Positions 1 to 64,000 of a stretch of 64,000 bases of DNA are shown piece after piece; the first letter of the stretch is position 1; the number at the start of each line of letters is the position of its first letter. The stretch covers positions 4,052,001 to 4,116,000 of the forward strand of contig NC_069130.1 of the NCBI RefSeq assembly GCF_026914265.1. Direction: 5' to 3'. Both the position numbers and the translations under genes were made by a program. Below the pieces are notes generated by a model that was not told the DNA's origin, searched no databases, and worked only from the letters and a program-made list of their open reading frames with translations. The stretch is from Mya arenaria. Lineage: Eukaryota; Mollusca; Bivalvia; Myida; Myidae.

Positions 1-70
1 AATAAAGTGTTGGATGTTCATAAATGCACTGGCAAAGAGATTATTCATTTCTGTTGAAAGTGAGATTTTG

Positions 71-421
71 TCATTCACCACAGAAATGGAAATAACTATC
101 GTTGAATTCTGCAAAGATTTCCGCATTTGCGGGTGAGGTAAGTGCACATTTAGATTTTTTTTTGCCAGTGTCATTATTATGCAGAGTGATGGGACTTTCT
201 TGGCGAGTGATTGTTGAGACCGGTTGTTCGCAGGCTGTTGGTAAGATACTGGAGTAGTATTTGTGCTTAGAATGAGTAGAAGATCTTTCTGGCATTAAAC
301 CTATCATTTTTCTTCTTTTACTATTTTGATAAAATGTTGTAGTTTGTTGAGGGACCGAATTCAATGGTGAAATCAAAAGATTTGAACTAAAAGGATTGTA
401 TCTAAAATTATCAATATTAGC
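71..421 (-). CDS. Unidentified open terminal exon (candidate)
   Basis: I do not recognise this product. On the minus strand there is an uninterrupted 117-codon frame from an acceptor-like CAG (ending at 422) to a stop at 71-73. The translation is rich in Ser, Thr, Asn and Lys, has a basic patch (NSKRRKM) and ends HFCGE. No domain is visible. The acceptor sits at the edge of a short interspersed repeat (about 415-482), so the exon could be an exonised fragment or chance. A second open minus-strand frame lies upstream at 864-1217. Both end in stops, so they are not simply consecutive exons. Composition looks more protein-like than the AT-rich surroundings, but that is a judgement by eye. Confidence 0.3.
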   Translation of the reverse strand, partial: ANIDNFRYNPFSSNLLISPLNSVPQQTTTFYQNSKRRKMIGLMPERSSTHSKHKYYSSILPTACEQPVSTITRQESPITLHNNDTGKKKSKCALTSPANAEIFAEFNDSYFHFCGE

Positions 422-482
422 CTGGTTTATGTTTAAACTTTTTGCTACTGAGCTTGTTTCTGTAGTTTTTCACATAAGTATT
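415..482 (+). repeat. Partial copy of a dispersed short repeat
   Basis: The stretch containing GGTTTATGTTTAAAC and CTTGTTTCTGTAG recurs at 16287-16362 and 19449-19521, and in reverse complement at 19985-20040. The fuller copies (16130-16365; 19985-20200) share a further 150 bases. It is a short interspersed element of unknown class. I see no clear Pol III boxes. Confidence 0.55.
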
Positions 483-863
483 ACACTCTAATGCCTTCCT
501 CACAAACTAAAATCACAAACTATTTAATCATTATAACAAAATGTCTTTAACATTAATCTCATATAGTCTTTGTTTTCTTATCATTTATTCGAATCCGACA
601 TCCTTCATAATTAAATTATCCAGACCCTTTTAGCATTTTTTTCATGAATTTTAACTAGATCTGAGACTTCAGTGGCATACTTTGATGTTTTTACAATTTG
701 ACAAACTTTACATGACTTTAAATGCTGATTTAATAAAGAAAAGGCTTTCGTATTTTAATTTATCTCCCTTTTAGCATTTGTGTTTTTTTCTAAATTTTCT
801 GTTAAACCATTCTTGTTTTCCGATTGTACAAAACAGAATTTTGGCAGAAGCACATCACTCTTT

Positions 864-1217
864 TTATGAAACTTTGGCCATCGACACCACCGTCAAACTG
901 AGCCAGAATAAGGACAACTTCTTTAACGAAGTTCCACATGCTTTACAATCAATTTGTGAATCTCGGCACACTTTGGCATTTGTGACAAGGGTTTCCCCAC
1001 AGAGACGCGTAGGCTTTCGTGGCGTCGACTTAGTCTTAGCCATTAGAGAAATGGAAGAAACATAGTCATTTTGCGGTTTCTTCTTATCAAAAACCTGGCG
1101 TCCTCGCCCGTACCCTCCGTTGTTCCAGCACTGCTGGACTTGATCAATGTTTATTACTAAACAATCTTTGAAGTCGCGAAAATATGCGACAAACCAATCA
1201 TTTGCTTCAAAGCGTGG
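864..1217 (-). CDS. Unidentified open exon (candidate)
   Basis: On the minus strand an acceptor-like AATAG precedes an uninterrupted 118-codon frame ending at a TAA at 864-866. The product is unrecognised. It begins with an aromatic-rich stretch (ANDWFVAYFRDFKDC), then a Gly/Arg patch (NNGGYGRGRQ), a basic Ser/Pro segment (MAKTKSTPRKPTR) and a Cys-rich part with spacing C-x2-C (CKACG) that could be half of a zinc-binding site. A 95-codon frame on the opposite strand (778-1065) is its antisense and looks less protein-like. It could be a host gene's final exon or a piece of an unknown mobile element. Confidence 0.35.
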   Translation of the reverse strand, partial: PRFEANDWFVAYFRDFKDCLVINIDQVQQCWNNGGYGRGRQVFDKKKPQNDYVSSISLMAKTKSTPRKPTRLCGETLVTNAKVCRDSQIDCKACGTSLKKLSLFWLSLTVVSMAKVS

Positions 1218-2015
1218 CTATTTCGGTCAATTAATAAGTGATACGTTATCTACATGATCATTTTTTTTAAATGACATCAATTAGTTCTGTACCTTATATT
1301 GCATTCCAACGCTGAAAAATTAAAATTGCGCTCTGTTATCAACTATCCCCTCGTAAAATATGTTGATGTTTTGGAAAAGTTATTTTCGATTCTTACTTTT
1401 GACTTTGGAAAAAGTATTATCAATTTGAACAAGTATCATTGATGGATGATTAGACGGGAATAAAATGTGTTACAAAACATATATTTGCCTGTGTTTAAGT
1501 CTAGTCATATAAAGTAATTAGATACCGGTGGACCTCAAAAATTAACATGTAAATCACTGTTGTAAAACTGTGAACCGCAATATTGCAGGTGCCCTTCATG
1601 TATATATCGTTATGTGTTGACAGTATGCAATGAAAAAAACACACATCAAATTCATGATTATTCGTTGGATATTATTTTTTGTGTACGGAACTAATATAAA
1701 ATAACATAATCTTGTAATATTTCTTGTTTTTATGATATTTTATAGACGCAATGCTTTAACCCTGAATCCCGATCGGAACAACTACCCCCTTTTGGTACAC
1801 AACAATTTGTACGTGAAGGATTTGCCATATCAAGTCGTAAAATAATCCGTCAACGAACAATGATTTTGACTTGCTCCAAACATTAAGCTCAAAAGTTATG
1901 TTAAAGCAACATTCAATTTCATTGCAAATCTTCGTGCTCCTAAATACTGGACACTTACAAAAAATGAATCAACAACATCCTTTGAATCCTGAAGGCAAAA
2001 CCTTTTATATAACTT
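1218..2015. other. AT-rich stretch without recognisable gene
   Basis: About 800 bases with no convincing exon, RNA gene or repeat structure that I can see. Confidence 0.4.
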
Positions 2016-2394
2016 TTGATACCCAATGTTGCACCATTCCTTGTGGATGTGGTCACTTGGCACAAAACAAAATGCTTAGGCCTCCAGGCTGATGTTCAAG
2101 ATGCACATCATAGACATACTGCTGAACAAAAGGCTATTGCACCTGCAATTGATGCTAGGGCAGATTCCCAACTTCTGTCCTGTCATATCGCGCAATACAA
2201 TCGTCAAAAACTCTACATCTATAAAGAATATCAACGTTATAGATTCCGAACCTCTGGTTCATATTTCTTGAACTTAAATGAAATAAACCTTGAGCCGGAT
2301 GAACGTCCAAAGGATCTTTTTCAACGATTGAACAACCTTGTTGAAGATCATCTTCTTAAACATGATGGTCTCATACAACACCTTGGGGATTTAT
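2016..2394 (+). mobile_element. Retroelement coding relic, family uncertain
   Basis: The plus-strand translation contains a stretch with the motif RPKDLFQRL followed by an acidic VEDHLLKHDG segment, which resembles gag-like proteins of invertebrate retroelements. I cannot assign it with confidence to an LTR, DIRS-like or other family. It is a short fossil, cut off where the LINE at about 2395 begins. Confidence 0.4.
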
Positions 2395-3690
2395 TGGATT
2401 TGGTTTTGACAACAATAAAGTTACTATCGTTGTCATGGTTGACCTCAGTGCAGCTTTTGATACAGTGGATATTCCAATTGTACTTCGAATTTTTCGGGAA
2501 GACTTTGGTATTAAAGGTATTCCTTTGAACTGGATAAATTCCTATTTAACTTAAAGGACAATGAAAGTTATTGTTGAGAACGCATCTTCCAACACAGAAC
2601 AGCTGCAGTTCGGTGTACCACAGGGGTCCTGTGCAGGCCCAGTTATTTTTACCATGTATAGTGCTGCTCTGAACAAAGTTGTACAAAAATACCCAGCTGG
2701 ACTTTATGGGTATGCTGATGATTATCAAATTGCTTTCAGAATTCAAGCTGGAAATGCATAAAATGAAGCGAATGTGCTTGAACAGCTAAATGATTGTCTC
2801 AATGATTTAATTGTGTGGATGACAAATTTTAAGTTGAAAATGAATAACTCAAAAACAGAAATTATCATGTATGGCACTAAACATCAGCTAGCAAAACTTA
2901 ACATTTCAAGTGCGAATGTTGGTGGATCATCAGTAAAATGTGTTAATAATGTCAGAGATTTGGGTGTACATATGGAAAATACTCTTAATTTTTACATGCA
3001 TATCAGAAAAAAAGGTCAGACTGCGCATGCTCAGCTTAGAAATCTGAAAGAAATTCGTAAACACCTTTCACAAAAATCAACAGAAATAATGGTGAACGGG
3101 CTTAATCATTCTCATATTGATTTTTGGAATTGATTATTTACGGAAATCCCTGCCTATCAGATTATCAGACTTCAGAAAGTTCAGAAACCAAGCAGCAGGA
3201 GTTGTGACCAACACACCATACGGTCATCCAACTACCGAAGTCCTCAAATCCCTTCACTGGCTACATGTGAGGGCAAGAATTATGTTTAAAATTCTTGTCA
3301 TTGTGTTCCGTATTGTGTAGGGAACAGCTCCATCTTATTTGAGGTCTTTATTAAACCGTGTTCAGGGAAAATACAGACTAAGATCTTCTAATTACATTAA
3401 ATTTATTGTTCCAAGAACCAGAACCAGAATTGCTGAGAGATAACTTGCTGTGGTTTGGCCAAAATGGTGGAATGCTCTTCCTAGAGACATAAAACACATT
3501 AAAAGTGAACCTACTTTTAGAAAGAACTGAAAACTTATTTGATTGGACTCTTTCATAATTAAGAGCCTACCAGATTTTATGTGTAAATGACTGTATATAT
3601 AGCCTTGTGTAAAATAGCGCATGAACTGTGTGAATCGCAATCGAATATTGAAAAATACTTTTTGCGCTATACAAATGTATTTGTATTTGT
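2395..3690 (+). mobile_element. Dead 5'-truncated LINE (reverse transcriptase part and 3' end)
   Basis: The plus strand encodes a broken reverse transcriptase: motif A DLSAAFDTVD (about 2437-2466), motif B FGVPQGSCAGP (about 2611-2643), motif C YGYADDYQIAF (about 2707-2739) and the thumb and C-terminal region through GTAPSYLRSL and WWNALPRDIK (to about 3510). Several in-frame stops and frame changes interrupt it, for example the stop after NSYLT near 2550 and another near 3320. It lacks an endonuclease domain, so it is 5'-truncated. The 3' end carries a short (TGTATT)n tail at about 3672-3698, as in CR1/L2-type LINEs. The tail runs directly into the 61-bp satellite. Confidence 0.85.
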
Positions 3691-6600
3691 ATTTGTATGC
3701 TATTAACTCACAATTTATGTGTACACGTACGAACTAAGTACACCCTGCGTTTATTGTATGCTATTAACTCACAATCTATGTGTACACGTACGAACTAGGT
3801 ACACCCTGCGTTTATTGTATGCTATTAACTCACAATCTATGTGTAAACGTACGAACTAAGTACACCCTGCGTTTCGTGTATGCTATTAACTCATAATCGA
3901 TGTGTACACGTACGAACGAGATACACCCTGCGTTTATTGTATGCTATTAACTCACAATCTATGTGTACACATACGAACTAAGTACACCCTGCGTTTCGTG
4001 TATGCTATTAACTCACAATCTATGTGTACACGTACGAACTAAGTACACCCTGCGTTTCGTGTATCTTATTAACTCATAATCTATGTGTACACGTACGAAT
4101 GAGATACACCCTGCGTTTATTGTATGCTATTAACTCACAATCTATGTGTACACGTACGAACTAAGTACACCCTGCGTTTCGTGTATGCTATTAACTCATA
4201 ATCTATGTTTGCACGTACAAACTAGGTACACCCTGCGTTTATTGTATGCTATTAACTCACAATCTATGTGAACACGTACAAACTAAGTACACCCTGCGTT
4301 TCTTGTATGCTATTAACTCACAATCTATGTGTAAACGTACGAACTAGGTTCACCCTACGTTTCGTGTATGCTATTAACTCATAATCTATGTGTACACGTA
4401 CAAACTAGGTACACCCTGCGTTTCTTGTATGCTATTAACTCGCAATCTATGTGTACACGTACGAACGAGATACACCCTGCGTTTATTGTATGCTATTAAC
4501 TCACAATCTATGTGTACACGTACGAACTAAGTACACCCTACGTTTCGTGTATGCTATTAACTCATAATCTATGTGTGCACGTACAAACTAGGTACACCCT
4601 GCGTTTCTTGTATGCTATTAACTCACAATCTATATGTACACGTACGAACTAGGTACACCCTACGTTTATTGTATGCTATTAACTCACAATCTATGTGTAC
4701 ACGTACGAACTAGGTACACCCTACGTTTCTTGTATGCTATTTACTCACAATCTATGTGTACACGTACAAACTAGGTACACCCTACGTTTCGTGTATGCTA
4801 TTAACTCATAATCTATGTGTGCACGTACGAACGAGATACACCCTGCGTTTCTTGTATGCTATTAACTCACAATCTATGTGTACACGTACAAACTAGGTAC
4901 ACCCTGCGTTTCTTGTATGCTATTAACTCACAATCTATGTGTACACGTACGAACTAAGTACACCCTGCGTTTATTGTATGCTATTAACTCACAATCTTTA
5001 TGTACACGTACGAACTAGGTACACCCTGCGTTTATTGTATGCTATTAACTCACAATCTATATGTACACGTACGAACTAAGTACACTCTGCGTTTATTGTA
5101 TGCTATTAACTCACAATCTATATGTACACGTACGAACAAAGTACACCCTGCGTTTCGTGTATGCTATTAACTCATAATCTATGTGTGCACGTACAAACTA
5201 GGTACACCCTGCGTTTCTTGTATGCTATTAACTCACAATCTTTGTGTACACGTACGAACTAAGTACACCCTACGTTTCGTGTATGCTATTAACTCACAAT
5301 CTATATGTACACGTACGAACTAGGTACACCCTGCGTTTCTTGTATGCTATTAACTCACAATCTATGTGTACACGTACAAACTAGGTACACCCTGCGTTTC
5401 TTGTATGCTATTAACTCACAATTTATGTGTACACGTACGAACTAAGTACACCCTGCGTTTCTTGTATGCTATTAACTCACACTATATGTGTACACGTACG
5501 AACTAAGTACACCCTGCGTTTCTTGTATGCTATTAACTCACAATCTATGTGTACACGTACGAACTAGGTACACCCTACGTTTCTTGTATGCTATTAACTC
5601 ACAATCTATGTGTACACGTACGAACTAGGTACACCCTACGTTTCTTGTATGCTATTTACTCACAATCTATGTGTACACGTACAAACTAGGTACACCCTAC
5701 GTTTCTTGTATGCTATTAACTCACAATATATGTGTACACGTACGAACTAAGTACACCCTGCGTTTCTTGTATGCTATTAACTCACAATCTATATGTACAC
5801 GTACGAACTAAGTACACCCTGCGTTTCTTGTATGCTATTAACTCACATTTTATGTGTACACATACAAACTAGGTACACCCTGCGTTTCTTGTATGCTATT
5901 AACTCACAATCTATATGTACACGTACGAACTAGGTACACCCTGCGTGTACCTGCGTTTCTTGTATGATATTAACTCACAATCTTTATGTACACGTACGAA
6001 CTAGGTACACCCTACGTTTCTTGTATGCTATTAACTCACAATCTATGTGTACACGTACGAACTAGGTACACCCTGCGTTTCTTGTATGCTATTAACTCAC
6101 AATCTATGTGTACACGTACGAACTAGGTACACCCTGCGTTTCTTGTATGCTATTAACTCACAATCTATGTGTACACGTACGATTTAGGTACACCCTGCGT
6201 TTCTTGTATGCTATTAACTCACAATCTATATGTACACGTACGAACTAGGTACACCCTGCGCTTCTTGTATGCTATTAACTCACAATCTATGTGTACACGT
6301 ACGAACTAAGTACACCCTGCGTTTCTTGTATGCTATTAACTCATAATCTATATGTGCACGTACGAACTAGATACACCCTGCGTTTATTGTATGCTATTAA
6401 CTCACAATCTATGTGTACACGTACGAACTAAGTACACCCTGCGTTTCTTGTATGCTATTTACTCATAATCTATGTGTACACGTACAAACTAGGTACACCC
6501 TACGTTTCTTGTATGCTATTAACTCACAATCTATGTGTACACGTACGAACTAAGTACACCCTGCGTTTCTTGTATGCTATTAACTCACAATCTATGTGTA

Positions 6601-7362
6601 CACGTACGAACTAAGTACACCCTGCGCTTCTTGTATGCTATTAACTCACAATCTATATGTACACGTACGAACTAGGTACACCCTGCGTTTCTTGTATGAT
6701 ATTAACTCACAATCTATATGTACACGTACGAACTATGTACACCCTGCGTTTCTTGTATGCTATTAACTCACAATCTATATGTACACGTATGAACTAAGTA
6801 CACCCTGCGTTTATTGTATGCTATTAACTCATAATCTATATGTGCACGTACGAACTAGGCACACCCTGCGTTTATTGTATGCTATTAACTCACAATCTAT
6901 GTGTGCACGTACAAACTAGGTACACCCTGCGTTTCTTGTATGCTATTAACTCATAATCTATATGTGCACGTACGAACTAGGTACACCCTGCGTTTCTTGT
7001 ATGCTATGAACTCATAATCTTTGTGTACACGTACAAACTAGGTACACCCTACGTTTCTTGTATGCTATTAACTCACAATCTATATGTACACGTACGAACT
7101 AAGTACACCCTGCGTTTATTGTATGCTATTAACTCACAATCTATGTGTACACGTACGAACTAAGTACACCCTGCGTTTCTTGTATGCTATTAACTCACAA
7201 TCTATGTGTACACGTACGAACTAAGTACACCCTGCGTTTCTTGTATGCTATTAACTCACAATCTATGTGTACACGTACGAACTAGGTACACCCTACGTTT
7301 TTTGTATGCTATTAACTCACAATCTATATGTACACGTACGAACTAGGTACACCCTACACTTC
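3690..7362. repeat. 61-bp satellite array, about 60 copies
   Basis: Head-to-tail monomers of 61 bases, each with the blocks TGCTATTAACTCACAATC, GTACACGTACGAACTA and GTACACCCTGCGTTT. Copies differ at a few recurring sites (AAGTACACC or AGGTACACC; TTATTG, TTCTTG or TTCGTG linkers). The same variants recur in non-adjacent copies, which suggests exchange among repeats. One short irregular unit lies near 5941-5960. Because 61 is not a multiple of three, no long frame stays open. It lies just 5' of the visible exons of the GTPase gene, either in an upstream intron or in flanking DNA. Confidence 0.97.
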
Positions 7363-7665
7363 TTGCTGGTACAGTTTACAGTCCAATGGTTCGCGTTCAA
7401 ACCATGTACATTACACGCTTCTTGAACGTAAACGTACCACTACGAAGTTTGCATGTGATGGACGCAATCGTAACTGTAGAGGCATTTGAAGCATGTGTAA
7501 AGCATAAACAAACAATCGCATTTAATGATTCATTTTATTACTTAATTATTACTTTCATGTTCCATTTGTGATGTGTTAGATTTGAGTTAAAAGCCCTTGT
7601 AGTGCGAGGCTCATATCCTACAAATGCAAGCCACTCGTTTCTATAGTTTTGCTTTTTATAATTAG
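7363..7665. other. Sequence between satellite and first visible GTPase exon
   Basis: About 300 bases ending in a pyrimidine-rich tract and the acceptor ATTAG at 7661-7665. A 61-codon open frame at 7386-7571 has no recognisable features, and I do not regard it as an exon. Confidence 0.5.
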
Positions 7666-10600
7666 CTCCTCGACCAACTGAAGGAAGAAATCGCCACATT
7701 CAAGCCTCCGAGTAAACTAGAATTGACCGAAATCCGAGTCCTCCTTCTTGGTCCCATTGGCTCCGGCAAGTCAAGCTTCTACAACACAGTGAACTCTGTG
7801 TTCAGGGGACGCATTTCACAGAGGGCGCGGTGTGGCACTTTCGCTCAAGGCATCACTACAGCGGTCAGTTTACATTTAATATTAAGAAAGGATTAACAAG
7901 AGCAAGTCCGTAGAATATTTGGATGGCTCAGTATCATTTAGTTCCATTTTTTTATGAACGTTTTTATTCAGGAAAAAGGGAAAAATGCAACTAGACTAGA
8001 CAATAAGCGATGACTGTGTGTATATACTCATTTAGAGTTCTTTATATAAAAGAGTTTGTTAATCCCTCGAGAATTCACTTATTTTAGTGTCCAAATTTCG
8101 GTTTCACCACCAAACTCAATTTAACTCAATTTCAGTACAAGCCGTACACGGTGAGCAAACAGAGCGGCCCCCGACTCCAATTCCAGTTGTGTGACACGCG
8201 CGGACTTGAGGTCAGCCAGGGGCTTGACCTGCTCGTGTGCAACTTCCTGTTGGACGGTCACGTGCCTGAACACTACGAGGTATATATGAGCGTTGGCGTT
8301 GTAAACTTCCAACCATGCAAATGATAACAGGTCTGCATACTTTATGTCTTATATTCACCAGAATCTATCAGGTACATCGGTGATTCATCTCGATGTGGCC
8401 AGAGTTATTGCTTGATTGGAATAATGATTTAAACATAAAATACAAGCGTTTTTATAAACGCCAAGATGTGAATAAATGGTTTAACTAACTGTAATATAGT
8501 CAATGATTATACACGTACGGATGCATAGAATGTACATGATCGTTATTTTAGTTCAACCCCTCGCATACCCCTGGTACTCCGATGTCTACGATTTACACAC
8601 ATAGTTAGCTCTAAGTAATGATATATAATGTATATTTCCAGTTCGACCCCGCAACCCCTATCACCCCTGAGAGCCCGGGGTTTATACACAAGCCCGGCCT
8701 TGCTGACAAAGTCCACTGTGTGTTATTTGTCCTTGAGGCAAACACGGTTGACGACTTGCCAACACAACTCGTGGAAAAGATGAACAGCTTCCAAAAACTG
8801 ATGAACCAGAAAGGTAGGGTGGGGGGAGGTATTGTGAGAAAGTATATTTAAATTATTGTTACGATCACCAAAAGCAACAAAGAAATTGAAACCAGGAACA
8901 AACTTCAAAAATCATTTAATGTTAGTACTACAAAAGTTGTGTAAATTAAAATAGTTCACAAAAATAAGTGTCGAAATGTTCACAATATATATTACTAATC
9001 CTGGTGTTCTATAATTACTACTCTGTTTAAACCACATTAAATATTAAGCACACTATACTTGAGCACTTATTAAATTAGAACACCTTTCAAACTCATCCAC
9101 ATTATTGACATATAGTCATCGCAGAAAATTTAACTATATCCAGATTCTAGAAATATTTCAGTTTTGGGGATTTTTAGAAAAACAACATTATTTGGTATAC
9201 CCTTTAAAGAAAATTTCACTTTACCAAAAACCCGTGATTTCAGATGTAAGCCCTTCCTCTGAAATTGAAAACAAAATTGCTTATACACTATAATAAAATA
9301 AATTTAAAAAAATGAATATTATTTTTTTTAATACTGAAACCCCAATACATGAAATCGAAACAGATTTCTTGAACATTCTAGAAAATCCTGATAAATTCAT
9401 GCTAATACTATCACATGGAAACATTGTTTGTTCAAATATATCTATGCCACTATGCAGAGGAAACTAGATTGATTATCAATGAAGCACTAAACATATAATA
9501 CATAAACAACTGATAATATGAACCGTAACAATGCCATTGTTTATTAAGTTTATGTATGTTGAGTCCAGGTAGCGCTGTAGCGGCAATCTTTGTGTGAAAT
9601 GTTTGATTGCTATCCGAAGCTGTTATATATGCATTTACTCTTTACTAGCACTGTATAAATGTATTTCGTATCTGATGCTGTTATACGCGCCAAAATTCTA
9701 CGAGCATTGTGCGAGTGTTTTGCACAATATGATGCTATTATACGCGCCATGACTCCACGAGAATTGTGCGAGTGTTTTGCACAATATGATGCTATTATAC
9801 GCGCCATGACTCCACAAGCATTGTGCGAGTGTTTTACACAATCTGATGCTATTATACGCGCCATGACTCCACGAGTACTTGTGCGAGTGTTTTGCACAAT
9901 CTGATGTTATACGCGCCATGACTCTACGATCATTGTGCGAGTGTTTTGCGCAATATGATGCTATTACACGCGTCATGATTCTACGATCATTGTGCGAGTG
10001 TTTTGCGCAATCTGATGCTATTACACTCGCCATGACTCTACGAGCATTGTGCGAGTGTTTTGCACAATCTGATGCTATACGCGCAATGACTCTACGAGCA
10101 TTGTGCGAGTGTTTTGCGCTATCTGGTGCTATTACACGCGCCATGACTCTACGAGCATTGTGCGAGTGTTTTGCACAATCTGATGCTATACGCGCAATGA
10201 CTCTACGAGCATTGTGCGAGTGTTTTGCGCTATCTGGTGCTATTACACGCGCCATGACTCTACGAACATTGTGCGAGTGTTTTGTACAATATGATGCTAT
10301 TACACGCGCCATGACTCTACGAGCATTGTGCGAGTGTTTTGTGATATTTGATGCTATTACACGCGCCATGACTCTACGAGCATTGTGCGAGTGCTTTGTA
10401 CAATCTGATGCTATTACATGCGCCAAAACTCTACAAGCATTGTGCGAGTGTTTTGTTCAATCTGATGCTATTACACGCGCCATGACTCTACGAGCATTGT
10501 GCGAGTGTTTTGTACAATCTGATGCTATTACACGCGCCATGACTCTACGAGCATTGTGCGAGTTTTGTGTGATATCTGATGCTATTACACGCGCCATGAC

Positions 10601-13600
10601 TCTACGAGCATTTGTGCGAGTGTTGTGTGATATCTGATGCTATTACCCGCGCCATGACTGCACGATCATTGTGCTTGTTATTTAGCTGTACTTGATGCTG
10701 TAATAAGCGCATTGACTATGTGCGAGCATTGTGCCAGAGTTTTGTGGTTGGAAATGCTCTTATAAGCACAATTACTCTTTACGAGCATCTTGTTCGTTTA
10801 TTGCGCTATGATGATGATATAGGTGCATTTACTCTTAACATGCATTGTGCGAGTGTATTGCGCTATTTGAGCATACCCAAGGAGCATAGTTCTTTACTGG
10901 TATGGTGTGTCTCTATTGCACAATCTGATGAGCAAATGTAAGTGCATTGACTCTTTACGAGCTTTGTTAAAGTGTATTTCGCTATTTGTTGTTGTTTAAG
11001 TTGCGTTTATTCCCTACTACCTGCGAGTTTATTGCGATATCTGATGCTGTTGTGGTTGTGATGACTCTTTTCTAGTATTGTGTGAGTGTTTAGGGCTATC
11101 TGACGTGCAAAACGTCTTTAATAGCACTTTGTTAAAGTTGCATTTACTATGTATTGGCATTGTGTGTGTTTTGCGCTATCTGATTATGTTATCGGGTCAT
11201 TTATTCTTTTCCAAAATTGTGTGTCTGACTTGCGCTACTGATGCTGATAAAGATCCATTTTCTCATTATAAGCTTTATGTGAGTCTATTGCGCTATCTGA
11301 TGCTGTTTTATATGCATTTACCCATGACTAGCAATGTGCGAGTTTAGTGGTCTATATGATGTTGTTATACGCGCCATGACCCCCTTCGAGCATTGTGCGA
11401 GTGTATTGGGCTTTTTGACGCTTATATACGCGCTATGATTCTGTGCGACCATTGTGTAAGTGTTTTAGGTGATCAGATGTTGTTATACGCGTCATGACTC
11501 ATTGCGATTATATTCTAAGTGTATTCCACTATATGATGCTGTTTATACGCGCCATGACTCTATGCGAGCAATGTGCGAGTGTTTGTGGCTATCTGATACT
11601 GTAATACGCGCCATGACTCTTTACGACCTTTAAGCAAGGTTACTGCGTTATGATAATATACGCGTAATGACTCTTAACTGTCACTGTGTTAGTGTCTAGC
11701 GCTATCTGAAAAGGCTATATATGCTTTTACTCTATACTAACATTATTGTATAAGTGGTTATGTTCGCTGGTCAAAAACTTCGCGAATTGAATATTTCCGA
11801 CGTTTCGCTGGCAGAAATGTTCGCGAATCCCAAAATATGACTGTGCGTAATATTTACACGTTGTGAAAATCGCAATAGCGTTGTTATGAAGCAGACCGAT
11901 AATTCACGTATACAATAGGTTTAAACGGTAGAGAAATTTGTTCTTATACAGTTATTATGCTAATATAATTGTATTATAGTTTATTTTATTGTATGTTGAA
12001 CAAATTGTATATTAAGCTAGTAATTAGATTTTAGTTTTAGGACTCATTGTGTCAGATTTAACACCTCACACAATTATTAACGGCAATCTATCAATTTGGT
12101 CACATAACACAATTTCATCTTAAATAATAATTATGGCCCTGATTGAATTAGGAACTTAATTTACAGTTTAAGGGCCCATTGGGTCCAGTAGTTAGAGGTG
12201 AAATCGTGTTTTCACTTTTATACCCTTCATTCGATTGACTTAATACTTGACACGGGTGTTTAGGGCCATCATACAAATATGCTACATAATTCCATATAAA
12301 ACCTGATAACAAATTATGGACGGCGATTTACGTTTTCAACGTTTTGGTTTAATTATTTTAGTTGTTGTATTACTTTTAACAGGCACAATTGTTTCTCAAA
12401 GTAAAACCTGGTCATGAGAATGACGTACGCCGTTTTTAGGCTGGGCCGCCATGTGGGTCAAACTCACATATGGTATCGAATAACTTTAGTTAGAATTGAC
12501 ATATTGCAACTTATATGACGAGTTTTTAGATACCTTTCATGGAATTGAGTTTGGGGTCCTTAGAGTCAAGATCAAGGTCACTGTTACTAAAAAAGATGTA
12601 CCATTTGGTAAAGAATACTATTAGTTATGATTGACAAATTATAACTCAACTTTCATATTTTAACCAAGTGTTTACAAAGTGATACCTGGTTATTACGATA
12701 AGGTCCTGAAACTCACAACGAAGGCTGATTTTTTTCTGACAATCATTGAAAACCTGGTTTTGTCGCATTGCGGCGTTTCTTGTTTACTTTTTATTTTGTA
12801 TTTTGTACTAATTGTGGCACATATTAAGTCTTTATTGTATTCATTTTTAATACAAAGCGGTGTATTGTAGCTGTTGTGGTCATCTGTTCCTAAATCATAT
12901 GCACTTTTTGGTTTGATCATATAAAAGCCAAATCAGTTAAACACGATTATGCATTAAAAGTAAAAATAGTAAATATTTTTCACTAAATTCACTATTTAAT
13001 TTTGTTGTTGCATCAGTTTTTATTGTACGCCTTTAACTGTGTTATAAAATCGTCACATGGATTGGAAAAAAAACCCGTTTCATTTTAAAACCACAGGTAT
13101 CCCCCAGGCTGTCTTGCTGACAAAGGTGGATGTAGCGTGGACAGAGGTCGCCGAAAACGTGTCAAGTGTCTTCCGGAACACAAACGTCGAAAAAGTCGTG
13201 GACACAGTTGCCAAGCTTCTAGGTATGTTGTCACTCCAATATATTTACACCAGTCCGTAGAGTGCCTTATTTCTTAAATGTATAATCAAGCGATATTTTG
13301 TTATATGAAGTGCCCTGACGATCTTCTAGGTAGGTTTTCACGCCTATAAATGCCTATTAACCCAAAGCCGTTACGTATTTAATTGGACATTGCTGTCATT
13401 GCTGTCAGTGTTTATAATAAAAGCCTTCGCCTCACTTCTAAGTTTAATCACGCAATATTTTGTCAGGTAAAATGTCTATACCGAGTAAAAATTGTATCAG
13501 TTTAATAGTACCCTAACCACTAATACTTAATGAAAGAATTCGCCATAATATCATATGCATTTTCGTTGCGTGGAAAATTTCAATTCTTTTTTATTAAGTT

Positions 13601-13949
13601 ATATACATGTTTTCACATACTTGAGTATACATTGAGTAGTATTTATTACAAAGCAAAACCTGCAATTCGTTCAAATACCATTTTGTCATGTCCCAATTTT
13701 TTAGGGTTGCCACGTCACAACGTCCTTCCGGTAAAGAACTACGAGAACGAGGTGCAGCTCGAGGCGGCCACAAGCGCCCTGGCCCTGCTGGCGCTTCGAC
13801 AGGCACTCAACATCACAGAGGACTTTCTGGAGGACGTTCGTGATAAGAGGGCCTCCACCATGGCCGCTCAGGGAAGGGGTTCAAGCTTCGGAAGTGGGGG
13901 AGGCGAAGAAGAGATGATGGAGATAGGGAGTGATAGTTATAGTTTATAG
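7666..13949 (+). CDS. IFI44-like GTPase, C-terminal five exons
   Basis: Five exons with matching phases: 7666-7863, 8136-8279, 8642-8813, 13097-13222 and 13705-13949 (stop TAG 13947-13949), giving 294 residues. The first carries the P-loop GPIGSGKSS preceded by a beta strand (EIRVLLL). The second has the G3-like CDTRGLE. The third has PITPESPGF and VHCVLFVLEA. The fourth has the G4 motif LLTKVD. The fifth has NVLPVKNYENE, then LALRQALNITEDFLED and a Gly/Ser/Glu-rich tail ending SDSYSL. Order and wording match the GTPase domain of vertebrate interferon-induced protein 44 and 44-like, a family expanded in bivalves and often linked to antiviral response. No start codon is visible: the N-terminal part (often a TLDc domain) must lie upstream, beyond or before the satellite. 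All key GTPase residues look intact. Intron 3 (4.3 kb) holds a minisatellite. Confidence 0.9.
9650..11745. repeat. 57-bp minisatellite in intron of the GTPase gene
   Basis: Tandem units of 57 bases with the blocks GTGCGAGTGTTTTGC, ATGCTATTACACGCGCC and ATGACTCTACGAGCA. The clean core is about 9700-10640. Downstream to about 11745 the units are progressively more diverged and irregular but still recognisable by the ACGCGCC-ATGACTC and GTGCGAGTG blocks. Since 57 is 19 codons, the clean core is open on both strands; plus-strand units read CECFAQSDAITRAMTLRAL. This is repeat arithmetic, not evidence of a gene. It sits between exons 3 and 4 of the IFI44-like gene. Confidence 0.95.
11746..13096 (+). 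other. Rest of intron 3, possible old dispersed repeats
   Basis: AT-rich intron sequence. The part around 12150-12600 has phrasing such as GGGCCATCATAC and AAGATCAAGGTCAC that resembles old dispersed repeats of invertebrates, but I see no termini. No exon is visible before the acceptor CCACAG at 13091-13096. Confidence 0.4.
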
Positions 13950-14500
13950 GAGAAAGTCACTAATTAAAAAGAAGCAGAAGAAGATATCTCTACTATTTGA
14001 AAAACATATTAAAATGACACATGACTTATGCACTATATCCATGCTCTAGATATCAAGACGAACTTAATATTATAAACTTAAAAATAACACCAAAAATGTA
14101 TTACTTAGTAATAATACATGATATATTTCTTAACTATTATGTTATTCATCTTCAAAAATACTAACTACTAATTCACTTTTTTACTAGAATTATATACGTA
14201 ACTAACCTTAATATCATTGTCCCATTCCCACCCCACTAAAAGGCGAAAACGAAAAATTAGAAGGGTCTATAGGGTAAAGCTATGTCGATCTTATTATTGC
14301 TTTGGGTACCAATTCTAATGCAAAATTGTATTTCTAAGATTTAATTTTACAGATGAATGCTCACATATTCTCTACTCACAAGATATCTATACTTAAACAT
14401 ATATTTTCCTTATCTCAAATGCGTTAAATATATGAATATCTATTTTTTTAAGATGTTTACAATTCATATTTTAACGTACAAACTGCCTTAAACAGTCTTG
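13950..14500. other. 3' flank of the GTPase gene
   Basis: AT-rich sequence after the stop codon. A variant polyadenylation hexamer (ATTAAA) occurs near 14008, so the transcript may end close by. No other feature is seen. Confidence 0.35.
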
Positions 14501-14509
14501 ATCTCTCCC

Positions 14510-15760
14510 TTATTATATGCAGTTTTTTTGCATAAGTATTAATCTCTCCCTATAGCATTTATTGATATATTTTCTTTGTTTGATTGTATACAATAGCAAT
14601 TCATTTACCATGTGATACTCATCTTCTAATTTGTTGCATACTCTACATAAGCCATCTTCTCTTGTAATATTTGTCCATCTTCCGGTCTCCACTGAGTGCC
14701 GGTGTGATGATATTCGTAATTTAGTTAATGCTATTAATGTTAGCATTCTTCAAATATGCCTGTACCTCGAAAATTGCGAGACTTTATAAAACGACGCTCT
14801 AGGTGAGTTCTATAAACTGCTGTAAATAAATCCTTTATTCGACGCTGGGAAAAACTGATAAATGTGTTTGTATTGCCCACCCCTTGGGAAATCCAGACCT
14901 CATGAAAACAATAATTACATGAAATATGTTTTACATATACTGCCCATTTAATTTTTCGTGGGTGATTTCCAATTTCAATTTACATCGTTTTATACATGAT
15001 CTTTGAATACTTTCGTTCACTGCAATGTAACATATTGAACCAATATTTTAAAATGCATGTCAATCACGTAGAATACAAATATATTCTTCCTAGTTCACCA
15101 CATACAAACTCACTTTGTGTCGAGGTTGTTACCCCTAATCAGTTCTTATAAAACATTGTTTGCATTATTTCTATATTGCTAGCACTAAAAAATCCCCAAA
15201 CCTCATAACCATAAAATAAGATGCGCTAATTTATTTCACAAATTTAACATATGATCCGTTGATATGCTTATTAAGCTCTGAATATTTTTTTTCAGTTTAC
15301 AAAGAGTCTTATTTGCCAGACCTGAAAGTGTTTATAACAATCCATAAAAGAGCCCTACTTTATGAGAACAATTATACCTTGTTTGACACACCTTCTATTT
15401 CTGAGTCACTTTCATGAAATTGCAAATTTTATGGTAGTCTACCGCCTTTTCTAAATGCAAAGTGTTCGTCTTATCCTTATTTACAAATAGCTTCAAAAAT
15501 CATCTGCATACATCAATATAAATAATTTAAATGTATCAACATCTATTCCTTTGGCACCCTTAAAATTTCAATAAATATTCTAAATTGTGTAGGTAAAAAC
15601 AAAAAAGAAACGGGCGTCGAAATAATTACGGGCTTAAACATACCCCTCGACGAACACCAAGAAAAGTTTCAAATAAATCACCAGTTCCTCACCAGGAGAG
15701 GAGGGTATCATTAAGAAATATAGGAAGACAAGAAGTGTACGCAAATATGTTCGCCTAATA
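14510..15760 (-). mobile_element. LINE reverse transcriptase relic
   Basis: Read on the minus strand, fragments appear in the correct order for a LINE ORF2 3' half. A weak motif-B-like piece lies near 15700. GIDVDTFKLFILMYADD is at about 15500-15550 (motif C). LFVNKDKTNTLHL follows near 15450. FYGYEVWGFFSASNIE is near 15150-15210. The C-terminal LTKLRISSHRHSVETGRW with the zinc-knuckle-like CRVCNKLEDEYH is at 14620-14730. Stops and frame changes between the pieces show that it is old and dead. The class is a LINE with a C-terminal Cys/His motif; the clade is not resolved. Confidence 0.75.
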
Positions 15761-16129
15761 AGTATTGAAATATCGCTTGGTATGTGGTCGTTTTTTTTTG
15801 TATTTTCTAACATTAGCAAAGATTGTATTTTTTCTGATACCGTTTTGTTGGCATCCTTTACTTACGGATGTCCGTATATCATATGTCTATTCCATGTAAC
15901 ATGCTCTATTTTTCGCCATTGTACTATGCTGTTTTCTTGTCTCATATTATCTCAACATGCATATCTTACACATGTTTGCTATTTGATAGATGTGTTTGAA
16001 TAAAACATTCAATAACATGGTATCTGTTATCTAATACAACTAATTAAATTTCTTAAAGTTTATGACATACAAAAATATAACTTACAAATACAACGCATCA
16101 TAAGTTTCGGTTTCGGGATTGTTGGGATA

Positions 16130-16365
16130 AGAGTGAGGTTGTGCGGTACCTGACGATCCTTGATAAACATACCTTGTTTTTTTATATATAAAATATGTAT
16201 GCACCGTGCTGCTTGTGGAGTTTTGTACTGTTCTTCCATGTTTTTTGTTTGTGATTTTATGTTTTATGGTTTTTGCGTTTACCTAGTGCCATTAAACTGG
16301 GTTTTTGTTTAAACATTTTGTTACTGGTCTTGTTTCTGTAGCTTTTCGCATAAATATTCTAAGGT
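16130..16365 (+). repeat. Dispersed short repeat, fuller copy
   Basis: This copy shares GATCCTTGATAAACATACC, a CATGTTTTTTGTTTGTGATT segment and the GTTTAAAC/TTGTTTCTGTAG end with the inverted copy at 19985-20200. Its last 75 bases match 415-482 and 19449-19521. Confidence 0.65.
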
Positions 16366-16399
16366 ACATTCTGTTAAAAGAAATAAGGGGACATCTTAA

Positions 16400-17210
16400 A
16401 ATGAAGCGGATGTTAACGCTAGAACACTTTATTGACGTCACAGATGTAGAAACTGTTCTCTTTTATCAGGAACAAGTTTGAAGAACATGCAAACTCCATT
16501 CAGACAGCAAAATATGACATTAAACATCTTCAAACATCTTGTAAACCGCTACATGATATGACCAACTCTTTAGAAAAATGGCCAATGAACATGCCAACGA
16601 CAAGATATTGGATGCTGAATTTCGTCGCATGAACGAAAGCCTAATATTGTATGGCATTCCAGAGAATACAGCGCATTCTCAACAAGGTGTGAAGAGGGTG
16701 GAGCCAAACAGGAGCCGGTCCCATCAGCATAAACTATTCACAAAGAAAGTCTTGATTGGCGCCAGCTTGTAAATATCGTTATCAAAGACGTATTGACCAT
16801 TAAGGCTTATCACATTTTATTTGACCGGGCACATAGGTCGAAAATTATTGAACGATCTAAGAAACCCCGCCCAAACATTATCAAGTTCAACTTTTATCAT
16901 GAACGTGAACATGTCCGCTAGGCGGCGGCTACAGCAAGAGACGACCTGAAGAAGCGTGGAGTGGCGCGACGCACGGCAGAAACTCTACTCAATCTTTCAT
17001 GCCGAAAAACAGAAAGAAGATCGTGTACGATTTTCTGGGGACAAACTTCACATCAATAATTAAGTGTAAACCCCAACCAAACATTTCCCTAATAAGGGGG
17101 TTAGGAAGAGCATTTGGATATTATTTCATGGAACATTAATGGACAATGTAGAAAACTAGCGGACCTGCTTTTTTCACTTAACAACATAGAACAATTTTCG
17201 TTCGAAAATA
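16400..17210 (+). mobile_element. L1-like LINE relic: end of ORF1 and start of ORF2
   Basis: The plus strand encodes an ORF1-like segment (RRMNESLILYGIPEN, about 16626-16670, then VIKDVLTIKAYHILFDRAHR near 16780-16840 and RPNIIKFNFYHEREHVR near 16870-16920). After a short gap comes the start of an apurinic-type endonuclease, HLDIISWNINGQCRKLADLL, at about 17112-17172. This is the usual order for two-ORF LINEs. ORF1 is interrupted by stops and frame changes, and ORF2 breaks off about 30 codons in. It is a 5' fragment, the opposite of the usual 5' truncation, so a later deletion or rearrangement removed the rest. Confidence 0.75.
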
Positions 17211-17524
17211 CTTGAATCACATTTTATTTTAAAATACAGGAGCTAAATTTTATTCATGTGAAATATTATTTAAAAATGTACAGTATTCCTCTGATTATTT
17301 TAAGTAAACTTCTTTCGGTCCACCATAAATGCTTCTTAAAATATGTGGTGTAAACAAAATAACTTCAATAGTGAAAGGAGATCAAATAGCGGGGTTCAAA
17401 GTAAGGTATTTTTACAGATTTTCAAATGAGGAGCATGTTAAGTGCGGAACAAAACGGCGGATGTTTGTGGTATTTTTGGGGTATTTTTGAAGGATATTTT
17501 GATCTTATAAATAGGTTTATATCA

Positions 17525-17607
17525 ATTTGAAAGCCATGTTCCACAGGATCAAAAGCTTTCTGAAAGTCTAACATAACCATGCCTGTAAAAAATCCTTTGG
17601 ACAATAA
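17525..17607 (-). mobile_element. Short LINE reverse transcriptase fragment (motif A)
   Basis: The minus strand reads TGMVMLDFQKAFDPVEHG, the motif A region of LINE reverse transcriptases. Only about 25-30 codons are recognisable. It may be the inverted remainder of the LINE whose 5' part lies at 16400-17210, but nothing proves a link. Confidence 0.6.
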
Positions 17608-17609
17608 CA

Positions 17610-18890
17610 TCTTATGTGATCCATCAAGTGTGCGAGGCAGACAACTGTGGAATGACTACATTGTATTTCTTAATGATTGTAATCCATACAATATAGTATG
17701 TTGTGTGTACACATATCTTTATGTACTTGAAGATACAAAATTAGCTTTATTATTCCAACATAAGGGTTACTGTTGTGAATATACAAGAATTAACACGTGC
17801 ACTTTCTATGTCTTAATTTAAATTGAACAAAATTTCAAGGTACGCAGAAGCATCTTTCAAATATTATATTGTAGAGGTTTTATCCATATAAATATACATT
17901 AGACAGTTAACAATTTGTAAGCACGTTTAAAACATGTTTGCGATTGTATAATAACCTTGGAGTAATTCTTTTGAATCGTTCGAGCGATTGTTAAAATATA
18001 TGAGCGATTTTTAAAAAGGTATGCTTTTGTCCGGCTAATTGACGTTATACGATTATGACAGAAGCTTCATGGTCAAACAGCTTGATACTATAGCTGACAT
18101 TAGCGTTTCAAATATTTATTTAAACTCTTCAACACAACATATACGAGTAACAGATCAAACATCCATCACCAGGTCAGCAAATGATACTCTTGTTGGGCCT
18201 GTTCTAGATCAACAGTTACTTTCTGTATTGCTCCCTGACAATCCATTGTCGCTATCTGTAAGGGTAAAATAGTTTGATGAATAAAATAGTATAATAAAGG
18301 ATTTTTTATACGATTAGGCTATTTCAGTGAATCTATGAGTTTCAAAGAACAATACATAAACTTTAAGAATGCATTATTGGATGTAATTGATTTATTGTTT
18401 GATTGTTAAATGTATCGATAATTAGCATAATAAAACATTGTATTAACAAGTAAAACATTTCATTTTTCTATTTTTCATTACAAACAAATACTATACAACA
18501 CAGCACATTGCAAACATATGTATACATATAATTGAGACATTTATATGGCGTACTTGTTATTTGTATTACATAATATCTGTTTCTTAAGTATTGGTGTGTG
18601 AGTGATATCACAGGCAAAAACATATTGTACAAAAAGGTATAAATGTATATAGGTGACTGCCAAAGAAGGTAGCAGTTATTTAATCGTTCAATATCTTAAT
18701 ATTTAAAGAAAAAAAGAATAAGAAGATGATAATGGAGAAGGGTAGAACGTATAGAAAGGATAGAAATAATAGAAAGGAGGTATTTATGCATTTATTCAGC
18801 AGATACCTTTCTTTTTATGGAAGTTTATTTTGTTGTTGACTAGAACTGTTTCGCGCTCTATTTTATCTCTAAGTTTAACATAGTTCATAA
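17610..18890. other. AT-rich stretch without recognisable gene
   Basis: Short open frames occur at 17579-17821 and 18039-18272, but none has domains or splice context. Part of 18430-18890 may be the 3' end of the LINE relic that follows on the minus strand. Confidence 0.35.
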
Positions 18891-18899
18891 AAATGAAAA

Positions 18900-19335
18900 G
18901 GTTGGTATAGTGTTTATGTTTTTCATGCTAAAGATAAACTTCATTGGCAGTAATAAAAAGTTCATTTTTGTCTTATGTTGTAATTTTTCAAAGATGCCAA
19001 AGCTTATGGTTTTTAAGTTCAAATTGATCGCGAGTTTGGATAATGATCAATTTTTCTTTTTAATTGAGACCATAGATTTTGTGTAATTCTTCATTCCCAG
19101 AATATATGTTCCTGTGTTTCGATGTATTCCCCGCAAAAATCACATAAACTAAAATTTAAGATTACACACTTTGTTAGTAGGTATAATTCTGTTTAAAAAA
19201 TTGTATTGAAAACTTCTAAGAGTAACATAATTGGTGCATCTATAATAAGATGTGTTGATTAATTTCCATAAAGTATTATCTATATGGTATGACCCGTTTC
19301 CATTTTCCAAGTTGGATTGAGTATAGCAATGTGCT
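18900..19335 (-). mobile_element. LINE ORF2 C-terminal relic with zinc-binding motif
   Basis: The minus-strand translation shows a C-x2-C-x8-H pattern (CDFCGEYIETQEHIFW, about 19090-19150) followed by LWSQLKRKI. This matches the zf-RVT type C-terminus of L1-like reverse transcriptases (Cys-x2-Cys, then ETxxHLFW and a Trp). Upstream fragments such as NPTWKMETGH (near 19300) fit the preceding region. It is decayed. Confidence 0.65.
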
Positions 19336-19439
19336 TGGTTTTTTCTTTTGCTTGTTTTGATTTTGTGTTATAGCGTGTCTTGAGGGTCATTTATTGGCAT
19401 GGCAGCTCTCATTTGATCATTCATTGACTGTGGCAAAAA

Positions 19440-19525
19440 GGCTATTAGTGCCATTAAACCGGGTTTATGTTTAAACGTTTTGCTACTGAGCTTGTTTCTG
19501 TAGTTTTTCGCATAAATATTGATAA
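19440..19525 (+). repeat. Dispersed short repeat, partial copy
   Basis: About 75 bases nearly identical to the 3' part of the copy at 16130-16365. Confidence 0.6.
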
Positions 19526-19984
19526 TATTTCAGATAATCGTTATTTTGATATTGTATAAAAAATTATGAACATTTCATTGCGTTTCAAAATATCACACAA
19601 ATAATCGATCCTAACTTTTATCTGAATCAATTTTGAGCAACATTCTTCTGAATTACATGATTTTGTGAAATAGTTTTATTACCATGAACAATACGGAGAG
19701 ATCCCTAGTAGCCGTAACTTAAACGGTATCCGTGTGTATTGGCACTTGGTTTTTTATTATAGTGAACAGAATACAAATACATCGCAAGTAGCTATAACGT
19801 AATGCTAACCGTCTAGAGGTATGTGGTTTCTTATAACAATGACCAATACATAGAATTCATAACGATAACCGTTTCATGAGACTGTAGGTTCAAGTCCTGA
19901 ACGAGACTCAGCGAGAGACACAAAAATGTCACAAGGCAACACACTGAGATAACATATGACTTATTAAAACGTTTTTAGAAATAG

Positions 19985-20200
19985 CTGTGTGAAAAACTAC
20001 AGAAAAAAGCTCAGCTGCAAAAAGTTTAAACAGAAATCCCGTTTAATGTCACAAAATCACAAACAAGAAACATGGAAGAACAGCACAAAACTCCACAAAC
20101 AGCACAGTGCATACATACTATCTCTAAAAAAACTAGGTATGTTTATCAAGGATTGTTAGGTACCGCCTTGGAACGGTCAATGTATATTTACTGGGTGGGT
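19985..20200 (-). repeat. Dispersed short repeat, fuller inverted copy
   Basis: Reverse-complement relative of 16130-16365, from the TACAG/GTTTAAAC end to the TTGTTAGGTACCGCC end. Confidence 0.65.
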
Positions 20201-20662
20201 ATGACTTAGTCAAATATTGTTATCAAACCTATTTAGATTACCATCTTGCATTATGAATTATCTCACCGTAAGGATTTCTTGAAAACAGTCCAGGAGTATA
20301 GCGTATTTATGTTTCCGTGATCCGGTCTCTAAACTTGCCAAGGGAGAGTAGATTGGTAGTTGGGAGCAAATAGAAGAAACCTTTAAATATGAAAACAAAT
20401 CAAGTGATTCTAAAGCAAACATACTGAAGGCCAATGGACCCGGATGCACCTTAAGCTTGAGACAGATCGTCAAGTAATAGTTATCCTCAAAGTAATAAGG
20501 TACCTTGACCAATGAAGGAATTATATTTTGTGAATAGATGAATGAACCTGGTTGTATATTGAATCGGCGGTTGCTTTAAAAATCTCTGAAATAGGTAACA
20601 TGTCACACGGCATAGCGAGACTTCAATTAGTGCCGTAGTTTAATTTCGTATGTTTAAAGCAA

Positions 20663-23390
20663 TTAATAAACAAAATGTGAAACCTGAACGCCTATTATCC
20701 AGGCGTCGCTGTCGGGTGCCAGACACATCTCGGAAATCATGCCTTTAGGGTCTATACCGGAACTACCCGAACCGGAAGTATCCGCACCGGAAGTGCTATA
20801 GCAATTGAAGTCTGCGGACTGGGCGCCGCGCATTGCATCCATAAGCAGTGTTCCATCACATCCTTTTATGTCTAAAAGGGGGTGATTTTGAAATTATGCT
20901 TGCGTCTGTTAGTAATACGGCATTGTTTTCAATTTATTCGATCGTGGTAAAGTATGTTATACATAGATGTAATTCACTAATTGCCTATGAAAATGATCAC
21001 AATATTTCATTAGGGTAATTATTTTTGAGGTTAAAATAACAAAGTCGACGAGCATGTATATACAGCTCTTTGGTAAAATCGGGGACATTAGAAAATGTCA
21101 ATGCCAAATTCGCCTTCCCGACATAATCAACATACCATAAAACATCAAACTGCTAGGGGTACTTGAACCTAGCCGACAGAAATGAACCTACCCGATGGGC
21201 ATGGCCCGTTGTCACACTCGCGGGAGAGCATGGACTCGCCTGTACACTCTCTACCGCCATTGGCGGGGGCGGGAGCCGTGCACGTTCGGAGCGTCCGCTG
21301 CATCCCCATTCCGCAGATAGAGTTACAGGAAGTTAAGTTAGACCAACCTGTCCATCCTCCGTCTAGGTGAGAACGTTTTAAAATGTTAAGCTTTCGTGAA
21401 TTTATAGTGTAGCAACACAATTCGGATACAAACCAGACTAGTATGCAATTACAGCAGTTACCTGATATGATTTATGATTTGTAAATATTCACTCCTTGGC
21501 AAAATGACGCGGAAAGGGTAGCTACCTCTTAAACATCCGGGCATTTCACATTTCTCAAACGAGGCAGGGGAACCCTCACACTCTTTGCCACCAAATTGTG
21601 GCGGGGGATTATCGCACTTCCGGGTTGAGTAGGCCACACCCACATCGCACGTGACACTGCATGAGCCAGCCGAGGTAAAATTACCCCACCCACCGTCTGG
21701 AAGGGCAGAGTACTCCACATCGGATGCTTTTACTCAAAGTTACATTCTGAATTTTTAATTAAAAACACTTTTTCTCTCAGCAAAATAGTAAGATGGTAAT
21801 AGTAGATATCATACCATTGGCAAGCAGTACATCAATTGCTGAAATACTGCAGAAACTGTGGGAACCAAGTGTCTGTCTTTGGACTTTCCTACACATCGAT
21901 AATTTCACTCAGTAGCCGGTTTTCATGCATATTGCGAGAACGTCCTTTCGGTAGAGTGAAGTCTTAGATTATTTTTATTCCGTTTTTGGAAGTGTTAAGG
22001 TGGAACGCGACTATGATTTTTTTTTCGAGTTACTGTCTGAAAATTGGAATACGAATAGAACAGCGTATGCCCGATTAGGAACTGTTTTTACATTGTCAAT
22101 ATTCGGAACAGTTTTGAAACTATGACTCCTCAAAATATACCACTGACGTTAATTTTGAGACGTCTCTCATATTTTTGCGTTCCAGCCACAATAACCGATA
22201 TTTTCACCAACTCTTCGTTTACCGCTAAGGATTTTAAACCTTAAGTGCGTATTGTGAAAACGTTCACGCATATATATTTTTCGTTCTCTTGTTTTACGTT
22301 ATTTTTTTAAAATTCGTCTTTAACGTCATTTTTCGCGGGAAAAACGGCGTCGTGTTTCGCTGAAAAAAGTGCGCCTTTCTTTAAATCTTGAAAAAACAGC
22401 TCGTTTAATTTTTGATTTTTTATAAATACATGTATTCAATGTTTCAAAATAAGGGTACATCACCGAGTTCGTTTTTGCGCAGTATCAAATAATCTAACCC
22501 CTATACCTGTTATTTTTCATTACGTATTGTTATAAAACGTTTAGCATGACGTAAATCGAAGTATTATTTACGCTATTAAGAGCTTAGTTTTCAATAACCC
22601 ACTGATCAATAACATATAACAGTTGTTGTTAATTTTTGTTAAATTGATATTTCAACATTGTTTTCTTCTGTTGAATTCCGAATAGTTAACATTATTAAAT
22701 CATTAAAGGACTGATTATAAATGAACGATAGTTAAAGTGACATGCTTATCCAAAATCCATGCATAAATATGTATAACAAGGTCAATTTTGACATAACGTA
22801 ATGAAATGAAGTGAACGTCACGATATGATTTTAATGTGATTGTGTCTACCCTAATCTCATAATGTAAAAAATACCATGTTTTATGCTCATTTCTTTCAAA
22901 TCAACTCGGTATTTCACATAAGAACCTTTGTATTCGACAAGATTTCTGCCTCCAAGCGTCAGATCACATACGACCTTACTATCATGGAAGATAAATAGAC
23001 TAATTTATTTGCATGCAGAATATAAGCTTTTTATTTATACTTATGTATAGCTATATCCTACCTATATAAATATTTTGACACCAATTTGTTATAATTTTAA
23101 ACTGTACTATTATTTTATGTACTATTATTTATGTTCTATGTCTATCAATGTTTGGATATATTGTGATTATGTTCAGCCATGGGGAAATTAAGGTATTGAG
23201 TTGAGTTGAGATGGGAGAGTAAGTGTGCATCATTAAATAGTTACTTTAAGCTCATTTTGTTAAGGGTTGTTATAGTTTACGTACAAACACAAGCACAAAA
23301 CGTACAATAAAGTCACGTACGCAAGCACGCGTAAAAACGCACCCACAAACCATCCCACACTCAAGCACGCGTGCACACACACACACACAC

Positions 23391-23429
<39 letters not shown>

Positions 23430-26400
23430 AGCGTGCACACACGCACGCACGCACGCACGCACACACGCACACACACACGCACGCATACACGCACACACGC
23501 ACACACACACACACACACACAAACAATCATACGCACACCCTTACACACGCACGCGCACACTCACATGCACATGTACGCTCTCACACGCACGCACGCACAT
23601 ACGCACGTACGCACGAACGCACGCGTGCACAGCCATTGTACGCACGGCAGGGATAAGGTAGCTATGTTGGCTTCTGTATTGTGGGCATTGAATGCATCAC
23701 CGAAAGTTGTCTCATAAAGTTGCTTGTACGCACCAGAAGCTTTGAAAGTCAGGAAAACAAAATAACTCGTTATGGATTAAAACAAACGATGCATTTATGA
23801 ACAAAATTAAACATTTTACTGCACTAAAAACATTAACTTTAAGATCATTCTTTGAGCCATTTGGAACATATATTTTATCATAGCGTGTGTGTGTGTGTGT
23901 GTGTGCGTGTATGTGCGTTTTCGTGTGCGTGGGCGTGCGTGCATGTACAAGTATGTGGGCGTATACGTGCGTTCATGTGAGTGCATTTGTGTGAACTATA
24001 ACAACCCTTAATAAGATGAGATAATAGAAACAATTCAATGTGATCATTTACAATCAGTGCAAACGCAAGTATTAAACAAAAATACGATTTACCACAACTA
24101 ATACTATTGTTTTAATATGGCTTTAAGAATAAATACATATCGAAAACAATAGTTCTTATAAAGAATACCGAGTTTAATTTGAAATAAATATGACACCATA
24201 GTAAATCCTTTAGCAAACACCAAAAAAAAATAATCATTTTTGCGCTTTCTACTATTAAATAAACAGTTACAATATTGTAATCTGTGAATAATATTTTGTA
24301 TGAGTTTTTTATTTAGTAAGAAGTAAGGGTTTATCAGTCAAAATAATTGTTTGTTATACATGTGGAATATTGATTGTGAATAAGAGTTTCACTGTAAAAT
24401 TTTAGTTTGTTTTAAATTAATTCAATTTTGACCCGTTATATATTGAACACATGACTCATTTTGTTTCTGTTCAAAGAATGACCGATCATTTTTAACGTCA
24501 AGAACTGACCATCCCCCACCCCTCCCCAAACCGTTGCGTAACAAAGGACCCTCGTTGAAAATGTTCAAGAGTTATATTCACTACTAAACTTAGTCCAATA
24601 TACGGTTACTCCTATTAGTGGAAATTATTAAGTGTATGTTATATGTTTATACTTTTTATACAACGATAACCGATTGACCACATCAAGATTAGATTCAAAA
24701 CACTGAACTCTATAGTCGCGTATTTGCGTATTATATAGATCTGTATACTATTACATACATCGCCGATAGTGACATACAGAAGAAAACTTTGGATGATTTT
24801 AGGGGGGGGGGGGCTGCACTCCCTCTACTGCCGGGATCCGTTTGTGCTTATTACAATGCAGATTTCTGTCGATTATCATTTTTGGTTTGTAAGTTATATT
24901 TCGTGTATGAAATGAGTGTCGCACACTGGTTTTACTATGCTAATGCTTAGTTTAGAGCCTTATGATTGCAGATCTTTTCTGAAACTTATAAAAAAATTGG
25001 TAGCTAATAAAGTAGTAGCAGTGCCGTAGCTACACTGAGGCACATCGAGGCAGCTGCCTCGGTGTTTTTTTGAGCATTTAATAATTTTTATAGCTCTAAA
25101 ATAACTCTTTTCGACTCACTTCATTTGCCTCAATGTACACAAACCATCGAACAAACATACTTCAGAATGCAGGGAATCGCTTCTTGCAAAAAAATAATTA
25201 CGGGGGGGGGGGGCATGCCCCCGGACCCCCATAGATCGTTCTGCCTTGGTGTTTTTATAAGTCTGGCTACGGAACTGACTAGAACCGTTTATTGTTGTGT
25301 TATTACTGTATATGTATATATAAAAAAAACAAAGCACTAATCAGCATAGTCGCAGTTCATAGCATAGTGACTGGAACGAGTATTGATGTGTATTAACAAA
25401 ATATTATAATTCGGCAAATGAGATTGCTTAATAATTAAGAAAGCCTCTCATTGACTTATGAAGCTGGTTATTCAGCGCCCGTCTTGAGTGGAATTAGTAA
25501 TGTACAACAACAATAACAAATATCACTAACATAAAACTGATCAGATACTCTAAGATTTCTAATCTTTCCATTTAATGAACAAAAACAATTCGATTAACGT
25601 CATGCTAAAAGTTTAAATACACTACGAATTGAAAAAGAAACAGGTATAGGGGTTAGATTATTTGATACTGCGCAAAAACGAAGTCGGTGAGGTACCCTTT
25701 TCTTGATATCAGCAGATTTGCAATAAAACATTGAATACATGTATTTAAAAAAATTAAACGAGCTGTTTTTTTTCAAGAATTAAAGAAAGGCGCACTTTTT
25801 TCAGCGAAACACGACGCCGTTTTTCCCGCGAAAAATGACGTTATAGACGAATATAGAAACAATAACGTTCAACAAGAGAACGAAAAATATATGAGCGTGA
25901 ACGTTTTCACAAGACGCGCTTGACGTTGAAATTTCATAGCTGTAAACGAAGAATTGATGAAAATATCGGTTATTGTAGCTGGAACGCAAAAATATGAGAG
26001 ACGTCTCAAAATTGACGTCAGTGGTATATTTTGAAGACTCGTAGATTCAAAACTGTTCCGAATAATAAAAAAGTAAAAACAGTCCCTAACTGGGCATATG
26101 CTCTTTTATTCGTATACCAATTTTCAAACAGAAACTCGAAAAAAAAATCATAGTCACGTTCCACCGTAAATGTATGGTTCTGATGGTCAGTCATCGCTCT
26201 TTAAGCGTGGATATAGCATCATGTCAGCTTTTTATTTTTAACAATAATGAGGGCTATGGAAACTTGCAATTTACGGCAAATGGCCGTTACTTTCATGCCG
26301 CATCCACCACATAATCACTCATCGCTGTGACTATCGATCTCACTACATATCGTTACCCATTCAGAATCGCGGCCATTGAGCGGCCTTGAATATCACATGT

Positions 26401-29400
26401 TTTGGCCTGCTTATCACCTCCAAATCTTGCAAATTGAAACCAAAAGAACGCAATTACTTACCTATTGGGCATGCAACATCATAACATACATCGATATCAC
26501 TGTCAACGCCCGCACAAGGCCGTCCACCATGGAGAGGCGCTGGGGAATCACATGTTCGGTTTCGATAGCGGCCTCCGTACCCGCATGTGACACTGCAGCC
26601 GCTCCAATCGCTCCACGTGCTCCACCCGCCATCTAGGGATACGAAGAGTCAGATATCGCAACTCGGTTGTTAAGTTAGTTTTGCTGTTATCTGATTGTGA
26701 TTGAATTTATTTTGATAATAACGTTAGAACTAGAAAACGATGCAGAATAAGTTTAAAATAGCCTTTCATGATAGAATTATTAATCAAAAGGAAACACGTT
26801 TCTACCAGGCTTATTACCAAATAGTAAAAAGAGTCACAAAGGCGTGTAATTTTCGCGTTCCATGCTTTGTCTACTTCGGTCATATACAATGGAAAGTGAT
26901 GCACCTTTCGAATGATTAGTAAATGATTTGGTCCTGACACTACATCATCGACAAAAAGGTGAACAAAACACAAACATTGCATTGGATATGAGTTAAGTTA
27001 ATAATACATATTATATTTCTAATAGAATTTCATAGTAAGCACGCGGTCAAAAAATCATGACTACCATATCACATCAGACAGTGCTGCTTTGGTGGCAAAA
27101 GACTACGCGCATTTATTAAACGTGTCTTTACCTACAGAACAGGGCAAGAAAAAAAACATACGCATAAATTATACGTGTCCTCACCTACATAACAGTGCAA
27201 GAAGAGACCACAAGCATTAGTTATACGTGTCCTTATCTACATAAAAGGCGGAGAACAGACCACACGCATGAAATAAACGTACCCTTACCTACAAAACAGG
27301 GCAGGAAAAGACCACACACATTAGTTATAAGTGTCCTCACCTACAGAACAGGGCAAGAAAAGACCACATTTATTATATGTGCCCTTACCTAAAGATCGGG
27401 TGGGGTAGGGGGAGAACAATAAAACACGCATTAATTCCTTACTTACTGAACAGGGCAAGAAAAGACCACATTTATTGTATGTGCCCTTACCAAAAGATCG
27501 GGGGGGGGGACAATAAAACACGCATTAAATCCTTACCTACAGAACAGGGCAAGAAAAGACCACATTTATTTTATGTGCCCTTACCTAAAGATCGGGTGTG
27601 GGGGGACAATAAAACACGCATTAAGTCCTCACCTACTGAACAGGGCAAGAAATGACCACATTTATTGTATGTGAACTTACCTAAAGATCGGGTGTGGGGG
27701 GAACAATAAAACACGCATTAAGTCCTTACCTACTGAACAGGGCAAGAAAAGACCACATTTATTGTATGTGAACTTACCTAAAGATCGGGTGGGGGGACAA
27801 TAAAACACGCATTAAGTCCTCACCTACAGAACAGGGCAAGAAGAGACCACATTTATTGTATGTGCCCTTACCTAAAGATCGAGTGGGGGGACAATAAAAC
27901 ACGCATTAAGTCCTTACCTACAGAACAGCGCAAGAAAAGACCACATTTATTGTATGTGCACTTACCTAAAGATCGGGTGGGGGGAACAATAAAACACGCA
28001 TTAATTCCTTACCTACAGAACAGGGCAAGAAAAGACCACATTTATTGTATGTGCCCTTACCTAAAGATCGGGTGTGGGGGGACAATAAAACACGCATTAA
28101 GTCCTCACCTACTGAACAGGGCAAGAAAAGACCACATTTATTGTATGTGAACTTACCTAAAGATCGAGTGGGGGGACAATAAAACACGCATTAAGTCCTC
28201 ACCTACAGAACAGGGCAAGAAGAGACCACATTTATTGTATGCGACCTTACCAAAAGATCGGGGGGGGGGACAATAAAACACGCATTAAGTCCTTACCTAC
28301 TGAACAGGGCAAGAAAAGACCACATTTATTGTATGTGCCCTTACCTAAAGATCGGGTGGGGGGAACAAAAAAACACGCATAAAGTACCTTACCTACTGAA
28401 CAGGGCAAGAAAAGACCACATTTATTGTATGTGCCCTTACCTAAAGATCGGGTGTGGGGGGAACAATAAAACACGCATTAAGTCCTCACCTACTGAACAG
28501 GGCAAGAAAAGACCACATTTATTGTATGTGCCCTTACCTAAAGATCGGGTGAGGGGGGACAATAAAACACGCATTAAGCCCTCACCTACAGAACAGGGCA
28601 AGAAGAGACCATATTTATTGTATGTGCCCTTACCTAAAGATCGGGTGAGGGGGGACAATAAAACACGAATTAAATTCTCACCTACAGAATATGGCAAGAA
28701 GAGACCACATTTTTTGTATGTGCCCTTACCTAAAGATCGAGTGGGGGAGTATAAAACACACATTAAGTCCTCCCCTACTGAACAGGGCAAGAAGAGACCA
28801 CATTTATTGTAAGTGACCTTACCTAAAGATCGGGTGGCGGGACAATAAAACACGCATTAAGTCCTCACCTACTGAACAGGGCAAGAAGAGACCACATTTA
28901 TTGTATGTGACCTTACCTAAAGATTGGGTGGGGGTGAACAATAAAACACGCATTAAGTCCTTACCTACTCTACAGGGCAAGAAAAGACCACATTTATTGT
29001 ATGTGAACTTACCTAAAGATTGGGTGGGGGGACAATAAAACACGCATTAAGTCCTCACCTACTGAACAGGGCAAGAATAGACCACATTTATTGTATGTGC
29101 CCTTACCTAAAGATCGAGTGGGGGGACTATAAAACACGCATTAAGTCCTCACCTACAGAACAGGGCAAGAAGAGACCACATTTATTGTATGCGACCTTAC
29201 CTAAATATCGGGTGGCGGGACAATAAAACACGCATTAAGTCTTTACCTACTGAACAGGGCAAGAAGAGACCACATTTATTGTATGTGACCTTACCTAAAG
29301 ATCGGGTGGTGGGGAACAATAAAACACGCATTAAGTCCTTACCTACTCTACAGGGCAAGAAAAGACCACATTTATTGTATGTGAACTTACCTAAAGATCG

Positions 29401-32400
29401 GGTGGGGGGACAATAAAACACGCATTAAGTCCTCACCTACAGAACAGGGCAAGAAGAGACCACATTTATTGATTGTGCCCTTACCTAAAGATCGAGCGGG
29501 GGGGACTATAAAACACGCATTAAGTCCTTACCTACAGAACAGGGCAAAAAAAGACCACATTTATTGTATGTGCCCTTACCTAAAGATCGAGCGGGGGGGA
29601 CAATAAAACACGCATTAAGTCCTCACCTACAGAACAGGGCAAGAAAAGACCACATTTATTGTATGTGACCTTACCTAAAGATCGAGTGGGGGGGACTATA
29701 AAACACTCATTAAGTCCTCACCTACAGAACAGGGCAAGAAGAGACCACATTTATTGTATGTGCCCTTACCTAAAGATCGAGTGGAGGGGAACAATAAAAC
29801 ACGCATTAAGTCCTCACCTACAGAACAGGGCAAGAAGAGACCACATTTATTGTATGTGCCCTTACCTAAAGATCGAGTAGGGGGGACTATAAAACAAGCA
29901 TTAAGTCCTCACCTACAGAACAGGGCAAGAAGAGACCACATTTATTGTATGTGCACTTACCTAAAGATCGAGTGGAGGGGAACAATAAAACACGCATTAA
30001 GTCCTCACCTACAGAACAGGGCAAGAAGAGACCACATTTATTGTATGTGCCCTTACCTAAAGATCGAGTGGAGGGGAACAATAAAACACGCATTAAGTCC
30101 TTACCTACAGAACAGGGCAAGAAGAGACCACATTTATTGTATGTGCCCTTACCTAAAGATCGAGTGGAGGGGAACAATAAAACACGCATTAAGTCCTTAC
30201 CTACAGAACAGGGCAAGAAGAGACCACATTTATTGTATGTGCCCTTACCTAAAGATCGAGTAGGGGGGACTATAAAACAAGCATTCAGTCCTCACCTACA
30301 GAACAGGACAATAGTGCGCAGGAAGCCTTGTCTACAGTTGCGCCGTTACATCGGCTTCCGTTTACACAATGGCGCATGCGCAATTTTTCCCCGGTGCCGC
30401 ACGTGACGGTTCACTGGCTCCAGGCGGTCCAGTCACTCCAAACGTTTACTAGAAATAATGCATGTATCTATTAAGTATAGTTCTGGTAAGAATTTTTAAG
30501 GACAGGATCATCATATTTGAATATGCATACATATATTTTTACGATATTTTCCCAAACGATTTACGCCAGTACTATTGCTAGTATTTAAAAATGTCAAAAA
30601 GGAAATTATATTTTGATAGTTTGAATAATAATTTTCCGGATAATCATCACTGCAAAATTTGGATAAATATGTATCCTGAAACTCAATAGTTTCAGTGAAT
30701 ATTTGACTCATTTACGAAGTATGTATATACAACATGTATGATCTACCGGTGCATGGGTTATGTTGCTGGCTAATCCCCGTGCAGTCCTTGCCGAAATGTG
30801 CGGGCGCCGGGTTGTTACAGCTGCGGTATCGCTCCGTGCTACCCGTCCCCGTTGTGACCGAGCACGTGCTCCATGATGTCCAGCCGCCCCAACCTCCGTT
30901 TACTGGTGGACAAAATATACATATGATAACACAATTGTTCATACAGTACTTAATAATGAACTCTACGCACTGGGTTTACTAACTTATACAATACGGCTCC
31001 TAGTTGTGAACTAACTATACTAGTGGTAATTTCTGTTATTCATCAAGTTATGATTGTGTAGATAACGAAGATCCTTTAATGAAACACACGTGACCTACTC
31101 GACCTATTCTAATATACATCTCAGTCACAAAGTGAAACTATCTTAGGGTCATATGTGCACTTTACGAATACGACACACAATTAAGCGAACACATACTGTA
31201 TTTTGTTGCCACCTAAGACGCTCCTACAAATCCGTTTATGAATCGATCATGTGACTTAATTAAACGGACCCTCTCGCGTTCTATTCGTCAGAAATATTCA
31301 ATCAAAACCAGTGTAGTTACAATGCAACATTGTTCATACAGGGGGTGGGACGTTATATAGTTTCGGTAATTTAAATTATTGAGGTGCTTAAAGCCTAAGT
31401 GCCACTTAGGATTAAATAATTAGAGAAAAATAAAGTGGGTACATGTATATAACTATGATAGAGTCTCGTATAATGTCAAATATATTCCCGAGGTCCAAGT
31501 AAAACTTTTAGTGAAAGATATGTTTGGGAAATACCAATGTAATTCCAAACTGGATCACTTACTCACTATATGCTAATGAGGTAGATAAGTGGGCGGAGCA
31601 TTGCGCTTTACAAACAGTACCTGAGCATTTGTCGGAATAGAAATTTCACATAACAAACAAGCTCTTTTTTCTAAAAGAAATATGATGCATGTATTTATTG
31701 ATGAAAACTTAGCCATGTTGTTTAGGGAAAAAATCGCAGATTGGTACTCGCTCATGTTTTTGTTAAACGCATTCTTCATGTATGACGAATTCAAACGTGG
31801 CAAATCATTAGGAATGTTAAAAATGAAAGCTAAACGCGTATAAATGGTTAAGATAAGTGATTTGGATATACATACAAAAAAAAATAGTTAACTTTACTAA
31901 AACATAATGGGACGCGTTTTTTTGTCACCAGTCATTTGAGCATGGTCCAAATTTGCTTGCTTTTTATCGCCAGCCTTTGTTGTTAATCGTTTTAATTTAG
32001 CGCTTTCATTTCATTCAAAGGTATATTGTCGTGTGTTGGCCTTTTATTGCCAACAAAAATGAAATGTTAAAATCACAACATGACCTTATATTCCACCATA
32101 CGTATTTACTATCGACATATAGACTGTTGTCTTGTCGTTTTTCGTGGGCAAAGAATATTCGATAAAGAATGCAAGCTGAATTACCTGGGTCTGGGCACAT
32201 CGTATGACATGAACGTGTATGCGACTGTTGGCTGGCGTGAAGGTCGGTGCCATTGCAGTATCTGATTGACACCGAGTGATGGCTTGTAGGACCACTCGCA
32301 CTGTTATGCACGTGGTGGCATTCCCTGGATAAAAACAATTAAACCTCGTTCATAACTAATACGGTCTTGATTCTGACATCTTCCGGATATATTGCAAAAC

Positions 32401-35400
32401 GTCAATGCATACTTACCTATTTAACTATCTTGTGGATGTGAGTCACGTATTAGTGGAAGAGGTGTTCAGCTCTTACCCGGGTTCGATTCCCATAAGGGGT
32501 AGTTTCTCATGATCTATTAAATAGGACACTAGTAATGACTCCTGCCAAGAAATGGACATGATGTATGGAAGAATACAGTTGTCATCACAATCGAGTTAAA
32601 AACAATCCGTATAAACTAGCTTCTTTCCCCTGTTTGGTAACAATTACAAAAACACCAACATATTGAGTTGTACATATTTCATATTTGAATTGCATTATAC
32701 CGTTGTCACATATACAATGCATGTAAAGAACATTTTCATTTATAAATGGTTTTAAGTGGTAACCTGAAGCTAGTATGGTAGCCGCTAGCCCTAGTATCTC
32801 CTGGGTGACACGTGGCGTTACAACTGTTGTAGTCAGACCATGGCATCCACATGTAATCTGAAGGTAGTTATTGCAAAATATTAAGGCATAGCAAACATGT
32901 AAATGTATTCTTTATTTTCTTTCTTTTGCTACGAAAGGTCCGTTTTTCGGACTTGCTGTATGGTTCGAAATGATATTTGGAAGGCAGGGACGAAGTATTG
33001 TGTGGTCAAAAGAAATTGTGCTTCAGATATGTAAAACATGACAGATTAATTAGGCTTCTTTGTTACTTCTACAATATTTACCCTTTGTCTTTAGAACCGC
33101 AAATCGAAAACAGGTATCGTCAGATCTAATTCTTAACATGACAACGACGGGGTTATACAATTGGACGTTTGATGATATGCGGTTCTGAATAGTGCGAATT
33201 AAAGGCCGCTCTATTAAGATACGTTCATAAAATTGCAACGTCAATTTGAAAACAAGTCCAAGAATCTCAAACAAATTTTAATGAGGAATCGAGTGTTATA
33301 GGTTCATTCGGAACTCCTCGGCCTCTGTTATCAAAAACAACTTCGGAAGTATGCCGGTACATCAGCAGAAGTAGTTCGTATTTTTTTTAATTAAATCATT
33401 AATTGAATGTAGTGTATTAGCTTGTATTTATTGATATAATTTTAAATTGATTGCCAGTGAAGTGTATTATTGCAAACATAATTGAGATTTCCAAGATTTA
33501 AGTCATTAATTTTAACTGCTAAACTAAATTACTATGCGATCTACTTGCAGCGGGCTTATACATACCGATTTCTGAGTATGTAAACCGTCCATATACATTC
33601 GAGGTTGTTTTCGATAAAAACGAGGAGTTCCGAAGTTTATAGGTTATTATAGATAATTATTAGAAATATCGATTAAATACCGATTGATAGATGAAATATA
33701 TTTTCTCCTATTGTTCCAAACCGAGTTGGCGGAAAGCTTTAGGTTTCTTACCGGGACAGGAAACATTACAGTGTGTGTTCTGTTGACTCTGTGACGAGGT
33801 GCCACAGTGGATGTATGTAACTGAATGTGTTGTGGTGTGGAGTCCCGTTCTGTTATGGGAGGAGCACGTTCGGGTGCGGGTTTTCGTGCCGTCGTTGCTG
33901 TCTGGACAGTTACTGTCACACGATCCCCAGTGACCCCATTTACCCCAGGTGTAAGATGTGACAGCACCTAAGAAATGAATGGCAAAAATTATCGAAAATG
34001 ATACTACTATTTTTGTATTAAAAACTGTTATTTAAATATAAAACTTAGGTAGTCTTAGAGAAGAAAACTGTCATGCATAGTATCAATTGCATTACTCAAA
34101 TTACGGAAAATTCCAAAATAGGAAGGTAAACACACTAGCATACGATGTAGAGTTAAACACATTTTACAAATGTAGATGTACTATCTTTTGAAAATCTAAT
34201 TTAGTCTGAAAACTTAATTGAGAATAATAGTTGTTTTGATAAACGTACTTTTTAACAACCAGAAACATTGAATACATGATTAAAATATGTATATATATAT
34301 TTGACTCTATTGTGTCGATAAAAGGAGGAGAGAGGGGTATATCCGGGGTGTCCCCATCCGCTAGTAGTAGCTACACAGTATACATTGGTCGGAGAGAGGG
34401 GGGTACGCCGGTTAAGCTACACAGTATTCATTTGTCAGGTAGAGGGGGTCCGATAGTGGTTGCTAAACTGTATACGTTGGCCAGGGAGAAAATAGGGTGC
34501 ACTCGTCGTTGTAACACAGTATACATTGGTCGGGTAGAGAGCGATCCGATAGTGGTTACCAAACTGTTTACATTGTCGGGGAGGGTCCGATAGTGTATGC
34601 TACACAGTATACATTGGTCGGACAGAGGGGTATCTGATAGTGGTTGCTAATCTGTATACATTAGTCGGCCAGAGGGGTATTGGATAGGTGGTTGTTACTT
34701 AGTATACATTGGCTGGATGGAAGTGGGAAAAGCTGTATACAATTGACGGTAAAGGTTGATTTGCAAGTGACATTATATTCTACCATGCGTATTTTCTGTA
34801 TGCTTTGATAAATATAATGGCAAGCGAAGCGGGATCAGCTAGTGGTTGCCTGACACATAAGTTATTGGCCTTGGAGAGGTGATCCAATTTTGGATGAAAC
34901 ACTGTATATATTGATAGGAGAGAAAACCATCCGATAGATTTTGCTACACGGTATGCATTGGTCGGGAAGCGGGGGCGCTAGCGGCTGCAACACTTGTTTT
35001 GGAACGTTGGACGGTTCGCTAATAGTTGCTACAGAGTATACATTGGTAATTGAGAGGTCCGATAGTGGTTGCTAAAGGGTATATATAAGCCAGGAATAGG
35101 ATGTCCCGCCAGTGATTATTTTACTGTATAAATTGGTTTATTTAGAAGAGGGTGTTCCGGTTATGGTCGGCACACAGCATACATTGGGTGAGAAATCGGT
35201 GGGTCGCTAATGTTTTCTACACAGTACACAATGGTTGGGCAGAGGGAGATCCGCAAGTGGTTGCTACATTATATACATTGGTTATGGACAAGGCTATCCG
35301 CGACTGGTTGTTGCATTGTTCGCGGAGAAGGGGATTACATAGTGGTTGCTAAACAGTACATGTTGGTCGTGGATCAGGGATCCGCTAGCGGTCGCTACAG

Positions 35401-35949
35401 TTAGGGAGAGGGTAGTCCGCTAGTGGTTTCTTAGCCGGTCATTAGCTTAGACGTACTTAGTAACACTCGTTCACCTTAATATTTGCTGTAAGTTTCATCT
35501 TAAAAACAGATATGACTATCCTTGGTAATAATATTAGGAATGAAATACACTTTTGTGGTTAATTAATATAAGCTCCGTTAGCCAGTCTTGGAAATGTTCA
35601 CCCGAGCAAGAAAAGTTGTGTAGCCGAAATGAGGAAGTTTACTCCAACCAAGAAGTGTAGTATATTCCAGTCCAATAATCATTCATCCAGAATGTTGAAG
35701 TGGTGGAAAGCTTGAGAAGGAAATGACGCCCTTTGAAGGACTCGCTTGTAGCTACACTGTCAGCTAACTATTTAGTTAAGCCGTTTTTCACATCGGAAAC
35801 TTGTCCTCTGCACGGCTTAGACTTGCCAGGTCACCAGCGCTATGTTAGATTGTATGATGAACATTGCTGGAAATTAATTCACGAGACTCACCTGCCACGT
35901 GTAGTACGGCAAATATAAAGAGAACCAGAGCTATCTCTTTTGACGCCAT
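20663..35949 (-). CDS. Secreted thrombospondin type-1 repeat protein, nine exons
   Basis: Exons in coding order: 35949-35892, 33967-33752, 32857-32764, 32324-32185, 30902-30747, 26632-26462, 21696-21526, 21362-21192, 20871-20663 (stop 20665-20663). Phases close exactly, giving 461 residues. Residues 1-20 ([20 protein letters not shown]) form a signal peptide, so the protein is probably secreted. Six TSP1 modules follow (about 20-91, 92-169, 170-221, 222-278, 279-335, 336-392), with motifs such as [16 protein letters not shown] and [15 protein letters not shown] 69-residue tail with a Ser/Gly-rich stretch ([13 protein letters not shown]) has no domain I recognise. Most modules are single phase 1-1 exons (three are exactly 171 bases); the second is split over two exons. 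Module 3 has only four Cys: CSVTC reads CSVTT. An extra module exon with a stop lies at 30448-30296. Family role: extracellular matrix binding or recognition; the exact orthologue is unknown. Confidence 0.85.
20872..21191 (-). other. Last intron of the TSP1 gene
   Basis: A 320-base intron between donor GTAGGT (21191) and acceptor TTTTAG (ending 20872). Nothing else is seen. Confidence 0.5.
23259..24015. repeat. CA-rich and GT-rich fold-back core of copy A
   Basis: TTAAGGGTTGTTATAGTTTAC at about 23261 is met by its near complement at about 23993-24012. Between them lie an (AC)n/(GCAC)n tract and, about 250 bases on, a (GT)n tract, so the single strand could fold back. Frames that look open here are microsatellite artefacts. 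Confidence 0.8.
25017..25280. mobile_element. Small DNA transposon nested in copy A (hAT-like ends)
   Basis: It is present in copy A and absent from the matching site of copy B near 55309. Ends are CAGTGCCGTAGCTAC and, inverted, CAGTTCCGTAGCCAGAC. The filled site reads AGTAG-element-ACTAG against an empty AAAGTAGTAGAACCG in copy B, so a target duplication of about 5 bases (one mismatch) is likely. It contains a run of G near 25202-25213. The CAGTG-type ends are hAT-like, but the short duplication makes the class uncertain. Confidence 0.7.
27100..30295. repeat. 95-bp minisatellite array, about 33 copies, in a TSP1-gene intron
   Basis: Units of about 94-96 bases. Read on the gene's (minus) strand, each holds CCCTGTTCTGTAGGTGAGGA, ACTTAATGCGTGTTTTATT, a run of C (6-10), then GATCTTTAGGTAAGGGCAC and AATAAATGTGGTCT. 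The edges at 27100-27350 are more diverged. Length variation comes mostly from the poly-G run. Frames that stay open over several units are by-products of the unit length. The array abuts the donor of the stop-containing exon at 30296-30448, and its CTGTTCTGTAG/GTGAGG block matches that exon's end. Confidence 0.95.
30296..30448 (-). pseudogene. TSP1-module exon with an in-frame stop and intact splice sites
   Basis: Minus-strand acceptor TTCTAG ends at 30449 and donor GTGAGG starts at 30295. The 153 bases between are phase 1-1 like the neighbouring module exons. They encode [12 protein letters not shown], then TGA, then [15 protein letters not shown] and a Cys-containing remainder ([11 protein letters not shown]). 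The TGA falls where WSxC usually has Cys, so a single change from TGT or TGC explains it. Because the exon is symmetric, skipping it keeps the reading frame of the rest. It is either a dead exon left out of the mRNA, a poison exon, or a sequencing error. Confidence 0.75.
30903..32184 (-). other. TSP1-gene intron
   Basis: About 1.3 kb of AT-rich intron. Short open frames (for example 31573-31803) have no features. No further TSP1 module is seen. Confidence 0.45.
32425..32530 (+). repeat. tRNA-like fragment, possible SINE head
   Basis: GGGTTCGATTCCC at about 32479-32491 matches a Pol III B box. Upstream GTGGATGTGAGTCACG and TTAGTGGAAGAGG are only loosely A-box like. No tail or second copy was noticed. 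Confidence 0.35.
33308..33637. mobile_element. MITE, about 330 bp, with inverted ends
   Basis: TTCGGAACTCCTCG at 33308 is matched in reverse complement by CGAGGAGTTCCGAA at about 33624-33637. The inner sequence stays partly complementary (TATCAAAAACAAC against GTTGTTTTCGATA). It lies in the intron between the exons ending 33752 and starting 32857. The superfamily is unknown. Confidence 0.7.
34330..35440. repeat. Degenerate tandem repeat of about 50 bp in first intron of the TSP1 gene
   Basis: Units carry blocks like GCTACACAGTATACATTGGTC, AGAGGGG and TCCGATAGTGGTTGCTA. Spacing is irregular and divergence high, so this is an old array. Open frames at 34276-34593 and 35152-35404 arise from it. 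Confidence 0.75.
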
Positions 35950-37831
35950 TAGCGAGCCTGTGAAAAACAAAATTAAAACATCTGAATGCTGACATAAAAA
36001 CAACGCGTGCTTCATACTTGTAAACCAACATATGAAGATATGTGAATATCGTATAACCATGGACATGATGCATATCTCAACAAAACCATCAAGTGTATTT
36101 ATGTTGCATTATATCTTCTTGTAAAATTGTGATATATTTGTGTATAAAGGGTTATTTCAGTCGTAGAGTTTAGCCTAGCTAAGTCACAGCCCTTTGTAGT
36201 CCTTATAGCCAGCCCTTCGGGGTTTGCGCCATTTGGTTACCCCTTATTACTAAGTTATTAGTGGCAACTTTAATGTTTATTTATATGGGATGTAAAACGA
36301 CATACACGAATCGAATGCTTCTCTTTCAGGCAGTAGGTTTATAAGGATTGTTTATAATTCCTAACACATTGGTATACCTTATTCCTATGTTAATGAATAT
36401 ATCTTTTGGCAAGCAAATACAATCTGCTTAAAACAAACCGCTGCCCCCGCGCCCTACACATCAGTATAATCTGTAGACTTAACTAATATTTCCACCTTAC
36501 ATAACACGAATCAAATTGTAGTAAATTTTAAATAAAATCAAAAGTTTATCGTTAAAAATTAAACTTTAAACCATTCATAACTTGTATCTTACTGAAAATA
36601 AAATAAAACTTACATTTGTAAGCCTTAAAATGCACTTAAATAATTACAGGCATTATGAAAGCCTGTATATAGTCCAAACACTCGTTCTAAAACTGTTCTA
36701 TATACGACATAGTTCGTGATGCCTTTATCAAGGTTTGACTTGGGGCTGAACGAGGCCGCAATGGGTTAAAGGTTTATCTAGTACAATGGTGCAGTTAGCC
36801 TCTTAATTATGTGCTAGTGTTCGTCTGCCTTCTTGTCTAGATTACTGCATGTATATACGTGTATACGTCACCAGATAAGGCATCCGATGTACACTAATAG
36901 GAATTGTTGATGTCTTGAATCCACATACGGTTGTGGTATAATTTGCAAGGTAAAGATTATGTAATTTAACGATATAAATGTTACAACAATGTAATATAAT
37001 TTGATGGCCTTATAATGGCTTTGTAATATTGCAAATCGGTCATTACACTTGCTATGACAGTTGAAATGATAAGCAAAATACTGCATTAACTTGACGTGCA
37101 AATGTTCGGTCACATTCTATACACGACAAAGGCAACCCCTACTCTTACAAGCGCGTAATTGACTGTACGCAAATACGCGGTTGCGCAATGAAATTAATCC
37201 CGAATTTGAAATAAAAACCGAAGAAGGGAAGGGGATGAAGGGGTCAATACAATGTCAGTCATCGATCTTCGTAATCCCAAATCGGCCCTAGCTTCGCGCA
37301 TGTCTAACAAGTAATATCCATAATTATATTTGGCCGAAGTCTGTTTGTACGTCGGATGCCTTAAATGTCCAGTTGTCACATTATAGCTTCGATTGATTTT
37401 TACTGATTCACTTGGTCTCAACATACAACAATTCAAAAGATGGTAAGGCGGTGCAAATTGACGTCCTACAATGACTACTGTTTACACGATTTAGGTAAGA
37501 TAAATTATTACAGTAATTGTGCTTGTTTAACTCATGTTGCTCAGGTTAAGAAATACAAACATGAAGTTAATACATTTACTTTACTGAAGGTTACAATGAA
37601 AATAGTAAACATGCACCGCTTTTCTTTGAAAACATGGAATAACATTCACATAATCAGAAGTAAATTTAAAATTTGTTTGACGTCGTCAATTTATTCAACA
37701 AAATCAAATACATAACGTTTTTAAGAATACGATAAAATAGCAAATTGTATTGTTTTACTTAAAACTTTTCTTTCACTTAACATGTTCTTTCTCTAAAACA
37801 TCCACGTGATTCAATGCCACGTACAGCTCCT
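35950..37831. other. Intergenic region between the TSP1 gene and the acyl-CoA synthetase gene
   Basis: The region holds the upstream flank of the TSP1 gene and the 3' flank of the synthetase gene. No TATA box, RNA gene or exon is convincing. Open frames at 36868-37113, 37194-37436 and 37440-37715 lack domains or splice context. Confidence 0.4.
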
Positions 37832-40800
37832 CTATTTTGTCGCGGACATAAAGCGTTCCTGGGCTAACTTCTTAAGATCTTTCCGTGAAAGTTTCCCGGA
37901 CGACAAGAGAGGAAACTCGTCCAGAAACATGTAAAACTTCGGTAAAACAGTAAATACACCAGGTCTGTCATTGTGGTAGTCCTCACAAAACCTTCTAAGG
38001 GTCTCCTCTGTTAAGTCACTTCCATCTTGTTTAATGACGCATGCGCACACAACCTGGTAGAAAACCGGGTCGGGGACGGGAACCAGCGCGGCTGCCCCGA
38101 ACCCCGGGCAGTTCTTCAGAACGCGCTCCAAGATCTCCGGGGCAACGTTCATCCCACCGCTAATTATCATGTTAGACTTACGGCCGTCGACGAAGATTTG
38201 GCCGTCTGACGTCATCCGCCCTAAGTCGTCTGTTTTGTACCAGCCGTCATCTGTGAACGCTTGCTTCGTTTTCTCAGGATCGTTGTAATACTCCTTAAAT
38301 ATTACCCGACTGCGAATGAATATTTCTCCCCTCTCGTTCATTGGAACTACTTTTCCGCCCTTATCGACGATTTTAAATTCAAACCCAGGTCCAGTGATGA
38401 CCTTACCACAAGAGAACTCCACGAAGTTTTCTATATCTGTGACCACCCCAAGGCCGCAAATTATGAACTCCGTCCCACCGTATGCGCAGACGACACTGGT
38501 ACACAGCGGGCCGATACACTGCACTGCACCACGTGTGATCGGTTGACCACCAGTGAGAATGTACCTCAGGGAACAGTCGGAGGGAATTTTGTCCTGCAAT
38601 ATTCATTGGTTAAAAGCAACTTTTAAAACTTATAGGCGTGGGAAAGGTAAGAGCCAAATTTCAGTACCCTAACTACATAATATAAAGAGACTGATAATTT
38701 TAACTAATAAAGGCATTTAAAGATATTTATATCAGTTATTAAGCTATGTATATTAACATAATCGCCAGCGCTTCGCATTTGAAAGAAATAATTGTAAATC
38801 ATACTAACCTTCCGGCGAATCATCTCGTGCAAGAACGGCGGGAGCACGTACATGAGGGTGCACCGCTCACGCTGGATGATCTGGACGGTGGCGTCCATTA
38901 GGTCCGCGCCTGAAGAGGCGAAACCGGAAGTGGTGACGCGGGTTTGTCCAGTGAGTACCTGGAAGGGGAAACCCCCGACCCAGGTGAACGGCCGGTCACA
39001 GTAGACTCTCAGCGACCTGCAAAAGGCATACACTTCTTGGGTTTAAAACTAATACTCACAGATTAAGAATGCTCAGATTGCATAATATTCTCTACTAGGC
39101 TTGAAATTCAAAAGCTTGCAGTAAAAAAAGAAAAAAACTTCTGTTATTTGAGGCCGTCACTTCTGACCATTTTGTTCAATATTTGTCCTAATTGTTATTG
39201 GCTTAGGGCCTCAGGTATAAGCTTCGTCAACTAAAACCTGGTTTGATGGTCGGGTGCGGTAAGTGTATCCCAAAACATTTAAGAAATACAGAACCCCGTT
39301 GCTTCGAGCTCGCTTGGTTCAACATTCCTCGTTGGCTCGAACTTGATGTTAAGACCGATTTATTTATACTGAAGGTAAACATTCCCGCATGGCTTGAATG
39401 TTCCGAGGCTCGAGGTTTTATCGCCGGACCCTGGGAGTTCGAGCCAACGGGGTTCGACTGTTATCTAATTTGAATATTAAATTGATGAAAATCTGGCAGA
39501 TTTCATCTCCCTTCAGAGATGTTGGGATCATATAAAGTCCGGTACCCGTGACAGTGCATCCATAGTGCAGACCAACTAGTGAAGGCGTTAATTTTAAAAG
39601 CAATTTGTAAATTTTGCACTTCTTCCTCAAGTATTACAAACCAGTGAAGGTAAAATGACATTATAAGTACTGGTCACTCAGCCCGCAAATGTGTATATGC
39701 CGTGGTCCACTCATTATCGACACATGGTAAGTGGTCAATAAGTAGCGTGTTATATATCTTATGCTATACATTTCATATTACTATATTGTAAAGCTATTGG
39801 TGCGTTTTATTGCACAAAGCAAATAATGCACAAACGTTTCAACATTTAAAAACATTGTTTAATTTCGCATATTATTTTAATTGTTGTGAAAAGCGCAAAG
39901 CTAAGTAAATATCTGAGATAGGGCATACGTGAACTTTTAGCTGATGCATCGTTGCTATGACTGTCGAACAGCTGTTCTAAGACGTCCCATTTCTCTCCGT
40001 TCTCCCCCGGATCCATCACAAGCAGTGCGCATGTCTGGAGACGTTCCATGGTTGCTACGACGTCACTTCCGTCTGTGTATGTGAATGAAAGACAAGCAGG
40101 GCGTAGCCCGGCCACCATACATCCGAAAGTGAGGTACACCCACTCCGGGCAGCTACGGAGATCGATCGCTACGCACTCGCCCTTTCTAAGGCCTGAAAAT
40201 TTGTGTTAAAAGAAAGGATTATAACACTTAAGAATGTGTCAACTGCGTAAAAAGGTTTTATGACATTTATAATCCAAAAAAGCTGTTGAGAAACAAACAA
40301 TCTAAGAACATATTATATACATTTAACGTTTATATATATGCAAACTGAATTAATCAGAAAGAAACACATGTTTTACTTTGGATGTTCTTACCGAGTTTTA
40401 GAAGCGCCCTGGTGACGTTGAACGAGTTCTCGTGCAGTTGCCTCCACGTGACCACATTACGCTCGTATTGCGCACCTGTCGTGTACGTAGAGGATGGTCA
40501 ATTAGACAGTAACGTCTGGTGGAACATAAAGTATACGTGCGCGAAGTGAAACAAAGAACTGTCCATTTCTTACTTAGTAAAGGGAAAACGACCTTAACAG
40601 GTTATGACTTTATCAGGTAATTTCCTTGCAAATGCTTTACCTACTTGATACCTTTATTCATGACACACATAACTATGTTCAAAATCATTTTATACGTGTG
40701 TTTTGTGCTAAATATTAGATAGGTTACCAGAACAGAACAGAACAGAAAAGTTATTTTTGACTTAAGCATATACAGCTCATCGTCACATTACACAAATATA

Positions 40801-43800
40801 AACATAAATATGGAATACACACACACATAAACAATCAAAATATATATAGTTTCATGTATAACACGTTTTAAATGATGTTTGTTTCATTGACAGATTTTCC
40901 AGAAATTTCTCAAAAATGGAAAGAACAAAAGAAATAAAGGAAAACATCAACCAAGTTACACATAAATCAGCGTGCATGATGGTTGATATGAAAGTGAGAA
41001 TGTTAAATATATTATTTAACACATAAACCTTGAAAATTGCGGAAAGTATAATAAGACATGAAAATAGAAGCAGTATTGCCGTTTATAAAGGAACCTAATA
41101 CCAATAGATTGGAGATACATCATGTGTGATAAAACAACAACAGGAAACAAAACAAACAAACATGTAAAAAGGAAATACAAAGACATATACAGCTCGTCTT
41201 GTTTTTGGTGACAATTCATGAATAAAACAATTAGGCATTATTCTTTCTTATTTTAAAGACTTTTAGACAAAAAATTGCTAATTACCAAACATAACTTGTA
41301 ACTTGTACGTGTTGCCATGCACCCCTTAATGTACATTTAGTGTTCGATATACGTGTGATAATCAACTTCGCTGACACTCGTGATTTTATAAACTAATGGC
41401 CATTCCCGTTGCGTCCATGTATACTGTTTGTTACATCAATATTTCCGATAAACGAGTCTCTTTCAATAACAACGGGACAACAAACAATGTACACGTACAA
41501 ACCATGCACACGTACACACTACACTACCAGTATGGTGTACAACTTACAATCAAGACGTACACATAAACACCATGCACACGTACACACTTCGCTACCTGTA
41601 TGGTGTACAACTCACAGTCAACACTTAAACGTACACACCATGCACACGTACACACTTCGCTACCTGTATGGTGTACAACTTACAGTCAAGACGTACACAT
41701 AAACACCATGCACACGTACATACTTCGCTACCTGTATGGTGTACAACTCATAGTCAAGACGTACACGTACATACTACACACAAGTAAACACTTCGCTACC
41801 TGTATGGTGTACAACTCACAGTCAAGACATACACGTACACACCATGCACACGTACACACTACGCTACCTGTATGGTGTATAACTCACGGTTAAGACGTAA
41901 ACGTACACACCATGCACACGTACACACTACGCTACCTGTATGGTGTACAACTCACAGTCAAGACGTACATGCACACACTATGCACACGTACACACTACGC
42001 TACCAGTATGATGCACAACTCACAGTCAATACCTACGCATACACACTTCGCTACCTGTGTGGTGTACAACACACAGTCAAGACGTACGCGTACACTACAT
42101 GCACACATACACACTTCGCTACCTGTATGGTGTACAACTCACAGTCAAGACTTACGCGTACACACTTCGGTACCTGTATGATGTATAACTCACAGTCAAT
42201 GCGTACACGTACACACTATGGAGACGTACACACTTCGCTACCTGTATGGTGTACAACTCACAGTTAAGACGTACACGTACATACTATGCACACGTACACA
42301 CTATGGACACGTACACATTACGATACCTGTATGGTGTACAACTTACAGTCAAGACGTACACATACACAGCATGCACACGTACACACCTCGCTACCTGTAT
42401 GGTGCACAACTCACAGTCAAGACGTACGTGAACACACTATGCACACGTACACACTTCGCTTCCAGTATGGTGTACAACTCATAGTCAAGACTTGCGCGTA
42501 CACACTTCGCTACCTGTATGATGTATAACTCACAGTCAATGCGTACACGTACACACTATGGACACGTACACACTTCGCTACCTGTATGGTGTACAAATCA
42601 CAGTCAAGACATACACGTACATACTATGCACACGTACACACTTCGCTACCTGTGTGATGTATAACTCACAGTCAATACGTACACGTACACACTATGGAAA
42701 CGTACACACTACGCTAACTGTGTCGTGTACAACTCACAGTCAAGACGTACACGTACACACCATGCACATATACACACTTCGCTTCCAGTATGGTGTAGAC
42801 TCACAGTCAATACGTACATGTACACACTATGCACACATACACACTTTGCTTCCAGTATGGTGTACAACTCACAGTCAAGACGTACATGTACACACCATGC
42901 ACACGTACATACTTCGCGACCTGTATGTTGTACAACTCACAGTCAAGACGTACACGTACACACTATGCTACCTGTATGGTGTACAACTCACAGTCAAGAC
43001 GTACACGTACACACTACGCTACCTGTATGGTGTACAATTCACAGTCAAGACGTACACGTACACACCATGCACACATACACACTTTGCTACCTGTATGGTG
43101 TACAACTCACAGTCAAAGAATACACGTACACACAACGCTACCTGTATGGTACACAACTTACAGTCAAGACGTGCAAGTACAGACCATGCATACGTACACA
43201 TCTCGCTACCTGTATGGTGTACAACTCACAGTCAAGACGTACACTTACACTATTCGCTACCTGTATAGTGTAAAACTCACAGTCAAGACGTAAACGTACA
43301 GACCATGCACACGTACACAATATGCTACCTGTATGGTGTACAACTCACAGTCAAGACGCACATGAACACACTATTCACACGTAAACACTTCAATACCTGT
43401 ATGGTGTACAACTCACAGTCAAGACGTACACGTACACACTATGCACACGTAAACACTTCACTATCTGTATGGTGTACAACTCACAGTCAAGACGTACACG
43501 GAAACACTATGCACACGTACATACTACGCTACCTGTATGGTGTACAACTCACAGTCAAGACGTACACGTACACACTTTGTACACGTACAAACTACGCTAC
43601 CTGTATGGTGTACAACTCACAGTCAAGACGTACACGGACACACTATGTACACGTACCCACTTCGCTACCTGTATGGTGAACAACTCACAGTCAAGACGTA
43701 CACGTACCCACTACGCTACCTGTATGGTGTACAACTCACAGATAAGACGTACGCATACACACTACGCTACCTGCATGGTGTATAACTCACAGTCAACACT

Positions 43801-45302
43801 TACGCGTACAAACTATGCACACGTACACACTACGCTACCTGTATGGTGCATAACTCACAGTCAACACTTACGCGTACAAACTATGCACACGTACACACTA
43901 CGCTACCTGTATGGTGTATAACTCACAGTCAACACTTACGCGTACAAACTATGCACACGTACACACTACGCTACCTGTATGGTGTATAACCCACAGTCAA
44001 CACTTACGCGTACAAACTATGCACACGTACACACACGCTACCTGTATGGTGTATAACTCACAGTCAACACTTACGCGTACAAACTATGCACACGTACACA
44101 CCACGCTACCTGTATAGTGTATAACTCACAGTCAACACTTACACGTACAAACTATGCACACGTACACACCACGCTACCTGTATAGTGTATAACTCACAGT
44201 CAACACTTACGCGTACAAACTATGCACATGTACACACACGCTACCTGTATGGTGTATAACTCACAGTCAACACTTACACGTACAAACTATGCACACGTAC
44301 ACACTACGCTACCTGTATGGTGTATAACTCACAGTCAACACTTACACGTACATACTATGCACACGTACACACTACGCTACCTGTATGGTGTATAACTTCC
44401 AGTCAACACTTACACGTACATACTATGCACACGTACACACTACGCTACCTGTATGGTGTATAACTCACAGTCAACACTTACACGTACAAACTATGCACAC
44501 GTACACACTACGCTACCTGTATGGTGTATAACTCCCAGTCAACACTTACACGTACAAACTATGCACACGTACACACCACGCTACCTGTATAGTGTATAAG
44601 TCACAGTCAACACTTAAACGTACAAACTATGCACACGTACACACTACGCTACCTGTATGGTGTATAACTCACAGTCAACACTTAAACGTACAAACTATGC
44701 ACACGTACACACTACGCTACCTGTATGGTGTATAACTCACAGTCAACACTTACGCGTACAAACTATGCACACGTACACACTACGCTACCTGTATGGTGTA
44801 TAACTCACAGTCAACACTTACGCGTACAAACTATGCACACGTACACACTACGCTACCTGTATGGTGTATAACTCACAGTCAACACTTACGCGTACAAACT
44901 ATGCACACGTACACACTACGCTACCTGTATAGTGTATAACTCACAGTCAACACTTAAGCGTACAAACTATGCACACGTACACACTACGCTACCTGCATGG
45001 TGTATAACTCACAGTCAACACTTACGCGTACAAACTATGCACACGTACACACTACGCTACCTGTATAGTGTATAACTCACAGAACATACGTACATGAAAA
45101 CGTAAATACAGCGTTTTGAAACCTTTCTTTAATAATTGTAATTGCTTCTTATAGACTTTCATATACCTGGTGTAACAAAAACAAGCGCATCCCCTTCCCC
45201 GAGTTCCGCCGCGTTTTTCGCTAGACACGCCCCTACAGTCTTAATACCGTCGTCATGTACAGTACGCTCCAAATGGATGTAGCTTTCCCCACACGGCGCC
45301 AT
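37832..45302 (-). CDS. ACSF2-like acyl-CoA synthetase, left copy, lacking the P-loop part of exon 3
   Basis: Exons: 45302-45167 (start MAPCGESYIHLERTVHDDG), 40475-40392, 40192 to about 39932 (broken), 39016-38809, 38593-37832 (stop). The family activates fatty acids with ATP and CoA; ACSF2 is mitochondrial in vertebrates. Exon 4 carries YVLPPFLHEMIRR. Exon 5 (253 codons) has ILTGGQPITR, SVVCAYGGTEF (TGE-like motif), GRGEIFIR-like NERGEIFIRS, DDGWYKTDDLGR, the hinge-type DGRKSNMIISGGMNVAP and the C-terminal SSGKLSRKDLKKLA with the catalytic-type Lys. The end of exon 3, with the phosphate-binding TSGSTGVPK, is absent. After MPYLRYLL the sequence jumps to intron sequence found 435 bases further on in the right arm. 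So this copy is probably not a working enzyme as assembled. Intact, it would be about 566 residues. Confidence 0.85.
39289..39460. mobile_element. Small MITE with pogo/Tigger-like ends
   Basis: The left end CAGAACCCCGTTGCTTCGAG and the right end in reverse complement CAGTCGAACCCCGTTGGCTC are typical of short pogo/Tigger-type (Tc1-mariner) derivatives. TA precedes the left end. It is about 172 bases long. It is repeated in the right arm from 63851 to the window end. Confidence 0.65.
39311..43016. repeat. Left arm of a large inverted duplication
   Basis: It matches 59797-64000 in reverse complement: MITE, intron, exon 3 (part), intron, exon 2, intron and the first part of the tandem array. For example, the 204 bases at 41016-41219 are identical by eye to 61679-61882 reversed. 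The left arm lacks about 435 bases present at 62970-63404. The outer limit is not reached because the window ends. Confidence 0.93.
40728..41230 (-). repeat. Possible LINE or SINE 3' end with pentamer tail
   Basis: On the minus strand an AATAA-type sequence is followed by (TTCTG)n at about 40730-40750, the style of some LINE 3' ends. No coding part is visible. The matching copy in the right arm ends at about 62157. Confidence 0.35.
41480..45085. repeat. 51/68-bp tandem array in intron 1 of the synthetase gene
   Basis: Units share CGCTACCTGTATGGTGTA and AACTCACAGTCAA. In the part up to about 43780 units alternate between about 51 and 68 bases, with linker GACGTACACGTACACAC. From about 43780 to 45080 they are nearly uniform 68-base units with linker CACTTACGCGTACAAAC. 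The second block looks recently homogenised. Long open frames on both strands are repeat artefacts. Confidence 0.95.
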
Positions 45303-46065
45303 TTCACTTGTTGGTATAAAGGAGTGATAAAATAACTACATTTGCATACACATGTACATCTGCTATTCCTTGATGTCAGTTACTCCACTGTTAAAAGTTC
45401 TTTGAAATGCGAGAGTAATCTTATCTTCGCTTCTAAAATATTCTATTCACCCGAGTAAAAATACACCTCTACATGTATGCAAGCCTTTCTGTGCCTATGC
45501 ATAGTGATACAGCAGCTGCGGGGATTGCTCTCTGCTGATAAAAACTTGAATGACCTTGTTCACCTTGTGATATCTCCCCAGGTTTATCAAATATTACTAT
45601 CTTAAACCGGATCATCTCTTGGTGTACTTCAGACATAAGATAGCACAGCCGGTCTTTAGGTTTGCTATACGCTGAAAAGTACGGGAATTTGAGGTAAACA
45701 TAGGTTTACTTGTTGTTGTTTCGCTCTGAATTAAAAAGAAGTAGAGCAATGGACTCGCACAGAATCAACTCCAGACACATTGTTGATGAATATTAGACAC
45801 TTACCATTGTATATTTGTTTTTAAACAAATTAGCATGGCTTATGAATGAAACGTTTGTTTACAATGCTGGTTTACTCTTTTTGACTCTCTTTCGTTTATA
45901 AGTTATTTAACGAAGTTTCAAATATGTTGTTTACTCTTGCAGACATATCATGCTTGAAGATTTACAGACAAAGCTTTTTCAAAGTATGGTTATTTTTAAT
46001 GAAAACGAAATGTTGACTTTAACCGACCGGAGTGTATGCCAAAGTATATCATAAGGTGGCATATA
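45303..46065. other. Upstream flank of the synthetase start, no feature seen
   Basis: About 760 bases upstream of the likely ATG. No TATA box or upstream exon is evident. Confidence 0.4.
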
Positions 46066-47327
46066 ACTGCCGTAAGATAGCCTGTTAAAGCTGCACTCTC
46101 ACAGATTGAACGTTTTGGCAACTTATTATTTTTTGTCATGGAACGAGCCAATTTTTGCGAAGATCCATGGAAACCAGTGATATAAGACTGCAGACAAAAA
46201 TAAGATCACTGATCGTTTTATATTTAAGTTAAAAAATTAATGTTTTATGTATTTTTCTTAAACCGTTAGTGACGGTTTAAGCCATAAAACATTAATTTTC
46301 GAATGGAAATATGCAAATCTGCGATCTGATCTTTTGTCAGTCGTTTGCGAATTTGTTATGTGTTAATCACTTAATTTTCGCGGTAATTATCTAGCTATCT
46401 TGTTAATTATCGCGATGTCGGTAAGATAAATATGATAAGACTAACAACAGGCTTGAAAGTGCCCAGAATTGTCACCTATTACCTTTTAGCTGTACAACAT
46501 TAACATATTAAGTAGCATGGTTTGCAAATTCCACTTAATAAGTAATATAACGACTGGTTTACTAGATAAGATTCCTGTTACCACTAAGGCCTAAACAAAT
46601 TGTTTGGCTAGGGTTACATCCTTTAAAAGAATAGGTAGGGTAGGTAGCCTTTTTATTATAAGCCTTTATATGAGAATGTTATTTTCATCATTGGAAAACA
46701 GTGTTCAAGTTAGCTTCCGTGTATAAGGCGATCAATGCATTAAACTACATATTAAAACACACCTTTTAAGCCTTACCTATAAATGTTTTTTTTTGGCTTT
46801 TTTGCAGTGACTGGATATCTAGTTATGATTTGCGAATTCCACTTAGTAAATAACTTACTAACTGATTAACTAGAAAATACCAGTTACCTATAAATGCATT
46901 CCAGATTCAGGCGCTAACAGGTTTCTAGATATGGTTTGCGAATTCCACTAAGTTAAAACCAAAGATAAGATTCGTGTTACCACTTACTAAGTGAAATTCG
47001 CAAAACAGAAGAAAATAATCAGTCGTATGAATATATGTACATGTATGATACCTGGTAACACGAATCTTATCTAGTTAACATGTTACAACATGTATTATGT
47101 TTTTTATTAAGTGGAATTACCATACCTAGTTAACCTGTTAATGTTGTTTAGCTAAAAAGGGTAATAGGTGGCAGTTCTGGGCACTTTTTAGCCTATTTAT
47201 AGTATTATGATATTTATCTTACCAAAAAAGTATCGCGAATATTAACTAGATAACTAATTAAATATCACGAAATTAAGTGTTTAACTCGAAACGATTTGCC
47301 AACGCTATCAGGTTATCTTACGGCAGT
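46066..47327. mobile_element. Inverted-repeat element of about 1.26 kb
   Basis: The ends ACTGCCGTAAGATAGCCTG and, reversed, ACTGCCGTAAGATAACCTG continue as inverted repeats of about 230 bases (for example GGTAAGATAAATAT near 46425 and 47208-47222) once an inserted MITE (46085-46340) is removed. Inner parts include repeated GCGAATTCCACTTA blocks. No transposase is seen. Confidence 0.75.
46085..46340. mobile_element. Truncated palindromic TTAA MITE inside the larger element
   Basis: It starts TTAAAGCTGCACTCTCAC and includes the central hairpin AAACCGTTAGTGACGGTTTAA. It matches the complete copy at 48043-48407 but lacks about the last 105 bases. It interrupts the left inverted repeat of the 46066-47327 element, so it inserted later. 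Confidence 0.8.
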
Positions 47328-48042
47328 AATCAATCGTAACAACTCGGCCTTCTCCGGCAAGCTTCGAGAAAGACCTCGTTAATAGTAGTAAGGATCATCA
47401 TAGGTTATGATACGATGGGGTGCCGAGGATGAGTAGGGATAAACGAAAGTGCGATGCGGCTGCCATTAAATTTTGACCCCGTTGAAAAGTGACCCCATGG
47501 ATCATTTTTCAACGTTGAGAATTGACCCTGCCAACAATTCAACGTTAAGTTTTGATCCAAAAATCGTTGAAATGTGATCAGTCGTTAAATTTTGATCACA
47601 AATGGGGTCTTTTTTAACAGGTGGAAAAAAGGCATATGTACGCATAGAGGCGTTCTTATATTTCAAGCAATTCAATAAAAGCTATGACAACAACATCATT
47701 ATACAACGTTAAGCATGCGCGGATCCAGACTACAATGCCGAGGGTCAAACTCATCCTGAAATATTGACAACCAAAAGTGTTTCTTTCTCAATTATTTATG
47801 AACCAGAGAACATGTTTTACCGCATATGTATGGTCTGTTATGCGTCCCATAAGGGAACCTTCATATCGAAAGGGGTCCGATTTAAATTTGAGAAGTGGGA
47901 GGCTGGCATGAATATGTTTAAAGAAGGGCTTGTCAAATTTCAGGGGGCACGACCCCTCGCCGTCCCATCCTTTCCGGCACATGCATGGTGACGTTTCTGT
48001 ACGTTTCCGTACATAAGAGAGGAGGAATACAATGTTCCTCAC

Positions 48043-48407
48043 TTAAAGCTGCACTCTCACAAATTTACCGTTTTTACAACTTTTTATTTTTTTGTCTTGG
48101 AAAAAGCAAATGTTGCGTAAATATCTGCAAACTATTGACAATAGATTGCTGACAAAAGATCAGATTGCAGATTTGCATATTTCCGTTCGAAAATTTATGT
48201 TAATGGCTTAAACCATTAGTAACGGTTTAAGAACACTGCATAAAACATTAATTTTTGAACTGCAATATAAATATCTGAGATATAATTTTTTGTCAGCAGT
48301 ATTATATCAGTTGTTTCCATGGATTTTTGCAAGAAATGACTCGTTCCAAGACAAAAAAATAAAAAAAAAGTTGTCAAAATGTTCAATCAGTGAGAGTGCA
48401 GCTTTAA
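48043..48407. mobile_element. Complete palindromic MITE, 365 bp, TTAA at both ends
   Basis: It is an almost full-length palindrome: TTAAAGCTGCACTCTCAC at one end and GTGAGAGTGCAGCTTTAA at the other, with the central AACCATTAGTAACGGTTTAA. TTAA ends suggest piggyBac- or Kolobok-type mobilisation. Confidence 0.9.
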
Positions 48408-48783
48408 GAGGGGCATATAAATTTGGCCTCCGGACCATGCGTCAGTGCATCCCACCTTAATTATCAAATCTGTGGCCTTCAAAAGTATAAGATCTAAAGC
48501 CATGAAACTTTCATTTTTCAGCATCAACTCCTCATTAACGACATAAATGGGATTCGTTCACAGATTGCCAAATTGCACTTTTGAATATTTGTGTTGCATA
48601 TTCCAAAATAAACTGATGCATCGCATTAGATATGTCAAATTTTGAAAAGTGCCTATTGGCCTTCTTCAAACTATGTGGATATATCTTTATGGTCAAAAAG
48701 TGTCTTTGAAGCAACACGATTTTAAAGCGTTAGTAAAGCCTCTCTTTATATCGAATGTAGTACTTTTAATTTCAAACCTCCAT

Positions 48784-48866
48784 GGCCGAGTGGTAAACGC
48801 ATTGGACAATATTTTTGGACTTATAGTCGTAAGGTGGGTAGATGGTGAGTTCGAAACCCCGCCCTG
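48784..48866 (+). tRNA. tRNA-like sequence (Ser/Leu type), degenerate
   Basis: TGGCCGAGTGGTAAACGCA resembles the A box of class II tRNAs (Ser or Leu), and GAGTTCGAAACCCC resembles the B box. The acceptor stem does not pair well. It is probably a pseudo-tRNA or SINE head rather than a working gene. Confidence 0.45.
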
Positions 48867-49249
48867 CCAACATTATCATCAAGTTTTTGCTTTTTGCATT
48901 TTTTATTTCCATAATTTCTATGTCAAACAGCATCAGGATAAAACATTGACCATAAAGAATAATTTTTCAGGAAAGGGGTGTGTCGTTTGTAAACAAAACT
49001 ATAATTTATTAAATTTAATGTTACGGCACATTGAAGAGCGAATTTGCTATTCTGGTTTTGCAGCCAGATATAGTCTATTAAATATTATATTGGATACAAA
49101 CATTCAAAATGCATGTGTCGTCATAGGCGTTGTGCGAAACTTGGTAGCATTGAAAAATTTAGTTCGTCTATTCAAATCGAAGGGAAAGCTTGTTTACACA
49201 TTTGATGTGCATGCTAAAAGGCTAAGTCACATGGTCGAATTAAAAAAAT

Positions 49250-50040
49250 AAGCTTGTTATCACCCAAGGCCATGCTATGAAAAGGAGAGGATTCGATTTC
49301 GCACAAAATTGAGTCTCAAAAACGAGTCAAAACCTGTTTCTTTTGTAGAAACAAATATTTTATCAAACTGCACACACTATTCATTCTTTAATATACTTAT
49401 AATTATTAGAAGAAACTAATTCACAGTTGCCGTCTAGGAAGAGTTGTATATAATGTTTCAACTTATTTTATCAAATGGTTTCTGAATCAGAATTTCTGAA
49501 GTCGATTAGGGCCAAATTCGAGCAAGAGTAACTTTATTATTTTGAAAAGGCTGATCACTGCGATGGCCGATGAGACGTTTCTATCCAGTCCATCGGTTGG
49601 ATACTAAGAGATGACCTTGATAATGACTGAACAAAACCTCAACCATGGTTCATTATAATTATACATTTTAATACAAAACTCGTATGAAAACTGAAGGGTT
49701 TCAAATACAGGTACATTATTTTGAAGACCCAGGATGTCCTCTATGAAATATTTCATCAGGAAATTTATACGATTTGACCACTTTAACGATATATTAAGGA
49801 TATGTTTATAACGACCAAATTGCGATCTAATATATAGAGTTATAATGATAAATTTATGACTAAAATTAACAATTTGTTACCAGTGGTACGATCGTTATAC
49901 GAGGTACGTTGTATTTACGAGTTGTTGCTATTGAAGTATGAGTCATTATGGTCAATCTAGCCTTTACGAGTATTGTACGTTACAATGTGTTGGCGAGCTG
50001 CTATGACACGGCTGCGAAACAGTGGCTCCAGCTCTTTTAG
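49250..50040. other. Interior of the inverted-repeat unit, nothing recognised
   Basis: AT-rich sequence without domains, RNA signatures or clear repeats. Confidence 0.35.
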
Positions 50041-50044
50041 GAAC

Positions 50045-50120
50045 TGTGTATAAAAAGAGCCAATGACTCTTCCGAGCTAGAGCAAAAGAATGGATATCAT
50101 CATAAAACGTAAGTATAACT
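50045..50120 (+). promoter_or_regulatory. Candidate TATA promoter with short first exon
   Basis: GTATAAAAAG at about 50048-50057 is followed about 33 bases later by AAGAATGGATATC and then a strong donor-like GTAAGTATAAC at about 50109. This spacing fits a core promoter, a first exon with a start codon and a splice donor. No downstream coding exon could be identified, so it may be chance or part of the surrounding element. Confidence 0.2.
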
Positions 50121-50916
50121 CGTTAATTTATCTTATATCACTATTATGACGGCTTATTTGAAAAATCGGGGAATGCAGTGCCATATAAATATGTTTAATC
50201 TTCACACGTGTTTCGGTTATTTTGTAAACATATTGTTTATGGAGTTATAAAACCGATTCTCCCATCAAACACATGCATGTTTACAAACGAAAGTAGAACA
50301 TTTTCATCAATATTTAGCTGATTTTCACTCAAGAAGCATACATTTAAGATAAAACCAGTATTATCGAGTGCTTTTATATTGTCGGGAATAAAATTGACCG
50401 CCTGTTTACCGGAATAAGCATGTTTATTATCTTTCTGGATTGAGCTGGAGCCAAAAGCCAGGGAGCTGGAGTCTAAGCGTGGAGGCTGAGCCAATACCCT
50501 GTATTATAATAATATAATAAATATAACACACCGACGAGGGCCATATGACATTATAAGGACCGGCCAGTCAGTCAACGAAGGTCCGTATACACCTTCATTG
50601 CAGCCGTGTATGAGTAGTTGCGATTTAATCCCCAGTTACTTACGAAATTATATTTTCAACTTTATTTGCACCATCATTCGAATAGACACCCAAAACCAAA
50701 GCATAGCGTACGAAAGACACATTTTGCTATTACACCAACGGTATCTACAATTGTGAAGAACACGTCAAGTTATTGTAAAGTACTTGTAAATAATTTGGTC
50801 CTAAATTTTAGCATGCCTGGAAAACTATCCTTTATGGTCAATGTCTTACCCTGATGCTGTTTGACATATATATTATGACAATAAACAATGCAAAACAGCG
50901 GGAAAAAAAACTGGCA

Positions 50917-50997
50917 GAGCGGGGTTTCGAACCAACGACCTACCGACCTCACGACTGTAGGTCCAAAAGTATGTTCAGCGTGTTAGACCACTCGGCA
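50917..50997 (-). tRNA. tRNA-like sequence (Ser/Leu type), inverted partner
   Basis: On the minus strand TTGCCGAGTGGTCTAACAC (A-box region) and GTTGGTTCGAAACCCCGC (B-box region) lie at tRNA-like spacing with a long variable part. It is better preserved than the copy at 48784-48866, but stem pairing is uncertain. Confidence 0.5.
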
Positions 50998-52859
50998 ACG
51001 GAATCGGTAAACCTTCGGTATAGAGAAAGGTCTGTAGAAATCAAGCGGTTTCTAAGTGTCCAGTTGTCAGTCTTCAATTTTTAACATATCTAATGCGTTG
51101 CATCAGTTTATTTTGGAATATAAAACAAAAAATCTTAAAAAGTGCAATTTGGCAATCTGTGAACGAGCCCCTTTAATCACTTAAAAATATGAAAATGATG
51201 CAAAATTGTTTATCTGACAACTGTATGGTTAAAGGCGTATTGCATAAGCTTATTGGGATATGTTTTCAACGTTGAAACGACTTGCATACAGCGTATTAGT
51301 ATTCAACGGGGTCATTTTTTAATGTGTGGCTTGGGTCATTAAATAACGGGCAGGGTCATTTTTAACGTTGACAATTGATGAAAAATACGTTGAAAAATGG
51401 GTCACTTTTCAACGGGGTCAAATTTTAATGTTACATAGGCGATTAACACCATTTTCAATCCGTGTAAAGAAGGACCATTGTAACAACAAGAAAATCGATT
51501 GTGTTAAGGTGGAACGCGACTATGAATTACTGTCTGAAAATTGGTATACGAATAGAAGAGCATATGCACAATTAGGGACTGTTTTTACATTTTCAATATT
51601 CGGAACAGTTTTGAAACTATGACTCCTCAAAATATACCACTGACGTCAATTTCGAGACGTCTCTCATATTTTTGCGTTCCAGCTACAATAACCGATAGTT
51701 TCACCAATTCTTCGTTTACCGCTAAGAAAATTAAACCTCAAGTGCGTCTTGAGAAAACGTTCACGCACATATATTTTTCGTTCTTTTGTGTTACGTTATT
51801 TATTTAAAATTCGTCTTTAACGTCTTTTCTCGCGGGAAAAACGGCGTCGTGTTTCGCTGAAAAAAAGTGCGCCTTTCTTTAATTCTTGAAAAAGCTGCTC
51901 GTTTAATTTTTGATTTTTTAAAATAAATGTATTCAATGTTTTACTACAAATTGCCTGATATAAAAAAGGTACCTCACCGAGTTCGTTTTTGCGCAGTATC
52001 AAATAATCTAACCCCTATACCTGTTCTTTTTCATTACGTATTGTTATAAAACGTTTAGCATGACATAAATCGAACTATTATTTACTATAATAAGAGCTTA
52101 GTTTTGAATAAACCACTGATCAATAACATATAACATTTGTTGTTAATTTTAATTAAATTGATAATTCAACATTGTTTTCTTCTGTTGAATTCCGAATAGT
52201 TAACATTATTAAATAATTAAAGCATTGATTATAAATGAACTATAGTTAAAGTGACATGCTTATCCAAAATCCATGCATAAACATGTATAACAAGATCAAT
52301 TTTGTCTAATAAAACTTAACTTCTTACTCAATTATGCATTTATGGAAAGTATTAATTACTGGTTAAAAGATTTTAACCGCGTGTTTAATAACAGAATGCA
52401 CAAAAACATCAAATTATTGGTGAATGCTAAAATATTTACTGTGGTCTACTCTAATCTCATAATGTAAAAATATCATGTTTTATGCTCATTTCTTTCAAAT
52501 CAACTCGGTATTTCTCATAAGAACCTTTGTTTTCGACAAGATTTCTGCATCCAAGCGTCGGATCACGTACGACCTCAAATAGACTTATTTTTATTGCATG
52601 TAGAATATAAGTTTTTTATTTATACTTATATATAGCTATATCCTACCTGTATAAATATTTTGACAACAATATGCTATAATTTTAAACTGTACTATTATTG
52701 TATATAATATTATTTATGTTCTATGTCTATCAATGTTTGGATATATTATGAATATGTCCAGCCATGGTGAAAATTAAGATATTGAGTTGAGTTGAGATGG
52801 GAGAGTAAGTGTGTATCTTTAAATAGTTACTATAAGCTCATTTTGTTAAGGGTTGTTAT

Positions 52860-54340
52860 AGCTTACATACAAACACACGCACAACACGTACAAAAAAGTC
52901 ACGTACGCACGCGTAAAAACGCACCCCACACACCATCCCACACTCAAGCACGCGTGCACACGCATGCATATATGCGCACGCGCTCGCGCTCTCGCACACA
53001 CACACACGCGCACGAGCACGCAAGCACGCACACACGCAAGCACGCACGCACGCACACACACACACACATACACAAACGATCATACGCACGCCCACGCACA
53101 CGCACACACACACACGCGCACACGCACACACACGCTCTCACACACATCTACGCTCTCACACGCAGGCATGTATGTACACACGCACACACACGCTCTCACA
53201 CACATGTACGCTCTCACACGCAGGCATGTATGTACACACGCTCTCACACACGCTCTCACACAAAAGTACGCTCTCACACGCAGCATGTATGTACACACGC
53301 TCTCACACACGCTCTCACACACATGTACGCTCACACACGCAGGCATGTATGTACACACGCTCTCACACACGCTCTCACACACATGTACGCTCTCACACGC
53401 AGGCATGTATGTACACACGCTCTCACACACGCTCTCACACACATGTACGCTATCACACGCAGGCATATATGTACACACGCTCTCACACAAGCTCTCACAC
53501 ACAAGTACGCTCTCACACGTAGGCATGTATGTACACACGCTATCACACACGCTCTCACACACATGTACGCTCTCACACGCAGGCATGTATGTACACACGC
53601 TCTCTCACACGCTCTCACACACATGTACGCTCTAACACGAAGGCATGTATGTACACACGCTCTCACACACGCTCTCACACACATGTACGCTCTCACACGC
53701 AGGCATGTATGTACACACACTCTCACACACGCTCTCACACACAAGTACGACACGCAGGCATGTATGTACACACGCTCTCACACACGCTCTCACACACAAG
53801 TACGCTCTCACACGCAGGCATGTATGTACACACGCTCTCACACACGCTCTCACACACAAGTACGCTCTCACACGCAGGCATGTATGCACACACGCTCGCG
53901 CGCTCACACGCACGCACGCCTGCACACACGCACGCACACACGCGTGTACAATACGCACGGCAGGGACATTGAGTGCGAGATAAGGTAGCTATGTTGGCTT
54001 CTGTATCATGGGCATTGAATGCATCGCCGAAAGTTGTCTCATGAATTCGCTTGAACGCACGAGAAGCTTTGATTGCGTGGTAAAGTCAGGAAAACAAAAT
54101 AACTCGTTATGGATTAAAACAAACAATGCATTGATTAACAAAATTAAACATTTTACTGCACTAAAAACATTAACTTTAAGATCATTTGAGCCATTTGGAA
54201 CATATATTTTATCATAGTGTGTGTGTGCGTGTGTGTGTGCGTGTGTGTGTGCGTGATCGTGTGTATGAGCGTGCGTGCCTGTACGAGTATGTGGGCGTAT
54301 ACGTGCGTTCATGTGAGTGCATTTGTGTGAACTATAACAA
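52860..54340. repeat. CA-rich core with a 60-bp minisatellite
   Basis: From about 53150 to 53890 about twelve 60-base units occur, each with ACGCTCTCACACGCAGGCAT and GTATGTACACACGCTCTCAC, flanked by (AC)n/(GCAC)n. A GT-rich tract follows at 54216-54330. Sixty is a multiple of three, so frames up to 398 codons stay open on both strands. They encode only His/Thr/Ala- or Cys/Val-rich strings and are not genes. Confidence 0.93.
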
Positions 54341-55545
54341 CCCTTAAGAAGATGAGATAATAGAAACAATTCCATGTGATCATTTACAATCAGTGCAAAC
54401 ACAAGTATTAAACACAAATACGATTTACCACAACTAATACTATAGTTTTAATATGCCTTTAAGAATAAATACATATCGAAAACAATGGTTCTTATGAAGA
54501 ATACCGAGTTTAATTTGAAAGAAATATGAGACCATAGTAAATCCTTTAGCATTCAATAAAAAAATGAATTATTTTTGCGCTTTCTACTATTAAATAAACA
54601 GTTACAATCTTGTAATCAGTGAAAAATACTTTGTATGAGTTTATTATTTCGTAAGAAGTAAGAGTTTATCAGTCAAAATAAATGTTTGTTATACATGTGG
54701 AATATTGATTTGAATAAGAGTTTCACTTTAAAATTTTAGTGTGTTTTAAATTAACGCCGATTGACCACATGAGTTATTTTCTTTCTGTTCAAAAAATGAC
54801 CGATCATTTTTTTAACGTCAAGAACTGACCACCCCCACCCCTCCCCAAACCGTTGCGTAACAAATGACCCTCGCTGAAAATGTTCAAGAGTTATATTCAC
54901 TACCAAACTTAGTCAATAATATGGTTACCAATATTAGTGGAATGTATTAATTGTATATGTTTTTAATCAACGATAACCGATTGACTACATCAAACTTAGA
55001 TTCAATACACTGAACTCTATAGTCGCGTATTTTATAGATCTGTATACTATTACATTTTTCACTGTTATACAGAAGAAAACTTGGATGATTATAAGGGGGG
55101 GCTGCACGCCCTCTACTGCCGGGATCCGTTTGTGCTTATTACAATGCAGATTTCTGTCGATTATCATTTTTTGGTTTGTAAGTTATATTTTGTGTATGAA
55201 ATGAGTGTCACATACTGGATTTACTATGCTTTTGCTTAGTTTAGAGCCTTATAACTGCAGATCTCTACTGATACTTATTAAAGAAATTGGTAACTAATAA
55301 AGTAGTAGAACCGTTTATTGTTGTGTTATTACTGTAGATGTATAATTATATAAAAACAAAGCACTCATCAGCATAATCACAACTCATAGCATAGTGACTG
55401 GAACGATTATTGATGTGTATTATCAAAATATTATAATTTGGCAAATGAGATTGCTTAATAATGAAGAAAGCCTCTCATTAAAATAGCTGCCAGATTTAAG
55501 TCATTGATTTATAAAGCTGATTATTCAGCGCCCGTCTTGTGTGGA

Positions 55546-58500
55546 ATTATATTCTCTTTTATATATTCTCTTTTATTCCACTTTTCAGTGATTTAACATA
55601 TGATATAAGTGACATGGCATACAATGTAGTTAATAATATAAATAATACATGTTCCAAAAGTACATTACTTATACATATTATATAGTTGTATGATTAAAAA
55701 TGTTTCAGTTTTGCAGAGTTTACACGTGTATTCGGGTTGAAATTGTCTGTAAACTAAGGCCTTGGTTGCACTAATGGCGTGAATGATTTCCGTGCGTGAC
55801 TGTGCATTCAACTAAAGAATGGATGGGGCAATAGACTCATGGACGCTTTGGAATCTTCGGAAATCCTCGTCAGAGTTGGTTCTTCTTCGCCACTGAGTTT
55901 TGTGATACAGTGATAATGTTCGATTGACTATTTGTTTCCACTTACTTTTACTTGGGAATATGGATGTTTTAAGGTACACATTCAAAGACCCAATCAGTTC
56001 GTATTTTTGCAAAAGTGAAATTATGTCCGGAATGTAGCCTGTCTGATGTTGAAATCCCTTTGCTATGTATAGGTTCAGTCTATAGTTGAATTTCTGACGA
56101 GTTAGCAATGAGGTGGGCATAGTACAAAGTTTTTGCAGGAATATGAGTTTACGTTTATGGATGTCGTATTCCATTGTGTACCAGCCTAGCATGCTTAGGG
56201 CCATATCCGTGCGTGTCGATGTCGGTAAATGTTGAATTCGTTTAGCTGCTAGGCGCTTGAATCTTTCTAATCGCATTGATGTAGCGGAAACGTTGGACCA
56301 TAATTCTGCGCCGTACAGTGCTGTGGGTATGCTGACTTTTGTCACGAGAGAGGCTATTGTCAAAGGGTTAACATCGCCCTCGGATTTTTCATTTGAAAGT
56401 ACACTGAAAAGGGAGGAGTATCCTTTTCGTAGACGATTGTAAATAGTTTCACTGCAACTTAAATTATATCTCAAGTTCACACCGAGGTGTTTAGCAGAGT
56501 GTACGCTGACCAGTGTTTGCTGCCCAAATGGTACTGTTGTTTCACGAGGACTGTTTTTCTGGAATATAACGAGTTGGCATTTACTGAAATTAAATTCATA
56601 GCCCCATTTGTTGGCGTATTCAAGGACAACAGCGAGTTGATTTTCAAGAGACATTTTGTTCGGGCAAAGTAGAGTTAGATCATCGGCGAGAGTGGGGTTC
56701 CCACAGGGGATATCATGCAGTGTTAAACCATGGCCATTATTTTCAAGGATGTTCAGTATTTCATCAATGAAGAGGAGATAACTCCATGTTGATATTATTC
56801 CGCCTTGCCGTACACTTTGAAGAACAGGAAAGGTTTCGGATAGGACTCCATTTGCAAGAACACATCCTTTAAGAGATGAATATATAATAACCATCAGCCT
56901 CAGGAAAATGCCTTTTAGACCAAGTGATTTCATTTTCATAATTATGGCACTGTGCCGAACGGAATCAAATGCACCCTTGGTGTCCAGTAGGGCACAGTAA
57001 ACACTTGATCCGAGCTCCAGTCTATTCGCAACTGCTTCTTGTACGTTGAACGATGTTGTTACGGGCCCGATATGCTTTTGGTATGCATTTTGTTGTTTAT
57101 TAGGGAAGTCGATGCCACTGTCAGCACACCATGTATTCAAACGGCTATGGATGACATTTTCAAATAGCTTGTATAGCACCGGCAATAAAGAAATAGGTCT
57201 GTAGCTACTTGGGAAGGACCTTGGTTTTACCTCTTTGTGAACTGGGATAATGATACCAAGTTTGCATTCTTCCGGAACGTAAGCACATTTGATCATTAGC
57301 GTGAATAGTCGTGCAATATATGCCCGCAGAATTTTACCGCCGTATTTTATGTGCTCCGGCGTTACTTTGTCATATCCGGGGGCTTTTCTCATCTTCATTT
57401 TTCTAAAAGCATTATTTAACTCATCGATCTGTACGTTTTCTGTTAAATTTGGGTCGAACTCATAGTCATTCGATTGCATGAATGCATTAACATCAGAATC
57501 TAATTTGTTCAGAAATTCGTTGTCGAAATGTGGTGCACTCTTAGGTTTGAAAGTTTGTGAGTAGTAGTCACGAAAAGCATTTGATATTTGGTGTGGGTGC
57601 CTAAATGAGATACCATTTATAGCTAGCTCATTTATTGGATTCGATCTAGAAGTACGTTTCGTCTTTACTAAATACCAAAATAGACGCATGTCGCACTCCG
57701 CAGCCTCGTTTAAGTCATTATAAAACTTTTCATTGCAATTGTATATAGCAGCCTTTGGGGTGTTGATGAATGCTCGTTTTGCCGATTTGTAACTGACATA
57801 TAGTGGAGTATCACGCTCTCTGGGTTTTCCTGCAGAACACCATTTTTTCGTTCATCTTTTTGGATCATATGCGCGCATTTTACATCACTAGTCCAATAAG
57901 GCTTAGCATGCATGTTATATTTTGACATGGGCAAGTTTGATTCAGCACATTCTAACATTGATCTAATTATATGATCATAGAGTGAGTGTATATCAGTATT
58001 ACACAACCGTATACTATCAAGACTAAGTTTGCACAGTTTGTTAGCAAGAGCGACTGCGTATGAATTAAAATGTTGATCTGTACATTTGTTCCATGCAATT
58101 AATAGTTTATCAGACAAAATGAAGTGATATAACGGAAAACAGACAGTGGTGACTATGGGTAAGTAATCGGATACAACACAACAATCATCGTTAACAATAC
58201 AGCTATCTAACACAATATCTAACTGCGATTTACATAATACAACATAATCTAGAATTCTTTTACTCGGCCTAAATGTGAAATTTACTCCTCTGTTTAAACA
58301 CGACGAAAGTTCGTTGTCAGATAAAAAGTTATTAAATGCAGTTGACCTTCTGTCATTAATATCAGTCAGTTGCACATTAGCATCTCCACATAATATTATA
58401 AAACCGTCATTAGAATACATGTCATAAATACTTTGTAGTTCGGTTAAGCATTCTTTATAATCATCAAATGTATAATTTGCCGATGGTAGATACATGCATA

Positions 58501-58788
58501 ATAAATAGATAGGTGTAACAATAGTGGACTCTACACTTGTTAATTTAATGCCAGTCAAGCGAGTGAATTTAATGTTTCTAAGTTCTTGCACAGCAAAAGA
58601 GAGAGATTTCTTAAACATTATGCTCACACCTCCTTTACCACATTTAACGTTTAAGTCAACTTGTTCACAGACACAGATAGATCTATATGATGAGTGTAGT
58701 GTATTTAAGAATGAAGCACTGGGTGACTTAAGTTTGTGCTCTGAGATGCATGCGATGTCGAATGTCGTAAGTGTCTTTAAGTAGATTG
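55546..58788 (-). mobile_element. Nearly intact 5'-truncated LINE (endonuclease and reverse transcriptase)
   Basis: It is inserted in copy B; the empty site is visible in copy A near 25500. The endonuclease part (about 58788-57850) starts mid-domain at FDIACISEHKLK, with GDANV near 58385 and SDYLPIV at 58151-58170, where Tyr stands in place of the usual catalytic His. The reverse transcriptase follows (frame 57689-55812 and upstream): KMRKAPGYDKVTPEH, SSYRPISLLPVLYKLFENV, motif A LDTKGAFDSV, motif B QSVRQGGIIS, motif C PTLADDLTLL, and a C-terminal LYGAELWSNV. Both Asp of motif C are present. The two frames are separated by one shift in or near the T run at 57843-57848. The 3' end has short repeats of AAAAGAGAATATAT rather than poly(A). 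It is a young copy of CR1/jockey style; the clade is unassigned. Confidence 0.88.
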
Positions 58789-59796
58789 TACAACAACAAT
58801 AACAAATATCACTAACATAAAACTGATCAGACACTCTAAGATTTCTAATCTTTCCATTTAATAAACAAAAGCAATTCGATTAACATCATGCTAAACGTTT
58901 AAATACACTACGTTTTGAAAAAGAAACAGGTATAGGGGTTAGATTATTTGATACTGCGCAAAAACGAAGTCGGTGAGGTACCCTTTTTTTGATATCAGGC
59001 GATTTGTAATAACACATTGAATACATGTATTTGAAAAAATCAAAAATTGAACGAGCAGTTTTTTTCAAGAATTAAAGAAAGGCGCACTTTTTTCAGCGAA
59101 ACACGACGCCGTTTTTCCCGCGAAAAATGACGTTATAGAAGAATTTAGAATAAATAACGTAAAACAAGAGAAAGAAAATATATGTGCGTGAACGTTTCCA
59201 CAAGACGCACTTGATGTTGAAATTTCATAGCGGTAAACGAAGAATTGATGAAAATATCGGTTATTGTAGCAGGAACGCAAAAATATGACAGACGTCTCAA
59301 AATTGACGGCAGTGGTATATTTTAAAGACTCGTAGATTCGAAACTGTTCCGATTATTGAAAAAGTAAAAACAGCCCTAACTGGGCATATGCTCTTCTATT
59401 CGTATACCAATTTTCAGACAGTAACTCGAAAAAAAAATCATAGTCGCGTTCCACCTTAAATTAATTGTGCACGTAAAAGAGAAGATATTTATTGTAACAT
59501 CAAAGAATGTTCGCATCTGAATATTTAGATGTTTCTGATACCTGAAGCCGACTGTTTCCTCTAAAACAAATCGCGAGCACACAGAAAATGCACTTGACAG
59601 TAATCGAAATGGTCATAGTTCATGGCATGCATGAAGCAATTAATCGGATTAAATGCATGCATGGACTAAAAGTCAGCTTTTTTTCAATCAGCGTACGATT
59701 ACCCTATGAAATGTAAGTTTCAAGTCAAAGTTTGCTTGTGTTTTTTAGCTTCAATGGGTAATGTTCCACACAAAGTGCGTGGAAGTGCGGCCCAAA

Positions 59797-61420
59797 CGTG
59801 TGTACGTGTACGTCTTGACTGTGAGTTGTACACCATACAGGTAGCATAGTGTGTACGTGTACGTCTTGACTGTGAGTTGTACAACATACAGGTCGCGAAG
59901 TATGTACGTGTGCATGGTGTGTACATGTACGTCTTGACTGTGAGTTGTACACCATACTGGAAGCAAAGTGTGTATGTGTGCATAGTGTGTACATGTACGT
60001 ATTGACTGTGAGTCTACACCATACTGGAAGCGAAGTGTGTATATGTGCATGGTGTGTACGTGTACGTCTTGACTGTGAGTTGTACACGACACAGTTAGCG
60101 TAGTGTGCACGTGTCCATAGTGTGTACGTGTACGTATTGACTGTGAGTTATACATCACACATGTAGCGAAGTGTGTACATTTGCATAGTATGTACGTGTA
60201 TGTCTTGAATGTGAGTTGTACACCATACAGGTAGCGAAGTGTGTACGTGTCCATAGTGTGTACGTGTACGCATTGACTGTGAATTATACATCATACAGGT
60301 AGCGAAGTGTGTACGCGTAAGTCTTGACTATGAGTTGTACACCATACTGGAAGCGAAGTGTGTATGTGTGCATAGTGTGTTCATGTACGTCTTGACTGTG
60401 AGTTGTGCACCATACAGGTAGCGAGGTGTGTACGTGTGCATCGTTTGTTCTTGTACGTCTTGACTGTGAGTTGTACACCGTATACGTAGAGTAGTGTGTA
60501 CGTGTGCTTGCTGTGTATGTGTACGTCTTGACTGTGAGTTGTACACCATACTGGTATCGTAGTGTGTACGTGTCCATAGTGTGTACGTGTGCATAGTATG
60601 TACGTGTACGTCTTAACTGTGAGTTGTACACCATACAGGTAGCGAAGTGTGTACGTGTCCATAGTGTGTACGTGTACGCATTGACTGTGAGTTATACATC
60701 ATACAGGTAGCGAAGTGTGTACGCGTAAGTCTTGACTGTGAGTTGTGCACCATACAGGTAGCGAAGTGTGTATGTGTGCATGTAGTGTACGCGTACGTCT
60801 TGACTGTGTGTAGTACACCACACAGGTAGCGAAGTGTGTACGCGTAGGTATTGACTGTGAGTTGTGCACCATACAGGTAGCGTAGTGTGTACGTGTGCAT
60901 AGTGTGTGCATAGTGTGTTCATGTACGTCTTGACTGTGAGTTGTACACCATACAGGTAGCGTAGTGTGTACGTGTGCATGGTGTGTACGTTTACGTCTTA
61001 ACCGTGAGTTATACAACATACAGGTAGCGTAGTGTGTACGTGTGCATGGTTTGTACGTGTATGTCTTAACTGTGAGTTGTACACCATACAGGTAGCGAAG
61101 TGTTTACTTGTGTGTAGTATGTACGTGTACGTCTTGACTATGAGTTGTACACCATACAGGTAGCGAAGTGTGTACGTGTGCATGGTGTTTATGTGTACGT
61201 CTTGACTGTAAGTTGTACACCATACAGGTAGCGAAGTGTGTACGTGTGCATGGTGTGTATGTCTTGACTATGAGTTGTACACCATACAGGTAGCGAAGTG
61301 TGTACGTGTGCATGGTGTTTATGTGTACGTCTTGACTGTAAGTTGTACACCATACTGGTAGTGTAGTGTGTACGTGTGCATGGTTTGTACGTGTACATTG
61401 TTTGTTGTCCCGTTGTTATT
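59797..61420. repeat. Tandem array in the right arm
   Basis: This is the inverted counterpart of the older, mixed-length part of the array at 41480-43016. It has none of the uniform 68-base block. Long open frames on the minus strand are artefacts. Confidence 0.93.
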
Positions 61421-62398
61421 GAAAGAGACTCGTTCATCGGAAATATTGATGTAACAAACAGTATACATGGACTCAACGGGAATGGCCATTAGTTTATAAA
61501 ATCACGAGTGTCAGCGAAGTTGATTATCACACGTATATCGAACACTAAATGTAAACTCTATTGAAACATTAAGGGGTGCATGGCAACACGTACAAGTTAC
61601 AAGTTATGTTTGGTAATTAGCAATTTTTTGTCTAAAAGTCTTTGAAATAAGAAAGAATAATGCCTAATTGTTTTATTCATGAATTGTCACCAAAAACAAG
61701 ACGAGCTGTATATGTCTTTGTATTTCCTTTTTACATGTTTGTTTGTTTTGTTTCCTGTTGTTGTTTTATCACACATGATGTATCTCCAATCTATTGGTAT
61801 TAGGTTCCTTTATAAACGGCAATACTGCTTCTATTTTCATGTCTTATTATACTTTCCGCAATTTTCAAGGTTTATGTGTTAAATAATATATTTAACATTC
61901 TCACTTTCAACTTGGTTGATGTTTTCCTTTTTTTGTTTTCCTTTTTTTTCTTTTGTTCTTTCCATTTTTGAGAAATTTCTGGAAAATCTGTCAATGATAC
62001 AAAAATCATTTAAAACGTGTTATACATGAAACTATATATATTTTGATTGTTTATGTGTGTGTGTGTATTCCATATTTATGTTTATATTTGTGTAATGTGA
62101 CGATGAGCTGTATATGCTTAAGTCAAAAATAAATTTTCTGTTCTGTTCTGTTCTGGTAACATATCTAATATTTAGCACAAAACACACGTATAAAATGATT
62201 TTGAACATAGTTATGTGTGTCATGAATAAAGGTATCAAGTAGGTAAAGCATTTGCAAGGAAATTACCTGTTAAAGTCATTTTATGTTTTCCCTTAACTAA
62301 ATAAGAAATGGACAGTTCTTTGTTTCATTTCGCGCACGTATACTTTATGTTCCACCAGACGTTACTGTCTAATTGACCATCCTCTACGTACACAACAG

Positions 62399-63192
62399 GT
62401 GCGCAATACGAGCGGAATGTGGTCACGTGGAGGCAACTGCACGAGAACTCGTTCAACGTCGCCAGGGCGCTTCTAAAACTCGGTAAGAACATCCAAAGTA
62501 AAACATGTGTTTCTTTCTGATTAATTCAGTTTGCATATATATAAACGTTAAATGTATATAATATGTTCTTTGATTGTTTGTTTCTCTACAGCTTTTTTGG
62601 ATTATAAATGTCATAAAACCTTTTTACGCAGTTGACACATTCTTAAGTGTTATAATCCTTTCTTTTAACACAAATTTTCAGGCCTTAGAAAGGGCGAGTG
62701 CGTAGCGATCAATCTCCGTAGCTGCCCGGAGTGGGTGTACCTCACTTTCGGATGTATGGTGGCCGGGCTACGCCCTGCTTGTCTTTCATTCACATACACA
62801 GACGGAAGTGACGTCGTAGCAACCATGGAACGTCTCCAGACATGCGCACTGCTTGTGATGGATCCGGGGGAGAACGGAGAGAAATGGAGCGTCTTAGAAC
62901 CGCTGTTGGACAGTCATAGCAACGATGCATCAGCTAAAAGTTCACGTATGCCCTATCTCAGATATTTACTCGGCCACGAGGACAGTACAAACATCTTAAG
63001 TAACGTTAAGAACTTAACTGATTTACTTTACACCGATTCGAGCGACATGACGTTACCGGAAATAAGCGAGGACGACATAGCGCTGTTACTGCAGACATCT
63101 GGAAGTACAGGCGTCCCAAAACTGGCGGCTCACACACACCGTTCAATTCTCACACCGCGTTACCTCCATCCAGAAACAATAATGTTCGACAG
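62399..63192 (+). pseudogene. ACSF2-like acyl-CoA synthetase, right copy, exons 2 and 3 only
   Basis: Exon 2 is 62399-62482 (VVTWRQLHENSFNVARALLK) and exon 3 is 62682-63192, phases 1 and 2. Exon 3 is complete: CPEWVYLTFGCMVAG, then DDIALLLQTSGSTGVPK, the phosphate-binding signature of the adenylate-forming family, then HTHRS and a donor GTGGGT at 63193. No exon 1 lies upstream: the arm starts inside intron 1 at 59797 and the sequence before it belongs to other repeats. Its phase-2 end fits exon 4 of the left copy. Whether exons 4 and 5 follow beyond the window cannot be seen. It may be a partial duplicate, or part of an intact gene misassembled here. Confidence 0.8.
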
Positions 63193-63850
63193 GTGGGTGG
63201 CTTAAATGAGAGTAGATATATGTTTATTCAAATGTGTAGTACACGTTCAGTTACGTGAGTACGCCAAGCCAGCTGCCAAGGGCAAGGGCTTGTCTAATAC
63301 ATTAAAAAAGGATCGTTGTCATTTAAAATGATTAAAACATGACTATTTTTATAATACAGTTTAGACTTATTTGCGCTGACTTTGCTCGCATAAAACCATA
63401 AATAACTTTGCTTTGCGCTTTTCACAACAATTAAAATAATATGCGAAATTAAACAATGTTTTTAAATGTTGAAACGTTTGTGCTTTAATTGCTTTGTGCA
63501 ATAAAACGCACCAATAGCTTTACAATATAGTAATATGAAATGTATAGCATAAGATATATAACACGCTACTTATGGGCCACTTACCATGTGTCGATAATGA
63601 GTGGACCACGGCATATACACATTTGCGGGACGAGTGACCAGTTCTTATAATGTCATTTTACCTTCACTGGTTTGTAATACTTGAGGAAGAAGTGCAAAAT
63701 TTACAAATTGCTTTTAAAATTAACGCCTTCACTAGTTGGTCTGCACTATGGATGCACTGTCACGGGTACCGGACTTTATATGATCCCAACATCTCTAAAG
63801 GGAGATGAAATCTGCCAGATTTGAATCAATTTAATATTCAAATTAGATAA

Positions 63851-64000
63851 CAGTCGAACCCCGTTGGCTCGAACTCCCAGGGTCCGGCGATAAAACCTCG
63901 AGCCTCGGAACATTCAAGCCATGCGAAAATGTTTACCTTCAGTATAAATAAATCGGTCTTAACATCAAGTTCGAGCCAACGAGGAATGTTGAACCAAGCG
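63851..64000. mobile_element. Pogo/Tigger-like MITE, cut by the window end
   Basis: Begins CAGTCGAACCCCGTTGGCTC and is the inverted counterpart of 39289-39460. Confidence 0.65.

Follow-up and report, generated by a model that had tools for sequence, protein, structure and literature searches.

What arrangement of genes leaves two broken copies of an acyl-CoA synthetase gene facing each other in the Mya arenaria genome, with each copy retaining what the other has lost? The window, meaning the whole 64-kb stretch of DNA that was analysed (C9:4052001-4116000), contains two inverted arms. A preliminary description read them as a single gene split into two complementary broken copies, by either a real palindrome or a merge in the assembly. 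The arms, given in window positions, are as follows.

39311-43065, left inverted arm in the window view (self-alignment)
59798-64000, right inverted arm in the window view (self-alignment)
39904-43065 / 59798-62970, inverted, arm pair 1 (window self-alignment, 92.7% identity over about 3,210 columns)
39311-39906 / 63405-64000, inverted, arm pair 2 (window self-alignment, 97.8% identity over 596 columns)

Both arms are present as had been described, and their length and identity exclude chance. Among the minus-strand self-matches of the window, arm pair 1 scores highest; much of it consists of minisatellite with 51/68-bp units, which also accounts for many weaker overlapping self-matches. Reading of the flanks extends arm pair 2 past the window limit (left copy to 37457, right copy to 65853), and the outer limits of the arms in the window view are only the window edge.

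The genome sequence read comprises 1.216 Gb in 18 contigs, and the surroundings examined span C9:3962001-4226000 (264 kb), with zero N. Contig 18 (17,947 bases) contains a COX1 gene with six in-frame TGA codons and is thus the mitochondrial genome, leaving 17 chromosomes. The paper on the clam gives 19,815 bases for an expanded mitochondrial genome, so contig 18 would be the unexpanded form.

There are four large copies of the locus in a cluster of about 0.3 Mb on one chromosome, in the order <A <B | C> D>. A and B are on the minus strand, C and D are on the plus strand, and B and C lie head to head. Copy A is 65-73 kb to the left of the window and copy D is 64-78 kb to the right. We are confident that the left arm belongs to copy B and the right arm to copy C of a duplicon consisting of an acyl-CoA synthetase gene and its flanks. 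The apparent puzzle of a split gene is resolved by complete copies on both sides, beyond the 64-kb view: with four large copies, including the complete A and D, and further remnants, no single gene is divided between two arms. The idea of complementary halves also finds no support in the copies themselves, as B and C are mostly not nearest relatives and their lesions are unrelated. The exons of copy D, in contig coordinates, are listed below.

4179576-4179723, plus strand, copy D exon 1
4190765-4190848, plus strand, copy D exon 2
4191048-4191558, plus strand, copy D exon 3
4192661-4192868, plus strand, copy D exon 4
4193084-4193845, plus strand, copy D exon 5

Copy D has GT-AG at all four introns and encodes a product of 570 amino acids plus stop. 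Copy A has the same five exons, GT-AG introns, and an open frame, its start codon falling four codons further on in the alignment. Both A and D are complete acyl-CoA synthetase genes of five exons. PF00501 (AMP-binding) and PF13193 (AMP-binding C-terminal) score above the Pfam cut-off in the exons of A and B, and PF00501 does so in exon 3 of A and of C. These domains are shared with the ANL-superfamily acyl-CoA synthetases and fatty-acid CoA ligases; a ligase activity is predicted. The best NCBIfam match of the copy D protein is long-chain-fatty-acid--CoA ligase, and its best solved relative is FadD13; what sets the protein apart from that group is that the 25 NCBIfam matches listed, of 104, all fall below curated cut-offs. 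Synonymous and non-synonymous changes in exons 2-5 number 3 and 3 for A-D, 6 and 9 for A-C, and 5 and 6 for C-D, too few to settle the strength of constraint on these three copies. B stands 13-15 synonymous and 18-20 non-synonymous changes apart from the other copies in exons 4-5, where A and D differ by 0 and 3. Open-frame lengths of 919 and 936 were left out because they disagree with the listed frames.

Exons of B and C were placed by alignment to copy D. The features of both copies are given here in window positions.

37832-38593, minus strand, copy B exon 5, complete with open frame
38809-39016, minus strand, copy B exon 4 (alignment to copy D)
39904-40192, minus strand, copy B exon 3, first 289 of 511 bases, remainder and donor site deleted
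40392-40475, minus strand, copy B exon 2 (alignment to copy D)
41489-45082, copy B intron-1 minisatellite, 51/68-bp units (repeat analysis)
45167-45302, minus strand, copy B exon 1 with start codon (alignment to copy D, frame reading)
45303-51507, minus strand, copy B 5' flank, matches A, D, and H, an exon-1 remnant described below (alignment)
59456-59799, minus strand, end of copy B 5' flank (alignment)
59798-59799, head-to-head B|C junction, about 2 shared bases, GT (base-by-base reading)
59798-61405, copy C truncated intron-1 minisatellite (repeat analysis, self-alignment)
62399-62482, plus strand, copy C exon 2 (alignment to copy D)
62682-63192, plus strand, copy C exon 3, complete (alignment to copy D)
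64294-64501, plus strand, copy C exon 4, just outside the window (alignment to copy D)
64717-65478, plus strand, copy C exon 5, just outside the window (alignment to copy D)

The exon content that had been described for the window agrees with the alignment to copy D: the left copy has exons 1, 2, a broken 3, 4, and 5, and the right copy has exon 2 and a complete exon 3. No exon 1 of copy C was found in that alignment. About 16.8 kb does separate the arms, as had been stated, but this is no plain spacer, being mostly the intron-1 minisatellite, exon 1, and 5' flank of copy B together with a 7.9-kb element; exon 1 of B sits in it, outside the left arm. Copy B has 437 bases fewer than C between positions 62970 and 63405 of C, with a 3-base overlap at 39904-39906, and this deletion takes the end of exon 3, its donor site, and part of intron 3. 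In copy C the reading frames of exons 2-5 are open and their splice phases match. Copy C lacks exon 1 and the promoter side because it starts within the minisatellite at 59798, with the end of B's 5' flank directly upstream. The deletion in B and the 5' truncation of C at the junction are unrelated, and that the two decaying copies complement each other in their damage is a coincidence.

The alternative that survives best, though we consider it unlikely, is that C-D is the other haplotype of A-B, reverse-joined at window position 59.8 kb. The layout is roughly mirrored around the B|C junction. According to its description, the clam assembly was made from a heterozygous animal with haplotig purging and PBJelly gap filling, so the absence of N is no proof of a read-supported join. 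Gene-block divergence is just 0.83% between A and D (4686 sites), a level which, like the 0.3-1.5% difference in the long blocks flanking the gene, would be possible for alleles. Beyond 4014 kb, however, A and D are 6.5-19% different in eight aligned blocks. Nothing collinear with the A-B interval (about 44 kb) lies between C and D, an interval of about 7 kb that differs from it in size and content, and additional copies occur at 4.40 and 4.48 Mb. Copy C is also closer to A (1.83%, 4656 sites) and D (1.84%, 4721 sites) than to B (3.90%, 4232 sites) over the gene block, and B is 3.57% from D (4261 sites) and 3.60% from A (4197 sites). In 500-base windows of the gene block, the nearest copy to C is A or D in 8 of 10. 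In the minisatellite of C the nearest copy is A (1.25%), followed by B (1.9%) and D (12%). For most of its length, C resembles A and D more closely than it does B, which argues against merged haplotypes; B and C are not collinear mutual nearest relatives throughout. On balance, the divergence pattern favours old, real duplications over C being the allele of B. Of the two options offered at the outset, palindrome or merge, we prefer a real inverted duplication, and structure and divergence speak against the merge.

Some observations count against the four-copy duplicon. B is the nearest copy to C in the other two gene-block windows (4189738 and 4192238), and the outermost block of C (4148641-4151140) matches B at 3.2%, with A and D lacking a close match. 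The clustering test described next failed its main measure in one of seven triples, and the events may have followed more than one order.

The nearest relative also changes along the upstream region. B and D are closest at 4177916-4178916 (0.8-1.0%, with A at 3.6-6.0%), A and D at 4175094 (1.0%, with B at about 4%), and A and B at 4177094 (1.7%, with D at 5.6-6.5%). Odd-one-out labels were clustered relative to 2000 shuffles in six of seven triples (p 0.0035 or less), a pattern that uneven rates or alignment may also cause. The downstream A-C-D triple gave no label clustering (p 0.38, 2000 shuffles), and its longest run was marginal (p 0.04). Gene conversion among the copies is suggested rather than shown by these shifts. 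Of the pairwise matches between copies we quote block values and no totals, since the totals count dispersed repeats and the one for C-D also counts a self-match where segments overlap. Two sets of alignment rows look misaligned and were set aside in favour of block values: those for B in the downstream alignment, from 4205295 onwards (about 12-53%), and those for the first two windows of a decayed copy, E (32-52%).

Copy B contains two transposon insertions, and the frames of a probable further element.

51508-59455, inserted element, 7.9 kb, TTAA on both sides, inverted repeats of about 550 bp at the ends
21999-26165, second element in B, same end sequence as the first, TTAA on one side and GTAA on the other
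57710-58879, minus strand, endonuclease frame (domain and frame search)
55812-57851, minus strand, reverse transcriptase frame (domain and frame search)

A and D carry an empty site for the first element, and A, C, and D carry empty sites for the second. The elements in B thus have a target duplication, inverted terminal repeats, and an empty site in a relative, and from the TTAA target site we take them to be candidate DNA transposons of the piggyBac or Kolobok type. The endonuclease and reverse transcriptase frames (55812-58879) are probably a LINE nested in the first element.

At the B|C junction the B flank runs through CCCAAACGT and then the C minisatellite takes over. At the equivalent site about 0.9 kb is inserted in D, bordered by what reads as an 8-base duplication and with TAGGGAT and ATCCCTA at its two ends, presumably the pattern of a hAT element. 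A and H are uninterrupted at this site. The break in B is no more than about 2 bases away from where the duplicated 8-base site of D begins, and transposon-linked breakage at the junction is a lead, not a result. The head-to-head junction may have formed by end-joining or template switching, or an older palindrome may have lost its centre. Its formation would have removed exon 1 of C. The copies would then have diverged unevenly through the ordinary birth and death of duplicated genes, probably accompanied by gene conversion.

A more speculative proposal is a recombination switch, in which inversion between the arms shifts exon 1 between the broken body of B and the intact, headless C. Because the arms enclose exon 1 of B, an arm-to-arm inversion would join it to the C body, whose frames and splice phases suit it, and outside the minisatellite the arms differ by 2.05% in a block of 1.6 kb that lies upstream of the deletion in exon 3. 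However, one orientation only is observed, in one assembly, a switch is not needed with A and D intact, and the lesions of B resemble ordinary decay. We judge a switch very improbable. That the segment with the promoter side and exon 1 flips through arm recombination in some animals or cells, as the geometry might permit, is scarcely less doubtful. If it did, this would be a naturally flipping gene, with exon 1 joined to B, as assembled, or to C; the inversion is a clear geometric prediction, testable with long reads from a few animals. Finally, a single recent inverted duplication of one gene with later damage to both copies would account for arms that are 92.7-97.8% alike, but it has next to no probability, as there are four large copies, B and C are for the most part not each other's closest relatives, and the closer match of A and D to C rules it out.

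The cluster of four copies, which we prefer to these alternatives, continues beyond the complete genes. The outward A-D match persists in pieces (89-98%) to at least 3945196 on one side and 4226000 on the other. At 4231-4234 kb an A-side match occurs in the last 842 of 3000 bases only (84-89%). At 4246-4249 kb, the matches listed (40 of 4793 candidates scored) include none to the A side and leave the first 950 bases uncovered; by the same matches, the remainder is dispersed repeat. Related pieces occur elsewhere on the chromosome, at 4.40, 4.48-4.49, and 4.71-4.81 Mb. The remnants are listed in contig coordinates.

4152741-4152879, F, exon-1 relic, 88% identity, no start codon at the expected place
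4397341-4409000 and beyond, H, exon-1 remnant with minisatellite, exon 1, and 5' flank
4475389-4478382, copy E, decayed, with stops and a frameshift and without the start of exon 3
4489036-4489880, exon-1 match in the neighbourhood of E (sequence search)

Searches with exons 3 and 5 as queries found nothing beside H. The 6 kb adjoining H is multi-copy mobile sequence (58 matches listed; 27 of 158 candidates scored), and its far end was looked for and not found. We considered C and H as halves of one gene set apart by a 287-kb inversion, and rejected this because a search for the partner junction that it predicts found none: in C9:4379001-4397300 nothing matches the A-D region at E 1e-8 or better. 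A relic of such a junction may lie beyond 4379 kb.

Literature searches found no work on bivalve acyl-CoA synthetase expansion by tandem duplication. For Mya arenaria and acyl-CoA synthetase they led to work on oysters. Among the matches listed for inverted or segmental duplication, bivalves, and gene conversion, none is on this locus by title.

In a small space the cluster offers a natural series of copies of one gene, some intact and others truncated, with deletions, or carrying transposons, and one of its junctions is resolved to the base within an intronic minisatellite. In kind it is ordinary: the two window copies are decaying members of a gene cluster with inverted copies. Large palindromes with gene conversion between arms, as on sex chromosomes, are similar in having inverted arms, and A and D are 97-99.6% alike in long blocks here. 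They differ in that the centre here is asymmetrical, with B and C truncated at different points, and identity is uneven. The closer comparison is with inverted segmental duplications that undergo gene birth and death. The locus holds copies of at least 1 kb with at least 90% identity at separate places, as segmental duplications do, and it resembles them in its large copies of opposite orientation on one chromosome, its mixture of intact and broken genes, and its uneven divergence. There is no difference in kind; what is particular to this locus, the junction in the minisatellite and the pair of TTAA insertions, is a matter of detail.

The length of the intron-1 minisatellite (51/68-bp units) differs widely between the four large copies of the acyl-CoA synthetase duplicon on contig C9 (NC_069130.1), designated A to D:
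C9:3982752-3986619, copy A, 3.9 kb
window 41489-45082, copy B, 3.6 kb
window 59798-61405, copy C (truncated), 1.6 kb
C9:4179810-4189737, copy D, ~9.9 kb

The window holds three more large minisatellites:
window 3693-7355, 61-bp units, ~60 copies
window 9670-10674, 57-bp units, ~18 copies
window 27333-30311, 96-bp units, ~31 copies

Two TTAA-target elements, which belong to one family and have long inverted terminal repeats, are inserted in copy B:
window 21999-26165, site empty in A, D, and C
window 51508-59455, site empty in A and D

The mobile sequence that directly adjoins fragment H (minisatellite, exon 1, and 5′ flank, from C9:4397341) spans at least 6 kb (C9:4391341-4397340). It is carried by many chromosomes, with several copies at 97-99% among the matches listed, and so has been active recently.

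Related acyl-CoA synthetase exons, ~38-58% identical, occur in further small groups, some of mixed orientation and some with stops:
C6:22.77-23.03 Mb
C9:23.20-23.29 Mb
C9:25.11-25.16 Mb
C3:52.13-52.14 Mb

The break in copy B falls at the same site as a ~0.9-kb insertion in copy D (C9:4171931-4172820). This insertion has an apparent 8-base target duplication, a hAT-like pattern.
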